Shown here one piece after another: positions 1-64,000 of a stretch of 64,000 nucleotides of DNA. The notes under the pieces are model-generated. The model was not told where the DNA came from and searched no databases. It saw only the letters and a list, made by a program, of their open reading frames with translations. The stretch's first letter is position 1, and every line of letters starts with the position of its first letter. The position numbers and the translations under genes were made by a program. The DNA is taken from the NCBI GenBank assembly GCA_033398695.1, contig CM065816.1, positions 135,009,358 to 135,073,357 on the forward strand, read 5' to 3'. This DNA is from Orobanche coerulescens. Lineage: Eukaryota; Streptophyta; Magnoliopsida; Lamiales; Orobanchaceae.

Positions 1-1012
1 ACATAACTCAGTCCTAACGGACAATAATAGTCGAATAGAATACACCCATAACCCCGATTACAAACTACGACAATGAATGATCAATCGATACGGGCGAGGG
101 TTTACGCAAAACCTCCCCGAATCGATAATTCACGAATATTACTTGATGAAATGGATTAGGATTTACCAAATAACAACAATCGATGAGGAATAATACAACA
201 TATATGGACAATTCGGAAGTTATCACGAAAAAACCGAAAAAACCCCAAATTAGATAAGTTTAGGGTTCCTGAAGAAAATACCTTGGAATCAGATGATGGA
301 GGATGATTACGTCGATGCTGATATGTTATCACGAGCCTACGGTGGTGGAATACAAAGAATTCTCGGATATAAACTAAAGAGAATCGCCCTCTGCATCGCC
401 CGAAGAAGAAAACGAGAGAAGATATAGAAAATGGGGTGTTTTGATTCTGCCCGCTGTACTTAAAATAGCAGGCCGTTACGGCCGTAACACCCTGTTGGAC
501 AGCAGTCTAACAGCTGCTGTCCGAACCGTTCCGGACGACTCCGAAACTCGGACCTGCTATCGAACCGAAAATACGGCTACGAAGAATATTCGATGATGAG
601 TCTAACCGTTACAAGAAAACAACATTCCGACTACCAGGGAATCCGAAATACGACAACGAATAAGGAATTCTCTAAACTTATAGGAAATTACAAAAATGGC
701 CCAAGTGCCCGAAAATCCCGATACGACGTCGGATTAACAAACTAAAAGTCTCAATACGACCAACTCAACCATACGAATTTGTGCAAACCAAGAAACAACG
801 AAAACGAACAAGTTTTACGAGAATCGAACGCACAAACGACAAAACATGTCATAAAATGGAATCACGCAAAAAGATCACCAAAACTTGTCCAAATGGAAAA
901 ACTCCAAGAATAAAGTAAATTCAAAATGTCGAAACGGTTACAAGCGAGTCGATAAAAATAGATATATACCAAAAATGGAAACTGCTAAGAATAGAATCGT
1001 ACGGATATTACA
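1..1012 (-). mobile_element. Ty3/gypsy LTR, copy A (cut by window start)
   Basis: The right edge reads GGATATTACA, so on the minus strand this LTR starts TGTAATATCC, the same type of start as the other gypsy LTRs in the window. Two blocks (about 88-330 and 631-1012) align imperfectly with about 1226-1470 and 2039-2418 of the next copy, in the same order and orientation. Between the blocks it has a single perfect palindrome GTTACGGCCGTAAC (475-488), next to a TATA-like TATTTTA on the minus strand (about 461-467), where copy B instead carries an array of another motif. No protein domain and no primer binding site is visible. The left boundary is outside the window. Confidence 0.7.
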
Positions 1013-1586
1013 ACATACAGATACACATCCACAACATACAAGGAAAGCCATAGTCCAACTACTAGAATATGCAAACAAACATAAAGTACTTGCCTTTGAG
1101 ACATCTTGGACGAAATGGGAACGAACAACGACTAGCAATGACCCGAAGGGAACACGACTACAATCGAAAGGGATACGCCCACAACCCCGACTAACAATCG
1201 TAACCATACACGGATGACACATGTGGGCGAGGGTTTTCACAAAACCTCCCTGAATAAACAATCCATGGATTAAACATGACGGAAACGGATTGGGAATCAC
1301 CCAAAAACAATAATCGATAAGAAATATCACAGCATAAACGAACGATTCGAGTTAATCTAGACAAATCCTAAAAAACCCTCAAAATGGATAAAAGTAGGTT
1401 TCTAAGCCAAATACCTTCAATTAAGTGGAGAAGACGTATTAAGATGATGATGTACTATGTTTGGATCACAATAATCGGTCTATTACGGAACTCTGTGGAT
1501 TACTTTCCACAAATCGCCCCAAAACCGCGGAATCACCCAAAAGATGAGAACAGGAGGAAAAATAACGTAAAAGGGGGCTGATGTTC

Positions 1587-1594
1587 TATTTATA
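1587..1594 (-). promoter_or_regulatory. TATA box of LTR copy B
   Basis: On the minus strand the sequence is TATAAATA followed by GAACATC. It sits 7 bp downstream of the last palindrome of the array, inside the LTR, where an RNA polymerase II promoter is expected. No expression evidence can be seen here. Confidence 0.6.
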
Positions 1595-1600
1595 ACAGGT

Positions 1601-1891
1601 AGCGTGCGCTGATCTTTAAAGATAGCGCGCGCTAACGGGGGTCGCCATCAGTCCAGTAGCTACTGTCCGGTGTCGCTAGCATGCGCTATACAAGTTTAGC
1701 GCGCGCTACCTGCTACTCGATAGCGTGCGCTACGAAAGCTTAGCGCGTGCTACCTGATAGTCAGAACTCAGGATTCTGAGTCCAGAATCCTACTGCCCAG
1801 AACGTTGAAGAAGTTAGCGCACGCTACAACAAGGAGCTAGCATGCGTTAACTGCACACCGATAGCGCAAGAAACCATAAATAGCGTGCGCT
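1601..1891 (-). repeat. AGCGCGCGCT palindrome array in LTR copy B
   Basis: Copies of AGCGYGCGCT or one-to-three-base variants start at 1601, 1624, 1678, 1698, 1722, 1742, 1816, 1839, 1863 and 1882. Spacings are 23, 54, 20, 24, 20, 74, 23, 24 and 19 bp. The core is self-complementary and CpG-rich. The sequence between copies is not obviously repeated. It lies directly upstream, on the minus strand, of a TATA box. Confidence 0.85.
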
Positions 1892-2418
1892 ATTTATGCA
1901 GCAGTCCAGCACTGCTGAGTGCAGTTCACTGCGAGGAAGGTACGAATTCGAACCACAACGCAAGGCCAGAATCCAAAAACATAAATACGAGAATTCGCGA
2001 AGGCGAAGCGAAGTGCTAAAAGAAAATACAAATTCCGACTACCAGGGAATCTGAAATGCGACAAAGAAGATAAAATTCCCTAAACTTATAAGAAATTGTA
2101 AAATGGCCAAACGTCCGAAAATCACGATACAACGTCGGATTAACAAACCGAAACTCACGACATGAACAACACAACCATACGGACTCATGGAAACAAAGAA
2201 ACAACGAGATCGAACGAGTTTTACTAGAATCGAACATACATGCGACAAAACATAACATAAAACGAAATTACGTAAAAACATCTTCGAAACTCGTCCAAAT
2301 GGAAAAACTCCAAGAACAAAATAGATTCAAAATGGCGAACCGATTACAATCGAGTCGATAAAAATAGACATGCGACAAAAATAGAAACTGCTAAAAATGG
2401 AAATGTACGAATATTACA

Positions 2419-3184
2419 TGGTCCAGCATGAAGCAATTACTTGGTGGACGACTCCTTATGCGCGGTAGTTGGGGATATGTAAGAATCAGGGGATTGGATA
2501 TACATCTCGCGATTTAACTGGTTCGACAAGGTCAATATAATCAATATCGTCACAGTTCTGAAGGGCCGAGACTATCGTCCCAAGAACTAGTTAAGAATAA
2601 GTTTGGAATCTCGACATAAAAAAAAATTGTTACCGTATAAAAGGTGTGACCGTGCGAGTTGGGGCGCAAGGTTGAAAAACTTTCATTTTAACCAAACTAG
2701 GCAATCAAAATCAATTGCCGCAAGATTTGGACAATGCAGTAGCTAATTTAGAAGATGGACTTTATAGGACATTTCCACAGAACCTTTAGAAAACCCTACT
2801 CATATTTATTTATTTCCTTAGATTATTTTAAAATTTTTTAAAATATTTAATGATGTGACCATTAATTATTATTAAAAATCATATGTATGATACCCAAAAT
2901 ATATCGTTGAATTTTCCAACCTTTAGAACAAACAAAACCATCAAAGAAGTACAATGAACCCTAGAGATGTTTATATTATTGTATAAAAGGGTGATTTTGT
3001 TAAATCCGTCAAATTTCAATTAATTAATATTTTAAAACTCAATATCCACTAAATTAACAAATCGAACAACTTTATAAATCTAAATACTGATATCAAACAA
3101 TAGATAAAATTTAACTACAGTAACAAAAATAAAATTCACCCAACATTCTAATTTCTCAGGCTCGGTGTCCCTCTTCCACATCAT
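2419..3184. other. Unassigned interval between LTR copy B and the hAT element
   Basis: About 770 bp with no coding region, no repeat shared with the rest of the window and no recognisable element end. The right half (about 2790-3180) is strongly AT-rich. It could be old host intergenic DNA into which the hAT inserted. Confidence 0.4.
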
Positions 3185-3450
3185 GACGTTAGTAAAGGTG
3201 GCCATTCACGGGTTCGGGTTCAGGTCCGGGTCCGACCCGTCAGGTCCACAGATCTGCCGACCAGGACTGGACCCCACCCATACATATGAAATGTACGTGT
3301 CGGCGGGTTCACGGGTCGGCCACGGGTCCGGGTCCGACCCATGAATTATTTTTTTTGGGAAAAAGTATTGTTACAATTTTATTTATTATCATTTTATACA
3401 TGGAAAAACAACTAATGAACAAAGGAAATGACTGAAAAAAATGAGCTTTT

Positions 3451-3619
3451 AAAATTAAATTATCTACGTATCCTCGTGATGAATCAAAGCCCTACGTAAT
3501 TCTTTTACTTAAAAAAAAATGAAAATAGATGGGCTTGAATTTAATTTTAAGTTTTCACTTAAAATTAAATTGCCTACGTATCTTCTTGAGGAATCAAAGC
3601 CCTATGTAGTTCTTTACTT
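3451..3619. repeat. Direct repeat pair in the hAT 3' region
   Basis: A segment of about 59 bp at 3451-3509 recurs at 3561-3619, 110 bp apart, with few differences. It begins AAAATTAAAT and includes GAATCAAAGCCCTA. It lies between the subterminal repeats and the end of the transposase. Confidence 0.75.
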
Positions 3620-3716
3620 ACCTAACTTACCTTACTTACCTTTCGTCGAAGTCGATGTCGTCGTCGTCTTGATCGTCGGTTTGACTCATTTGACTAGACT
3701 CTCTTTTAGTAGTGCC

Positions 3717-3929
3717 TTATTGATAGGTGTTTTGGTCCGCTAATAGGTCATCCCACTTCTCTTCTTGATCTCGTGACTCTGTTTTTGTTGCGTCTTTAAG
3801 CATCATTTGAGCCTCGAGATTTTTTGGCGTCATTCGAGATCTCTGCTCGTCCAACATATAGCCTCCTCCACTAAAAGCGCTCTCAACGGGGATTGTAGAT
3901 GCAGGCACTGCAAGAATCTCTTGTGCCAT
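3717..3929 (-). pseudogene. hAT transposase C-terminal dimerisation region (hATC)
   Basis: The reading frame contains LAVPASTIPVESAFSGGG followed by LDEQRSRMTPKNLEA, the typical start and middle of the hATC dimerisation domain of plant hAT transposases (known: P-S-S/T-x-P-x-E-x-x-F-S pattern, then R-x-x-L/M-x-P). It is the 3' end of the transposase gene. The upstream coding region, continuing to about 4958, is broken. The N-terminal end of the same gene is at 15361-15755, separated by the gypsy insertion. Only about 70 residues are open here. Confidence 0.88.
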
Positions 3930-4029
3930 AATGGAATGTATGGAAAATTCGGTTCCCCTTCTCTTTCACAATCCAACATATCAAGTGTACCTGCATTGTT
4001 ATCCTCAGCCACAGAACTCGTTGCATAAT

Positions 4030-4954
4030 ATCGACTATGGTTATTTCTTTGACCGACATTACTACCTCCCCCAAGTTCTTGCTATATTATAGAGTTTTTT
4101 TTTCCTACTTACCATGATCAGATATAGCTTTCTAGGCTGCATTTTCCATCAAAATTGCAGTCTTATTACAAAACTGCTCAGAGCCCTTGCTATATTATAG
4201 AGTTGTTCATGGGTTAGTGGGAGTTCTCTCTAGTTCTATGTTAAATGTATTATAGTCATAGTCCTTATTTTTTGAGTTTGAATCATATCTCCATATTTAG
4301 CTAAATGTATTGGTTCTATTGTCTCGTCTACAAATTTTAATACATCTTATACACACAAATTTAGAATATGACATATACATCTAGTATGAAATAATCGACC
4401 TTGTAAAACAAGATTGCAAGCTTGTATTAAAGCTGGTACACTAGCAGTATTAGAACTAGCATTATCAAAACTTGTAAAAATTTTATCTTTTAAGCAACAA
4501 AAAGTTAAAATTTTAATAACGGCTCTAGCTATATATCTGAAGTATGTGTGTAGTTAAATTTTTTAAAGGCAAATAATCTTTTGTTTAAGTTCTAATTTTT
4601 ATCAATCCAGTATATAGTTATTCCCATATAATTATATTCTTGTTAAAAATCTGCCCACGTATCAGAGCTAAAGAAACTCTATGATTTATAGATTCAAAAT
4701 ATGCTCGTAGTCCAAGTTTATGTTGTTTGGCTAGGTATACTACTTGTCTAGTCATTGTAGTACGTGGAATTCTCAACCCGTACTATCCGCGGAATTAAAA
4801 GATAAAGATTCTTGTGAACACAATTTTGTCATTTGTTATATAGCAAGTTTTTCATTATATTTATAAAGTTGAGATTCGAACATACCAGAATGCCAGTTCC
4901 AGTAGAAGGTTGAAAGTTGAGTTGACTTAGTGACTTTTGATCTCCATGGACCGA
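4030..4954 (-). pseudogene. Degenerate middle part of the hAT transposase
   Basis: This stretch lies between the hATC fragment and the gypsy insertion point. On the minus strand short open pieces remain, for example one near 4650-4800 beginning RIPRTTMTRQ, but no frame stays open and no catalytic residue can be placed. The assignment is mainly by position inside the hAT. I cannot confirm individual domains. Confidence 0.45.
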
Positions 4955-5309
4955 GGCATTGTAATACCCGGTTGTAATTCATTCATTTTCATTCGGTAAT
5001 TATCAGTCTGTAATTGTCACTCAGTATTTCTCACTCGCTAATAATCACTCAGCATTCTTGATTCATTCATTTGTGTTCACTGTTGGCTTGTTGTAATCGT
5101 ATATCAGTTACCGATCGGCATGTCATCTCCGTTTAGAGACCGACGGGAGTATTGTTGTTTTCATCGTGATTGGTAGTCGTATACTGGGGGCTTCATCGGT
5201 GGCTTGTTTTAGACTTGTTCATTTTCACATTCGTATGTTATGTCGGATCATTCATCAGTCGTAGCGAGGAATCGGAGTTATCGGAATTTTCAACTTGGCC
5301 GATCGAGTT

Positions 5310-5933
5310 ACGGCCGTAAGGACTTTGGGTTACGGCCGTAACAAGGGTTCGTGGTTTTCGTGCCATTTGACGAAAGGGACTTACGGCCGTAAGGTCTTGT
5401 GGTACGGCCGTAAGTCGAGCAGTGTACGGCCGTAAGGCCGGCATTACGGCCAGACGCTGCCAAAGCAGCTACCGAGACATTTTTGGCCGAAGGTGAGTTA
5501 CGGCCGTAAGGAAGGTGAGATACGGCCGTAAGTGGTGTTCGTGAATTTTGGGTGTTGTCGACCAAGGGTGACTTACGGCCGTAAGGGTTGCATACGGCCG
5601 TAAGTCGAGGAAGGTACGGCCGTAAGGCTTGGCGGTTACGCCAGACGCGGCAGTGCAGTACCGGTCGTTTCGACGAAGAGGGCTTACGCCGCAGTTTGGC
5701 CGGATACGGCCGTATCATCCGAGTTACGGCCGTAAGGTGTGCGGTTACGGCCGTAAGGGTGTCGACGGATGTTTTGACGAAGGCGGGTTACGCCAGTAAC
5801 TCAGATCGCACGGCCGTAAGTCTGCTTGTGCTTTCGGACGAAGCCGAGTTACGGCCGTACGAGTTGGCCGGTTACGGCCGTAAGGCCGTTTACTTGGAAA
5901 GTTACGGCCGTAAGAGGGCCGAGTTACGGCCGT
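5310..5933 (+). repeat. ACGGCCGT palindrome array, 18 copies
   Basis: Exact ACGGCCGT cores (usually TTACGGCCGTAA) start at 5310, 5332, 5383, 5404, 5426, 5500, 5522, 5575, 5594, 5616, 5706, 5726, 5747, 5810, 5851, 5874, 5904 and 5926, with degenerate copies near 5446 and 5638. Spacings are mostly 19-23 bp, otherwise 30, 41, 51, 53, 63, 74 or 90. The same array is in the 3' LTR at about 13078-13696. It ends 13 bp before the TATA-like box. Confidence 0.92.
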
Positions 5934-5945
5934 AACTTCCGGCAG

Positions 5946-5952
5946 TATTTAA
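5946..5952 (+). promoter_or_regulatory. TATA-like box of the Tekay-like 5' LTR
   Basis: TATTTAA immediately downstream of the palindrome array and upstream of a CT-rich leader. The 3' LTR has GATTTAA at the same place, so the first base differs. Placement as promoter is inferred from position. Confidence 0.5.
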
Positions 5953-7583
5953 TGACTTGGCCGGGTCATTTCTCCTCACTTCTTCATTTTTCCTTCTTCA
6001 TCCGAGAGAGAGGGTTGAGAGAGAGATTTTATCATCATCAATCACTTGAGTGTGTTATCTTCATCATCTTCATTCCTTTGAGAGGCTTGGATACTCGTTT
6101 TAACTCGTGTTCTTCGGATCGTAGTGGTTGGATCTTCCAGAGGTAATTTCTTCAACACCTTGGATTTCGATTTTGTGTTGAGTTATGATGTTTTGGACGT
6201 TATAATCATGTTATATGAAGGGATATGTATATGATTATGAGTTTGTATAAGGATTCATTGGATTATTGAGAGATTTATTCAAGAACACTTTGAATATCGA
6301 GTTGGATTTGGGGATTTCCGATTAATTGTTGTTATAATCACGTTTTTGGATATTCATAACGGATTATTGATCGTATTGGAGATGTTTTGTTGTTTTGAAA
6401 CACTTCTTGGGGATTTGAAGTTGGTATTATTGAGGTTTAGTGGTAATCAATCAAAGTTGGCCTCAAAGTGTTCGATATAATGCCCCAATGAACTTGGTTT
6501 AATCGTATCGACGTCTTGAGTTCGTTATATTCGTGTTTAATCCGTTATTGATCGGATTGTTGGCAATTGTATTGAATTAAGGTTGTTCGAGCGACCGGTA
6601 TCTTGGTTAGGACGTTGTTCGTGGACGGACATTCTTCATCGTTGTTGTGTAAGTTAATTCTTACTCGGTTAAAAGGATATTCATACCTTTTGTTGTTGAT
6701 TATTCATAATCATAACTCATTCATCATTGTATTAATCATATTAAAACTTGTTATTGTCAATTAATCACTTCAGTCATAAGGAACGACGGTTCCAATCTTT
6801 TCGTTGAGCTATCATTCATTTCATTATTACTCTCATCTCGGTGAGTCATTCTTGACTTTGTCAGATTATTACCTATTCATATTCATTACGGTCATTCTCG
6901 TTCATATGACCTTCTGGGTTCATATTGCGTGGCCGGGTGTGGCTGTGTGGAATTTTTAGTCGGGCACACGATGGTTATTGTATTGGGTTCACCGATACAT
7001 TAGACCGTGCACACGGGAAAGCGTTACACCGTGAGACTAATTAGGTACACGGACGGGTGTTGTACACTCACACGTAACATTACGCGCGTTTATGATACTC
7101 CTCTCCAGCGTAATTCATAGCTAAGAATATTTCATAACTTCGCTTAATCATAATTGTGTATTTTCAACCCTTGAGGATTGTTGTTCTCAGATAATCGACC
7201 CGCTTGGGGATATTGTTTTTCGTGTCATGGCAAGGCTAAGGCGCAGGAGAACACGTTGACGGCGGGAGTCCCAGTGATACTAGAAGGGGGCCCCATCCTT
7301 TCACCATTTATTCATCATTCATGTTTTCTTTATTTATTCCACGCAGACATTCCGTTCGAATACTCATTTCATTCAGTGTCGTGTATTTTATCGTCACATA
7401 AGATACACGTGTATTCTATTATCCTGGGTGTGTTGTATGAAACTCCTACTCGGAGTAATTGATGTTATAATGTGGTTCGGTACTACATTTACCCTGTGTA
7501 ATTCATCCTTTTCCATTCGCCTAGTGGGTCCCAAATGGGGTCCACAGACCGTAATATCCGCCTAGTTTGGGGTGTTACAGAGT

Positions 7584-7595
7584 TGGTATCGGAGC
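7584..7595 (+). other. Primer binding site, initiator tRNA-Met type
   Basis: TGGTATCGGAGC begins 4 bp after the 5' LTR end. The usual plant site complementary to initiator tRNA-Met is TGGTATCAGAGC, so there is one mismatch (A to G at position 8). It primes minus-strand DNA synthesis. Confidence 0.85.
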
Positions 7596-8069
7596 GTGGT
7601 TTTGAATACTACCCTCCAAGTCATGTCTCGTTTGAAATCATCGTCATCGGACTAGTATCATTGGACTTTCGCGTCACGTGTGACCTGTGCAAATGCCGAG
7701 CCAATCGTACCAAGAACCGTAAGATTTCTAATGTCATGGTATAATTTCTCGCATTAATCATTCATTCATAATTCATCGCTAACAATCCTCAATCATCATT
7801 GCCACTTTGATCGGGACGGTCGTGTTAACTCATTAATCACTCAATTCATTTCATTATTCGATTGTTGATTAGAAAGATCAAATCATTAATCTTGTTAACT
7901 CATTCAAGATAATCATTTCAAGAATTCATCGATAATCATGTCACGTCAATTAATCATTCATGTAATCGCCGATTGGAGCGTGTATGCTCATTTTCATCAT
8001 CTCATAATATAATCATAACGTGATATTCATGCGGGAAATATAATCATCATGTGACTTTCCTACTTCAGT

Positions 8070-9250
8070 ATGGAAAGAGCGCAGAGGACGAGGAGGACGA
8101 GGCCGTGGAGCGGGCCGAATCCCGAGAACTCGTGCAAACACACGTGCAAATGCCAGAATAATGCTAACTCATCGAGCGTGGACGCCGCCACTCATTCACC
8201 TCGACGCGATCATTCACTATCGGAGTCGCACCGGACACGGCTCGGTCGAGGGTGTCCGGTTGACCCACTCGCATTTATGCAGGCATGATGGCCCAAATGA
8301 CCAGATGGCTCGGTTGATGGAGACGATGCATAACTCCACTACTCGAATCAACAGCTCCTCCGCCGCCACCTCGAGGCAAGAGAGGAATGTGAGCAATATC
8401 ATCGGCGACATCTCTCGCCGCAGGCCACCGACTTTCGAGGGCCTCGTCCGAGCCGGCAGATATTATTCATTGGCTCGAACATTTCGAGAAGTTGTTTGCT
8501 ATGGTGGAGTGTCCTAAGGACACAGAGTTTCGTTGCGGCTTACTACCCGGGTAAGAGCGCTCATTCTTGGTGGTTGTCGTTGAAGCCCACCGAAGGATCT
8601 TGTACATGGGATCGGGCCAAAACTCTCATGATGGAGAGGTATTATCCGGCCCCACTCGAGAGGCCAAGCCGCCGAGTTACTCACTCCCGACCCTCATCGA
8701 CGAGGATGTTCTCGCCATTGCCGAGAAATTTCAGAACTTCTTCCGTCGCCTCATCTATCATTCATTCCGAGGCGGATAAGATTAAGTATTTCAAAGAAGA
8801 GGTCAAAACCCCGTATGAGACTTCAGCTTGCTCAATCATAATTGCACCACGTTGGTGAATTCATTGAGAAAGCTCTCACCTATGAGCTTATCGCTAAAGA
8901 GATTGCTAAGCAAGCAACCTTCGTCGCTAGCAAGAAATCGAAGAATCGTAACCATCAAGGCGGCCGACAACCTTCAAGAAACCCCGTATGGCTCTCGCTT
9001 TCGAGCGACCTCCCGTGTCGCCTAGACCCGCTAATCTCGCCTCGAGCGGCGCCGGCCATCACTGTTTTAATCATGGGGAGCTTGGTCACCTCGCACCAAG
9101 TGTCCTCGGCACTATCACGTGTCATAATTGTGGGATTGCCGGGCATAAGGCCCGTTTTTGCCGTAGGACTCCAAACCTACTCGACGTCATCTCGTGCACC
9201 TAAGCAAATTGCCGTTCAGTCGTGCCGCTCAATCGGCGTCGCTTAATACG
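8070..9250 (+). pseudogene. gag of the Tekay-like element (frameshifted)
   Basis: This is the capsid/nucleocapsid region of the retroelement. The best gag-like stretch, with PPTFEG at the start and a HSWW segment in the middle, is spread over three frames between about 8410 and 8860. A CCHC zinc knuckle (CHNCGIAGHKARFC, about 9120-9161) marks the nucleocapsid. A second, damaged knuckle, CFNHGELGH, lies just before it. At least four frame changes occur, so no single product can be made from the sequence as given. The start is unclear; 8070 is an ATG followed by an Arg-rich N-terminus. Confidence 0.8.
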
Positions 9251-9329
9251 ACAGAGCGACTAAAGGTGGAGCCTATAGCCAGCAGACGGAGCGTCCGTGC
9301 GGGACTAGCAAGCCCTGATTTATGAGATG

Positions 9330-11180
9330 AAGAAGACCGATGATCCCGAGGCCCGAATGATCTCGTGTACACTCGATATTCTATCTCAACCTCGTGTGTA
9401 CCCTTTTGATACCGGTGCATCGCATTCATTCATTTCCGAGTCATGTTTGAGTAGACTACGTCCGGGTAGTGCTACTAGTTGTGAGCCTTATGTCATCGAC
9501 CTACCCGATGGTAGACGAATTATCTGAATCGTGAGATTCGTAATTGTCCGATTCGGCCATGGTCGTGTATGGCCAGCAGACCTAATCGTGGTAGTTTTGC
9601 CGAGGGACGACGTCATCTTGGGTATTGATTGGATGGATCGTCATGATGCCATCATTAGTGTCCGTAAGCGTATGGTCACTATCATTTCGCATTTATGGGT
9701 TTGAATATGTGTTTCGTGGAGGTAATCCTTACTGTCCGGGTAAGGTCATTAATTTGATGAAAGCGAAGGTTACTCAATCGTGATGTGTCGGTTATTGGTG
9801 CTATATGGCCAAAACCGAGAAGTCATCAAGAATGTTAACGGATATTCCGTGGTGAGGGAATATGCCGATGTTTTTCCGCATTTGAGTTACTCGGTTTACC
9901 TCCACAGAGGGATGTGGAATTCACGATTGAGTTGGAGCCTGCACGCCCCCGATATCGAAGGCACCGTGACGGATGGCCCCGACCGAAATGCAGGAATTAA
10001 AGAACCAACTTGAGGAATTGTTCGAGAAGGGTTATATCCGACCGAAAAGGCCACCGTGGGGAGCACCCGTGTTGTTTGTCAAGAAGAAGGATGGTTCATT
10101 TCGTTTGTGTATCGATTATCGGAGTTGAACAGAGTGACAATCAAGAATAAATATCCCTTACCCCGTATTGATGATCTTTTAGATCAACTTCGTGGAGCTT
10201 CAAGATTTTCCAAGATCGACTTAAGATCCGGATATCACCGCCATGGATTCGAGAGTCGGATATCGCGAGGACGGCGTTCAACACGCTATGGTCATTATGA
10301 GTTCGTAGTTATGCCGCTCGGGCTAACTAATGCACTGCGGTATTCATGGAATTGATGAATCGGGTTTTCATCGACTTTTGGATCAGTTTGTTGTTGTCTT
10401 CATCGACGATATTTTGATTTATTCTCGTAGCCGAGAGGATCACGAGGTTCATCTTCATCGTGTTCTCGACGTGTTGAGACGAGAGCAACTTTTGGAAAGT
10501 TTTCCAAGTGCGAGTTACGGATGTCCAAGTGACTTTTCTCGGACATGTAATTTCATCGACGGAGTTCGTGTCGACCCTCGTAAGACGGAGGCTATTCGAG
10601 ATTGGTTACCTCCGAAGAATGTTAAGGAAATCCGAGTTTCCTCGGATTAGCGGGTTATTATCGGCGATTTGTGGAAGGATTTTCCAAAATTGCTCAACCA
10701 TTGATGAACCTTTTGCGAAAGGATAAGAAATACACGTGGTCCGACGCGTGTCACAGAGTTTTGAGGAACTCAAGAGCCGGTTAATGACAAAGACTGTACT
10801 TTCCTTGCCGCAGGGACGGAGGGATTTGTGGTTTATAGTGATGCGTCCAAGGGGTCTCGGATGTGTGCTCATGCAGAACGGAAAGGTTATTGCTTATGCT
10901 TCACGGCAATTGAGACCTTACGAGGTTAATTATCCGACCCACGACCTGGAGCTAGCAGCCGTGGTGTTCGCTTTGAAAATATGGCGTCATTATCTTTATG
11001 GCGTTACCTGTCAGATATTCACCGATCATAAGAGTTTAAAATATATATTTACTCAGAAGGAGTTAAATATGCGACAGAGACGGTGGTTAGAATTAATCAA
11101 AGATTACGATATCGAGATCCTTTACCACCCGGGCAAGGCGAACGTTGTCGCCGACGCCTTGAGTCGCAAGTCCGTCAGAG
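9330..11180 (+). pseudogene. Protease, reverse transcriptase and RNase H of the Tekay-like element
   Basis: Aspartic protease: DTGASHSF at about 9408-9431. Reverse transcriptase: [12 protein letters not shown] with KIDLRSGYH near 10150-10230 and the catalytic FIDDILIYS at 10399-10425. RNase H: about 10736-11170 with [21 protein letters not shown] and a terminal VADALSRKS, the longest intact piece (frame open over 238 codons). Frames change between protease and RT, twice inside RT and before RNase H. These are the enzymes that copy the element RNA into DNA. They are broken in the sequence as given. Confidence 0.88.
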
Positions 11181-11439
11181 CAGATGCTTGCTCGCCTAAC
11201 AGATTCGAAGGAACTTCAAGCAGGAATTCCTTAGACCCGAGATCGAGGTCCGCTTCAGCGAGTTCAGTGACACTTTGTATGTTAGAGATTTCATCGTCAC
11301 TCGAGGAGGTAATCAGAGAGAATCGGAGTTCGACCCTTCATTGTTGCGCATCCGTGAGGATGTGGCTCAGGGAAAGCCCTCGATTCGTGGTCCACGAGGA
11401 TGGACTTTTGAGATTTAAGAATCGGTTGTGCGTATCGCG

Positions 11440-12720
11440 AATGACGAGTTGAAAACTCGATTTTGAGAGAAGCTCATGCTACCCCTTATTCTGCTCATCC
11501 GGTCCAGAAGATGTACAAGGACTTGAAACAGAATTACCGTGGAGTAATATGAAGCGAGAAGTCGCAGAATTTGTTTCGAGATGCTTAACTCACAACAAGT
11601 TAAGATTGAACATCGCCGATCGGCGGGTATGCTGAAACCTCTCCCTATTCCGAGTGGAAGTGGGAAGACATTTCTATGGACTTCATCACGAGTTTGCCGA
11701 CGAGTCGCCGTGGCATGAATACGATCTGGTGATTGTGGACCGCTTGACTAAATCACTCATTTCCTTGAGATCAAGGATACGTGGGGTCCCGAGAGACTGC
11801 CTCGCTTGTTCATCAAAGAGATAGTCGACTCCATGGTACTCCTAAGAGTATCGCTTCCGATCGTGACGGACGATTTGTGTCTCATTTTTGGAAATCATTC
11901 ATCGTGCTATGGGAAATCACTCAATCTCGCATCGCTTTTCATCCTCACCGACGGCAATCGTGAGAGGACTATTCAGACATTAGAGGACATGTTGAGGGCA
12001 TGCGTCCTCGATTGGAAGGACGATTGGGAAGCCCAACTACCATTGATCGAGTTCACGTATAATAATAGCCGGCATGCTTCCATTAAGATGGCACCTTACG
12101 AGGCCTTGTACGGTCGTTGCCTGTCGGTCTCCTTTGTGTTGGGATGACTTGTCGTAATCAATCGGCACCGAGCCCGATATGCTTATAGCCGCCCGAGAGA
12201 AGGTAGCTTTAATCAGAGTCGTATGTTGGATTTCGAGTCGGCGTAAATCCTATGCGATAATCGCTGCCGACCACTAGAGTTCGAGACGGTGACCACGCTT
12301 TGGTCAAGGTATCCCCGAGTCGAGGTATTTTCCGCTTTGGAAAGAGGGAAAGTTGAGTCCGAGATTCATTGGACCGCTTGAGATTTTGGATCGAGTGGGC
12401 GAGTTAGCTTATCGATTGGCTTTACTTCCGGCGTTGAGCCGAATTCATAACGTGTTTCATGTCTCTCGATTTAAGTATATTTCGACCCGAGTCACATACT
12501 CTAGTTCGATTTAAATCGAGATCGCCGACGATCATTCATATGAGGAACGCCCTATTCGAGTTTTAGAGCGGCGAATCAAACAGCTTGAGGAATAAGACTA
12601 TTCCTTTGGTTAAAATTCAGTGGTCTAGACACGGAGTCGAAGAAGCTACCTGGGAAACCGAGGATAGTATGCGGGGAGTTATCCCGAGTTGTTTGACCCT
12701 TAGTTTCGGACGAAACTCTT
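11440..12720 (+). pseudogene. Integrase and chromodomain of the Tekay-like element
   Basis: The zinc-binding N-terminal part is recognisable near 11470-11540 (HATPYSAHP), the first catalytic segment near 11660-11700 (WEDISMDFITS in one frame) and a later core piece at about 11960-12120 (APYEALYGR). The C-terminal part (FHVSRFK, about 12450-12475) is followed by a chromodomain-like segment at about 12540-12690 ending in a WETE-like motif. Several frameshifts and in-frame stops occur. The chromodomain is what places the element among chromoviruses, which use it to target chromatin. Confidence 0.8.
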
Positions 12721-12723
12721 TTT

Positions 12724-12733
12724 AAGGGGAGTA
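12724..12733 (+). other. Polypurine tract of the Tekay-like element
   Basis: AAGGGGAGTA directly before the 3' LTR start TGTAATACCC; the primer for plus-strand DNA synthesis. Confidence 0.8.
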
Positions 12734-15355
12734 TGTAATACCCGGTTGTAATTCATTCATTTTCATTCGGTAATTATCACCGTAATTGTCACTCAAGATT
12801 TCTCACTCGCTAATAATCACTCAAAGATTCTTGATTCATTCATTTGTGTTCACCGTTGGCTTGTTGTAATCGTATATCGCTTACCGATCGGCATGTCATC
12901 TCCGCTTAGAGACCGACGGGAGTATTGTTGTTTTCATCGTGATTGGTAGTCGATATCGGGGCTTCATCGGTGGCTTGTTTTAGACTTGTTCATTTTCACA
13001 TTCGTATGTTATCTCGGATCATTCATCGGTAGCGAGGAATCGGAGTTATCGGAATTTTCAACTTGCCAAGATCGAGTTACGGCCGTAAGGACTTTGGGTT
13101 ACGGCCGTAACAAGGGTTCGTGTTTTCGTGCCATTTGACGAAAGGGACTTACGGCCGTAAGGTCTTGTGGTACGGCCGTAAGTCGAGCGTGCACGGCCGT
13201 AAGGTCAGGCCGTCTGGCCAGACGCTGCCAAAGCTACCGAGACATTTTTGGCCGAAGGTGAGTTACGGCCGTAAGGAAGGTGAGATACGGCCGTAAGTGG
13301 TGTTCGTGAATTTTGGGTGTTGTCGACCAAGGGTGACTTACGGCCGTAAGGGTTGCGGCATACGGCCGTAAGTCGAGGAAGGTACGGCCGTAAGGCTTGG
13401 CCATTACGGCCGACGGCAGTGTGTACCTGTCGTTTTGACGAAGAGGGCTTACGCCGTCGGTTTGGCCGGATACGGCCGTATCATCCGAGTTACGGCCGTA
13501 AGGTGTGCGGTTACGCCGTAAGGGTGTCGACGGATGTTTTTGACGAAGGCGGGTTACGCCAGAACTTCAGATCGATTACGGCCGTAAGTCTGCCGGCAGG
13601 CTTTGACGGAAGCCGAGTTACGGCCGCACGAGTTGGCTTACGGCCGTAAGGCCGTTGACTTGGAAAGTTACGGCCGTAAGAGGGCCGAGTTACGGCCAGA
13701 ATCTCCGGCAGATTTAATGACTTGGCCGGGTCATTTCTCCTCACTTCTTCATTTTTCCTTCTTCATCCGAGAGAGAGGGTTGAGAGAGAGATTTTATCAT
13801 CATCAATCACTTGAGTGTGTAATCTTCATCATCTTCATTCCTTTGAGAGGCTTGGATACTCGTTTTAACTCGTGTTCTTCGGATCGTAGTGGTTGGATCT
13901 TCCAGAGGTAATTTCTTCAACACCTTGGATTTCGATTTTGTGTTGAGTTATGATGTTTTGGACGTTATAATCATGTTATATGAAGGGATATGTATATGAT
14001 TATGAGTTTGTATAAGGATTCATTGGATTATTGAGAGATTTATTCAAGAACACTTTGAATATCGAGTCGATTTGGGGATTTCCGATTAATTGTTGTTATA
14101 ATCACGTTTCTGGATATTCATAACGGATTATTGATCGTATTGGAGATGTTTTGTTGTTTTGAAACACTTCTTGGGGATTTGAAGTTGGTATTATTGAGGT
14201 TTAGTGGTAATCAATCAAAGTTGGCCTCAAAGTGTTCGATATAATGCCCCAATGAACTTGGTTTAATCGTATCGACGTCTTGAGTTCGTTATATTCGTGT
14301 TTAATCCGTTATTGATCGGATTGTTGGCAATTGTATTGAATTAAGGTTGTTCGAGCGACCGGTATCTTGGTTAGGACGTTGTTCGTGGACGGACATTCTT
14401 CATCGTTGTTGTGTAAGTTAATTCTTACTCGGTTAAAAGGATATTCATACCTTTTGTTGTTGATTATTCATAATCATAACTCATTCATCATTGTATTAAT
14501 CATATTAAAACTTGTTATTGTCAATTAATCACTTCAGTCATAAGGAACGACGGTTCCAATCTTTTCGTTGAGATATCATTCATTTCATTATTACTCTCAT
14601 CTCGGTGAGTCATTCTTGACTTTGTCAGATTATTACCTATTCATTGATATTCATTACGGCCATTCTCGTTCATATGACCTTCTGGGTTCATATTGCGTGG
14701 CCGGGTGTGGCTGTGTGGAATTTTTAGTCGGGCACACGATGGTTATTGTATTGGGTTCACCGATACATTAGACCGTGCACACGGGAAAGCGTTACACCGT
14801 GAGACTAATTAGGTACACGGACGGGTGTTGTACACTCACGTAACATTACGGCGTACTATGATACTCCTCTCCAGCGTAATTCATAGCTAAGAATATTTCA
14901 TAACTTCGCTTAATCATAATTGTGTATTTTCAACCCTTGAGGATTGTTGTTCTCAGATAATCGACTCCCGTTTGGGGATATTGTTTTTCAGGTCATGGCA
15001 AGGCTAAGGCGCAGGGAGAACACGTTGACGGCGGGGAGTCCCAGTGATACTAGAAGGGGACCCCAGTCCTTTCAGTCATTTATTCAGTCATTCATGTTTT
15101 CTTTATTTATTCCGCTGCAGACATTCCGTTCGAATACTCATTTCATTCAGTGTCGTGTATTTTATCGTCACATAAGATACACGTGTATTCTATTATCCTG
15201 GGTGTGTTGTATGAAACTCCTACTCGGAGTAATTGATGTTATAATGTGGTTCGGTACTACATTTACCCTGTGTAATTCATCCTTTTCCATTCGCCTAGTG
15301 GGTCCCAGTCGGGGGTCCACGGCACTGTAATATCCGCCTAGTTTGGGGTGTTACA
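12734..15355 (+). repeat. 3' LTR of the Tekay-like element
   Basis: 2622 bp, partner of 4960-7579. It carries the same ACGGCCGT array at about 13078-13696 with a few copies altered. Followed by the target duplication GGCAT (15356-15360) and the other half of the hAT element. Confidence 0.93.
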
Positions 15356-15360
15356 GGCAT

Positions 15361-15755
15361 GGTTATGCTCAAAATGCCTTCTAAAATTTTCATATCCGTC
15401 CCCGGATTTATACGGATATTCTTTGTTGCAGTAGTTCCAAAGAACTTTCAAAGAACCATCCGACATTTTTTCCTTCTTAAAGTGTTTTGAAAAAAGGTCG
15501 GATACTGGTTTCTTTTCTACAACAGGGGCAAACTTCTTTCTGCCTTTAGTTTTCTTGCTTCCTCTTCCTTTCACAGTTTCTTCCTCCTTCTCGGACAAAA
15601 ACTCTTCAACAAAAGGAGGTTATTTTTTGAGGCTCCCGAATAGTTATGTCATATGGTTTCTTCGATTTTCCCCAAAGAGTCATTCGTTCAAATATGGACA
15701 TTTTGGATTTTCTGGGAGACGTAGCAATACCCTTTCCCTTGTCAGAGCTTGACAT
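15361..15755 (-). pseudogene. hAT transposase N-terminal region (BED-type finger)
   Basis: An ATG at 15755 (minus) opens a Ser/Lys-rich N-terminus that reaches a stop near 15605. A second frame (15598 to about 15361) has a basic stretch KKTKGRKKFAP, then a segment ending FRRHFEHNHA, resembling the C-x2-C-x(n)-H-x3-5-H BED finger used by hAT transposases for DNA binding. Only one cysteine (NYCNKEY) is visible at the first metal pair, so the finger may be damaged. The gypsy insertion cuts the gene right after this domain. Confidence 0.75.
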
Positions 15756-16135
15756 AATGATAAAATGATAGTAAAAAGAGAGAGATATTAGATTATAAAA
15801 ATAATAGTTGAGAGATAGATAGATAGATTAGAATGAGTGTGAAAAACGAGAGAGGTTGGGGGAGTATTTGTAGATATAATTTTTTATTTTTATTTTCATT
15901 GAAACAATTTGAAAAATTTTTCCGGGTCCGACGATCATTTTGATTTTCTATTTTTTTTTTTTAAATTCTCAACCGGGTCGACGGGTCACAAAATATAGGA
16001 CCCGAACCCCGTCAGTGTATACCACGGGTCCAGGTCCCCAGGTCCAACGAGTTGATCGGGTCCGGGTCCTACACGGGTCCGGATCGACGGGTCGACCCGT
16101 CGAGTCCGGGTTTTCTGGCCACCTCTAGACGTTAA

Positions 16136-16792
16136 ATCATTATATGAGTGCTACAATTTAGAATATAATATATCTAAGCAATTATTATTAGAATACAAGT
16201 TAAATCTAATATTTGAATTAACAAATAGTTACATTTATTTAGGTTTGTTTTTTTTCACTTGATTTTTATTGAATTAAAATTATTTTATTTGAAAAACTAA
16301 TTTTAACTGATTAGACTTAATTTTACTAATTAGAGTTGTCTTTTACAGATTTACAGTATATTTTATTATATAAAACTATTGATTTTTACCGATTACAACT
16401 GGATTTTTTAAATAAATTGATTTTTATTAATGAACACCGTTTTTTACTAATTATTACTCTCTTTTGAAGGTGAAAGAGAACCAACCTAAGCGAAAAAATT
16501 AGTTACCTATGCTGAATTAAAAGGAGGGTCTATCCTTTTTAGTACCAAACCATAAAAATAACAAGTTATATATCCTCATTCATAAGAGTATAAGTTTTTA
16601 TACCAAAATGAATTAAAAGACACTAGTACCCTTAAGTCTACTACTACAAGATAAAAATATATAAAAGAAATAGAAAAGTAATAAAACAACAATCGACCAC
16701 ATAACCCATACTCTCTCTCTGGTCCAAAAAAACCCTTCTCTCTGTGTCGCAAAACCCGACCGTCCCAACCAAAAGCCATCGCCGGCGAGTAA
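16136..16792. other. AT-rich interval with a possible promoter and leader
   Basis: 16136-16480 is AT-rich, with loosely repeated TTTTTACTGATTA-like segments. TATATAAAAG at about 16658-16667 and the CT-rich run with CTCTCTCTC near 16710-16745 look like a plant promoter and 5' leader for the small ORF at 16793. This is inference from composition only. Confidence 0.35.
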
Positions 16793-16906
16793 ATGTCCAA
16801 CTTCGACTATGACAGAGAATCTGAACACGATATAAGATCCTCACATGATAGTGACAACCAATATGAAGAGTCTTTCTTCAATGAGTCGTCGGGTAGTGCA
16901 ATTTAG
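16793..16906 (+). CDS. Small acidic ORF, possible first exon of the DUF1985/Ulp1 gene
   Basis: A 37-codon frame beginning MSNFDYDRESEHD and ending before TAG at 16904-16906. It is rich in Asp, Glu, Ser and His and has no recognised domain. It follows a plausible TATA box and leader. The DUF1985 region downstream is on the same strand, so it may be the acidic N-terminus of that transposon gene, separated by the CACGATG motif island. Equally it may be chance. Confidence 0.35.
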   Translation: MSNFDYDRESEHDIRSSHDSDNQYEESFFNESSGSAI

Positions 16907-16944
16907 TCACACACGGTTGTGCCCACAACGGTTGTTCTTCGACT

Positions 16945-17156
16945 CACGATGGTGATGAAGACGATGGCACCGTCGTGTGCACGATGGCCTTTCATGGGCA
17001 TGATGGTTTACACACGACGAGCATCAATCGTGTCAGCCGTCGTGGGTAAGAAGATAAAAGGCATCTGCCCTGCACATGATGGCCTACACATGGGACACAT
17101 GATGATGTTCACATGACGGGCATCGATCATGTGCAGGCCATCGTGTGCAAGCAGGG
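16945..17156. repeat. CACGATGG / CCATCGTG motif island
   Basis: About 210 bp with many CACGATGG, CACATGATGG, CACACGACG and CATCGTGTG motifs in both orientations, including a near palindrome at about 16970-16988. The same motifs reappear at about 20285-20312 and 21263-21305. It could be subterminal DNA of the DUF1985/Ulp1 transposon or a separate small insertion. Confidence 0.55.
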
Positions 17157-17339
17157 CCTTTTTTGTTCGTTTCTTTATGCATTATATCATGGTTCTTATG
17201 ATTTGTATGTCTATATTGCAGACTGATTGTGTATGGAAGAGACCCACCTTACGCTTTGTTATATGAAAAGTCAATCTTTACATACGGGAGGCGGTATTTA
17301 AAGAGATAATTGAGACACTAAGAAGTATTGGCCGCAAGT

Positions 17340-17890
17340 CTGTATTGGTGCTCGAGCTATCGAGAGCTAGACCGAGGGGGTCCTTGGGCGTTGGATTAAA
17401 GTGAGGAGAAATGGCAGTACAAATAATACCCTACTTCACTGGATTGCCCATCAATTGGAGGGTGATCAAATTTTCCCGAAGGAGTCGTGGTTACAAGTTT
17501 GTGGGAGGACCATTCGTTTTACGGCACATGATTTTACCATGACCACTGGACCGCACTTTGGAAACTCTACCTTCCATCCACAGGACAACCATCTCCTTCG
17601 GTCTGATGATATTTTCTACAAAATACTCCATGGTAAAATATTAAGGTTAGTGTTATGTGAAAGAAGTTCAATGATCTAGATTTGGGTAGAGACATAAGAG
17701 ATTATGTGAACGTAGTCAATTTGCTGATATATTACTACTTTATCTTATATCGTGACGACATGATGGTCGTGACATGGGCATGGACATTAGTTGGGGATTT
17801 CAAATGGTGGGATATATTTCCTTGGGTTCTTACGACTTTGGGGTTTTGTCTTATTACATATACAATGTGGCCATGAAGTAGGGACATCAA
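17340..17890 (+). pseudogene. DUF1985-like region of a Ulp1-type transposon gene
   Basis: Three pieces in shifting frames match the layout of plant DUF1985 proteins: a start with LLHWIAHQLEG, the core ESWLQVCGRTIRF then a D-F-x-x-x-T-G-x-x-F-G pattern (about 17480-17570), and a later piece with WWDIFPW (about 17800-17825). DUF1985 is known from plant genes that also encode a C48 (Ulp1) peptidase and that travel in Mutator-like and other DNA transposons. The Ulp1 part is 1.6 kb downstream on the same strand. Stops at about 17401 and 17877 and frame changes show decay. The function of DUF1985 is unknown. Confidence 0.65.
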
Positions 17891-18159
17891 CATAAGGACA
17901 ATCACTTCTACGGTCCAGTTTGGGCTATACAGATATGGTCGTACGCGATGATTCCTTCATTGGGAGAATTGTGTGGAACTCGAGATAAATCTATCTAAGT
18001 TCCCCGGTGTTTGATGTGGACTACAAGAAAGATGTTATGTGATTTCACTCATTTTTTAGACGAAAAGGTACGTAGATTTATAAAAGTATTTTCTTATGAC
18101 TTCACTCATTTCTTCAACGTTGTGGGATTTTACTCTAATGGTATGCTTTAATGACTTAT

Positions 18160-18905
18160 TTTGCAGCACAAAGTACTTCCCTCTTTACCGCATCTGAAGG
18201 AGGATGAGGATGAGTACTACTACCTCAGTTTTGAGAATGGCTCGCCATACGATATTAAGTTCATAAACCTATACGAATAGCACATAAGAACAAGGAGGAT
18301 GAGCCTGCACCAAAGCCGAGAAATAAAGTTATAGATATGTTGAAGAAGGTTGCACGGAAAATAATTACACTTCAGCCGACACATAAAGTGTCGAAGCGAT
18401 GCCGACAGAGTACGCAACCAGTAGATGGTGCATAGATAGCTGACGGGGGCTACCAGGGGAGGCAGCCAGAGGGGATGTGTTGTATCCACAGACTTCCTTG
18501 TCCGGACCACACCCAGGACACGAAAAGGGATGAGTACTTCAATCGCTGTTTGAAGGTGATCTTGCATGATGAGCCTGAGACAAGATTTATTGCTCGAGTT
18601 TCTCGCCGGGTCCTTTATGGGATCATGGATTTATTCGGACCTACATATAGGAGTTCTAGGAGTCCACTACACTACTTTGTTGGGAGCCAGGATAGGTTTC
18701 CCGATCGGCCTCGTTATTCTGCATCAGTTAGTAGCGCCCATAGAAGGATTCCTGAAACTCCACATCACTCAGTCTCTGTTGCAGCCCATAGTCACCATTT
18801 TCAGAGTCGGCCCAGTGACCATGCTCAGAGTCACCACAGTCACCATTCTCAGATTCATCATTCTTTTGAGCGGACTGAGCAGCCTCTTCAGCCAACTCTG
18901 TAGTT
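18160..18905 (+). pseudogene. Low-complexity linker of the DUF1985/Ulp1 gene
   Basis: After a short acidic piece (HLKEDEDEYYYLS near 18190) a frame open from 18475 to 18903 contains a basic N-terminal part and then a Ser/His-rich tail (SHHSHHSQIHHS). Such linkers separate DUF1985 from the peptidase in related genes. No domain is recognised. The strand and order agree with the flanking DUF1985 and Ulp1 parts. Confidence 0.45.
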
Positions 18906-18964
18906 TCAGGATTTTTAGCATCGATACCAGCCATTTGACGATCCATTTCAATAGTGTGGTACGA

Positions 18965-19157
18965 TGTTCGATTAGTTTCAGGACGAGCATCATTATAGTA
19001 TGATGTTTGTAGTTCTCAGCAGCAGCCTGTATTTCAGATCGAGCAGCCAGTTTTTCAGATCAAGTAGCCGATTATTCAGGTCTCTGATTGTTATAGTTGT
19101 GAGAGGGATGATGAGGGTGATGAAGTTGGTGATAGTTCCGAGCCAAAGTAGTTGGGT
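18965..19157 (+). repeat. Direct repeat, copy 1 (partner 21325-21520)
   Basis: About 190 bp beginning GTTTCAGGACGAGCATCA and ending near AGTTGGGTG. The partner at 21325-21520 is about 90 percent identical with one 12-bp difference. It lies between linker and peptidase of the DUF1985/Ulp1 gene, so the second copy implies a duplicated or second transposon of the same kind. Confidence 0.85.
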
Positions 19158-19439
19158 GAGCGCCGTCTTCTACCATGAGTGAGTCTACCCTCTGCTACTC
19201 TTCGATCGCCTTTTGTGGTGGCGCCTCCAAGAAATAGTGAGGCTCTAAAGAAGAAGTACCTAGCATTCAGGAAGCAGCCATGTGATTCAATCGTGCGGTG
19301 TTTGGAGACTGGACATGTTCTCAACCAGGCATTATTTGACCGCATAGACTCATACCGTGAAGACTTTGATGTTTAGGTAATATATTGTCATGTTCTGGCC
19401 ACTTGAGCGAGGATTCGGAGGGGAGTCTGCAGTGTTGGT

Positions 19440-20072
19440 GTTGGTAGAGTTAGCAATGGATTGGCTTTTTGTAGTTAATTATTGACGACGAGTCTGCAAA
19501 AGTCCATCAGGATGAGCCACTCGGTATCAAAGTGACATGGAATCCGGTTTACAAGGGTCCGAAAGTGCCTAAATACATCGAGGACTTCATGACAGGTCTT
19601 GATACCCCAAATGCAGTTCCATGGTCAAATTGTGACGAAGTAAGTTTGAAAATGATATTTATAAATGATTCGCTATGTTTGATGTGATGATCTTATTTTA
19701 CATATTTTCTTTCAACAGATCATTTCCATTTGTTGCCTCAACCACAACCACAGGGTGACTATCAAGATTAACATCATAACATGGGTCGTGGAATTGTATG
19801 ATTCCTTGTCACACCAACACCGAGAAAGTCGATACCAATTCAACCAACTACGACCAATTATTCATCTAATGCCTCGTGTGATAGCTCAATTTGGGTACTG
19901 GCAGAACAACCAATCGAAAAAAAAGTATGACACGGAGATGAGTTTCAAAATTATGCCACAAGAACCGCAATTCATACAAATCGACAATCACAGTTGTGGC
20001 CCCTTTGTGTGTATGTACTTGGATCGCCTCATCTCCGCAAACCCAGCAGGAAGGCTCAAATCAAGGAAATGA
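19440..20072 (+). pseudogene. Ulp1-like (C48) cysteine peptidase remnant
   Basis: The frame has an ELYDSL motif, typical of the strand before the catalytic Asp, and NHSCGPFVCMYLDRL, which matches the Ulp1 nucleophile motif (S/D-C-G-x-F-V). A GT-AG intron of 79 bp (19640-19718) separates an upstream exon ending WSNCDE from the main exon. The expected His-Trp is not clear; NHNHRV lies where it should be, so the enzyme may be inactive. Ulp1 peptidases cleave SUMO conjugates; plant transposons often carry such genes. Upstream frames are broken near 19376. Confidence 0.7.
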
Positions 20073-20319
20073 CTGAGAAATATATTTAGAAATATTGATA
20101 TGTGTAGCTCCTAAGATCTTTATGTTGTTATTGGACGTAGTGTAGGATAATGTATTTTTGATACTGATGAGTATGTATTTTAATTTTAATTTAGATATAT
20201 TTTAGCAAGATTGATGTGTTGTGTCAGTAAATCTGAAAAAAACAGGTTTATGGTGCAGTTGGAAAATCAAGACCAACTCTGTACTGCACATGATGGTTGC
20301 ACACGATAGCACCATGGTT

Positions 20320-21262
20320 TTTTCAGGGGACAGGAGTTCCGAAGCCCGTGCGGCGTCCCAGGTGCCCTCACACCATGGGACCAGCCTATCCCTCATAACA
20401 TGCCAACTGGTTTCACCCTGCCATGGGCTCATCAGGGAGACGGCAGTAGCCCCCGACCAGTTGTGCCCTACCAGCAACGATCCCCTTCATAGTCAAGTCC
20501 TCGACTAGAGACAAGCTCTCCGGACTAAACCGAGTCGGCATGCCTGACTCGGCCAGACCGATGCATCCGGGCAAACAACGCCTTAACGCTAATGTCGCCC
20601 CCTTTACCCCGCTTGTGGCAAGCTAACCAGAAGTCACGCCTCATTTGGACGGTCAACACGGACACGACATATCGGGTCGTGACATCCTCCCCCACTCAAA
20701 TCACAGCACGTCCTCGTGCTGGGGTAGAATGTTTCTTTCCGCACACTGTATTGCCCCACGCACACAACGATCATGGCCAAACACATACGACACCATCCCC
20801 TGATGGACAGGCTCTTCACTCGCGCCCTTGCGCTATCCTGCAGTGCTCCGCGCACATACCGCATCACCAATCGACATAAACCTTCACCCTACGCGCTTCC
20901 TGGCGTTAGTACCTCGGTTGAACGGCATTTCCTCGGCCGCTGCATTTTTCCCGCATGTCGAGGTTCCACAATGGCCCACGATGATCCACACTCTTACACC
21001 CCAGTCACCGAAAGGTGGAGCTACCAAAAGTGTGCAATACAAGTGTGTCCACATTCCGGACCGTCTGATCTCACAAGCCTAGGACCACCTCTCATTCCGG
21101 CATAGAATGGGTTCATGTTCTCCGCCTAGAAGCCTTGACAGGAGCCGCACTTTGACCGTGACCTCTTTGCACTGGCGTTCACTCCCCGCCCTCATCGGTT
21201 TCGGCAGAACATGACCACACCCGAACCATACCGTACTGAGAGAGGTTTTGGCTCCGATACCA
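20320..21262 (-). mobile_element. Fragment of a TGTCACGACCC-type gypsy element
   Basis: On the minus strand: a primer site TGGTATCGGAGCC (21250-21262), about 550 bp of internal DNA without a visible domain, a polypurine tract TTTGAGTGGGGGAGGA (20685-20700) and an LTR starting TGTCACGACCC at 20684 and running left to roughly 20320. The 5' LTR expected right of 21262 is missing. The very short internal part suggests a small non-autonomous element or an internally deleted one. The left LTR boundary is uncertain. Confidence 0.6.
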
Positions 21263-21324
21263 CGATCATGGGCTACTGCTGTCGTGCACGGTCATGGGCT
21301 GTCATCGTGTGCGCACACAATTGG

Positions 21325-21520
21325 TTTCAGGACGAGCATCATTATAGTATGATGTTTCCCGACCAGAGTAGTAGTTCTCAGTAGCAGCCTATATTTCAAA
21401 TCGAGCAGCCAGTTTTTCAGATCGAGTAGCCGATTGTTCAGGTCTTTGATAATTATAGTTGTGAGAGGGATGATGAGGGTGATGAAGTTGGTGAGAGTGC
21501 CGGGCCATAGCAGTTGGGTG
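21325..21520 (+). repeat. Direct repeat, copy 2, cut by an LTR
   Basis: Partner of 18965-19157. It stops at GGGTG (21516-21520), exactly where the next LTR starts, so this transposon copy was the insertion target. Confidence 0.85.
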
Positions 21521-23462
21521 TGTAACACCCACGTGATATACGAAGATATTACAGTGCCGTAGATTCTTTTTGAAGAATCTACCAGGCTTAGACTGACATA
21601 AAACCACATTAACAATTATGTACCAAGACACACAAAACATTAACAAAATTCATTTTGAACCACATACATCACAACACCAAACGATACACTATCCCTAGGG
21701 ACCACAACTGATACAACAACATCATCAAAACTTCTGAATAACACACAATACATATTACATGACGGTACTCGCGCGAGTACAAAACAAACCACAACTCTTC
21801 TCAAGACAAAACAACCTCAAACTCAAAACGATACATGATATCAATACTGCCCACCAAGCTCGTGTCCGCCCTGTGTTGTCTCGCCTCCTGCACCTGTACC
21901 TGAATACACAAGTATTCACCCCAAAGGGTTCAACAAAAAGTAGGTGCATGTAAAACGATTCATGAATCTGTACTACAAGTGGATAAAACAAAAAAAACCA
22001 TAACATCATTACTCATATTCCGGAATAAAGTACAACAACCATCATCACAAAACAACCTACCGAGCTATACTGGCCCTGTACCTCACGCGAGATACACACC
22101 CCAGGAGTCCTCGTCAGGCCTTCTCTGGTTGTACAGCCCAACCAAGTGATCCGTAGAAATGGTAGTCTAAGGGAACCCAGGGGACCCTTGCTGGTTATAC
22201 TTGCCTCCCACACACTCAGTTACCACATATCACACATTCCGAATTTACCACTTTCTGAAATTACCATATTTTCTGAAATTACCACTTTTCACAGAAATCA
22301 TAATTTTCACATAATCATTCACACGAAGTACAACAAACGTAATTAAAGTACTTGCCTCGATTAGAACGATATGAAAAACGGTAAACAGAAGGACTTGCGG
22401 TTCGAAATCCCTTCAACGATTTTCTTCTAGCACAACACAATACTACATCAAGCACAATACTATGGAAACAGAAGGAATCACCCTAAGTTCTACCCTTAGG
22501 GGCAATCGATCGAACACCACGGATACAAAATCGATCATACTCAATTAACGGATGAAAACTCGGAATTCCATCCATAGACTTCGAGGAAAAACAAATGATT
22601 TATGATTAAAACATCATAATCTAGCACAAATCGAAGTTAAAATCGGACCTAAAGGATGAAATCCCAACAAAACCCCAAAATCCCGAAAAACTAGGGTTTG
22701 GACAATCTTACCTTGACCCGGATGGTGAAAGAAGATTAGATGAAGTTAACTTCATACTAGGAACTCAAAAATGTTGTTGGATGATGATATCAGGCCAAAA
22801 TCTACTCTAATCTTCGAACAAGATCGCCAAGTCACCGGAGAGGAAGGAAGAAGAGAAAGAAATGACAAAAGTTGACCTCTGCAGTCCCTTACATATTAAG
22901 GGACTAAGCATGTGCTAAGTCTTAGTATAGCGTGCGCTAACTGGCCGCAATTACAGTCCAGAAGCTTCTGTCCGATCCCGATAGCATGCACTAGTGTTAA
23001 TGTTAGCGTGTGCTACCTGTTTTGGTCCAGAATTTATGAACTTTCTGCCCAATTCTAGAATGTTCTGTCCAACCTCATTAGCGTGCGTTAATAGGACATT
23101 AGCATGCGTTGATCGACTCATTCCAGATCCTAGAAAACCTTCTGTCCATCCAGATTAGCGCATGCTACGAACAAAAGTAGCGTGCGCTACCTATGTATGA
23201 TTAGCGCGCACTAGCAACACAGTCTAGCGTGCGCTACCTGCTACTTTCCAACATTTCCATCGTAAAGTCCGGTCATAATGATCACATCCCGGTAGGTACA
23301 GAACTAGATTATTACTAACAAACAACACACCAGTTCCAACTCCAATATACACACGATTCTGGATACCAAACAATAATACGACATGGAAATTTCACAAACC
23401 AATTCCCAACGGAAATATACCAAAAATAACATACATAAAAAGTAAAGTACACGGATATTACA
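21521..23462 (-). mobile_element. 3' LTR of a minus-strand Tekay-like element
   Basis: On the minus strand it begins TGTAATATCC at 23462 and ends GGGTGTTACA at 21521, 1942 bp. Just right of it AGAAGGTAAGGG (23463-23474, minus) is a fitting polypurine tract, and chromodomain coding sequence follows. It carries a palindrome array (22929-23235) and a TATA-like TTAATATG on the minus strand near 22890-22900. The 5-bp GGGTG at the left is the candidate target duplication; the partner is not in the window because the rest of the element is missing. Confidence 0.85.
22929..23235 (-). repeat. AGCGTGCGCT palindrome array
   Basis: Copies or close variants start at 22929, 22983, 23005, 23080, 23101, 23157, 23179, 23203 and 23226. 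Spacings are 54, 22, 75, 21, 56, 22, 24 and 23 bp, the same rhythm as at 1601-1891 in a diverged LTR. Confidence 0.88.
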
Positions 23463-23474
23463 CCCTTACCTTCT

Positions 23475-24041
23475 AAAAAAAGTTTCATCCCGAAACTTAA
23501 GATTCAAAAAGCTCAGGGTATCAGGCTCGCATACTATCTTCAGTTCTTACGTAGCCTCCTCAATTCCATGTTTAGACCACTGAACCTTCACTAACGGAAT
23601 CGCCTTCCATCGTAATTGCTTCACCTGATGCTCCAATATTGCTACTGGTTGCTCTTCATACGTAACATTATCAGTTACCTCAATCTTATCATAATCAATA
23701 ATGTGGCTGAGATCGGAAACATACTTACGTAATTGTGAAACATGGAACACATTATGAACATGACTAAGCATTGGATGCCAACTAGTCGATAAGCTACTTC
23801 ACCTATTCTCTCCAGGATCTCGAAAGGACCAATGTAACGAGGACTAAGCTTCCCTTTCTTACCAAACTGAAGGACTCCACAAGTCGGAGATACCTTCAAA
23901 AAACATGACCTCCCGCCTGAAACTCTAATGGTTGACGTCGAATGCCAGCATATGACTTCTGTCGACTCTGGGCGGTCAGTAACTTCTGTCGGATTAAAGC
24001 AATCTTTTCCCTCGCATGGGTGAACAAATCCGGTTCTATCC
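23475..24041 (-). pseudogene. Integrase C-terminus and chromodomain, minus-strand gypsy
   Basis: Minus-strand frames contain GPFEILERIGEVAYRL (the conserved GPF-type end of chromovirus integrases), HNVFHVSQLRKY, and a chromodomain piece ending VQWSKHGIEEAT. These are the last parts of a Tekay-like polyprotein, correctly placed before the polypurine tract and 3' LTR. A frameshift falls between the two pieces near 23770. The upstream side is cut at 24041 by another LTR, so the rest of the polyprotein is missing. Confidence 0.85.
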
Positions 24042-25496
24042 TGTAACACCCCCAAATCCCATTGGGTTATTACAGTGTCATGGACCCCATACCAGGAGAT
24101 CCAGCAAGCGAACACGACCAAAATACAACAAACTGACCAAAAGGTGAATCTCAGTCCCTACTATGACATCCGACATAATATTTCGATGTGGAATTTCAAC
24201 GACAAAAGTGGGCCTACATGGCCAAAATAAAAATACAACATCCACGAGCTTTGCTCGGTTAATACAAAATAACATTGACTGAAAAAACTGGAGTACTCCG
24301 AAATGTCTGGCCGACATGACCACCAAAACATCTCGGACTAGTATCGCTCGAATGCCTCGTCGCCAACATCATGCCCCTGTGTCTCAACTCTCTCCTCGCA
24401 AACACCTAAAACATGAAAACATGTTCCGCCCCCACGGGGTCAGTCATCCAGATAATGAACATCAAATACATTTACAACATGATATGCATCCAAAGGCAGA
24501 ATAACCAGTATAACAATGGTAATACGAGATGCTCGCAAACTAAAGTAAGAATCGAGCAATCGTGAAACATTATGCCCATGGCATACGATCGGTACCTGCT
24601 TAACAGGTTAGAACACAAGTGCCCAATGGCGAATCATCAACACAGAGCACAACCATGAACTACCCAAAGGTAACCCAAACCAAACTGAAATGCATACGAA
24701 TCACAATGCCCGAAGGCTCCAACGGAAATACCAAAACATCACAATGGCCTGAAAGCCCTCACCCGAAGCTGCCACAATATCACAATGGTCTGAAAACCAC
24801 TTAGCCAAAGTTGTCAATCATCACAATGGCCTAAAAGCCGAACAGCCCTAAGCTGTATATCATCACAATACAGATCTCAAAGAAACGAACCCGACTATCG
24901 GACATACCCCTCGGCGTATGAACAACCAGTCGCAAATCATCGGACATATCCAATACAACATGGACTATGAATGACCAAAACAATAAGGCTCAAGATGGAC
25001 ATCACAGTACGCCCGATCTGTAGATGTGTCAGTGCACATGTCCACCCCGTATATGGAATCCAGAATATACGTGGGACATTGTACCTAATTAGCCTCACAA
25101 ACTACATCTCGTGTGCACTGTACAATACGGAAACATCCACGCATGACTATATATGTGCCTGGCTAAAAATCCTACACAATAACCAATCGGAACACAGATA
25201 TGGTTCTGGATATGTCAAGATACAACATGACAATGCAACTCAAAGGATAACACACCCAATAAGGATCAAAAGGCTCACCAAAGTGAATAATGACACACGG
25301 ATAATGAAAGATCGACACGACCAACAATATCCAAAAAAACCATCATGGGATCACAATACCTTAGGACCGATTAACACGATCAACAATCACAACACAACAA
25401 TCTTGGAATCCTCAACCCTCAACGATCACAAAATTACCGAGTTTACAAGAATGATAGTGTGCTGCCTTGAGTCGGCCAACACGACAATAATAACTC

Positions 25497-26050
25497 ACGG
25501 ATGGGCACCATCCTCGGCGGTCCCAATTCAAATACCTCAACTGCCTTATAATGGCCAACAGATAACGACATGACGGATGGGAACTATCTTCGATAATCCC
25601 AATTCAATACCTCGATTGCCTTAGAATGGCTCATCGATAACAACGGCACAACGGATGGGAACTATCCTTTATAATCCCAATTCAATACCTCGATGACCTT
25701 AGAATGGCCAATCGATAACAACGATAGAACGGATGGAAAATGTATTCGACAGTCCCAATTCAATACATCGATTACTTTAGAACAGTCAATCGATAACAAC
25801 GATACGACGGATGGGAAATGTCTTCGACAGTCTCAATTCAATACATCGATTATCTTAGAATGGTCAATCGATAACAACGACTCAACGGATGGGAAATGTC
25901 TTCGACAATCCCAATTCAATACATCGATTACCTTAGAATGGTCAATCGATAACAACGAATCAACGGATGGGAAATGTCTTCGACAATCCCAATTTAATAG
26001 ATCGATTACCTTTAGAACGGTCAATCGATAACAACAATACCACGAATGTC
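25497..26050. repeat. 78-bp tandem repeat, about seven copies
   Basis: The marker ACGGATGG starts at 25497, 25573, 25651, 25729, 25807, 25885 and 25963: one step of 76 and five of exactly 78 bp. Each unit also has CAATCGATAACAACGA and CCCAATTCAATACATCGAT. Copies near 25800-25990 are the most alike, the flanks decay. As 78 is a multiple of three, the array produces a spurious repetitive reading frame. Confidence 0.93.
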
Positions 26051-27473
26051 TCGGCACCTTTAATCGGTTACCGATAACGAAGATGATAATCGAATACGTC
26101 AATGCCTTCAATCGGCCAATACAACATCAATAACGAAGCACCAATATCAGTAACAATGATCACAACTATGTCTTAAATCGATATCAATATCAACAACAAC
26201 AATCGATACATCGATACCCCGAACCGGGTATCGACAACAATATTACCAACAAGTATCGCAATGCCTTGAACTGGCCATTTATGAATAACAATAACGTTAG
26301 GTATAATTTGCCGAAGGGTGTCATATCAAACAATCCCCTGATATCAACAAAATCATAAAGAGACCGAGTCTAGAAATGATACACACATTCATACACATAT
26401 ATAATAACATTAATCTCATTGACTAGTACAAGTATAAAACTTGCCTCAAACCGAAGGCGAGAAAGTCCTTCCACGAACGTCCTCCCACAAATCGATGAAC
26501 GGCGCCTTCCAACGATCGCAAACACTCGGACAACCTTGAATGAAATACAGTTCATTCAATAACACAAAATCAATAGAAAACAACACCAAGGAAAATCCCG
26601 ATTCAACCCCGAATCGGTTAAACTCCACAAACGAATACCATAGTTCTCAACTATGAATTCTAACATCCTCCAACACCTCAATGATCGATATGATCAAACG
26701 TTCTTAACACTTGTGAAAACAATTCAACAAGAATCACTTAAGAAGAACATCAGATTGATCCTCCTACAAAGATAATATCATCAATATTATCATTATCACC
26801 TCAAGAACATCACCAACACAACAAATATGATGTCTAAACAACAATCCATGACCAATTCATCAGGAATTCGGATTAAACCACAAGATCAAATCAACCATTG
26901 CAAGATTATGATAATCATTACATAATTCATCATAATTCCTTACTAAAATGGTTATAATCCCTCCAAAAACACAAACAACAATAAATCATATCAAGACTAT
27001 GTTAATCATATAACAATCTTAACATAAACCTTCCTTAACATGATTATAACCTCCAAACATTCTAAAACATCAAGAACAACTCCTCAAACCACAATCACCA
27101 TGTTCTTCATTATAAGTTATAGAAACTCATTAAGAATCATGATATACTCCAACAATCACCAACTATACGAGGAAAACAACAACAACATCATCATATTCGA
27201 AAATCACTTGAAGAACAAGGTATTAAGAGAACTTACCAATGAAGAACAAGAAGAACTCTCCAAACACCAAAGGAGCACCAACAAGCTTCCAACTCGAAGC
27301 TCCAAATCAAGTTATGATGATCAAAAACATATTGGAATAGGTTAAATATCAAGAACAAGTCCAGAGGGACGGTTCTAGGGAGAGAAAAGAGGTTTTGGTT
27401 CGTGAAGAAATGAAATACGAAACCAAGATATATAACTTAACAAGCTCATGACGAACACTATATACCAATCATA

Positions 27474-27755
27474 ACGTACGTAAGGTCCATTACGTACGCT
27501 ACACCAACAACTTAGCGTACGTAATGCTAGGCCAGAACTAACTGACCAAAAACATGAAGACCCTAACGTACGTAAACAATAACAATTTATGTGCATTAAC
27601 AAGCTGCATGGATAACGTATGTAAGTCACACACCCTAACGTACGTAAGGATCCGTTGACTGCAATAGTCAGATCTGATCGAAAGATACCCGGGACCCACC
27701 ATTCAAAAGTCAAGTCCGAGGAAGGTTCCCTCTACCTACCACTCATTACGTACGT
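27474..27755 (-). repeat. ACGTACGT palindrome array
   Basis: Copies of TAACGTACGTAA or near variants have cores at 27474, 27492, 27515, 27566, 27615, 27638 and 27748. Steps are 18, 23, 51, 49, 23 and 110 bp. On the minus strand the array lies just upstream of a TATATA box (27429-27434). Confidence 0.85.
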
Positions 27756-27998
27756 AGAATGAATAGGATAACGAAAGTAACGCCTGTTGTTACCCAAAAT
27801 ATTATTCAGAATGGTTTGTTGTATATGGCTGTTAGGCGTATTTTTACACGCTTATTTATCATTATTCTTTATCCATTCTATGTCTAAACCTGCATAAATG
27901 AGCCTTTAATGCACTATTCTCTTATGTTTGGCAGGAAATTGGAGTCCGGAAGCTCAAACGATGAAAAATGGGTGAAAATGGCAATTTTTGGCCTCGGG

Positions 27999-28170
27999 CC
28001 GCGGCACGAACTAAGTGATCCACGGCACACGAAGATGACCAGAAAGCGCCGAGCACGCTGTACTGTGAGCCGCGGCACAAGGATACTGAGCCGCGGCCCA
28101 GGAAGGAAAAAAGGCGCCCAGGTATAGGCGCTGAACATGGTGAGCCGCGGCACAGATTAAGTGAGCCGCG
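27999..28170 (+). repeat. CCGCGG palindrome array in Athila-type LTR 1
   Basis: GAGCCGCGGCAC-type motifs have CCGCGG cores at 27999, 28020 (as CCACGG), 28070, 28091, 28145 and 28165. Steps are 21, 50, 21, 54 and 20 bp. The second LTR has the same array at about 52430-52610 with some cores changed to CCGCGA or CCGCAA, as expected for loss at methylated CpG. Confidence 0.9.
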
Positions 28171-28271
28171 GCCCACGGGGCAGTTTTGATAGAAATTGCC
28201 GCGTTTCTGGGCCGTTTTGGAGCCTGTTCTCGACCTAATCACACGGACGCGTTTTGGAGGCTGATAATAGT

Positions 28272-28280
28272 TATAAATAA
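28272..28280 (+). promoter_or_regulatory. TATA box of Athila-type LTR 1
   Basis: TATAAATAA about 100 bp downstream of the palindrome array; same box at 52706-52714 in the other LTR. Confidence 0.7.
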
Positions 28281-29157
28281 GGGTTTAAGGTCTGAAAAGA
28301 GGGACAATCAAGGGATTAGAGGATCGATCATCATTGAGGAGAAGAAGAAGCAGAAAACACCAAGGAGTAGAGTGCTGAAGCCAGAAGAACGGAGGAATCC
28401 GAGTTCTTCATCTGCGTTTGATCTTTATGCTTTCATTAATTATTTCTGTATTTTTATTCTTTAGCATGTCAGGCTAAAACCCTGTTCTAGGATTTTGATG
28501 AAACCGAGGTTTTGACGAATTTACTTTTGATTATCTATATAATTCCATTTTCTGTTGAGTTTTCCCAATTGTTTTTGATGCTTTCAATTGTGTGGCCTAT
28601 AATTGAATTGTTTTAATCACGCAACTCGAATCGGGAGAGGAGAGTTGGTGAGGAATTACTGGTGAGAACCGTTTTACCTTGTGAGATAGGAATATACTCA
28701 TAGGAACTACGTGGCCTTTTTGAAGATTCCGTGCCTTTTGCCTATTGTCGAATTGATTAACCTAGGGATAGAGTGTATTATTCGCCTTAGAAAAATCTAC
28801 TGACCTCGGGAGAGGCGGTAGAGTACTTTAGCAACCTTTGCCTTCAATAAATTGGGAAATCATTAACTTCAGATAATCGAGAGTAAATTCGGATAAACCA
28901 AGGTGGATTCACAATCCTAGATTAATTTCTTATTTGATATTCTTTCTTCAAGCGATCGTTTTCATTATTTATTCTTTTATTAATTTTTCTTTAATTATTA
29001 CTTGCATCCCAAATTTCAATAGTTCAAATAAAACTAGAATACGCATAAATCGGTAGTTGGTAAGTCAGTCCTCGTGGGAACAATATCTTACTTATCATTT
29101 TATTACTTGTCTACGATAACGTGCACTTGCGTTCACCGAAATAAAGCAACAAGTTTT

Positions 29158-29176
29158 TGGCGCCGTTGCCGGGGAT
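29158..29176 (+). other. Primer binding site, tRNA-Asp type
   Basis: TGGCGCCGTTGCCGGGGAT, 7 bp after the LTR end, matches the complement of the 3' end of plant tRNA-Asp, the usual primer of Athila-type elements. Confidence 0.9.
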
Positions 29177-29292
29177 TGATTATTTTACCAATATCGATTT
29201 CAGTATTTCTAGTCTTAGTTTAAACATTTTTTTTATTATATTTATGTAATTTTATTTATTTGTTTTTCCTTGCAGGAATTTCCGGTTAGTGC

Positions 29293-30960
29293 ATGAGAAA
29301 ATTTGGTAATGAAGGCCTAATACCTTTGGATACCGAACTCAAGCGCACTCTTCGGAGAAGCAAGAAGGAGAAACGTGAGCTACCGACAACAGTCACCATG
29401 GCCGATAATATCGAAAATCACGGAGGAGATATTCTTGTGCAGCAAGCTCAACTGGCATTGGCACTTCGAAATTATGCAATGCCACAAATAAATGCGAACT
29501 TTTCGGGGATTCGGCGTCCAACAATCAAAGCCAACAACTTTGAAATCAAGCCGGTGATTATTCAGATAGTGCAAGTAAGCTAATTTTGTTGATTGGCGAA
29601 CGATGACCCCAACGCGCATATCGCGTCGTTTCTCGAGATTTGTGACACCTTCAAAAACAACGGTGCTACCGATGATGCTATCCGTCTGTGGCTTTTCCCT
29701 TTCTCTTTGAGGGACAAAGCCAAATTATGGCTGAATTCTTTACCGCCGGGTTCTATCACGACTTGGGCGGAACTAGCGCAAGCCTTCCTGGCCAAGTTCT
29801 TCCCACCATCAAAGAAAGCGAGACTGAGGAACGAAATTACTACTTTCGGGCAATTTGATATGGAGTCGCTTCACGAAGCTTGGGAGCGATAGAAAGATTT
29901 ATTACGGAGATGCCCACACCACGGCTTACCGGACTGGCTACAAATTCAGATGTTCTATAATGGAATGAGTGCCTCTACATGCACTCTTGTTGATGCGGTC
30001 GCTGGAGGAGCGTTAATGGGAAAAACGATGGCCGAAGCCCACTCTCTATTGGAAGCGATGGCTGCAAATGCGTATCAGTGGCCTTCTGAACGAGTGATCC
30101 CGAAGCGAGTTATGGAAATCTCCAATAACGATCCAATCTCTACATTATCAGCTCAAGTCGCCGCCTTGACTCAGCAACTTCAAGCCTTTTCACATGCTCC
30201 TTCCCCCGTCACCACGGAATCGTGCAATTGGTGCAACGAATCTCATCCTAGCGCAGAATGCCAAGTTGGAAATCCTTTCAAGCAACATCCGATGGAGCAA
30301 GCTCAGTTCGTGGGGAACGGGAATCGGCAGAACAATCCATACTCCAACACTTATAATCCGGGGTGGCGTAATCACCCTAACTTTTCATGGAAGAACGGAT
30401 AGAACTTAAACCAACTTCAGTTTGCTCAACACCAACAGCAACCTCCTCCCACTCCAAAAATCTCTCTAGAGGAAGCAATGGCGAAATTGGCAGCAAATAC
30501 GAGTCAGTTCATGGCCCGTACGGAAGCGACCTTGCAAAACCATTCCGCTTCTATTCACAACTTGGAAGTCCAATTGGGCCAGATAGCAAATGTGTTAACA
30601 GCCCGCCCAGAGGGTACCTTGCCAAGTACGACTGAGACAAACCCCAGAGAGAGTATTAATGCCATTAGTTTGAGAAGAGGGAAGGAATTGTGCGACCTGC
30701 CCGAGAGGAACAATAAGAGAAGTGAGGGTGAGGAGAAGAAAAACTCGGCGACTGAGGAATCACAAAATTCGCGACCCTCGATACTGTTTCTTGAAAATCC
30801 GAAGGCATATGTGCCACCCGTCCCGTTTCCACAGCGTTTGCAAAAGCAGAAATTGGACAAACAATTCTCCAAGTTTCTTGATGTCTTCAAGAAACTACAT
30901 ATAAATATTCCATTTGCTGATGTGTTGGAACAAATGCCGAGCTATGTCAAGTTCATGAAA
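29293..30960 (+). pseudogene. Athila-type gag, copy 1 (interrupted by the Sirevirus)
   Basis: The frame from 29293 holds a basic start; after a stop at 29581-29583 a second frame has DPNAHIASFLEICDTFKNN and the typical RDKAKLWLNSLPPGSITTW (about 29590-29890), the core of the plant Ty3/gypsy gag domain. A TAG at 29890 and a TAG at 30400-30402 break the frame further. A later part (30478-30960) has a coiled-coil-like stretch and a Glu/Lys-rich linker and ends in PSYVKFMK, where the Sirevirus inserted. The coding continues at 47465. The second copy (53758-55392) shares the stop at 30400 but not the one at 29890. Confidence 0.88.
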
Positions 30961-32355
30961 TGTAGGTCACAAGTCGTCCAGGAATAAGTCTAGGGGGGTG
31001 AATAGACTTATTGAAACTCTTAAACTCTTTTCTCAAAGAGTAAGTTTCTTCAGCTGATAGATAAACAAATGACTTGGAGTCGTTTGTTCTTAATACGTGC
31101 GGAAGTCAGCTGATGACGAATACAAAACAACTAATGAAACACTTAACAATGAATGCAGCAGTTAAAGTATGATGCTATAAAATAGTAAAATACGCAGGCA
31201 ATTATAGTGGTCTCAGAGGTGGGGTAATCCACTACTAATCCACTTTTCTCCAAACCAGTTGGAGATGAATTCACTATAATTTTCAACCAGTGATAAATAT
31301 TACAGTGATTCAACCAAACTACAACAGCTTCCAACCAATGGAAATCTGTGCCATTGTAACACACTTGACTGCCTTGCACCTCTTGATCCTCGACCCTTGG
31401 ATGCCTTTACAGTCTCGAACTTTAACCAGTGAAGTACCCCGAACACTGGATTTAAGACACGAGTTTTTGTCTTCTCCAACTAAGAGCTTCTTCAAGTATG
31501 AACTTTTTAGAACTGCTCTTTTCACGATGCTGTATTTCATTTTAGATTTTGAATGCTTTGATCGCTTGAAAGTATGTTCGCACCAGTTGTAATTGTTGTG
31601 TATGCTCAGATCCAAATCTTCAGATATATATAGGTCACGATCTCTGAGCTTTTCCTTCATAGCCATTGCAATTCTATAACAAATCAGTCCGTTGGAGGGA
31701 GACTTCTTTGTTTATTCCTTCTGAACGTTGCAAGGCTGGATTCCCATATTTTAATCTATCTTCCGACCGTTGTCAAGACTCTGCATGTGAGGCGCCGATA
31801 CGATTAAAGTCTTCAAGGTAGGTCTGGATGAATTATTTAATTCATATCCTTTGCGGTAATCTCTCCAATTTGTCTCTTCACGTTGCATGTGTCTTTCTGT
31901 AATACTTGACTTTTCAACGCATGCTGACGTGGACTTGGAGTACTTGGCTGATCTTGAGTAGGCTGATGTAAGGTTAACTTCTCTGCAGTTCTGGACCTCT
32001 CTGATGTTCACTGTTTGGAACTCGCCTGATCAGCTGACCTGTCTGAGGCTACTTGACTGCAGTCTGGTCAAACATCTCTGATAATTTTTGTTGACCAGAT
32101 TTTCTCTCATATGACTCGACTGTACCTCTCTGATGAACTTAGCTGTTCTTTAGTACTTAGCCGATTTTTAGCCTAACTTATTTTGGCCTATAGAAGATAC
32201 TCATTTGGTTCTTCTTTACATTTTGCCAAGTTTTACACTTAACATAATTTGGCCTATGGAAGATACTCATTTGGTTCTTCCTTACATTTTGCCAAGTAAT
32301 AAGCATTTGAATTTATATTAATGACATCATCAAAATCTAACAAGTATTCCTAACA
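30961..32355 (-). repeat. Sirevirus 3' LTR
   Basis: 1395 bp, starts TGTTAGGAATACTTG and ends GTGACCTACA on the minus strand. It lacks about 15 bp near 31798 that are present in the 5' LTR and in the third copy at 55393. A TATATATA box lies at about 31624-31631. Confidence 0.92.
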
Positions 32356-32370
32356 AATTCCCCCTATTTT
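32356..32370 (-). other. Sirevirus polypurine tract
   Basis: On the minus strand AAAATAGGGGGAATT directly precedes the 3' LTR. Confidence 0.85.
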
Positions 32371-32568
32371 GATGATGGCAAAACTTTAAGGAAATATTCA
32401 AATGAACAAGTCTGCACTTGAGTGCAAGACACAAACTAAAATCAGTCTACTTTTTGAGACAACTGGAAATTGTCATTCAAAAGACTGTTATAAAATTTTC
32501 TGACTTGATTACAAATACATGTTCCAAATTTTACAAGAAAATTTTACAAGTATAGAAATAAATAAAAA

Positions 32569-35500
32569 TCATCTGCCTCTGCCTCTACGAATAGACTGCT
32601 TGGCAGGCCTGAAAGGTTTCGCTCCAATTGGTATTGTCTTGACAGGGGCAAGACCATACTTCCTCTTTACAACAAGAGCTGCAAAGTCTTGCTCTTCTTG
32701 TGATGTGAACTTATTCTCAACACATACTTTCTTGATTTTCCTCTGGAGAACAAGTTCATTTAAAGCACTACCTTTCTCCAAGGTGGGAGGTTCTTTGGCT
32801 CTGAACAGAGGGATCATGAGATTTGCATTTTGTTCCTTAGCATGTTTAAGAAGAACAGTCCAGAGTTTTGGATGAGCTTCTTCCATGCAGTTGATGAAGA
32901 TCTGCTGTGGGGAGAGATTGTCATCCTGGAGTATTTCCCAGATGTAGTAGTCTCTGATGAATTTCTTCTTAGCAGATCCCCACATGGGTAGAGCTTCATA
33001 TGGTACAAAATCCTCAACATACCACAACCTTTCCTTCCCACTCTAATGTAGGCTCAAATCCTCCTCTGGTCCTCCTCTTCTTGCCTGTAAGCTGATCACC
33101 AGCCTGATCTTCTGGTTCTGAAACTTCCTTCCTCTTGGCTGAGGATGTCCCAGTAGTGATCAACTGGACATCCTGCCTCTTCTTCGTTCTAAGCTCCTCC
33201 CTTATCTCTCCTTGAATGCTGCCTTCCCCCTGTATTCTATCTCCCCCCTTTTTGCCAGCATCAACTAACGTGGTCAGCTACTTCTCCATCATGTGCATCC
33301 AGTCAGACATGCCAAATAGCATTCTGTTGTTTGTTGGGGGAGGAGGTTGAGGGACTTCCCGCTGCAGCAATGTATCAATCTTGGCATTGATGGATTGGAG
33401 GTCAGGAGTGACCTGAGATGCAAGCAACTCTCCAATAGTATCCTTCACTAGTTGTCTTATCAGCTCAGTCACCGCAGGTGAGATCTGCGATGGTGGAGAG
33501 TGCTCGCCTGAGCCTTCTGCAAATGATCCACTAGACTGCAGGCTCCTATCTGCAGCTGGCACTCCAGATGGAGTCATTTCAGGTGTCCCTGATCTGGAGT
33601 CCTCAGCCAACTCAAGGCCTGTGCTCGTATACCGGCGGGCGCCTGCACTCGTCTGCACCTCTACTTCTGGCTCTTTCTCCGGCTCTTTTTCTTTCTCCTC
33701 TTCTTCCTTTTCTACTTCTTTCTCTTGTTCTTCCTCCTTTTCTTCTTCATCAACATTATCTTTTTCCTTTCCAGCTCCCTGATCTCCTCCTTCATCCTTA
33801 TCATCATCATCATCATCATCATCCTTTTTCCCATCTTTATCTTCTCCTTCATTCTCATCATCTTTTCCATCATCCTCATCATCCTCCTTTCCTTCACCAT
33901 TCTCCTGATCTACCTCTTCCCATCAATTAACTCCTTTGTTTTCTCAACTTCTTCTGTTTGTTTTTCAACTAAAATATTTTCTCCTCCTCTTCCTTCCTGC
34001 TCCTCTTCTTCGTCGTCTATAACAATGACTTCCTCATCTTCTTCTCCATTTACTTCTTCAATCCTTATTTCTTTTTCTTCTTCCTCCTCATCTTCTTTGC
34101 CAAACGATCCATCAAAAATACTGTACATTATAGAAATGATGAATTGGTCCATGTTGGTTTTGAAATTTGACATGAACCAATTCTCCTGGAGGATCAAAAC
34201 TGTGTCTGATACTTTACAAAAGTGTATCAGTACATCCTCTGTGGCTTGGGGATATTCCCAACCACTGGTTTCAATATAAGTTTGAAGTTTAGCAAATGAA
34301 AGTGATTTGAAAAATTTTCACTCTTCAAAAATATTAACAAAAGAGTGTTTTAAAGCTTGTGGTTTAACAAGATGTAATTGCTCTATGGACAGGTTGAAAA
34401 CATTGTTGTCCATCAGGTTAAAGGTGTAGTTTGCTTCAGGGATTGAGATGATTAAACCTGCTTCTTTCTCCTCTAGAATGTATGCTGGAGTGAGGATAGG
34501 GACGATCTGAGTTTCCATGCTGCCTGGAGCAGGCTAGTCTTCCAGGTGGGTAGGTGACCTGGATGCAGGACTGGCATAATGATCTGGCTGCTCCTCCTGG
34601 CTGAACTTCAGTCGCCTGGGCCTCTTGGGAGAAGGTTCCGGAGATGACTGCATGATGGATGGCTCTCCAGGGGCTGGTCCCCTTCTTTTGAACCGGACGA
34701 CAATCGGTGTGTTGTCTGACTCGGAGTCTGACTCGGCTGCAGTTGGGTTGACGTCTGTAGGTCGGTCCGACACGTCTGAAGAAGGACATTTGTAGGGCGG
34801 TGAATCAGACAAATCTTTGAGCATCCGAGCTGCTCTCCTGTTGCCTCCTAGTTTCCTTAGCGTCTCTTAGTCCAGATGACCAGTCTCTTATTAATGTGGA
34901 AGGGGTCAGTACTTCACTTCGCCACACCCATTTTCTCAAGGATCCAACTCAGCTGCGTTCCAAACGCTAGCTTGGATCTGAATCTCTTCTCATCAGCAAT
35001 CCATTCGGCTTTGTTGACTTCTCGAACAAGCTGCCTAAAGATGTAGTCAGCCCAATCAATCGCCTCGTCTTGAATAAGTGCTCCCAGCACTGTGAATTTC
35101 GCCGATGACAGTTGGTCGTAACTGCCGGCCATACCCATAATAATCTTGTTGGTAATATCCAACATATACCGATACTCTTTTTTAATCTCGCTCCTTTTTG
35201 CAGTGAGTTTCAGCTTTGTCAGCTGGTCAATCGCCTTAATCTTTAGCCAAACGTCGGCTGCTGTCTGTTTGAGAGCTTCGACGGCTATGCCGCGGTGCTT
35301 CATACCAAAAGCTTTCCGAATTGTCTCCGGCGAGATGTCGACTTGAATTCCGCCGATAGTGCTTCTGATTCCTTCTTCGATCACACGGGCTTCTCGGTAG
35401 AAAGCGATGACGTCCTCCTTGTATAGATGCTTGGGACTGATATCCATAAATGGATAGATCCCATTCTTCATCATCGAATGGATAAGGAAGAGTACGTCGT

Positions 35501-35606
35501 TGTTATCCAGATTTGCTTCCAAAAGACCCTCGAAATCAACGACCAGAGAAAAGATAATCTGGTCTTTGACCGCCTTCATGTTAACGCCTTCAAAATACGA
35601 TTCCAT
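32569..35606 (-). pseudogene. Extra ORF after pol (env position) of the Sirevirus
   Basis: About 3 kb of coding sequence in several frames. The first 230 codons (35606-34914) are open and contain GGIQVDISPETIRKAFG, a motif that also appears in the Athila env-position ORF of this window. Then come a Ser/Pro-rich part with a basic KRPRRLKF stretch (about 34600), a long Glu/Asp/Lys-rich region (about 34130-33660), a Ser-rich part with SPAVTELIRQLVKDTIGELL (about 33460), and a C-terminus ending RGRGR (32569). I see no signal peptide or convincing membrane segment, so an envelope role is not supported. Function is unknown. Frameshifts near 34900, 34530, 34310 and 33900. Confidence 0.7.
33660..33900. 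repeat. Low-complexity CTT/CAT-rich tract in the extra ORF
   Basis: Strongly biased pyrimidine-rich strand with a (CAT)n run at about 33803-33830. Read on the minus strand it codes for the acidic Glu/Asp/Lys stretch. Confidence 0.85.
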
Positions 35607-36173
35607 TTATGCAAATAAGAGATTTTCAGTGTATTTGGAGTTCAAATGATTTTTGCTCTGTAAATCTAGGGTTTGAAAGTTTGGTAAGCGTAAAGGTAAA
35701 GTTAAGGGTTTCCGTCCTTATAAAGAAGATGAAAAGATATATGGATTAAATTATTATTTATTTTGAATCGGTGGTACGCCTTTTGAGATTCTTTTTAAAT
35801 TTTAAATTCGAATCGGTGGTCCATGTTTTGATTTTAAAATTGGACGGTTATATTTAACTGGTCACCGTGGAGGTCGATTTATCAAGTGATTGCCACGTGT
35901 ATTTAAATGTCACTTGGGAACCAAAAATTAATATAATATTATTATACATATAGCAAACAATAATAAAATATTCAGAAGTCGGTTGAGTTTAGAAAACTTA
36001 GCTGGTTTGACTGTTGACTGTTGACTGCTCTGCATCAGGTGAGTTAACTCCTTGAACTTCTCGCCTGAGATTCTAATCAGCTAGGTTCCTTTGTCCGTCC
36101 TTCGTCCTCTTGTCTGCATCAGCTAGGATCTGATTCCTCTAATCAGCTGGGTCCGTCCTTCCTCTGATATGCT

Positions 36174-39030
36174 TCAGCTTGCTTTTTTTTCAGTACTAGA
36201 TTCCCAATCTAGGAGACCAAGTTCTCTGCTCAGCTCCAAGAATCTTTCTTCGGGCAAAGGTTTGGTAAAGATGTCAGCTATTTGGTAGTCTGTGCCGACT
36301 CTTTCAACTCTAACTCTCTTGTTAAGCACGTGGTCTCTGATGAAGTGGTGCTTAACATCAATGTGCTTGGTCCTCAAATGCAAAACCGGATTGTTGGTTA
36401 TTACAATAGCACTATTGTTGTCACACCAGATAGGGACTTCATTGGCAATGATATTATAATCCCTCAGCTGTTGTCTGATCAATAAGATCTGGGCAAAACA
36501 GCTACCTGCAGCTAGGTATTCTGACTCTGTGGTGGAGATAGAGTTAGAAACCTGTTTCTTGCTAAACCAGGATATCAGTCTGGTTCCTAGGAATTGGCAC
36601 GTTCCACTAGTGCTTTTCCTATTAATTTTGCATCCTGCGAAATCAGCATCTGAATATCCTGACAGCTCGAAGTTATCATCCTTAGGATACCATAGTCCAA
36701 CGTTGACTGTAGACTTAAGGTATTTGATTATCCTCTTTGCTGCATCTAGGTGCGACTGCTTAGGCTTAGACTGGAATCGCGCACAAACTCCTACGGCATA
36801 GGATATGTCTGGTCTGCTTGCAGTGAGGTATAGCAATGATCCAATGAGTCCTCTGTAGTGAGTTGAGTCCACTGATATGTCTCCCTCATCTTCATCTAGG
36901 TGAGTACTTGTGCTCATAGGGATTCTTGCTGGCTTGGCTGAATCCATTCCAAATCTCTTGATTAGATCTCTGGTATATTTATCTTGGTTGATGAAAATTC
37001 CATTCTCCATCTGCTTAACTTGTAATCCGAGAAAGAAGTTAAGCTTTCCCATCATACTCATCTCAAATTCTCCTTGCATGAGGTTGGAGAATTTCTCACA
37101 TAGCTCTGGATTAGTTGAGCCGAATATGATGTCATCCACATATATATGTACTATCAATATGTGGCCTTCGTGCTCCACTCTGAATAGGGTCTTGTCCACC
37201 TTTCCTTTGCAAAAACCATTCTTCTCAAGAAACACAGACAGTGTTTCATACCATGCTCTTGGTGCTTGCTTAAGTCCATAGAGAGCTTTCAACAGCTTGT
37301 AGACTTTGTCTCCTTTGACAAAACCTGGGGGTTACTCTACATAGACTTCTTCTTCTAGGATGCCATTTAAAAAAGACTCTTTACATCCATCTGATAGACT
37401 TCAAAATCTTTGAATGCAGCATATGCGAGGAATAGTCTGATGGCCTCTAATCTTGCAACAGGTGCAAAGATTTCATCAAAATCTATTCCTTCACATTGTG
37501 CATAACCTTTTGCTACAAGTCTGGCTTTATTCCTAACGACAGCTCCATCTTCATCACTCTTGTTTTTGTACACCCATTTGGTGCCAATAACCTTCTTGTG
37601 ACCTGGTCTGTCTGTTAGTTCCCAAACTTTCTTCCTTTCCATCTGCTCCAGTTCCTCTTGCATGGCATTGATCCATGAATAATCTTCTAAAGCTTGTTCT
37701 ATTGTCTTGGGTTCTATTTGAGACATGAAGCATGAGAACATAGCCATTCCTGCGGGTAGAGTTGACTGTCTTGTCTTAACTCCATCAGTCAGCTTCCCGA
37801 TGATTTGCTGGATTGGGTGGTCTTTGAGCCACTTGGGGATATCATCTTCTTCTGGGTCTGTTCCCCCTGTTGAATTGCTCTGGTGGATTTCTGCATCAGC
37901 TGGGTTCTGGTCTCCTTGGTCTGCAGCTGGATCAGCTACCGTCTTGTCATCTGCAGGTTGGGTCTGATCTGCAGATGAGTCTTTATCAGCTACAGTTGGG
38001 TCTTCATCAGCGGCAACTGGATCAGATAGGTTTGGTGATCCTGTCTGATCTGCAGTTGGGTCTTCAGCAGCTACAGTTGGATCTTCAGGCTGGTCTGCAG
38101 GTGAGTCCACCATTCCAGTGTCATGTACAATGACTTCTTCAAGGGTTGCTGATTTGAGCTTGTTCTCAATTAGTTCAACTTGCTTCCTGTACTCAACAGT
38201 AGATTCACCAAATACAACACTGGGTATTTCCTCCACAACTAAGGTTCTTTTGTTAAATACTCTATATGCCTTGCTTCTTTGTGAGTATCCCATAAAGAGA
38301 CCATCATCAGTTTTAGCATCAAAGGCATTTAGTTGTGTTTTACCGTTGTTGTGTATGAAACACTTGCAACCAAAAACGTGAAAGTAAGCAACAGTAGGAG
38401 TTCTATTATTCCAAACCTCATAGGGAGTTTTGCCATGTCTCCCTACTATCATACTCCTGTTCTGAGTATGGCAAGCTGTGTTGATGCCTTGACCCGAACC
38501 TCTTGGGCAGGTCTGCTTCTGCAATCATGGACCTTGCTGCTTCCTTCAGGGTTCTGTTTCTTCTTTCAGCAACGCCATTCTGCTGGGGAGTCCTGGCTGC
38601 AGAGAGCTCATGTTGGATCCCATTCTGATTGCTGTAATCAGTGATCGACTTGTTGAGAAATTCTCCTCCTCTATCTGATCTGATCTTTATGATGGATAGG
38701 GATTTCTCATTCTGGATCCTCCTCAGCAGCTCAGGTAGCTTGGTCAAGGTTTCACTCTTATTATACAGGAAGATAATCCAAGTGTACCTTGAATAATCAT
38801 CTACTACAACAAGTGCATGCTTTCGGCCGCTTAGAGTCCTTGGCTTGATAGGACCAAATAGATCCATATGGAGTAGATCTAAGATCCTTGTTGTGAAGGT
38901 TGTAGGCTGGACTGGCTTGAATGATGCTCTCGTCTGCTTCCCTTTCTGACATGCATCACAAAGAGCTTCCTACTTGAATGCTTCATCTGGAAGCCCTCTG
39001 ACCAGCTTCTGAGAACTAATCTTGTTGATG
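36174..39030 (-). pseudogene. Sirevirus integrase, reverse transcriptase and RNase H
   Basis: Integrase core (38867-38420): MDLFGPI, then SDRGGEF and NGVAERRNRTL provide the D-D-E positions. A frameshift near 38440 leads into a Ser/Asp/Gln-rich connector with many ADQ repeats (38130-37870). The RT frame starts with [15 protein letters not shown] and breaks near 37370. The next frame (37292-36174, 372 codons) is intact and contains YVDDIIFGST at residues 51-60 and the RNase H signals STTESEY and WCDNNSA. It ends with the usual DIFTKPLPEERF segment. The CACTA element separates this from the gag-protease part at 39031. Stops and frameshifts near 38985, 38440 and 37365 make it non-functional as given. 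Confidence 0.93.
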
Positions 39031-39067
39031 CACTACTAGGAAAATAGGATTCAACATCGCCCAATTT

Positions 39068-39330
39068 ACATCGGTTTTTAAGAAAAACGATGTAAAAAAA
39101 AAGGCGGTGGTGTAATTGTAATTTTCCTCTACGTTAACATCGGTTCTTAGTAGAACCGATGTGAATTTCAGTTGTTTAACATCGGTTTATGAAAAACCGA
39201 TGTGAATATCGTAGGTTTAACATCGGTTTTTTAGAAACCGATGTGAATTTCAGTAGTTTAACATCGGTTTCTAAAAAACCGATGTGAATTTTACTTATTA
39301 ACATCGGTTTTAATATGTAACCGATGTGAA
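39068..39330. repeat. Left subterminal repeats of the CACTA element
   Basis: Hairpin-like units ACATCGGTT...AACCGATGT start at 39068, 39137, 39179, 39220, 39261 and 39301; the last five are 40-42 bp apart. Subterminal motifs of this kind are transposase binding sites in known CACTA elements. Confidence 0.9.
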
Positions 39331-39622
39331 TCCTTTTATATTTCTCTTCCAACCCTACGCAGTAGATCGGCAGTCTCCCCCTTTCTTCTTTCAATTTTTC
39401 TCTTCCCCGTTGAAACGAACGCAGCCTTCCCCCTTTCATTTTTCTTCTCGAAACTTGTCCAAGGAAACGATAATCTGAGTGTTCCTTCATCATCCCTGAT
39501 CTCAATCGCTCTTCATCATCCATCATCCCCGTTTCATCAATCCCTCAAAGGGAGTTGGGATCGGATAACAATAATATCTATATCAATCGACCAATCGAAG
39601 GAGAGAGGGAGAGATCTAAAAG

Positions 39623-40008
39623 ATGGAGCCGTTGATGGAGGAGGAAGAGTACAACTGGAGAGAAGTGATTTTGCCGTTGCTGATACCGGTTGTACCCGCA
39701 CCCGAGCTCGGCAGAGGAACCGACGAAAGAAGAAGGGGCCGTGACATAATCGTCGCCGTCGATCACGGCCCCAATAGCAAACACGCCTTTGATTGGGCCG
39801 TCACACATCTTTGCCGACTTGCGGATACCATCCACCTCGTCCACGCCGTCTCCAGTAATAACTTACCCCAGCATTCCTGTTTTTTTTTTAATTATTATTT
39901 AATATTTTTATCATTTTTTTCTTTTTAGGTTTTAAGAAGGAGATTGTGTATGAGATGACTCAAGGTCTTATGGAGAAGCTTGCCGTTGAGGCATTTGAAA
40001 TTTCTATG
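39623..40008 (+). pseudogene. Captured gene fragment: universal stress protein-like (adenine nucleotide alpha hydrolase fold)
   Basis: Exon 1 (39623-39854) begins MEPLMEEEEYNWREV and contains RDIIVAVDHGPNSKHAF, DWAVTHLCRLAD and HLVHAVS, the first beta strand and helix of a plant USP domain. A 74-bp GT-AG intron (39855-39928) follows in phase 1. Exon 2 (39929-40008) continues with KKEIVYEMTQGLMEKL and ends at a GTAAGT donor. Upstream about 270 bp look like the original 5' leader. The rest of the gene (later strands and the ATP-binding Gly motif) is absent. The capture includes introns, so it was copied from DNA, not from mRNA. No stop or frameshift is seen in these two exons. Confidence 0.85.
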
Positions 40009-40248
40009 GTAAGTTTTTCACAGACCCAATGATATTCTCGTCTTTTTAATAACAGCCATTTATGGAATTAGACCTTTACGTTTGAAGAAAATAGAACAGT
40101 ATTTTACCCTTTCAGTATTGAATTTGGATGGACTTTCTCGAAGAAACTTTTAATTGAAGTTGGGACTTAGAAGAGTATAATACTGTTTTACAGTGGTTGG
40201 ATTTGATTTTTGATTGATTTTTCAGACTACGCTCGCTTCAAATCGGGG

Positions 40249-40359
40249 ATGGGTTTTGTCAGTACAATATTGGGGTTTTGTGGATTTGGAGTTGGAATTT
40301 CTACTGGGATTATGGTCGGGTATTACTTATTCATATATTTTCAGCCCAGCGATGTTAAA
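40249..40359 (+). pseudogene. Captured gene fragment: synaptotagmin-like N-terminal membrane anchor
   Basis: 37 codons from an ATG: MGFVSTILGFCGFGVGISTG, then a hydrophobic run and FIYFQPSDVK. This matches what I know of the first exon of plant synaptotagmins (extended synaptotagmin family), an N-terminal membrane anchor before the SMP and C2 domains. The exon ends at a GT. No later exon of this gene was found. It is in the same orientation as the other two captured fragments. Confidence 0.75.
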
Positions 40360-41097
40360 GTACCACCTCCCTCTTTTACACACACTACAGCTTGTGTATG
40401 TGTGTGCGTATATATATTTAAATCTACTTTTTTGGTATTATTTACGGCAGAGTTGTGAAAATGATGATTGATTTTTCAGCTGGAAAGTTGCAGAAATTTT
40501 ATGTTTAGGCTAAAATCTTCTACTGTTGGTTGTGGATAATGGATATAGTTCTTTGTGGTTGATTAGTATCATGTGGTTGATAAGAAATCGTTTCCCTTGT
40601 TTCAGAGAAGTTGAATCAAGGATTTAGGAGCTGTGATGGGAAGGAAAAAATCGGATAGATGGGATTAACCACGGCTATTCTCGCTTTTAGACCTAGATTT
40701 AGTAGCGGATTATTATATCATGGCTAGTTTTCTCGGTAATGTTTCTTAAATGTTCGTATGTCCGACGTAAAGTGAATGACACCACCACAATGGTCTCATA
40801 GTGCGAGATCGAGTTGCGTAGCTAATTTATTTAAGTGTTTAGGGGGTTCAAATTTGTAGTTCTTTTTAATTTTTCTTACGGTTTTTCAGTTTTTAGTTTT
40901 TTTTTTTTAATTTGTTTTAGTTTTTAATTTGCTGTCCATTCGATAAAATTTCCTGTAAGGTAAGATCAATATGATGTTTTATTGTTTTTTGAATAAACTT
41001 TATTGTGTTTTAAGTCAATTTAAAATATAATTTTAGGGATTTACTGATAGTACATTTTTTATTTTATGGTGTTCTTCAACCCACCATCAAAAAGTAG

Positions 41098-41775
41098 GTG
41101 ATGGAAGAGATGCTTATGTTGAATCTCCTGTTGAATACTTGCATTAAATATCTGTCATGTGTGGAACTGAGGTATGAGACCAGGAGTCTTCCTCAATCTA
41201 TTATATAATCTCAACATGGTAGTTGTTTCAAATTAAACGAATGTCAGTTCTTTTCTTGGTATGCATATTTGCAGGTTGAGTTCAGGCAAACTTTGGTCCT
41301 AAGCACCGAACTTCTCTACTGAGGTTTGTAAATTCACTACTTCCCAACATTTTTATTACGAAAAAAATCTTGATAAATTGATATTTTTTAATCCGACATG
41401 AATCGGAAATTATTACAACCAAAAAGCGTACCGTATAAAACCAAACCGGTCCTTGAACAGGGCTCAACATTTAGGCAGTTCAAGCTTATTTCTTTTCTAA
41501 ATGACAGTATTTCATCAAAGTAAATGAAATAAACTTGGTTTTGGACAAAAGTGGATCAGGCCAAGACTGTTTGTGGTTGATGCAGTAGATTTTTGGTTTA
41601 TTTTATGGGTTTGTCCTGAGTTTTGCACACACTTAGCCATGCTAATTATCGGTCATACCATTTTTTGTTTCCTAAAAGGTAAGGTTCGCGGGAGAGAAAA
41701 TAGGTGAAGGGATTGGTAGAACACGCAGGGAAGTCCATCATCAGGCGGCCATGGAATCTCTTATCAGTTTAGCTG
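41098..41775 (+). pseudogene. Captured gene fragment: CTD phosphatase-like (CPL1/2) dsRNA-binding region
   Basis: Three exon-like pieces with splice signals. Piece A, 41098-41171, has GRDAYVESPVEYL and CGTE before GTATGAG; it contains an in-frame TAA at about 41145. Piece B, 41275-41323, starts after GCAG and has VEFRQTLVLSTELLY followed by TGA. Piece C, 41679-41775, has RFAGEKIGEGIGRTRRE and a QAA-x-x-S-L end before GTAAAA. The EKIG-x-G-x-G-x-TRR-x-x-x-x-QAA pattern is that of the dsRNA-binding domain of plant RNA polymerase II CTD phosphatase-like proteins. The stops show that it is decayed. Confidence 0.7.
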
Positions 41776-43140
41776 GTAAAAACTGTTTTTTTATTTGCAA
41801 ATGTTATGTTTATTAATTCCTTTTGTGGTGATAAATAATTTTGGAAAGGAAAATTATATACTTATTGACCCAAGATTATTGCATATTTGTGGACTTTATT
41901 GATCCCAATAGTTATTAAAGTTCACTCGAAGAGGAATTTTTTCTGTTGGTATATGGTAAACACGTAACATATGAGCAATGAGACAAACAATGTCCATACA
42001 TATAACTATGCTTGGGTTTTAACATTTGAACATATTACATTAATTAGGAGAAACTTAAAATGAATTTATAGTTACAGTGTATTTAGAATTCGGGCTTCTA
42101 CATATGAGGTGAAAAATGAGTGCTTGGTTTACCAAAATAATTACTTCAAGGTATTTGAGGTGAGCTTTAGGCTTCAAATCTTAAAAAAAAAACAGATGAA
42201 TATCTTGATAGTACAAACATACCAACCGGTAGAATTAGTGAGAGATTGACTATGATAGCTGTTTTGCTTTCAAATAATGATTCAATAAAATGACAATGTT
42301 ACTCAACAGTGAAGGATATTGAGTAGTTTTTTTTTTCAATTCATTTTCTTACTTAATATACACATTCTGAAATTCTACGAGTAGATATTTTAAATAATGA
42401 AGAGAAAATTTCTTATGTGAAAGCATATGGCCACTTTTATTAACTTGTTACGTATTTTTGTAAATATCCTACTTCTATTGTTTTAGAGTAAAATTTGAAG
42501 TAAAGCATCTAATGCTTCTTGTAAAAATCTTAAGGTCGTGAAAAATGAAGGGTTATCGAATTTGCTCATAATCTAACTAAGCATCTAAGATCCATTTTCG
42601 TAGCTTCTTAATCAAAGTGTGTTTTGTGTATTCTCGTTTTAAAGACACAAAGACGGGAGGTGTTAGTAGATTCGTGCAGAACTAATGTTTGTATGCCAAA
42701 GATATCGAAACTCCTTTGATCGTGTAACAGCGTTCAGAGTAGGGAAGGAGAAGAAGTGATCGATGTTGAAAAGTAAGGAGAAAAATAAATGGTTGTTGTC
42801 CCTTTGTGCCATATTCTCTCGTATAAGTCATCATTCGTCGAGGCTCGATATGGTCGATTCATGAAGTTAAAGCTTTAACTTTTATAAGGACGTATATTTT
42901 TGTTTTGTAATTAGTTGATAATGTTTGTTGAGAACAAATTGAGATTTAATACAAGATGTATGTTTTTGCTTCATAGTTGATAATACATTCATTGCTTCAA
43001 AATTATGTTGGGATTGATTTTCATTTGAGATGTTATGCTTGAGGTTTTTTTGGATAGAAATATGTTGGTGTAGATTTGGCGCAATTTTATATAGGTGGAT
43101 TTGGCATATTTGTGAGTGCGGGTAAGTGAAAAAACAAAAA
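41776..43140. other. CACTA interior without recognised feature
   Basis: About 1.4 kb of AT-rich sequence with short open frames only. It may be intron or flanking DNA of a captured gene. The final part before the subterminal repeats is poly-A rich (43125-43150). Confidence 0.5.
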
Positions 43141-43155
43141 AAAAAAAACAATTTA

Positions 43156-43410
43156 ACATCGGTTCTTAAAGAAACCGATGTGAATGACAAAATTAACATC
43201 GGTTCTTAAAGAAACCGATGTGAATTAGAAATTTTAACATCGGTTGAAAACCGATGTGAATTACGATATCAACATCGGTTTTAATATGAACCGATGTGAA
43301 ATATCAGATTTACATCGGTTTTACAAACCGATGTGAATTTTACATCGGTGGATACGACATCGGTTTTAAAACCGATGTGAATCGTATAAAAAAACCGATG
43401 TTAAATCCTT
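43156..43410. repeat. Right subterminal repeats of the CACTA element
   Basis: ACATCGG starts at 43156, 43196, 43237, 43272, 43312, 43342 and 43357, mostly 35-41 bp apart, each unit with a matching inverted half. Counterpart of 39068-39330. Confidence 0.9.
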
Positions 43411-43427
43411 TTTTTGTAGTAGTGATG

Positions 43428-45969
43428 GCATTGAAGTTCAGGTGACATAATCTTTTGTGCCACAGCCATCCGTTCTCAGCTACTGTCTTAGATAGAAAAC
43501 ATGAGTTAGGTGTTCCTGTGTTCCAATCTATCATGTAGACATCTCTCATTCTGTATCCTTGTAGCGTCACCTTACCAGATAGGATATCTATCACCATGCA
43601 TTTCCAGATGGTGAAGACTACTAGATTCTTCTCATCGCAAAACTGGCTTATGCTCAGGAGATTATACTTGAGCCCTTTGACATAGTGAACTTTGGATATC
43701 ACAATATTTCTTCTGTGCAGCTCTCCAAAGCCCTTTATTTGTCCTCTAGAGCTATCTCCAAAGGTTACACCTGGACCCTTTTCTTTGGTGTATTTAGACA
43801 GCATCTTCTTATTCCCGGTCATGTTCCTTGAGCATCCAGAGTCTACAAACCATTCTTCACCTCCAAAGTTTGAGTTTGTGGAGATGTGGTTGTAGTCCTT
43901 TCACCTTTTCTACAATCAGACAAGCAGAGATTTGGGTACCCAAATCTGTGTGGGTCCTCTAGGGTTAGCTGGTTTCCTGGAGAATTGATTTCTCCTTGGA
44001 TTGTGAAAATTGTTATTATTATTACCCTTATAAGGTGTGTGAGGTCGAGGTCTGAATCTCCTGTTGGGATTGTATACCGGATATTCCTTAAAATATTGAT
44101 AGTGTGGGCCATTTCTAAACCTTGGCTGAGACCATTTATTAAATCTTTGAGGTCTCCACACTTGTTCATTTTGGAAATTAGGATAACCTTGAGGTTTCCA
44201 TCTGCCCCTCCCATTTTGAAATCTGTTTTTAGGGAGTTGTTGATAATAGTGGGCATGTTGTCTAGGTTGCTGCTTCTGCCTGGGCCATTGCCTAGTCACT
44301 TGTCTAGGTGGCTGCCTTGTGTACCCTGGCTGCAGCCTAGACTTGTGACTTGGCTGTTGCCTATTTTTAAATATCGGTTTGTATGTATGCTCAGCAGTCG
44401 AGACAATTGTTTCTCCCTTGACGAAAGTGGTTTTGGAACTAGAGGGAGTGTGAGGATCATATCCAAGGCCTGATCTGGAATATAGTGGCCTTTTATTAGT
44501 ACACAATTCTTCCAGAGTTGAAGACGCCTTCAGGGAGGTTATTTCCTGCGCCTGAGTCTGCTTAGTAAATTCGGCTTTAACATGAGCAAGTGCAGCTGAT
44601 TTTTCTTTAAGTAAAACAGTTAGTCGATTTATCTCAGTTGTATTGACATCAGCCTAGTTTTGCAGGTTAGATGCAATTATCTCAACTGTATTCAGTTCTA
44701 GGCTGAGTTTTTCAAAATCATTTTTCAGCTGCCTATTCTCATCTTGCAGCTGAGTCTTCTCGGCTGATACAGATAGGTGTGTAGATTTTAGTGTTTCAAA
44801 ATCTTTAAATAGCTGATTTACAGATTCGTGCAGATCCATATCTTGTGACATGGCTGAACTATTATTTGAACCAGAGGGTTTTGATGTTACCTCTTCATCA
44901 GCTAGGTTGGCCATCAGACAGTCATACTCTTCATCATCATCTGAGAAGAATCCGCTGCTTGATTCTACATTCTCTTGATCTTTTCCGATGAGGGCCTTCC
45001 TCCTGTCTTCTTTTCTGCCCACCTCCTTCTTGCTCTCGTCCTTCTTAAGATCAGGACAGTCGATCTGAATGTGTCCTGTCTTGTGACAATTGTAGCACTC
45101 CACCTTCTAGCTTCCGGCTTTCTGGTTCCTTCTGGGATTCTCCTTATAATTTTTCTTGTATTTGGAGTAGTTTTTCCGGAAGTTGCTGAACCTCTGCATT
45201 ATGAACGCCATTTCTTTCTCAAAATCTAATGGATTTGGAGGCTTTACATCAGATAAGCTCTTGGCGGGGGACTCGGCTGCAAAGGCTATTCCCTTCTCTG
45301 CAGGCTCAGTTGAGGATGGACTTGGAAGCTCGAACTCATAAGCCTTTAAATCAGAGAACAACTCTTGGATCTTTATCTTATTGAGGTCCTTGAATTCTCT
45401 CAAGGCCAGTGCCTTCATATTCCATTCAGGATTGAGAGATCTTAGAACCTTCAGTGCCATCTCCCTGTTGCCATAAGATTGCCGAGGGAGTTAATCTCAT
45501 TGATAATCTCAGTGAACCTTGTGTCCACTTGGTCTATGGATTCGCCATTCTTCATTTTGAAGTTGTCAAATTTTTGAATAGCAATTGAAAACTTGTTTTC
45601 CTTGATCAGCTCCGTTCCTTCACACATTAGGGATAATGTGTCCCAGATTTCTTTGGCATTCTTGCAATTCTTGATCATGACCATGGTGGATTTGTCAAGA
45701 GTTTGATATAGCACATCTCTGGCCCGGTTATCAAGATTGGCCAGCTTTCTTTATTCGGGAGTCAGCTCTGTCCTCTTCTTTGGGATCTTCTCTGGTTTCC
45801 CTGTTGCGCTCTCCTCTGCAGTGTTGTCCTTCTCGAAGATGAATGGACCGTCCTCTATGATGCACCACATGTCATCATGGATTGAAGATAAGTGTGCCTG
45901 CATCCTTATCTTCCAAAGATCATACTCGTCAACTGAAAACATAGGTAGTCTAGAATGGATGTGTTCCAT
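43428..45969 (-). pseudogene. Sirevirus gag, protease and pre-integrase region
   Basis: The frame starts at 45969 with MEHIHSRLPMFSVDEYDLWK, a typical copia gag start. A UBN2-like gag part follows (45714-45451, then 45460-45107), then a zinc knuckle CYNCHKTGHIQIDC and an acidic/coiled-coil region (45103-44654). A long Arg/Gln/Asn-rich basic part (44506-43916) comes next. The protease motif DSGCSRNMTG lies at about 43850-43820 and the pre-integrase HKRLCHLNFNAI at about 43465-43430, where the CACTA element cuts in. Frame breaks occur near 45745, 45460, 45105, 44653 and 43910. It encodes particle proteins and protease; not intact. Confidence 0.9.
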
Positions 45970-46031
45970 TATAAAATGAGAGTAAGGATATATCTCTGAT
46001 ATAGATCTGGTTCGTGAAATAGATGAACCAA

Positions 46032-46045
46032 CCTCTCCGATACCA
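46032..46045 (-). other. Sirevirus primer binding site
   Basis: On the minus strand TGGTATCGGAGAGG begins 2 bp after the 5' LTR end. It resembles the initiator tRNA-Met site with mismatches, including G for A at position 8, as in the Tekay-like element. Confidence 0.75.
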
Positions 46046-46047
46046 CT

Positions 46048-47464
46048 TGTAGGTCACAAGTCGTCCAGGAATAAGTCTAGAGGGGAGGGGGTGAATAGAC
46101 TTATTGAAACTCTTAAACTCTTTTCTCAAGAGTAAGTTTCTTCAGCTGATATATAAACAAATGACTTGGAGTCGTTTGTTCTTAATACGTGCGGAAGTCA
46201 GCTGATGACGAATACAAAACAACTAATGAAACACTTAACAATGAATGCAGCAGTTAAAGTATGATGCTATAAAACAGTAAAGTACGCAGGCAATTATAGT
46301 GGTCTCAGAGGTGGGGTAATCCTCTACTAATCCACTTTTCTCCAAACCAGTTGGAGATGAATTCACTATAATTTTCAACCAGTGATAAATATTACAGTGA
46401 TTCAACCAAACTACAACAGCTTCCAACCAGTGGAAATCCGTGCCGTTGTAACACACTTGACTGCCTTGCACCTCTTGATCCTCGATCCTTGGATGACTTT
46501 ACAGTATCGAACTTCAACCAGTGAAGTACCCCGAACTCTGGATTTAAGACACGAGTTTTTGTCTTCTCCAACTAAGAGCTTCTTCAAGTATGAACTTTTT
46601 AGAACTGCTCTTTTCACGATGCTGTATTTCATTTTAGATTGCTTGAATGCTTTGATCGCTTGAAAGTATGTTCGCACCAGTTGTAATTGTTGTGTATGCT
46701 CAGCTTCAAATCTTTGGATATATATAGGTCACGATCTCTGAGCTTTTCCTTCATAGCCGTTGCAATTCTGTAACAAATCAGTCTGTTGGAGGGAGACTTC
46801 TTTGTTTATTCTTTCTGAACGTTGCAAGGCTGGATTCCCATATTTTAATCTATCTTCCGACCGTTGTGAAGACTCTGCATGTGAGGCGCCGAATCTTTTG
46901 AATATAATACGAATAAAGTCTTCAAGGTATGTCTGGATGAATTATTTAATTCATATCCTTTGCGGGAATCTCTCCAATTTGTCTCTTCACGTTGCATGTG
47001 TCTTTCCGTAATACTTGACTTTTCAACGCATGCTGACGTGGACTTGGAGTACTTGGCTGAGCTCGAGTAGGCTGATGTACGGTTAACTTCTCTGCAGTTC
47101 TGGACCTCTCTGATGTTCACTGTTTGGAACTCGCCTGATCAGTTGACCTGTCTGAGGCTACTTGACTGCAGTCTGGTCAAACATCTCTGATAATTTTTGT
47201 TGACCAGATTTTCTCTGATATGACTCGGTTGTACCTATCTGATGAACTTAGCTGTTCTTTAGTACTTAGCCAATTTTTAGCCTAACTTATTTTGGCCTAC
47301 AGAAGATACTCATTTGGTTCTTCTTTACATTTTGCCAAGTTTTACACTTAACATAATTTGGCCTATGGAAGATACTCATTTGGTTCTTCCTTACATTTTG
47401 CCAAGTAATAAGTATTTGAATTTATATTAATGACATCATCAAAATCTAACAAGTATTCCTAACA
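46048..47464 (-). repeat. Sirevirus 5' LTR
   Basis: 1417 bp, begins TGTTAGGAATACTTG at 47464 on the minus strand and ends GTGACCTACA at 46048. A minus-strand TATATATCC box lies at about 46716-46725. Similar to 30961-32355 and 55393-56817. Confidence 0.92.
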
Positions 47465-48411
47465 TGAAAGAGATCTTAGCTAACAAACGGAAGCTCGAGG
47501 AATATGAAACGGTGGCACTGACTGAAGAGTGCAGCGCAATTCTACAGAAAAAGCTCCCGCCAAAATTGAAGGATCCGGGAAGCTTCAATATATCGTGCAC
47601 CATAGGAAACCTCTCTTTTGATAGGGCGTTGTGTGATCTCGGCGCTAGCATTAATTTGATGCCACTTTCCATATTTAAGAAGCTAGGCATTGGGGAAGCA
47701 AAGCCGACGACAATCTCGTTGCAATTAGCTGATCGATCTATCAAGTACCCGAGGGGGGTAATAGAATACGTCTTAGTAAAGGTTGATAAATTCATCTTTC
47801 CGGCTGATTCCATTGTGCTCGATATGGAGGAGGATCAAGACATCCCAATTATTTTGGGAAGACCATTCTTAGCTACCGGCCGAACTCTCATTGACGTGGA
47901 AAAAGGGAAACTAACTCTACGGGTTCAAGATGAGCAAGTCAATTTCCAAGTGTTTCAACCCTATCCGTGTCCAACTAGTGTCAAGAAGAGTTCGCAAATT
48001 GAAAGTGTAGATACCTTTGCGAAGGACACACACCGGAAGAGTTGTCGGTCGAAAAAGTCAGAATCCGTTTCAGCTGCCCCGACGCCTAATAAGAATGAAG
48101 AGCAAGTCGCATATCTTAGGCATTTGAATATGTCATCTTCAACATCCGTTCATCCACAATCGGAAAATTCTCATTCTGTCCTAAGTTCGCCCGTGAAGTT
48201 GAAAATTAAGCCGGATGTCAAACGGGTGCCAAGTCATGTGCAAAATGGGTGTTTCAAAAAGTTATTTTTGTTAAAATCTTTTCGCAAAGAACATTGGGTG
48301 TCCAAACCGAAAATTGGATTGTTAAAGACCAACAGTCAAAAATTTAAAACACATATTAACGGTTCGATGGATGGGGCGGAGTTCAAATGGTGTTTGCGAA
48401 AAGCGAACTGA
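47465..48411 (+). CDS. Athila-type gag end and aspartic protease
   Basis: An open frame of more than 300 codons that continues gag coding across the Sirevirus target site. It starts with KEILANKRKLEEYETVALTE, then has LPPKLKDPGSF, and the protease active-site region CDLGASINLMPLS (about 47632-47670), in which the usual D-x-G is preserved as DLGAS. The flap-side motif IILGRPFLATGRTLID lies at about 47845-47895. The tail (after about residue 170) is Ser/Lys-rich without a domain. Reverse transcriptase would be expected next in a complete Athila; it is not there. Start as a separate gene is not implied; it is the 3' part of a gag-pro polyprotein. Confidence 0.88.
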
Positions 48412-48624
48412 TTTTCAATAGGTCCGGCTGAAGACTATAAACTTAGCGCTTCTCGAGAGGCAACCCGAGTATTAGTTGTAGATTTTTGTTTTTCAGTATT
48501 TTCTTGCATTTTTGGATCTTTATTTTTCGTCATTTTAGCTTGGATATGCTTATCTCTCACGCTCTTGATGTTTTCTTTTGAAAATTCTGTGCAGAAATTA
48601 TCCCAGGGAAAATTCAGCATTGGG

Positions 48625-48955
48625 CCGCGGCACAAGGAGAATGAGCCGCAGCACACACAAGTCGAAAAAAGGAGGCTAAACTCCCTGTAATCTGTGCTGC
48701 GACACGACCTTACTGAGCCGCAGCACACTTGATCCCTGAGCCGCGGCACATTACTGCTGAGCCGCGGCACGCCAATTGCCAAAGATACGCCCAGGACGCT
48801 GTACTCTGTGCTGTGGCAGGGACCAAATGAGCCGCGGCACACTAACATGCTGAGCCGCGGCACCCGTATGCTGAGCCGCGGCACATGGCAATGGATCAAA
48901 GAAGCCCGGGCAGGCTGTACTCTGGGCCGCGGCTCACTTAAGCTGTGCCGCGGCC
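48625..48955 (+). repeat. Internal CCGCGG palindrome array upstream of the env-position ORF
   Basis: CCGCGG cores or one/two-base variants at 48625, 48645, 48698, 48718, 48741, 48762, 48811, 48832, 48855, 48875, 48927 and 48948. Steps are 20, 53, 20, 23, 21, 49, 21, 23, 20, 52 and 21 bp. The motif context GAGCCGCGGCAC is the same as in the LTR of this element. The sequence just before it (GCAGAAATT) also resembles the sequence before the LTR array (GCAGGAAATT). Confidence 0.92.
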
Positions 48956-48984
48956 CCCGTTCGGAAGTTCAAAGGCCCAGGTAC

Positions 48985-48993
48985 CTTTATAAC
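48985..48993 (+). promoter_or_regulatory. Possible internal TATA box
   Basis: CTTTATAAC lies about 35 bp after the internal CCGCGG array. A leader with a GTAATC splice donor at 49104 and an acceptor TTTTCAG at 49639 follows, then the ATG of the env-position ORF. The arrangement suggests a second promoter with a spliced leader; this is inference. Confidence 0.5.
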
Positions 48994-49648
48994 ACGAATT
49001 GGCCGACACACCAGGTAAACTTCTTCCTCTCCTTTGCACAAACGATCGGCCGAAAACTTCTTCTCATCTTCTTCTTCCTCTTGCATACTACAATCCAACT
49101 CAGGTAATCCTCAATCTCTTAATCCTTATTGATACATGATTTGAGAAGTAAGGTATGGTTATTCATTTGATGTTGATTATGTTGTTAGTTTTTCTTTTTC
49201 AAAGTCCTATCAAGAATTGAGTTGGGAATATGAAATTATTGATTGATTTCGATGGTATGTGTTGATATTCGGTGGATTGTTAATGTTTTTGTCATTATGT
49301 AATGAGCATATCGATTGGTGTTGTTTATGGGGATGAGATTTAACCATTACAATGTTTGTTCTTCATTGGAACTCATACAGTCAAGGTGTTTGATGAAATG
49401 CATGAATGAAAATTTTTCTTTGTTAAGTCAATGTTTTGAAACTATTTGCAAACGAAATTGTTTATGGATATACAGCGTACCCCAATCTTTACGACAAGTT
49501 TAAACGTGAAAGCTCTATTTTAATTTTCTCTCATGACGGTGCTCGCTCGTTAAACTCTTTATTCACGTTTTGCATATCTTTAGTCAAGTGGTGTTGTTTT
49601 CCTTATAGCTTAAGTAATTTTCGGTGTTTATCTTTTCAGGAACTCACC

Positions 49649-50996
49649 ATGGCTAGAAAGAGAAAGGTTAGCACAAGGGCTAGGACGCAATCGTCCCCCA
49701 CACGAGGGGAAACTTCACAAAGCCGAGCCGAGTTGGAGTCGCATCAATTCTCCGACCCGGAAATTCATAAAATATTCAATGAAAAGATCTGTCCTCGACC
49801 TTTGATTCCGGAGCGGGGATTCACTCCCGCCCCCCAGGACGGGGAACTTTTGACGATGATAGACGAGATGGGGTGGGCCCGTTTCGCTGCGCCTCCCGAG
49901 CCGGCCGTTATCTCCATAGTCCAGGAATTTTATGCTAGCGCTCTGTTGAAGCACATTCGGGCGGGGCAGATGATACCGCAGTTAGATACTCGGACTCAGG
50001 TTGTCGTCCGAGGCATTACAGTGGATTTTTCGGTGGCTGCTATTCGGAGATTATTCGGGCTGCCTGTGGTTGACGATACCGCATATACGCGAGCTATGAG
50101 TGGCCTCACGAGGGAGGCCCTACTCGAGACACTCACACAGCCTGGTTCCGTCTGGGAGACTCGCGCCCCGAGTTCCTCGGCCTTCTACTTTAAGAGCTCG
50201 CATCTCAATCGTCTCGGGCGAGCCTGGTTGTATTTCATCTGTGCTCGTGTAGATCCTACTTCGCAGATTCGCTCTGTTTTACTCTCTCATGCCCGTACAC
50301 TATATGCCATCACTTCCGGGCTTAGGTTCGATGTGGCCCCTCTTCTGGTCCGATCTATTCTTCTATGCATTCAAGGAGGGGCCAAGATGGGGCTGAAGCA
50401 CCCCTCTCTCATCTACGCTCTATGCCGCCAGTCGGGCATGACTTGGTCGGATGATGAGCCGATGCTGGCCCCCCAGGGTCCGATTGATCATCGCATCATT
50501 TCTCACTTCGACCAGTGGGGAGGAGCGCCGGCACATGCTCGGGGGCGAGGATTTATTCTTGATGAGGCACACGAGCAGTCCCCCGAGCCTCTTCTTCTGA
50601 CGCATGGGCAGGCAGAATCCAGCCCGCCGCCCGACAGAGAGCACTTGCAGGCGATGTTCGACGGCCTGAGAGAGGAGATGAGGAGAGAGAGTGTGTGTCA
50701 CTTGGCTGTTTGGAGAGAGGAGATGAGGAGAGAGAGAGAGCCATGTGGCTGCCCTGAGAGAGGAGATGCGGACGGAGAGGGAGAGCATCCTCGCAGCCGT
50801 CCGAGATGAGATGAGAGAGCAGGCCCGCCGGGCGAACCGACGTGAGACGAGACGCTTGGCAGCGAGGGATGCTTATCACTGGGATTACCTTACTGCGTGG
50901 ACGATCCACATTATGCACCCGGACGGGCCTTTCATCCCACCAGTTCGGCCAGCCACGCCACCCTCCACGCCAGACGACGCCGGCACCAGTTCATGA
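49649..50996 (+). pseudogene. Athila env-position ORF (putative plant transposon protein domain)
   Basis: ATG at 49649 follows a 3' splice site (49639) and opens MARKRKVSTRARTQ, a basic N-terminus that could act as nuclear signal. About residues 60-250 resemble the domain annotated in databases as putative plant transposon protein; it contains RGITVDFSVAAIRRLFG (about 50009-50060). The C-terminus has repeated REEMRRE units (about 50660-50800), in which a frame change occurs; the other frame continues as a charged helix to a stop at 50994-50996. No signal peptide or membrane segment was seen, so envelope function is doubtful. The upstream in-frame extension to 49436 is probably intron. Confidence 0.75.
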
Positions 50997-51505
50997 GCGG
51001 ACAGTAGGGGAGTACTTGACCTTTTCTTTTATTTCATATTACATTTTGTGTACATTGAGGTCAATGTACGTCCTAAGTTTGGGGGGGGTCTACTTTCTGT
51101 TGCTGTACTTATTCGTTTGCATTTCTCGTTATTTTTCGTTATTTTTTGTTGCTAGCTTTGCTTGTCGTGATATTATTTGCATTCGTGAATTTGTCGTGCT
51201 CTTTTTGTGTAAAACTGATGTTACGATAAAGATTTCTCTCTAAAGAAACGGTTGAGTTTTAGTCGAGTTGTAGTCAGCGATATCTGTTTCTGTTGAGTAT
51301 TCATTTTGGTCCGAAATTTTTTTGTTTTTTTGTAGAAATCTTAGCAGATAAGAAAGGAGACATACGTGTTTTCAAATCGCCGTCTATATGTTTGGTTACA
51401 TTCTTCGCGTAGCTAGTCGTCCAGTAACATGAGTCGTGTTGACACTTAATTTGAGTTTAGAGTCGGACAGTTTTTCCCAAAAAGTCGAGATATTATTTGT
51501 TCTAT
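50997..51505. other. Non-coding 3' part of the Athila-type element with extra polypurine tract
   Basis: About 500 bp T-rich sequence. CTAAGTTTGGGGGGGGTC at about 51073-51090 resembles the real polypurine tract before the 3' LTR (52249-52263) and could be a second plus-strand priming site. Confidence 0.5.
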
Positions 51506-51840
51506 GATGGGAGGTCTAGTAACCGGGGGTATTCACGTGACCCGTTGTTTACTCTCGCGTAAAACGACAACCCTGATTAGACTAGTGGTTTAGAGATTTC
51601 GCATGTGCCGATGATGGGGAGCCTAGTCACCAGGGGTATTCGCGTGACCCGTTGTTTACTCTCGCGTAAAACAGCGACCTTGAATCGGACATGCGGGAAT
51701 AGCTATTCGAGTTGTTTCTCCGCTGTGGAGGGGAACTTAGTAACTAGAAGCATCCATGTGCCCCATGAGTGTCTTTTACGTCAAACGGTTCCCCAATACA
51801 TGAGAATGGAAATCCACCCTAGGATTATCCCGATGAAACA
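51506..51840. repeat. Three diverged ~110-bp tandem units
   Basis: Units start near 51506, 51613 and 51726. Units 1 and 2 share GTATTC-C-GTGACCCGTTGTTTACT and TCGCGTAAAAC; unit 3 is more diverged. They lie between the env-position ORF and the polypurine tract. Confidence 0.8.
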
Positions 51841-52248
51841 TCCCGAGATCCGAACCTAGTGGTTAACTCGAATCTTTTTATTGATCATATATAAGGGAAT
51901 ACTATCTGAGGGTTATTTTTGATGATGAAACTCTTGATATTTTTGCCACTAGACTGTGGGACTGGGCGAGATGGCTCGGTTATTTTAACCCTTCATATTG
52001 GCGGTCGGTTAAATTCACGCTTGTTAATCTTTGAGCTTGATTTTCTTCATGAACGATTGATTAGCACTGAAAATGGTTACTTGGTGGAATCAGTGTCCTG
52101 GATGTGACTCACTATTACGATACTTGTATTATTCTTTGAGATTTTCAGGGTAGTATTGATTAAGTTGAGCACTATGGAGTTGCACGATCATTCACGATAT
52201 TCTTTTGTTTGAAATTGATTCTTTTTGCTTGAGGACAAGCAAAGGCTC

Positions 52249-52263
52249 AAGTTTGGGGGTATT
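52249..52263 (+). other. Athila polypurine tract
   Basis: AAGTTTGGGGGTATT directly before the LTR start at 52264. Confidence 0.85.
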
Positions 52264-53585
52264 TGTTAGGCGTATTTTTATACGCTTATTTATCATTATT
52301 CTTTATCCATTTTATGTCTAAACCTGCATAAATGAGCCTTTAATGCACTATTCTCTTATATTTGGCAGGAAATTGGAGTCCGGAAGCTCGAACGATGAAA
52401 AACGGGCGAAAACGGCAATTTTTAGCCTGGGGCCGCGACACGAACCAAGTGAGCCGCGACACACGAAGATGACCAGAAAGCGCCGAGCACGCTGTACTGT
52501 GAGCCGCAACACAAGGATGCTGAGCCGCGGCCCAGGAAGGAAAAAAGGCGCCATAGTATAGGCGCTGAACATGGTGAGCCGAGGCACAGATTAAGTGAGC
52601 CGCGGCTCACGGGGCGGTTTTGATAGAAATTGCCGCGTTTCTGGGCTGTTTTGGAGCCTGTTCTCGACCTAATCACACGGACACGTTTTGGAGGCTGATA
52701 ATAGTTATAAATAAGGGTTTAAGGTCTGAAAAGAGGGACGATCAAGGGATTAGAGGATCGATCATCATTGAGGAGAAGAAGAAGCAGAAAACACCAAGGA
52801 GCAGAGTGCTGAAGCCATAAGAACGGAGGAATCCGAGTTCTTCGTCTGCGTTTGATCTTTATGCTTTCATTAATTATTTCTGTATTTTTATTCTTTAGCA
52901 TGTCAGGCTAAAACCCTATTCTAGGATTTTGATGAAACCGAGGTTTTGACGAGTTTACTTTTGATTATCAATATAATTCCCTTTTCTGTTGAGTTTTCCC
53001 AATTGTTTTTAATGCTTTCAATTGTGTGGCCTATAATTGAATTGTTTTAATCACGCAACTCGAATCGGGAGAGGAGAGTTGGTGAGGAATTATTGGTGAG
53101 AACCGTTTTATCTTGTGAGATAGGAATATACTCGTAGGAACTACGTGGCCTTTTTGAAGATTCCGTGCCTTTTGCCTATTGTCGAATTGATTCACCTAGG
53201 GATAGAATGTATTATTCGCCTTAGAAAAATCTACTGACCTCGGGAGAGGCGGTAGAGTACTTTAGCAACCTTCGCCTTCAAAAAATTGGGAAATCATTAA
53301 CTTCAGATAATCGAGAGTAAATTCGGATAAACCAAGGTGGATTCACAATCCTAGATTAACTTCTTATTTGATATTCTTTCTTCGAGCGATCGTTTTCATT
53401 ATTTATTCTTTTATTAATTTTTCTTTAATTATTACTTGCATCCCAAATTTCGATAGTTCAAATAAAACTAGAATACGTAAAAATCGGTAGTTGGTAAGTC
53501 AGTCCTCGTGGGAACGATATCTTACTCATCATTTTATTATTTGTCTACGATAACGTGCACTTGCGTTCATCGAAATCAAGCAACA
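52264..53585 (+). repeat. Athila-type LTR 2, shared by two units
   Basis: 1322 bp. It is preceded by a polypurine tract (3' LTR of the left unit) and followed by a primer site and gag (5' LTR of the right unit). TATA box TATAAATAA at 52706-52714. Several CCGCGG cores are changed relative to LTR 1. Confidence 0.92.
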
Positions 53586-53591
53586 AGTTTT

Positions 53592-53610
53592 TGGCGCCGT
53601 TGCCGGGGAT
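53592..53610 (+). other. Second tRNA-Asp primer binding site
   Basis: TGGCGCCGTTGCCGGGGAT, identical to 29158-29176, following LTR 2. Confidence 0.9.
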
Positions 53611-53757
53611 TGATTATTTTACCAATATCGATTTCAGTATTTCTAGTCTTAGTTTGAACATTTTTTTTATTATTTTTATGTAATTTTATTTATTTGTTTT
53701 TCCTTGCAGGAATTTCCGGTTAGTGCATGTGAAAATTTGGTAACGAAGGCCTACTAC

Positions 53758-55392
53758 CTTTGGATACCGAACTCGAGCGCACTCTTCGGAGAAGCAAGAA
53801 GGAGAAACGTGAGCTACCGACAACAGTCACCATGGCCGATAATACTGAAAATCACGGAGGAGATAATCTTATGCAGCAAGCTCAATCGGCATTGGCACTT
53901 CGAGATTATGCAATGCCACAAATAAATGCGAACTTTTCGGGGATTCGGCGTCCAACAATCCAAGCCAACAACTTCGAAATCAAGCCGGCGATTATTCAGA
54001 TGGTGCAAGCAAGCCAGTTTTGTGGATTGGCGAACGATGACCCCAACGCGCATATCGCGTCGTTTCTCGAGATTTGTGACACCTTCAAAAACAACGGTGC
54101 TATCGATGATGCTATCCGTCTGCGGTTTTTCCCTTTCTTTTGAGGGACAAAGCCAAATTCTGGCTGAATTCTTTACCGCCGGGTTCTATCACGACTTGGG
54201 CGGAACTAGCGCAAGCCTTCCTGGCCAAGTTCTTCCCACCATCAAAGACGGCGAGACTGAGGAACGAAATTACTACTTTCGGGCAATTTGATATGGAGTC
54301 CCTTCACGAAGCTTGGGAGCGATACAAAGATTTATTACGGAGATGCCCACACCATGGCTTACCGGACTGGCTACAAATTCAGACGTTCTATAATGGATTG
54401 AGTGCCTCTACACGCACTCTTGTTGATGTGGCCGCTGGAGGAGCGTTAATGGGAAAAATGATGGCCGAAGCTCACTCTCTATTGGAAGCGATGGCTGCAA
54501 ATACGTATCAGTGGCCTTCTGAACGAGTGATCCCGAAGCGAGTTATGGAAATCTCCAATAACGATCCAATCTCTACATTATCAGCTCAAGTCGCCGCCTT
54601 GACTCAGCAACTTCAAGCCTTTTCACATGCTCCTTCCCCCGTCACCACAGAATCGTGCAATTGGTGCAACGGATCTCATCCTAGCGCAGAATGCCAAGTT
54701 GGAAATCCTTTTGAGCAACATCCGATGGAGCAAGCTCAGTTCGTGGGGAACGGGAATCGGCAGAACAATCCGTACTCCAACACTTATAATCCGGGGTGGC
54801 GTAATCACCCTAACTTTTCATGGAAGAATGGATAGAACTTAAACCAACCTCAGTTTGCTCAACACCAACAGAAACCTCCTCCCGCTCCAAAAATCTCTCT
54901 AGAGGAAGCAATGGCGAAATTGGCAGCAAATACGAGTCAGTTCATGGCCCGTACGGAAGCGACCTTGCAAAACCATTCCGCTTCTATTCGCAACTTGGAA
55001 GTCCAATTGGGCCAGATAGCAAATGTGTTAACAGCCCGCCCGGAGGGTACCTTGCCAAGTACGACTGAGACAAACCCCAGAGAGAGTATTAATGCCATTA
55101 GTTTGAGAAACGGGAAGGAATTGTGCGACCTGCCTGAGAGGAACAATAAGAGAAGTGAGGGTGAGGAGAAGAAAAACTCGACGACTGAGGAATCACAAAA
55201 TTCGAGACCCTCGATACTGTTTCCTAAAAATCCAAAGGCATATGTGCCACTCATCCCATTTCCACAGCATCTGCAAAAGCAAAATTGGACAAACAATTCT
55301 CCAAGTTTATTGACGTCTTCAAGAAACTACATATAAATATTCCATTTGCTGATGCGCTGGAACAAATGCCGAGCTATGTCAAGTTCATGAAA
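53758..55392 (+). pseudogene. Athila-type gag, copy 2
   Basis: Close copy of 29293-30960. Here the central gag domain is open from 53833 to about 54140 (DPNAHIASFLEICDTFKNN), then after a 1-base frame change from 54140 to 54835 (with RDKAKFWLNSLPPG, HEAWERYKDLLRRCPHHG, NYQ/TYQWPSERV-type segment). TAG at 54833-54835 is shared with copy 1. The last part (54911-55336) ends near 55392 at the Sirevirus LTR. Differences from copy 1 are scattered single bases. Confidence 0.88.
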
Positions 55393-57230
55393 TGTAGGTC
55401 ACAAGTCGTCCAGGAATAAGTCTAGAGAGGGGGTGAATAGACTTATTGAAACTCTTAAACTCTTTTCTCAAAGAGTAAGTTTCTTCAGCTGATATATAAA
55501 CAAATGACTTGGAGTCGTTTGTTCTTAATACGTGCGGAAGTCAGCTGATGACGAATACAAAACAACTAATGAAACACTTAACAATGAATGCAGCAGTTAA
55601 AGTATGATTCTATAAAACAGTAAAGTACGCAGGCAATTATAGTGGTCTCAGAGGTGGGGTAATCCTTTACTAATCCACTTTTCTCCAAACCAGTTGGATA
55701 TGAATTCACTATAATTTTCAACCAGTGATAAATATTACAGTGATTCAACCAAACTACAACAGCTTCCAACCAGTGGAAATCCGTGCCATTGTGACACACT
55801 TGACTGCCTTGCACCTCTTGATCCTCGATCCTTTGATGCCTTTACAGTATCGAACTTCAACCAGTGAAGTACCACGAACTCTGGATTTAAGACACAAGTT
55901 TTTGTCTTCTCCAACTAAGAGCTTCTTCAAGTATGAACTTTTTAGAACTGCTCTTTTCACGATGCTGTATTTCATTTTAGATTGCTTGAATGCTTTGATC
56001 GCTTGAAAGTATGTTCGCACCGGTTGTAATTGTTGTGTATGCTCAGCTTCAAATCTTCGGATATATATATATATATATAGGTCACGATCTCTGAGCTTTT
56101 CCTTCATAGCCGTTGCAATTCTGTAACAAATCAGTCCGTTGGAGTGAGACTTCTTTGTTTATTCTTTCTGAACGTTGCAAGGCTGGATTCCCATAATTTA
56201 ATCTATCTTCCGACCGTTGTGAAGACTCTGCATGTGAGGCGCCGAATCTTTTGAATATATTACAATTAAAGTCTTCAAGGTAGGTCTGGATGAATTATTT
56301 AATTCATATCCTTTGCGGGAATCTCTCCAATTTGTCTCTTCACGTTGCATGTGTCTTTCCGTAATACTTGACTTTTCAACGCATGCTGACGTGGACTTGG
56401 AGTACTTGGCTGATCTCGAGTAGGCTGATGTAAGGTTAACTTCTCTGCAGTTCTGGACCTCTCTGATGTTCACTGTTTGGAACTCGCCTGATCAGCTGAC
56501 CTGTCTGAGGTTACTTGACTGCAGTCTGGTCAAACATCTCTGATAATTTTTGTTGACCAGATTTTCTCTCATATGACTCGGCTGTACCTCTCTGATGAAC
56601 TTAGCTGTTCTTTAGTACTTACCTGATTTTTAGCCTAACTTATTTTGGCCTATAGAAGATACTCATTTGGTTCTTCTTTACATTTTGCCAAGTTTTACAC
56701 TTAACATAATTTGGCCTATGGAAGATACTCATTTGGTTCTTCCTTACATTTTGCCAAGTAATAAGCATTTGAATTTATATTAATGACATCATCAAAATCT
56801 AACAAGTATTCCTAACAATTTCCCCCTATTTTGATGAAAGGAAATATTTAAATGAACAAGTCTGCACTTGAGTGCAAGACACAAACTAAAATCAGTCTAC
56901 TTTTTGAGACAACTGGAAATTGTCATTCAAAAGACTGTTATAAAATTTTCTGACTTGAAAATTTTACAAGTACAGAAATAAATAAAAATCATCTGCCTCT
57001 GCCTCTGCCTCTACGAATAGGCTGCTTGGCAGGCCTGAAAGGTTTCGCTCCAATTGGTCTTGTCTTGACAGGGGCAAGACCATACTTCCTCTTTACAACA
57101 AGAGCTGCAAAGTCTTGCTCTTCTTGTGATGTGAACTTATTCTCAACACATACTTTCTTGATTTTTCTCTGGAGAGCAAGTTCATTTAAAGCACTACCTT
57201 TCTCCAAGGTGGTAGGTTCTTTAGCTCTGA
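55393..57230 (-). mobile_element. Truncated second Sirevirus (3' LTR and end of extra ORF)
   Basis: 3' LTR 55393-56817 (1425 bp), polypurine tract after it, then the last 70 codons of the extra ORF (57207-56989) ending RGRGRGR. It stops abruptly at about 57230, where Tat-type LTR sequence begins. Its insertion point in gag (after TTCATGAAA) is the same base as that of the complete Sirevirus at 30961. A (TA)n run at about 56058-56078. Confidence 0.9.
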
Positions 57231-57404
57231 ACTAGAGTCGATCGCTGGGTGCCAAGAGACGATAGCCCTGGATGTCGATCACTCGGTACTTGATCTTGAT
57301 ATGGAACCTTCGTTTGATAAGTCTGCCTTGGTTCATTTGACGCTGACTTAGTCGCTCGGCCTTTGTGCCGATCGCTGTTGAGGCGTATTAATTGCCGCAC
57401 AACA
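57231..57404 (-). mobile_element. Tat-type LTR fragment, left element
   Basis: The right edge ACAACA (57399-57404) followed by ATTGCCCCCCAGC (polypurine tract read on the minus strand) matches the LTR/polypurine junction at 60681-60699 of the right element. The LTR is cut at 57230. It holds CGATCGCT motifs. Confidence 0.65.
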
Positions 57405-57940
57405 ATTGCCCCCCAGCTCGCTCCGATGTTAAAGACATGGGGTGAGGTGTTTTTACAGGCGATCGTTTGAATTAAAGACGAGCGACTCATCACTTTATGG
57501 AACAGACGATAGTCTTCTCGAGCGGACCTTGATTTTGAATTTAGACGACCTACTCGGTCGCTGAAAAGAGCGGGAAGTGAAAGCGGACTTGGAACGTCAT
57601 TGGGGCATGTGTCGCGTTCCTGTTGGGGGAGTCCGACGGTTCGTCAGACTTGTCCTCTGGCATGCCCTCGAAACGACGCGCACGCGGGATTCGATGGCGG
57701 CATTAAATGCGGATTTTTCCGACCCTTGCGCTTCGGCCCTTGCAACTTTGTTTATTTGCCCAGAAGACCCTGCTTTCACCTATAAAAGAGGCTAGGGTTT
57801 CTGGTTTACATCCTATTGCATTTTGCCTGAGAAGAAAGTAGCGCCGAATTCCTATAAAGATTTTTGTGTTGTCGAGCGTCGTCCGACTAGACTTTTTAGG
57901 TAAGACAAAACCTCCTCTTTTTCCCTTTCTATTTTTGAAG
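57405..57940 (+). promoter_or_regulatory. Promoter and spliced leader of the left antisense ORF
   Basis: GGCGATCGT at about 57459, a TATA box TATAAAAG at 57781-57788, a leader, and a short intron from GTAAGA (57900) to GAAG just before the ATG at 57941. The same order occurs in the right element (TATA 61049-61056). Read against the element it is an antisense promoter, since LTR and polypurine tract point to the minus strand. Confidence 0.65.
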
Positions 57941-59575
57941 ATGTCTGGAGGAAAACAAATGGTGTATGAGACGGGTAGCACTTCCGCCGCCGGGACTTCG
58001 ACTGCCCAGGATGAAATCTCCGTGGAGTTCCATGTGGAGACGGCCGTTGAGGCTATTCGCGCCGGGATTGAACCCGCGGAGGTTGAAGAGCTCTTTAACG
58101 AAGCTGACGCGGCCAGGGCGACGGAGGCAGAGTGAAAGCTTTCGCTGGTCGAAGAGGAGATGGCAGTGAAGGCATACTGGAGCGAAACAGTGCGTTCGGC
58201 AAAGCCTTTTCAGACTTTGCTGAACTTATGGAGAAGCTGGCCGTCCCGTTTCCCAAGTTTGATTTCCGCGAGTACTCGGTCGCCCATACTCATGAACCCG
58301 AAAGGCGGATGCTGTTCCGGACCGCGTGCCGCTCCCCGTGGTCCCTTGGCCAGATTAGAAGCTCGGTGACCAGGAAAGATTTGGACCATTGGAGGGCGAA
58401 GTTCCATGTCCCCTCTGATGTTTCACTCTATGTGCCCGCCGAGAATGAACGTGCCGACGGACCTCCTGAGTGCATGGTTGCTGTTAATGAGGCGATCATA
58501 GGGGTCGTACTGCGGTTTCCACTGCCGTTTGCCATGTCTTCCTTTCTGGTGGCCTAGAATGTGGCGCCGCTTCAACTAACGCCGAACGCCTGGCTGCAGA
58601 TCGTCTGCACCCTTACTCTGTTCGGCGGTCACCGGCTGTACCGTCTTCCTTCGCAGCTGGAGATGAACTATCCATTCAAGCTGGCGGCTCAGAAGGGTTT
58701 TGTTGGTGGCTACCACATTGAAGGTTGCTCGGGCCGGGTGAATCTTGGGGTGCCGAATAAGGTCCGGGGCGACCTGACGAAGTGGTTCTGGGTCGGCGGT
58801 GCGTGGAAGTCGGCCGCGAGTGACAATCCCACCGATGAGTTGGACATCCCCACCGGCTTCCGGGAGAGGAATCCGAGTAAGGGTTTTGACTCTCCCTTCG
58901 TTCGGATATATTCTGAACTGACCTAATTTGGCTTTCTCTTTGCAGGTGTCCTTGTTCCGGCAGCGGGCGAGCTAGCCTTTGATTTTGCGATCATTTGGGA
59001 GCAAATCCGTGGTCTTCCAGATTCTCATATCGACGCTCGCCAGATCAACAACGAAACCTGTTGGTTGGTCGCTCGGCTGTTTCGTTTTCCTCGCCACTTA
59101 AGGGTTCCAGGTATGAATTCTCCCGATCCCCCTTTGCTTGATGATCGTCTTGCGGCTGAGAAAGGTGACTAACCTTTGCCGATTGTTTTGTTTGCAGAAA
59201 TCCGCTTCCCCCGCTACTTAGAGCCCCCGACAAAGGTCGCTATGTCGAACCCCGGGATTATGAGCCGCCTGCGCCAAGGGAAGAAGACGAGCCGAGTCCT
59301 TGCGGTGCCGATCCGACCAATCCCAGAGGCAAGACCTCTCGTGGAGCCGATCGTGGACAAACAGGAGCCTCGGGAGGAGGGACAACTCCAGCTTAATCGC
59401 AATAGACGGGGGGCGGAGGAGCCCTCAGCCTCTGCTGTTGCAGATGCGCCTACCATGGCGCCGCCGATTGCCGCGCCTCCACTTTCTGCGATACCACTGG
59501 TGGAGGGGTCCACGTCCTCCTCAAGTTTCCTGGAGGTCGCGGCTGTTGCTATCCAAAATATTATCCGGAGATAGA
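57941..59575 (+). pseudogene. Antisense extra ORF of the left Tat-type element (Transposase_28-like)
   Basis: ATG at 57941 opens MSGGKQMVYETG. The shared core has FDFREYSV, WSLGQIRSS, LFGGHRLYRLPS (about 58618-58655), GVPNKVRGD and WFWVGGAW, which I recognise as the domain called putative gypsy-type transposon in plant proteins. Introns 58877-58945 (69 bp) and 59111-59197 (87 bp) have GT-AG ends and match those of the right copy in position and length. A frameshift or stop at 58133 and a frame change near 58510 disrupt it. The coding sequence is cut at 59575 by the LTR of the right element. Extra antisense ORFs between pol and 3' LTR are known from Tat-lineage elements; function unknown. Confidence 0.72.
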
Positions 59576-60686
59576 TGTTGCTGGAATGGATGGATACCAA
59601 ACAAGGTGCGAGAGCACTTCCGTAGAGAAAGTAAATAACACAAGATTTGCCGGGGTTGTTAGTCCCGGGCTTGAATGCTCTCGCTAGATGTTATTAATAC
59701 GAATATTCGGGGATACAAGTATTAATGTTAGAATACTATTACAATGAGTGTAACGATTCTAGTTATCTTAGCTAGTGAGCGTGTAGATGGCCGGAAGAAC
59801 CAGATGTGATGCTCTGTGAGTTCTTGTAACAACGTTGATGAACTGTGACGAGCGTGAGAAATCGACAGCCTCTCACGGCGTGTAGTTGCTATGTATCTGA
59901 GCTCCGAGGCTTGTGAATCTGAACTGTGGAGACTTCTTGCCTCTGCCGACCGTCTTCTGGTTGAGAGGTGCTGAGAGAGAAATCCTGAGGTAGATTCCGG
60001 TGAGGAAGCCGGGAGCCTGAGAGTATGTATGTTTGTATGTATTTCCGTGGATGATTTTCCCACTGATTGCAATGAATTGCGAACCGAGAGTTCTTTCTGA
60101 CTAGAATGGGGAACTAAAATCTCAACCTTTTTCTCGTTGCTGGATGTTCTCTATTTATAGGACTGGGACACGCTGGGCGATCGCCTCTGCTGTATTATAA
60201 TAAGCGGGCGATCGTGTTTTAGCACATGGGCTGGTCCCCTTAAAGTACGCAGGGATTGCTGGCAGCCAGCTGCGCGGTCTAATGAGAAGCCTGCACGCGT
60301 CTGAGTTGCTGTCACGAGCGGCCCCACCTTGTACCTTTCGGCGGGTTTGTCGGTAGGTGATAAGGTGGTGCCAGGCTGTGGTCAACGATCCGGGAATCGC
60401 GGCGGTTGTCGCTGATCTGCACATGGGAGCTGCTTTGAGATTCAGTCTTCATGGACTTTGACGGACGAAGGCCTCTGTACGTGGCACTGGACGGTCGTTT
60501 TATGTCGTATATCAGAGACGGTCGCTGGATGCCAAAGGCGATCGCCTAGAGAGTCGATCGCGGGATGTACTAAGCTGGACTGTTAGCTCCGCTTAGGCGC
60601 GTTCACCATAGCATGATTGGATGTGGACTCGGTCGCTCGGCCTTGCAGTCGATCGCCTGTCGAGGTGAATAAATCTCGGCACAACA
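59576..60686 (-). mobile_element. 3' LTR of the right Tat-type element, inserted in the left antisense ORF
   Basis: On the minus strand it starts TGTTGTGCCG at 60686 and ends GCAACA at 59576, 1111 bp. A minus-strand TATAAATA (60152-60159) has GCGATCGC motifs upstream (60177, 60208, 60538, 60554, 60649). The left flank ATAGA (59571-59575) is the candidate target duplication; its partner is outside the window. The LTR interrupts coding sequence of the other element. Confidence 0.78.
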
Positions 60687-60793
60687 ATTGCCCCCTAGCT
60701 TGCTCCGAAGTTGGAAACGTGGGGCGAGGTGGTTCTGCTGGCGATCGCTGAATTTTGACGAGTGACTTTGCATTTTACTGAACTGGCGATCGT
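60177..60793. repeat. GCGATCGC palindrome cluster
   Basis: GCGATCGC or TCGATCGC or GCGATCGT at 60177, 60208, 60538, 60554, 60649, 60741 and 60786, plus weaker GGTCGCT copies near 60518 and 60630. Some are inside the LTR, the last two are beyond it, upstream of the plus-strand antisense promoter. Spacing is less regular than in the other arrays. Confidence 0.75.
60687..60699 (-). other. Polypurine tract of the right Tat-type element
   Basis: On the minus strand GCTAGGGGGCAAT immediately precedes the LTR start. Confidence 0.7.
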
Positions 60794-61048
60794 CTTTGAG
60801 TTGATTAATTCTGAATTTGGATGACCTGATAGGTCGCTGGAAAGAGCGGGAAATAGCTGCGGAAGCGGAAAAGTTTCTGGGGCACGTGTCGGGCTCTTGT
60901 TGGGGGAGGCCGACGGTCATTAATGACTCCTCGTCTGACGCGTCCTTGAAAAGACGCCTACGTGGGTCTCAAGGGGGTCAATAAATGCGACGGTTGCACT
61001 TCAACCCCTGAGACTCTTCTTAATTGCATATGAGTCCCTGCCATCTCC

Positions 61049-61056
61049 TATAAAAG
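61049..61056 (+). promoter_or_regulatory. TATA box of the right antisense ORF
   Basis: TATAAAAG, followed about 95 bp later by a leader and a possible short intron (GTACGA near 61173 to GAG before 61209). Confidence 0.6.
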
Positions 61057-61208
61057 GGCGCAAGGTTGCAGCATTAAAACTCTTACGCGTTTTTCACTGG
61101 AGAAAGAAGGATTTTGCTGACGAATATTTCTGAGAGATCCGACTGCCGATCGTCGATCGATTCCATCTTTGGGTACGAAAAACTCCTTTTCTCCTTTCTT
61201 CTTTGAGA

Positions 61209-63875
61209 ATGACTGGAACATCATCATCACACGGAGCAGGCACCAGCTCCGGCGCCGGGGCACCGACTGCCCGGGGAGGATCCTCTGCCGGCTTCTATCT
61301 GGAGACTGCCGCTGAGGCTATCTGGGCGGGAATAGACCCTGCGGAAATCGAGGCTTTGTTTAATGAAGTCTACGTCGCTAAGGAGGCGGCCGTTGAACAC
61401 AGACGCTCGCAGACGGAGAGAGATCTGGCGGTGAGGGCCTATTGGGAGCGGCATAGTACCTTTGTCCAGGCTTATGTGGCCTTTGTTGAGATTATGGAGA
61501 GGCTGGCCGGTCCGTCTCCAAGATTCGATTTCCGGGAGTATTCGATCCCTCACCCTTACCAGCTTGCTAAACGGTCGCAGTTTCAGGCTGCGCAGCGATC
61601 TCTGTGGTCTCTTGGCCAAATCAAGAGTTCGGCGACCAAGAAAGACCTGGCCGTCTGGAGGACGAGGTACCACGTTCCTTCAGATGTGGATCAATTTGCG
61701 CCGGCGGAGAATGAGCGAGCCGACCAACCCCCGATGGGCATGGTTGCCGTGAACGAGGCGATTATGGAGGCCGGCTGCGTTTCCCTCTATCTTTTGCTGT
61801 CTCCCACCTGCTGGCCACTTGGAACGTGGCGCCACTCCAGTTGACGCCGGATGCTTGGCTCTAGATAATTTTCACTCTCACCTTGTTCGGCGGTCACCGC
61901 CTGTACCGCCTTCCTTCGCCGTCAGAGATGAACCACCTGTTCAAACTGACGGCTCAGAAAGGGTCGGTCGGAGGTCACCATATTCAAGGCCGGTCTGGTC
62001 GGGTGATCCTCGGAGTCCCGAACAAGGCACGGGGCGACCCGACGAAGTGGTTCTGGGTCGCCGGTGCGTGGAGGGCTTCTGCGAGCGACAATCCTACAGG
62101 CGAGTTGGAGATCCCCACTAGATTTCGGGAGAGAAATCCCGGTAAGGGTTCAGACTCTCCCTTTGTTCGGATATGTTCTGAACTGATATAATTTGATCTA
62201 GTTATTGCAGGTTTCCATATTCCGGCGATCGAGGAGCTGTCTTTTGATTTCTTGGTTGTCTGGGAGCGGATACGGAGCTTGTCGGACGACGACTTGGATG
62301 CTAGCCAGATCAACAAGGAGATTCGTTGGTTGTCGGCTCGGCTATTCTGTTTCCCGAGACATCTCTCGGTATCAGGTATAGGTTTCTGCGACCTTCAATT
62401 TCTTTGGCGATCGTCTCGCTTGAGGAAAATGTCTAACTGTCGTTCGACTGTCTTTATTGTAGAGGTCTGCTTTCCTCACTTTTTGGAACCCCCACCGGAG
62501 ATCGCTATGTCGAATCTTGGAGTTTTGGGCTGTCTCCGCCACAAGAAGTCGTCTCGGGCTCCACCTGTTGCATTGCCTATCATTCCGGAGGTGGAGCCTC
62601 GCGTGGAGCCTCGCGTGGAGCCGATCGTGGCTGAGGAGGAAGTTCCTGAGGAGGGGCTTCGAACAAACCGCAAGCGGCTGAGGTCGGATGAAACTCCGGT
62701 TTCTGCCCCTGTCAGCGAGGTGCCGATCGCTGCGCCTACGATCACCATTCTTCCTCCGGAGAGTGAGCCTACTCCCTCCACGACTTTATTACGGGATATG
62801 GCGATCGCCGATGCTGAGACCCCTCGAGGGAAACCGTATTTCGGTCGTGACCCCGAGAGGGATGAGAGGTAGACATTGCTTGTTGAGTTGAAACTTGTCA
62901 TTCGCGTAGGAGATATGTTAATTTTTGTTGTTTTGATACAGGGTCCGTAGAGCTGATCCAACTTGCCCGCCGATGGTGGTGGACTTCTTAGCGAGCCGAT
63001 CTCCTCGCCAAACCTGTGACATCCCGTTATACGTCAACCGGGCCGTCTCCGCTCTGCCGAAGGCCTGGACGACGGATTTGGATGCGATCGCTCGTCAGCG
63101 ATCTGGGAGCTCGATGCATGATGATTTTGATCTTTCTCTCCAGGCGGCGACAATGGCTGCCCAGGCTGTGCAGGAGTTTGAGGGGCGTCCTTCCACTATT
63201 CGCCTGCAGGTCTATCTCGAGGCGACTCGGAAACAGAATGCCGAGTTCGCTGACAAGATAGTGGCAATGGAGAAGGATTCCGTGGCCGCAGCTAATCGGG
63301 CGAACCAAGAACTTGAGCTGGCGAGAAAGGATGTTGAGCTATCCCGGGTGACGGTCGATCGCTTTCGGGACCGGATGACAAATGTCGTCTGGGCGCAGAA
63401 GGCCGCTGAGACGGAGGCCGATCGTCTGAACGTGACTATCGCTCGGCTGACTAGCGAGCTGGCGAAGTCGAGGGGGGAGACGGCTACAAGGGAGGCTGAG
63501 CTCCAGGGCGTGCAACAGGCGATGGCGGAGCTGAAGGGAAAGCAAGAGGCGACCGAGGCTGATCCCTTTCGTAAAGTGGAGTTTGTCAGTTAGTTCGCCT
63601 ATTATATGGCGTTCGCTGACTCGCTCCGAGTTGCTAAGAAAGGAGGATTGGAGGTCGGCCCTCTAGCCGAAAACTTCAAAGCGTACGCGTTGGAGCACCC
63701 TCTTCACCCTGACTTCTCCGTGCCTATCTTGGATCTCGCGGACATCGGTGTGGATCTGAGCTGGTACCCGACCCCGGTGAACCTTATCCACCCTGACGCT
63801 TCGGAGGACGGGGAGGCTGCTCCGCAGGCTGGCGAAGGGTCGCGGACAGATCCGGGGGCCGAAGGCGAAGGCTAG
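61209..63875 (+). pseudogene. Antisense extra ORF of the right Tat-type element (Transposase_28-like, coiled coil)
   Basis: ATG 61209 opens MTGTSSSHGAGTSSG. The core repeats that of the left copy (FDFREYSI, WSLGQIKSS, LFGGHRLYRLPS, WFWVAGAW). GT-AG introns 62142-62210 (69 bp), 62376-62462 (87 bp) and 62869-62941 (73 bp). After a Pro/Glu/Val-rich linker (PRVEPRVEPIV) a charged coiled coil covers about 63180-63560 (QELELARKDVELSRV), then a conserved end with AFADSLRVAKKGG and DISWYP-like DLSWYPTPVN. Broken by a frame change near 61770, TAG at 61862-61864 and TAG at 63591-63593. Function unknown; it lies opposite to the element's own reading direction. Confidence 0.75.
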
Positions 63876-64000
63876 GCAGGGGCCTGAGGCACTTCTCTTT
63901 TAATGTTTTAGCTTATTACCTTTGTAATTTGTAGCTTTCTTTTTGTAGTACTTAGGCCTTCGGGCGACCATGTATGTACTTCCGAACTTCAAGTAATGAA
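63876..64000. other. 3' flank of the right antisense ORF
   Basis: T-rich sequence with TTTGTAATTTGTAG, plausible for a plant polyadenylation region. The pol genes of the Tat-type element would lie beyond the window on the minus strand. Confidence 0.4.

Follow-up and report, generated by a model that had tools for sequence, protein, structure and literature searches.

The window, the whole stretch of 64,000 nucleotides of Orobanche coerulescens DNA that was analysed, contains LTR retrotransposons of two kinds, Tekay-like Ty3-type and Athila-like. In both, dyads of 12-14 bp recur in promoters, mostly just upstream of TATA-like boxes. Table 1 gives the features; TATA-like boxes were assigned by eye in all arrays, and at E2p the same inspection found no clear TATA box. 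The arrays at 13077-13701 and 52429-52609 were absent from the list in the earlier note on this DNA.

Table 1. Dyad arrays and associated features in the window
Feature	Position	Strand	Details
LTR-A single core	476..487	-	TTACGGCCGTAA; LTR-A ~1-1012 (minus); upstream of TATTTTAA
E2 array in LTR-B	1600..1892	-	9 cores TAGCG(YR)CGCTA; TATAAATA (1587-1594) immediately downstream in LTR sense
Second dyad, E2	1651..1668	-	GGACAG-TAGCTA-CTGGAC; aligned with 22956-22973
Second dyad, E2	1780..1798	-	GGGCAG-N7-CTGGAC
E1, Ty3/gypsy element	4960-15355		TSD GGCAT; from self-BLAST, ends and TSD
E1 5' LTR	4960..7579	+	ends TGTAATACCC...GGGTGTTACA
E1 5' LTR array	5308..5935	+	18 cores, type TTACGGCCGTAA; TATTTAA ~10 bp past last core
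E1 iMet-type PBS	7583-7595		3' of 5' LTR
E1 3' LTR array	13077..13701	+	15 exact ACGGCCGT plus degenerate cores; TATA-like box changed to GATTTAAT
Second dyad, E1 3' array	13203..13219	+	GGTCAG-N5-CTGGCC; long spacer
E2p array	22928..23236	-	8 cores TAGCG(YR)CGCTA; LTR inferred ~21521-23462 (minus)
Second dyad, E2p	22956..22973	-	GGACAG-AAGCTT-CTGGAC
E3 array	27472..27757	-	7 cores TTACGTACGTTA; LTR end inferred at 24042; TATATAG (27458-27464) adjoins array
Second dyad, E3	27530..27547	-	GGTCAG-TTAGTT-CTGGCC; 51-bp spacer
E4a array	27995..28175	+	6 cores TGAGCCGCGGCACA; Athila-like LTR, start 27830; TATAAATA at 28272-28279; PBS 29159-29172
E5 array	48621..48957	+	11 cores TGAGCCGCGGCACA; internal non-LTR promoter; TTTATAAC at 48987-48994
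Second dyad, E5	48908..48927	+	GGGCAG-N8-CTGGGC; long spacer; overlaps a core
Putative intron	49104-49639		between E5 promoter and ATG; inferred by eye
Athila extra ORF, 386 aa	49649..50809	+	PF20167 Transposase_32; basic start MARKRKVSTRAR
E4b array	52429..52609	+	E4a family; LTR start 52264; polypurine stretch before, PBS after

Pfam searches at E1 and beside E2p found Ty3/gypsy pol domains at both: RT_RNaseH (2.5e-29) and a RVT_1 match weaker than the cut-off (0.00073) in E1, and SH3_Tf2-1 (1.4e-13) adjoining E2p. The name Tekay-like rests on LTR ends and the iMet-type PBS, which we take to mark that lineage. Athila features comprise the PBSs at 29159 and 53593, presumably Athila-type, together with Retrotrans_gag (4.7e-23) and PF20167 (1.9e-28, scored on the longer frame 49427-50806); the Athila ORFs scanned with Pfam gave no RT. 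Among the best 120 of 7915 matches to the E1 RNase H ORF, the top one comes from Tanacetum (84%, covering 45% of the query), and protein-guided searches of viral contigs with this ORF and the Athila gag ORF returned no relatives.

The earlier note described arrays of five palindromic cores. A scan of every palindromic 8-mer across the window confirms that the dense clusters are real: the densest are those of ACGGCCGT (18 in 5310-5926, 15 in 13079-13670) and GCCGCGGC (8 in 48624-48947, 5 in 27998-28165); that of ACGTACGT is lower (4 in 27474-27748), and TATATATA, ATATATAT, TTTTAAAA and GCGATCGC are also listed. However, three of the five words fit a single degenerate dyad, TWRCGNNCGYWA, all 34 sites of which lie in LTR promoters (33 in arrays, one in LTR-A; null 0.45). 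The Athila core, GCCGCGGC, has 15 of its 15 copies inside arrays. Full dyads are confined to promoters, whereas single stray ACGGCCGT and CCGCGG words occur elsewhere. The word AGCGCGCGCT, proposed as the core of E2 and E2p, is found exactly twice; what these arrays hold is TAGCG-YR-CGCTA, mostly as C>T/G>A variants. The core differs by LTR lineage (TTACG-GC-CGTAA, TTACG-TA-CGTTA, TAGCG-YR-CGCTA) and the layout is constant. The idea that different families share one promoter design holds, with the qualification that three core words belong to a single dyad class and that one Athila lineage accounts for both E4 and E5.

In 200 dinucleotide shuffles per region, no palindromic 8-mer exceeded two copies for E1 5', E1 3', E3, E4a or E5; the exact-palindrome counts of E2 and E2p (2 and 1) fall inside the shuffle range, and six other repeat tracts scored 0-1 in the 8-mer test. 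Against a stricter null, in which an order-2 Markov model was fitted to the array under test, E5 passes (8 versus a maximum of 2), E1 passes barely (18 versus 17) and E3 fails (6 versus 6). Promoters are not the only places with palindromic repeats: one of those six tracts, an ordinary repeat at 25.6-26.2 kb, holds the palindromic hexamer ATCGAT 13 times. The fifth proposed core, GCGATCGC, exceeds expectation at 60.2-60.8 kb (3 versus 0.04; CGATCG 7 versus 0.69), but its spacing is irregular (R=0.05) and the CGATCG enrichment spans all of 57-64 kb; we set it apart from the arrays described here.

Consecutive steps were counted in six arrays (E1 5', E2, E2p, E3, E4a and E5, leaving out E1 3' and E4b) after removal of the sites at 5444, 5788 and 5937 in E1 and 27769 in E3. 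Steps of 19-24 bp make up 31 of the 53 (null mean 8.9, maximum 18 in 2000 placements), rising to 41 when steps of 49-56 bp are included (mean 12.5, maximum 21, again in 2000 placements). The preferred steps are ~21 and ~52 bp; the short-step class averages 21.4, 22.3, 23.0 and 21.4 bp in the four core families, and E3 includes a single step of 18. The GCGATCGC cluster shows no such rhythm. Spacing by helical turns is less clear-cut. In an all-pairs test of 10.5-bp phasing E1, E2, E2p, E4a and E5 pass (p 0.033 or less), but E3 fails (p 0.40), and the pooled steps are described better by a period near 28.5. As the arrays expanded through duplication, there are only a few step classes and they cannot be treated as independent; with each class counted once the phasing has a p of ~0.04. 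Helical spacing of the cores is moderately supported: suggestive, not proven.

Several arrays contain a second dyad, GGNCAG-N4-8-CTGGNC, whose six exact sites (null 0.32) all fall within arrays, although the arrays themselves guided the choice of this pattern, which is not independent of them. Allowing one mismatch gives 14 rows, no more than the highest count in 10 simulations (null mean 8.6, maximum 14), so that the exact form alone is conspicuous. The second dyad shows symmetric changes between E2 and E2p. Its presence in several arrays, and the fact that the E4a and E5 arrays align, make the claim that spacers are unlike across families too strong. A further motif, TTTYGACGAAG, was spotted by eye in the long spacers of E1, where it is loosely matched.

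Conservation was compared among copies inside the window. Internal duplications are visible at offsets of ~190 bp in E1 and ~114 bp in E5: in the former, cores agree at 58/60 positions (97%) versus 66/115 (57%) in spacers (p 5e-9); in the latter, at 50/56 (89%) versus 38/68 (56%; p 5e-5). Between E2 and E2p, whose LTRs have diverged, agreement is 40/48 in cores, 16/18 in the second dyad, 23/46 in spacers and 114/239 downstream. When the core mask was slid along, the observed values were matched at 2/177, 5/123 and 2/112 positions in these three comparisons, and at 17/639 for the E1 LTR pair, in which spacer differences are clustered and accompanied by indels. The Athila LTR copies E4a and E4b differ from the three: cores (75/84) are not protected relative to spacers (92/97), and the observed value was reached in 170/190 slides. 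Within arrays, mean identity is 0.83-0.92 for cores and 0.23-0.37 for the adjacent 7-8 bp, figures biased by the choice of cores for their likeness. In the 18 listed E1 cores (a count that leaves out three degenerate sites) 108/108 CpG/CHG-context sites are intact. Selection on the cores, as judged from sequence, is supported by the two duplications and by E2 versus E2p, and not by E4a versus E4b.

These data also bear on whether core likeness could be a by-product of duplication or recombination at palindromes during neutral tandem-repeat expansion. The visible duplications, the clustered differences and indels of the E1 LTR pair, the nearby ATCGAT tract and the drift of E4a/E4b cores at the pace of spacers all fit; nevertheless, duplicated units retain their cores while their spacers diverge, and no full dyad lies outside a promoter anywhere in the window. 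We consider this explanation highly improbable, although the earlier suggestion of a tandem-repeat origin was partly right in that duplication did occur.

Another reading starts from the CpG content of the cores. Every core class has 2-3 CpG, and 21 of the 24 deviations of E2/E2p cores from TAGCGCGCGCTA are CpG transitions. The cores might then matter as clusters of methylatable CpG, recognised by the machinery of methyl-CpG binding or demethylation and not by a sequence-specific dimer. That the CpG-free outer bases (TTA/TAA, TA/TA, TG/CA) are largely conserved too, and that five of six second dyads lack CpG, makes this very unlikely.

Adjacent cores are mutually complementary, with perfect 9-bp arms and 10-12 nt loops in E1 and E3, which raises the question of whether neighbours pair as an RNA or single-strand stem with an 8-12 nt loop in U3 RNA and so act in packaging, in strand transfer or as a source of small RNAs. 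Single-core self-complementarity does not exceed between-core complementarity in four of six arrays, and neighbours surpass it in E2 (0.82 versus 0.80), E2p (0.79 versus 0.73), E3 (0.83 versus 0.76) and E5 (0.81 versus 0.77). Yet complementarity to a neighbour and to any core is about equal (0.92/0.92, 0.82/0.83, 0.79/0.78, 0.83/0.81, 0.77/0.77 and 0.81/0.79 in the six arrays), so no pair-specific compensation is seen, and we give hairpins little credence.

The E5 array had been taken for an LTR promoter. It instead lies outside any LTR, as an internal promoter preceding the Athila extra ORF, and its alignment with E4a is confined to the arrays; the flanks do not match. The extra ORF has a homologue in Orobanche minor (55% over 55% of the query), to which a second homologue search added nothing. 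Pfam gave PF20167 only and no DNA-binding domain, a search for solved structural relatives yielded none that was clear (best E 0.8), and a structure model from a two-sequence alignment was unusable (pLDDT 35). Arabidopsis Athila6A likewise has an annotated internal promoter for its ENV ORF and an annotated intron, in passages that give no location for the intron and mention neither operator repeats nor sharing with the LTR (PMC4977677). The sunflower Athila extra ORF shares with ours PF20167, a 3' position and a basic nuclear-type segment, with a predicted nuclear signal; the passages describing it report no promoter array or function (PMC11728184).

Taken together, we think it probable that the arrays are selected, promoter-proximal operator arrays for dimeric DNA-binding proteins, at LTR and extra-ORF promoters alike. 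Each 12-14 bp dyad would be the site of a dimeric, sequence-specific protein; with sites about two helical turns apart, and some long spacers adding a second dyad, several dimers could act together on the promoter, and the element may then be transcribed, or spared silencing, in cells where transposition happens. The Athila-like lineage would use one operator type for two promoters, LTR and extra ORF. For Tekay-like elements we lean towards a host factor as the binder, because E1 shows no evident extra ORF. Weighing against the operator reading are the unprotected cores of E4a versus E4b, the scarcity of exact palindromes in E2 and E2p, the four arrays in which a core matches its own complement no better than that of other cores, and the failure of E3 in the phasing test and under the stricter null.

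Among plant LTR enhancer repeats, the Tnt1/Tto1 boxes and the ONSEN heat elements are activator sites that recur in U3 ahead of TATA and bind known stress factors. Position and repetition are the same here, but the dyads are not known to bind any factor, and LTRs from two Ty3 lineages have their layout in common. VANDALs, the transposons with which the earlier note drew a parallel, are not LTR elements. The parallel holds in behaviour: VANC targets in Arabidopsis are short motifs forming fast-changing tandem repeats in noncoding DNA and varying between relatives (PMC5735166, PMC10398659, in the passages concerned), and the present arrays are likewise clustered, short, noncoding and different between related elements. 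Carried further, an element-encoded protein (in Athila perhaps the PF20167 product, with its basic N-terminus) would bind the arrays and lift silencing at the LTR and its own promoter, core changes reflecting target-site co-evolution. The array type common to Athila LTRs and the extra-ORF promoter is consistent with this, as are the sunflower protein and the differing cores of LTR-A and LTR-B, which are yet 82% identical over ~400 bp of their 5' part. Among 30 ORFs scanned with Pfam no hit bears the name VANC, and PF20167 is the only extra protein recognised. We find an element-encoded factor rather unlikely: no extra ORF is evident in E1 (ORF lists, Pfam), the searches above attach no DNA-binding domain to the Athila one, and the printed VANC motifs (YAGTATTAY, AGTTGTCC, AGTTGTAC) are non-palindromic (PMC5735166). 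VANDALs also differ in that they encode their binding proteins, and here it is LTR retrotransposons that carry dyads, at a preferred 21/52 spacing.

A broader speculation, which we hold doubtful, is that separate LTR lineages use a composite promoter code of self-complementary operators, paired at two helical turns, plus a shared GGNCAG/CTGGNC dyad, with a core "password" swapped between related LTRs; the Athila password, common to the promoters of its genome and of its own nuclear protein, would make a self-recognising anti-silencing circuit of retrotransposons, parallel to VANC in DNA transposons.

LTR retrotransposons form the bulk of many plant genomes, and how they are transcribed despite silencing is understood for few. 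An operator layout with changeable cores offers testable 12-14 bp sites and predicts which copies could respond together, with Athila, one operator type serving its LTR and extra-ORF promoter, as a candidate circuit. Among the matches listed from the open-licence PMC literature we found no description of these arrays; passages of PMC7319988 treat LTR TATA boxes and cryptic starts and mention no palindromes. In public collections, where no plant copy from outside the window was seen, the GCCGCGGC pair pattern had no match in viral contigs, that of TTACGGCCGTAA matched one IMG/VR contig (of which 3.9 kb was read by eye) and three bacterial contigs, and that of TAGCGCGCGCTA matched eight viral loci.

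The plant DNA of the window is rich in LTR retrotransposons, and those that bear arrays of repeated 12–14 bp dyads (cores, separated by spacers) are listed in the table. The elements of E1, LTR-A, LTR-B, E2p and E3 are presumably Tekay-like, a label we take from LTR ends of the TGTAATA...TGTTACA type.

Elements, arrays and neighbouring features
Feature	Position	Strand	Description
E1	4960-15355		Ty3/gypsy element; TSD GGCAT; LTRs ~2.62 kb; from self-comparison, ends and pol domains
E1 5′ LTR	4960-7579		array at 5308-5935
E1 3′ LTR	12734-15355		array at 13077-13701
LTR-A	~1-1012	−	starts TGTAATATCC
E2	1600-1892	−	array in LTR-B, which starts TGTAATATTC (read by eye)
E2p	22928-23236	−	array; LTR starts TGTAATATCC
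E3	27472-27757	−	array; putative LTR end GGGTGTTACA at 24042; LTR start cut by Athila insertion at 27830
E4a	27995-28175	+	array in Athila-like LTR; Athila-type PBS follows LTR
E4b	52429-52609	+	array in Athila-like LTR; Athila-type PBS follows LTR
E5	48621-48957	+	array outside any LTR, 3′ of protease ORF 47434-48408
Downstream of E5			TATA-like box, then putative intron, then Athila extra ORF (PF20167)

Where the earlier note distinguished three separate cores in the Tekay-like LTRs, one degenerate dyad class, T[AT][AG]CG-NN-CG[CT][AT]A, fits all three. It occurs 34 times in 64 kb against a Markov expectation of 0.45, with 33 sites in arrays and one in LTR-A, the latter followed by TATTTTAA; the pattern was written after the arrays had been seen, and the informative part is the absence of sites elsewhere in the window. 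All 15 sites of the Athila core GCCGCGGC likewise lie in E4a, E4b and E5. Shorter words stray: one of 35 copies of ACGGCCGT is at 58040, and four of 19 copies of CCGCGG lie outside arrays. Read by eye, a TATA-like box stands past the last core in E1 5′, LTR-A, E2, E3, E4a, E4b and E5; none was clear at E2p, and in E1 3′ the box carries changes.

Self-complementary 6-, 8- and 10-mers were scanned across the window independently of the earlier core list, A/T runs being set aside. The densest palindromic 8-mer clusters were those of ACGGCCGT in both E1 LTRs and those of GCCGCGGC, one near 48.6 kb and one near 28.0 kb, followed by ACGTACGT at 27.5 kb. A palindromic 8-mer reached at most two copies in 200 shuffles of E1 5′, E1 3′, E3, E4a and E5; the corresponding count in six further repeat tracts of the window was 0–1. 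When the null is made stricter by modelling the array itself as an order-2 Markov chain, E5 passes, E1 just passes and the E3 count is reached. In E2 (1.6 kb) and E2p (22.9 kb) exact palindromes are rare and within the shuffle range. What recurs in these two arrays is TAGCG-YR-CGCTA; of its 24 deviations from TAGCGCGCGCTA, 23 are C>T or G>A changes, and 21 of these fall at CpG. One of the six further repeat tracts, a tandem-repeat tract at 25633-26210 presumed to lie inside the E3 LTR, contains the palindromic hexamer ATCGAT 13 times.

Two preferred distances separate the cores. In six arrays (E1 5′, E2, E2p, E3, E4a, E5) 31 of 53 consecutive steps measure 19–24 bp, and 41 measure either 19–24 or 49–56 bp; both counts exceed anything obtained by random placement (2000 trials; means 8.9 and 12.5, maxima 18 and 21). 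For the four core families the short steps average 21.4, 22.3, 23.0 and 21.4 bp, E3 having a single step of 18, and their lengths are alike for 12-bp and 14-bp cores. A 10.5-bp all-pairs phase is significant in E1, E2, E2p, E4a and E5 and not in E3. With each step class counted once the 10.5-bp rhythm has p ~0.04, and for pooled steps a period of 28.5 fits better than 10.5 bp. Of the helical-turn spacing claimed earlier, two preferred distances stand, and helical phasing of the cores is likely but unproven.

Cores are also better conserved than spacers in most comparisons. Within the internal duplication of E1, 58/60 core positions are identical against 66/115 in spacers (Fisher p 5e-9), and within that of E5, 50/56 against 38/68 (p 5e-5); a tandem-repeat origin in which the palindromes survived is to this extent supported. 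Between the alignable array halves of E2 and E2p the figures are 40/48 for cores, 16/18 for the second dyad described below, 23/46 for spacers and 114/239 for the downstream LTR. When the core mask was slid, the observed value was reached in 2/177, 5/123 and 2/112 positions, respectively. The E1 LTR pair points weakly in the same direction (210/215 versus 375/401, p 0.03; 17/639 slides). In E4a versus E4b, however, cores are not favoured (75/84 versus 92/97; downstream 4452/4591; 170/190 slides), as expected if dead copies shed methylatable cores, yet this counts against a simple conservation claim. Divergence between the two E1 LTRs is 1.8% in the part downstream of the promoter, 5.0% upstream, and 6.5% plus 11 indels in the array spacers. 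The differences are clustered, which resembles the outcome of gene conversion in U3 or of recombination there with diverged relatives.

A second dyad, GGNCAG-N4-8-CTGGNC, has six exact sites (two in E2, one each in E2p, E3, the E1 3′ LTR and E5). All lie inside arrays, against expectations of 0.32 for the window as a whole and 0.026 for the arrays, odds that are optimistic because the pattern was shaped on the arrays beforehand (by eye on E2, E2p and E3, and after a looser arrays-only scan had shown E1 3′ and E5). Independent of that shaping is the count of zero exact sites in the other 61 kb. The E1 5′ LTR has no exact site, and one mismatch gives no clear enrichment (14 rows versus a mean of 8.6 and maximum of 14). 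Between E2 and E2p the dyad is kept in place, its two differences being symmetrical (CAGTAGCTACTG versus CAGAAGCTTCTG).

We conclude that the arrays probably serve as operators: dimeric DNA-binding proteins would occupy them and act on, presumably activating, the adjacent promoter. Were the cores instead to form hairpins by pairing with their neighbours, complementarity should be highest between neighbours; it is no higher than to other cores, and hairpins are not favoured. In four of six arrays the self-complementarity of single cores is no higher than their complementarity to one another, and support for the dyad reading therefore comes from the consensus, from E1 and from the second dyad. 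All evidence on the arrays comes from one 64-kb window.

LTR-A and LTR-B share 82% identity across ~400 bp close to their 5′ ends and 74% across a stretch further downstream. In the interval separating the two stretches they nevertheless differ: nine TAGCG-type cores stand in LTR-B, against one TTACGGCCGTAA in LTR-A. E4a and E5 align over the array only (cores and parts of spacers), not in their flanks. The E4b LTR at 52264, preceded by a polypurine stretch and followed by a PBS, seems to be the end of one Athila copy and the start of the next: 46048-57237 holds two tandem copies with one LTR (52264 to ~53590) apparently common to both. If 46048-52263 is, as it seems, part of the copy ending in that LTR, a single array type serves two promoters of one element, that of the LTR and that of the extra ORF; this would point to a common trans-acting factor.

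The binding protein may be host-encoded or element-encoded. Athila carries the PF20167 extra ORF, for which no clear solved relative was found; in E1 neither ORF lists nor a Pfam scan gave an evident extra ORF. Arabidopsis Athila6A has an annotated ENV ORF promoter and an annotated intron (PMC4977677), and sunflower Athila has a PF20167 extra ORF with a predicted nuclear signal (PMC11728184). Downstream of a pol that by eye reads as copia-like, the minus-strand ORF 34917-35606 is weakly PF20167-like (7.4e-08, below the curated cut-off). A Ulp1-type peptidase fragment (PF02902) at 19683-20069 perhaps derives from a DNA transposon.

The collections that were searched yielded no plant DNA. Palindromes like ACGGCCGT are scattered along a 3.9-kb stretch of an IMG/VR contig (L001), reminiscent of HIP1, a palindrome of cyanobacteria.

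The CGATCG array at 60.2-60.8 kb shows no rhythm in its core steps and was left out of the set. CGATCG is enriched across all 7 kb of 57000-64000 (21 versus 3.2 expected); the stretches at 57.3-59.0 and 60.6-62.3 kb match each other at 74-76%, and of three CGATCG sites compared, two are kept in the other copy. By eye, TATA-like boxes at 60150 and 61047, on opposite strands, flank the 60.2-60.8 kb region and point outward, an arrangement that would suit a divergent promoter or a pair of facing elements.
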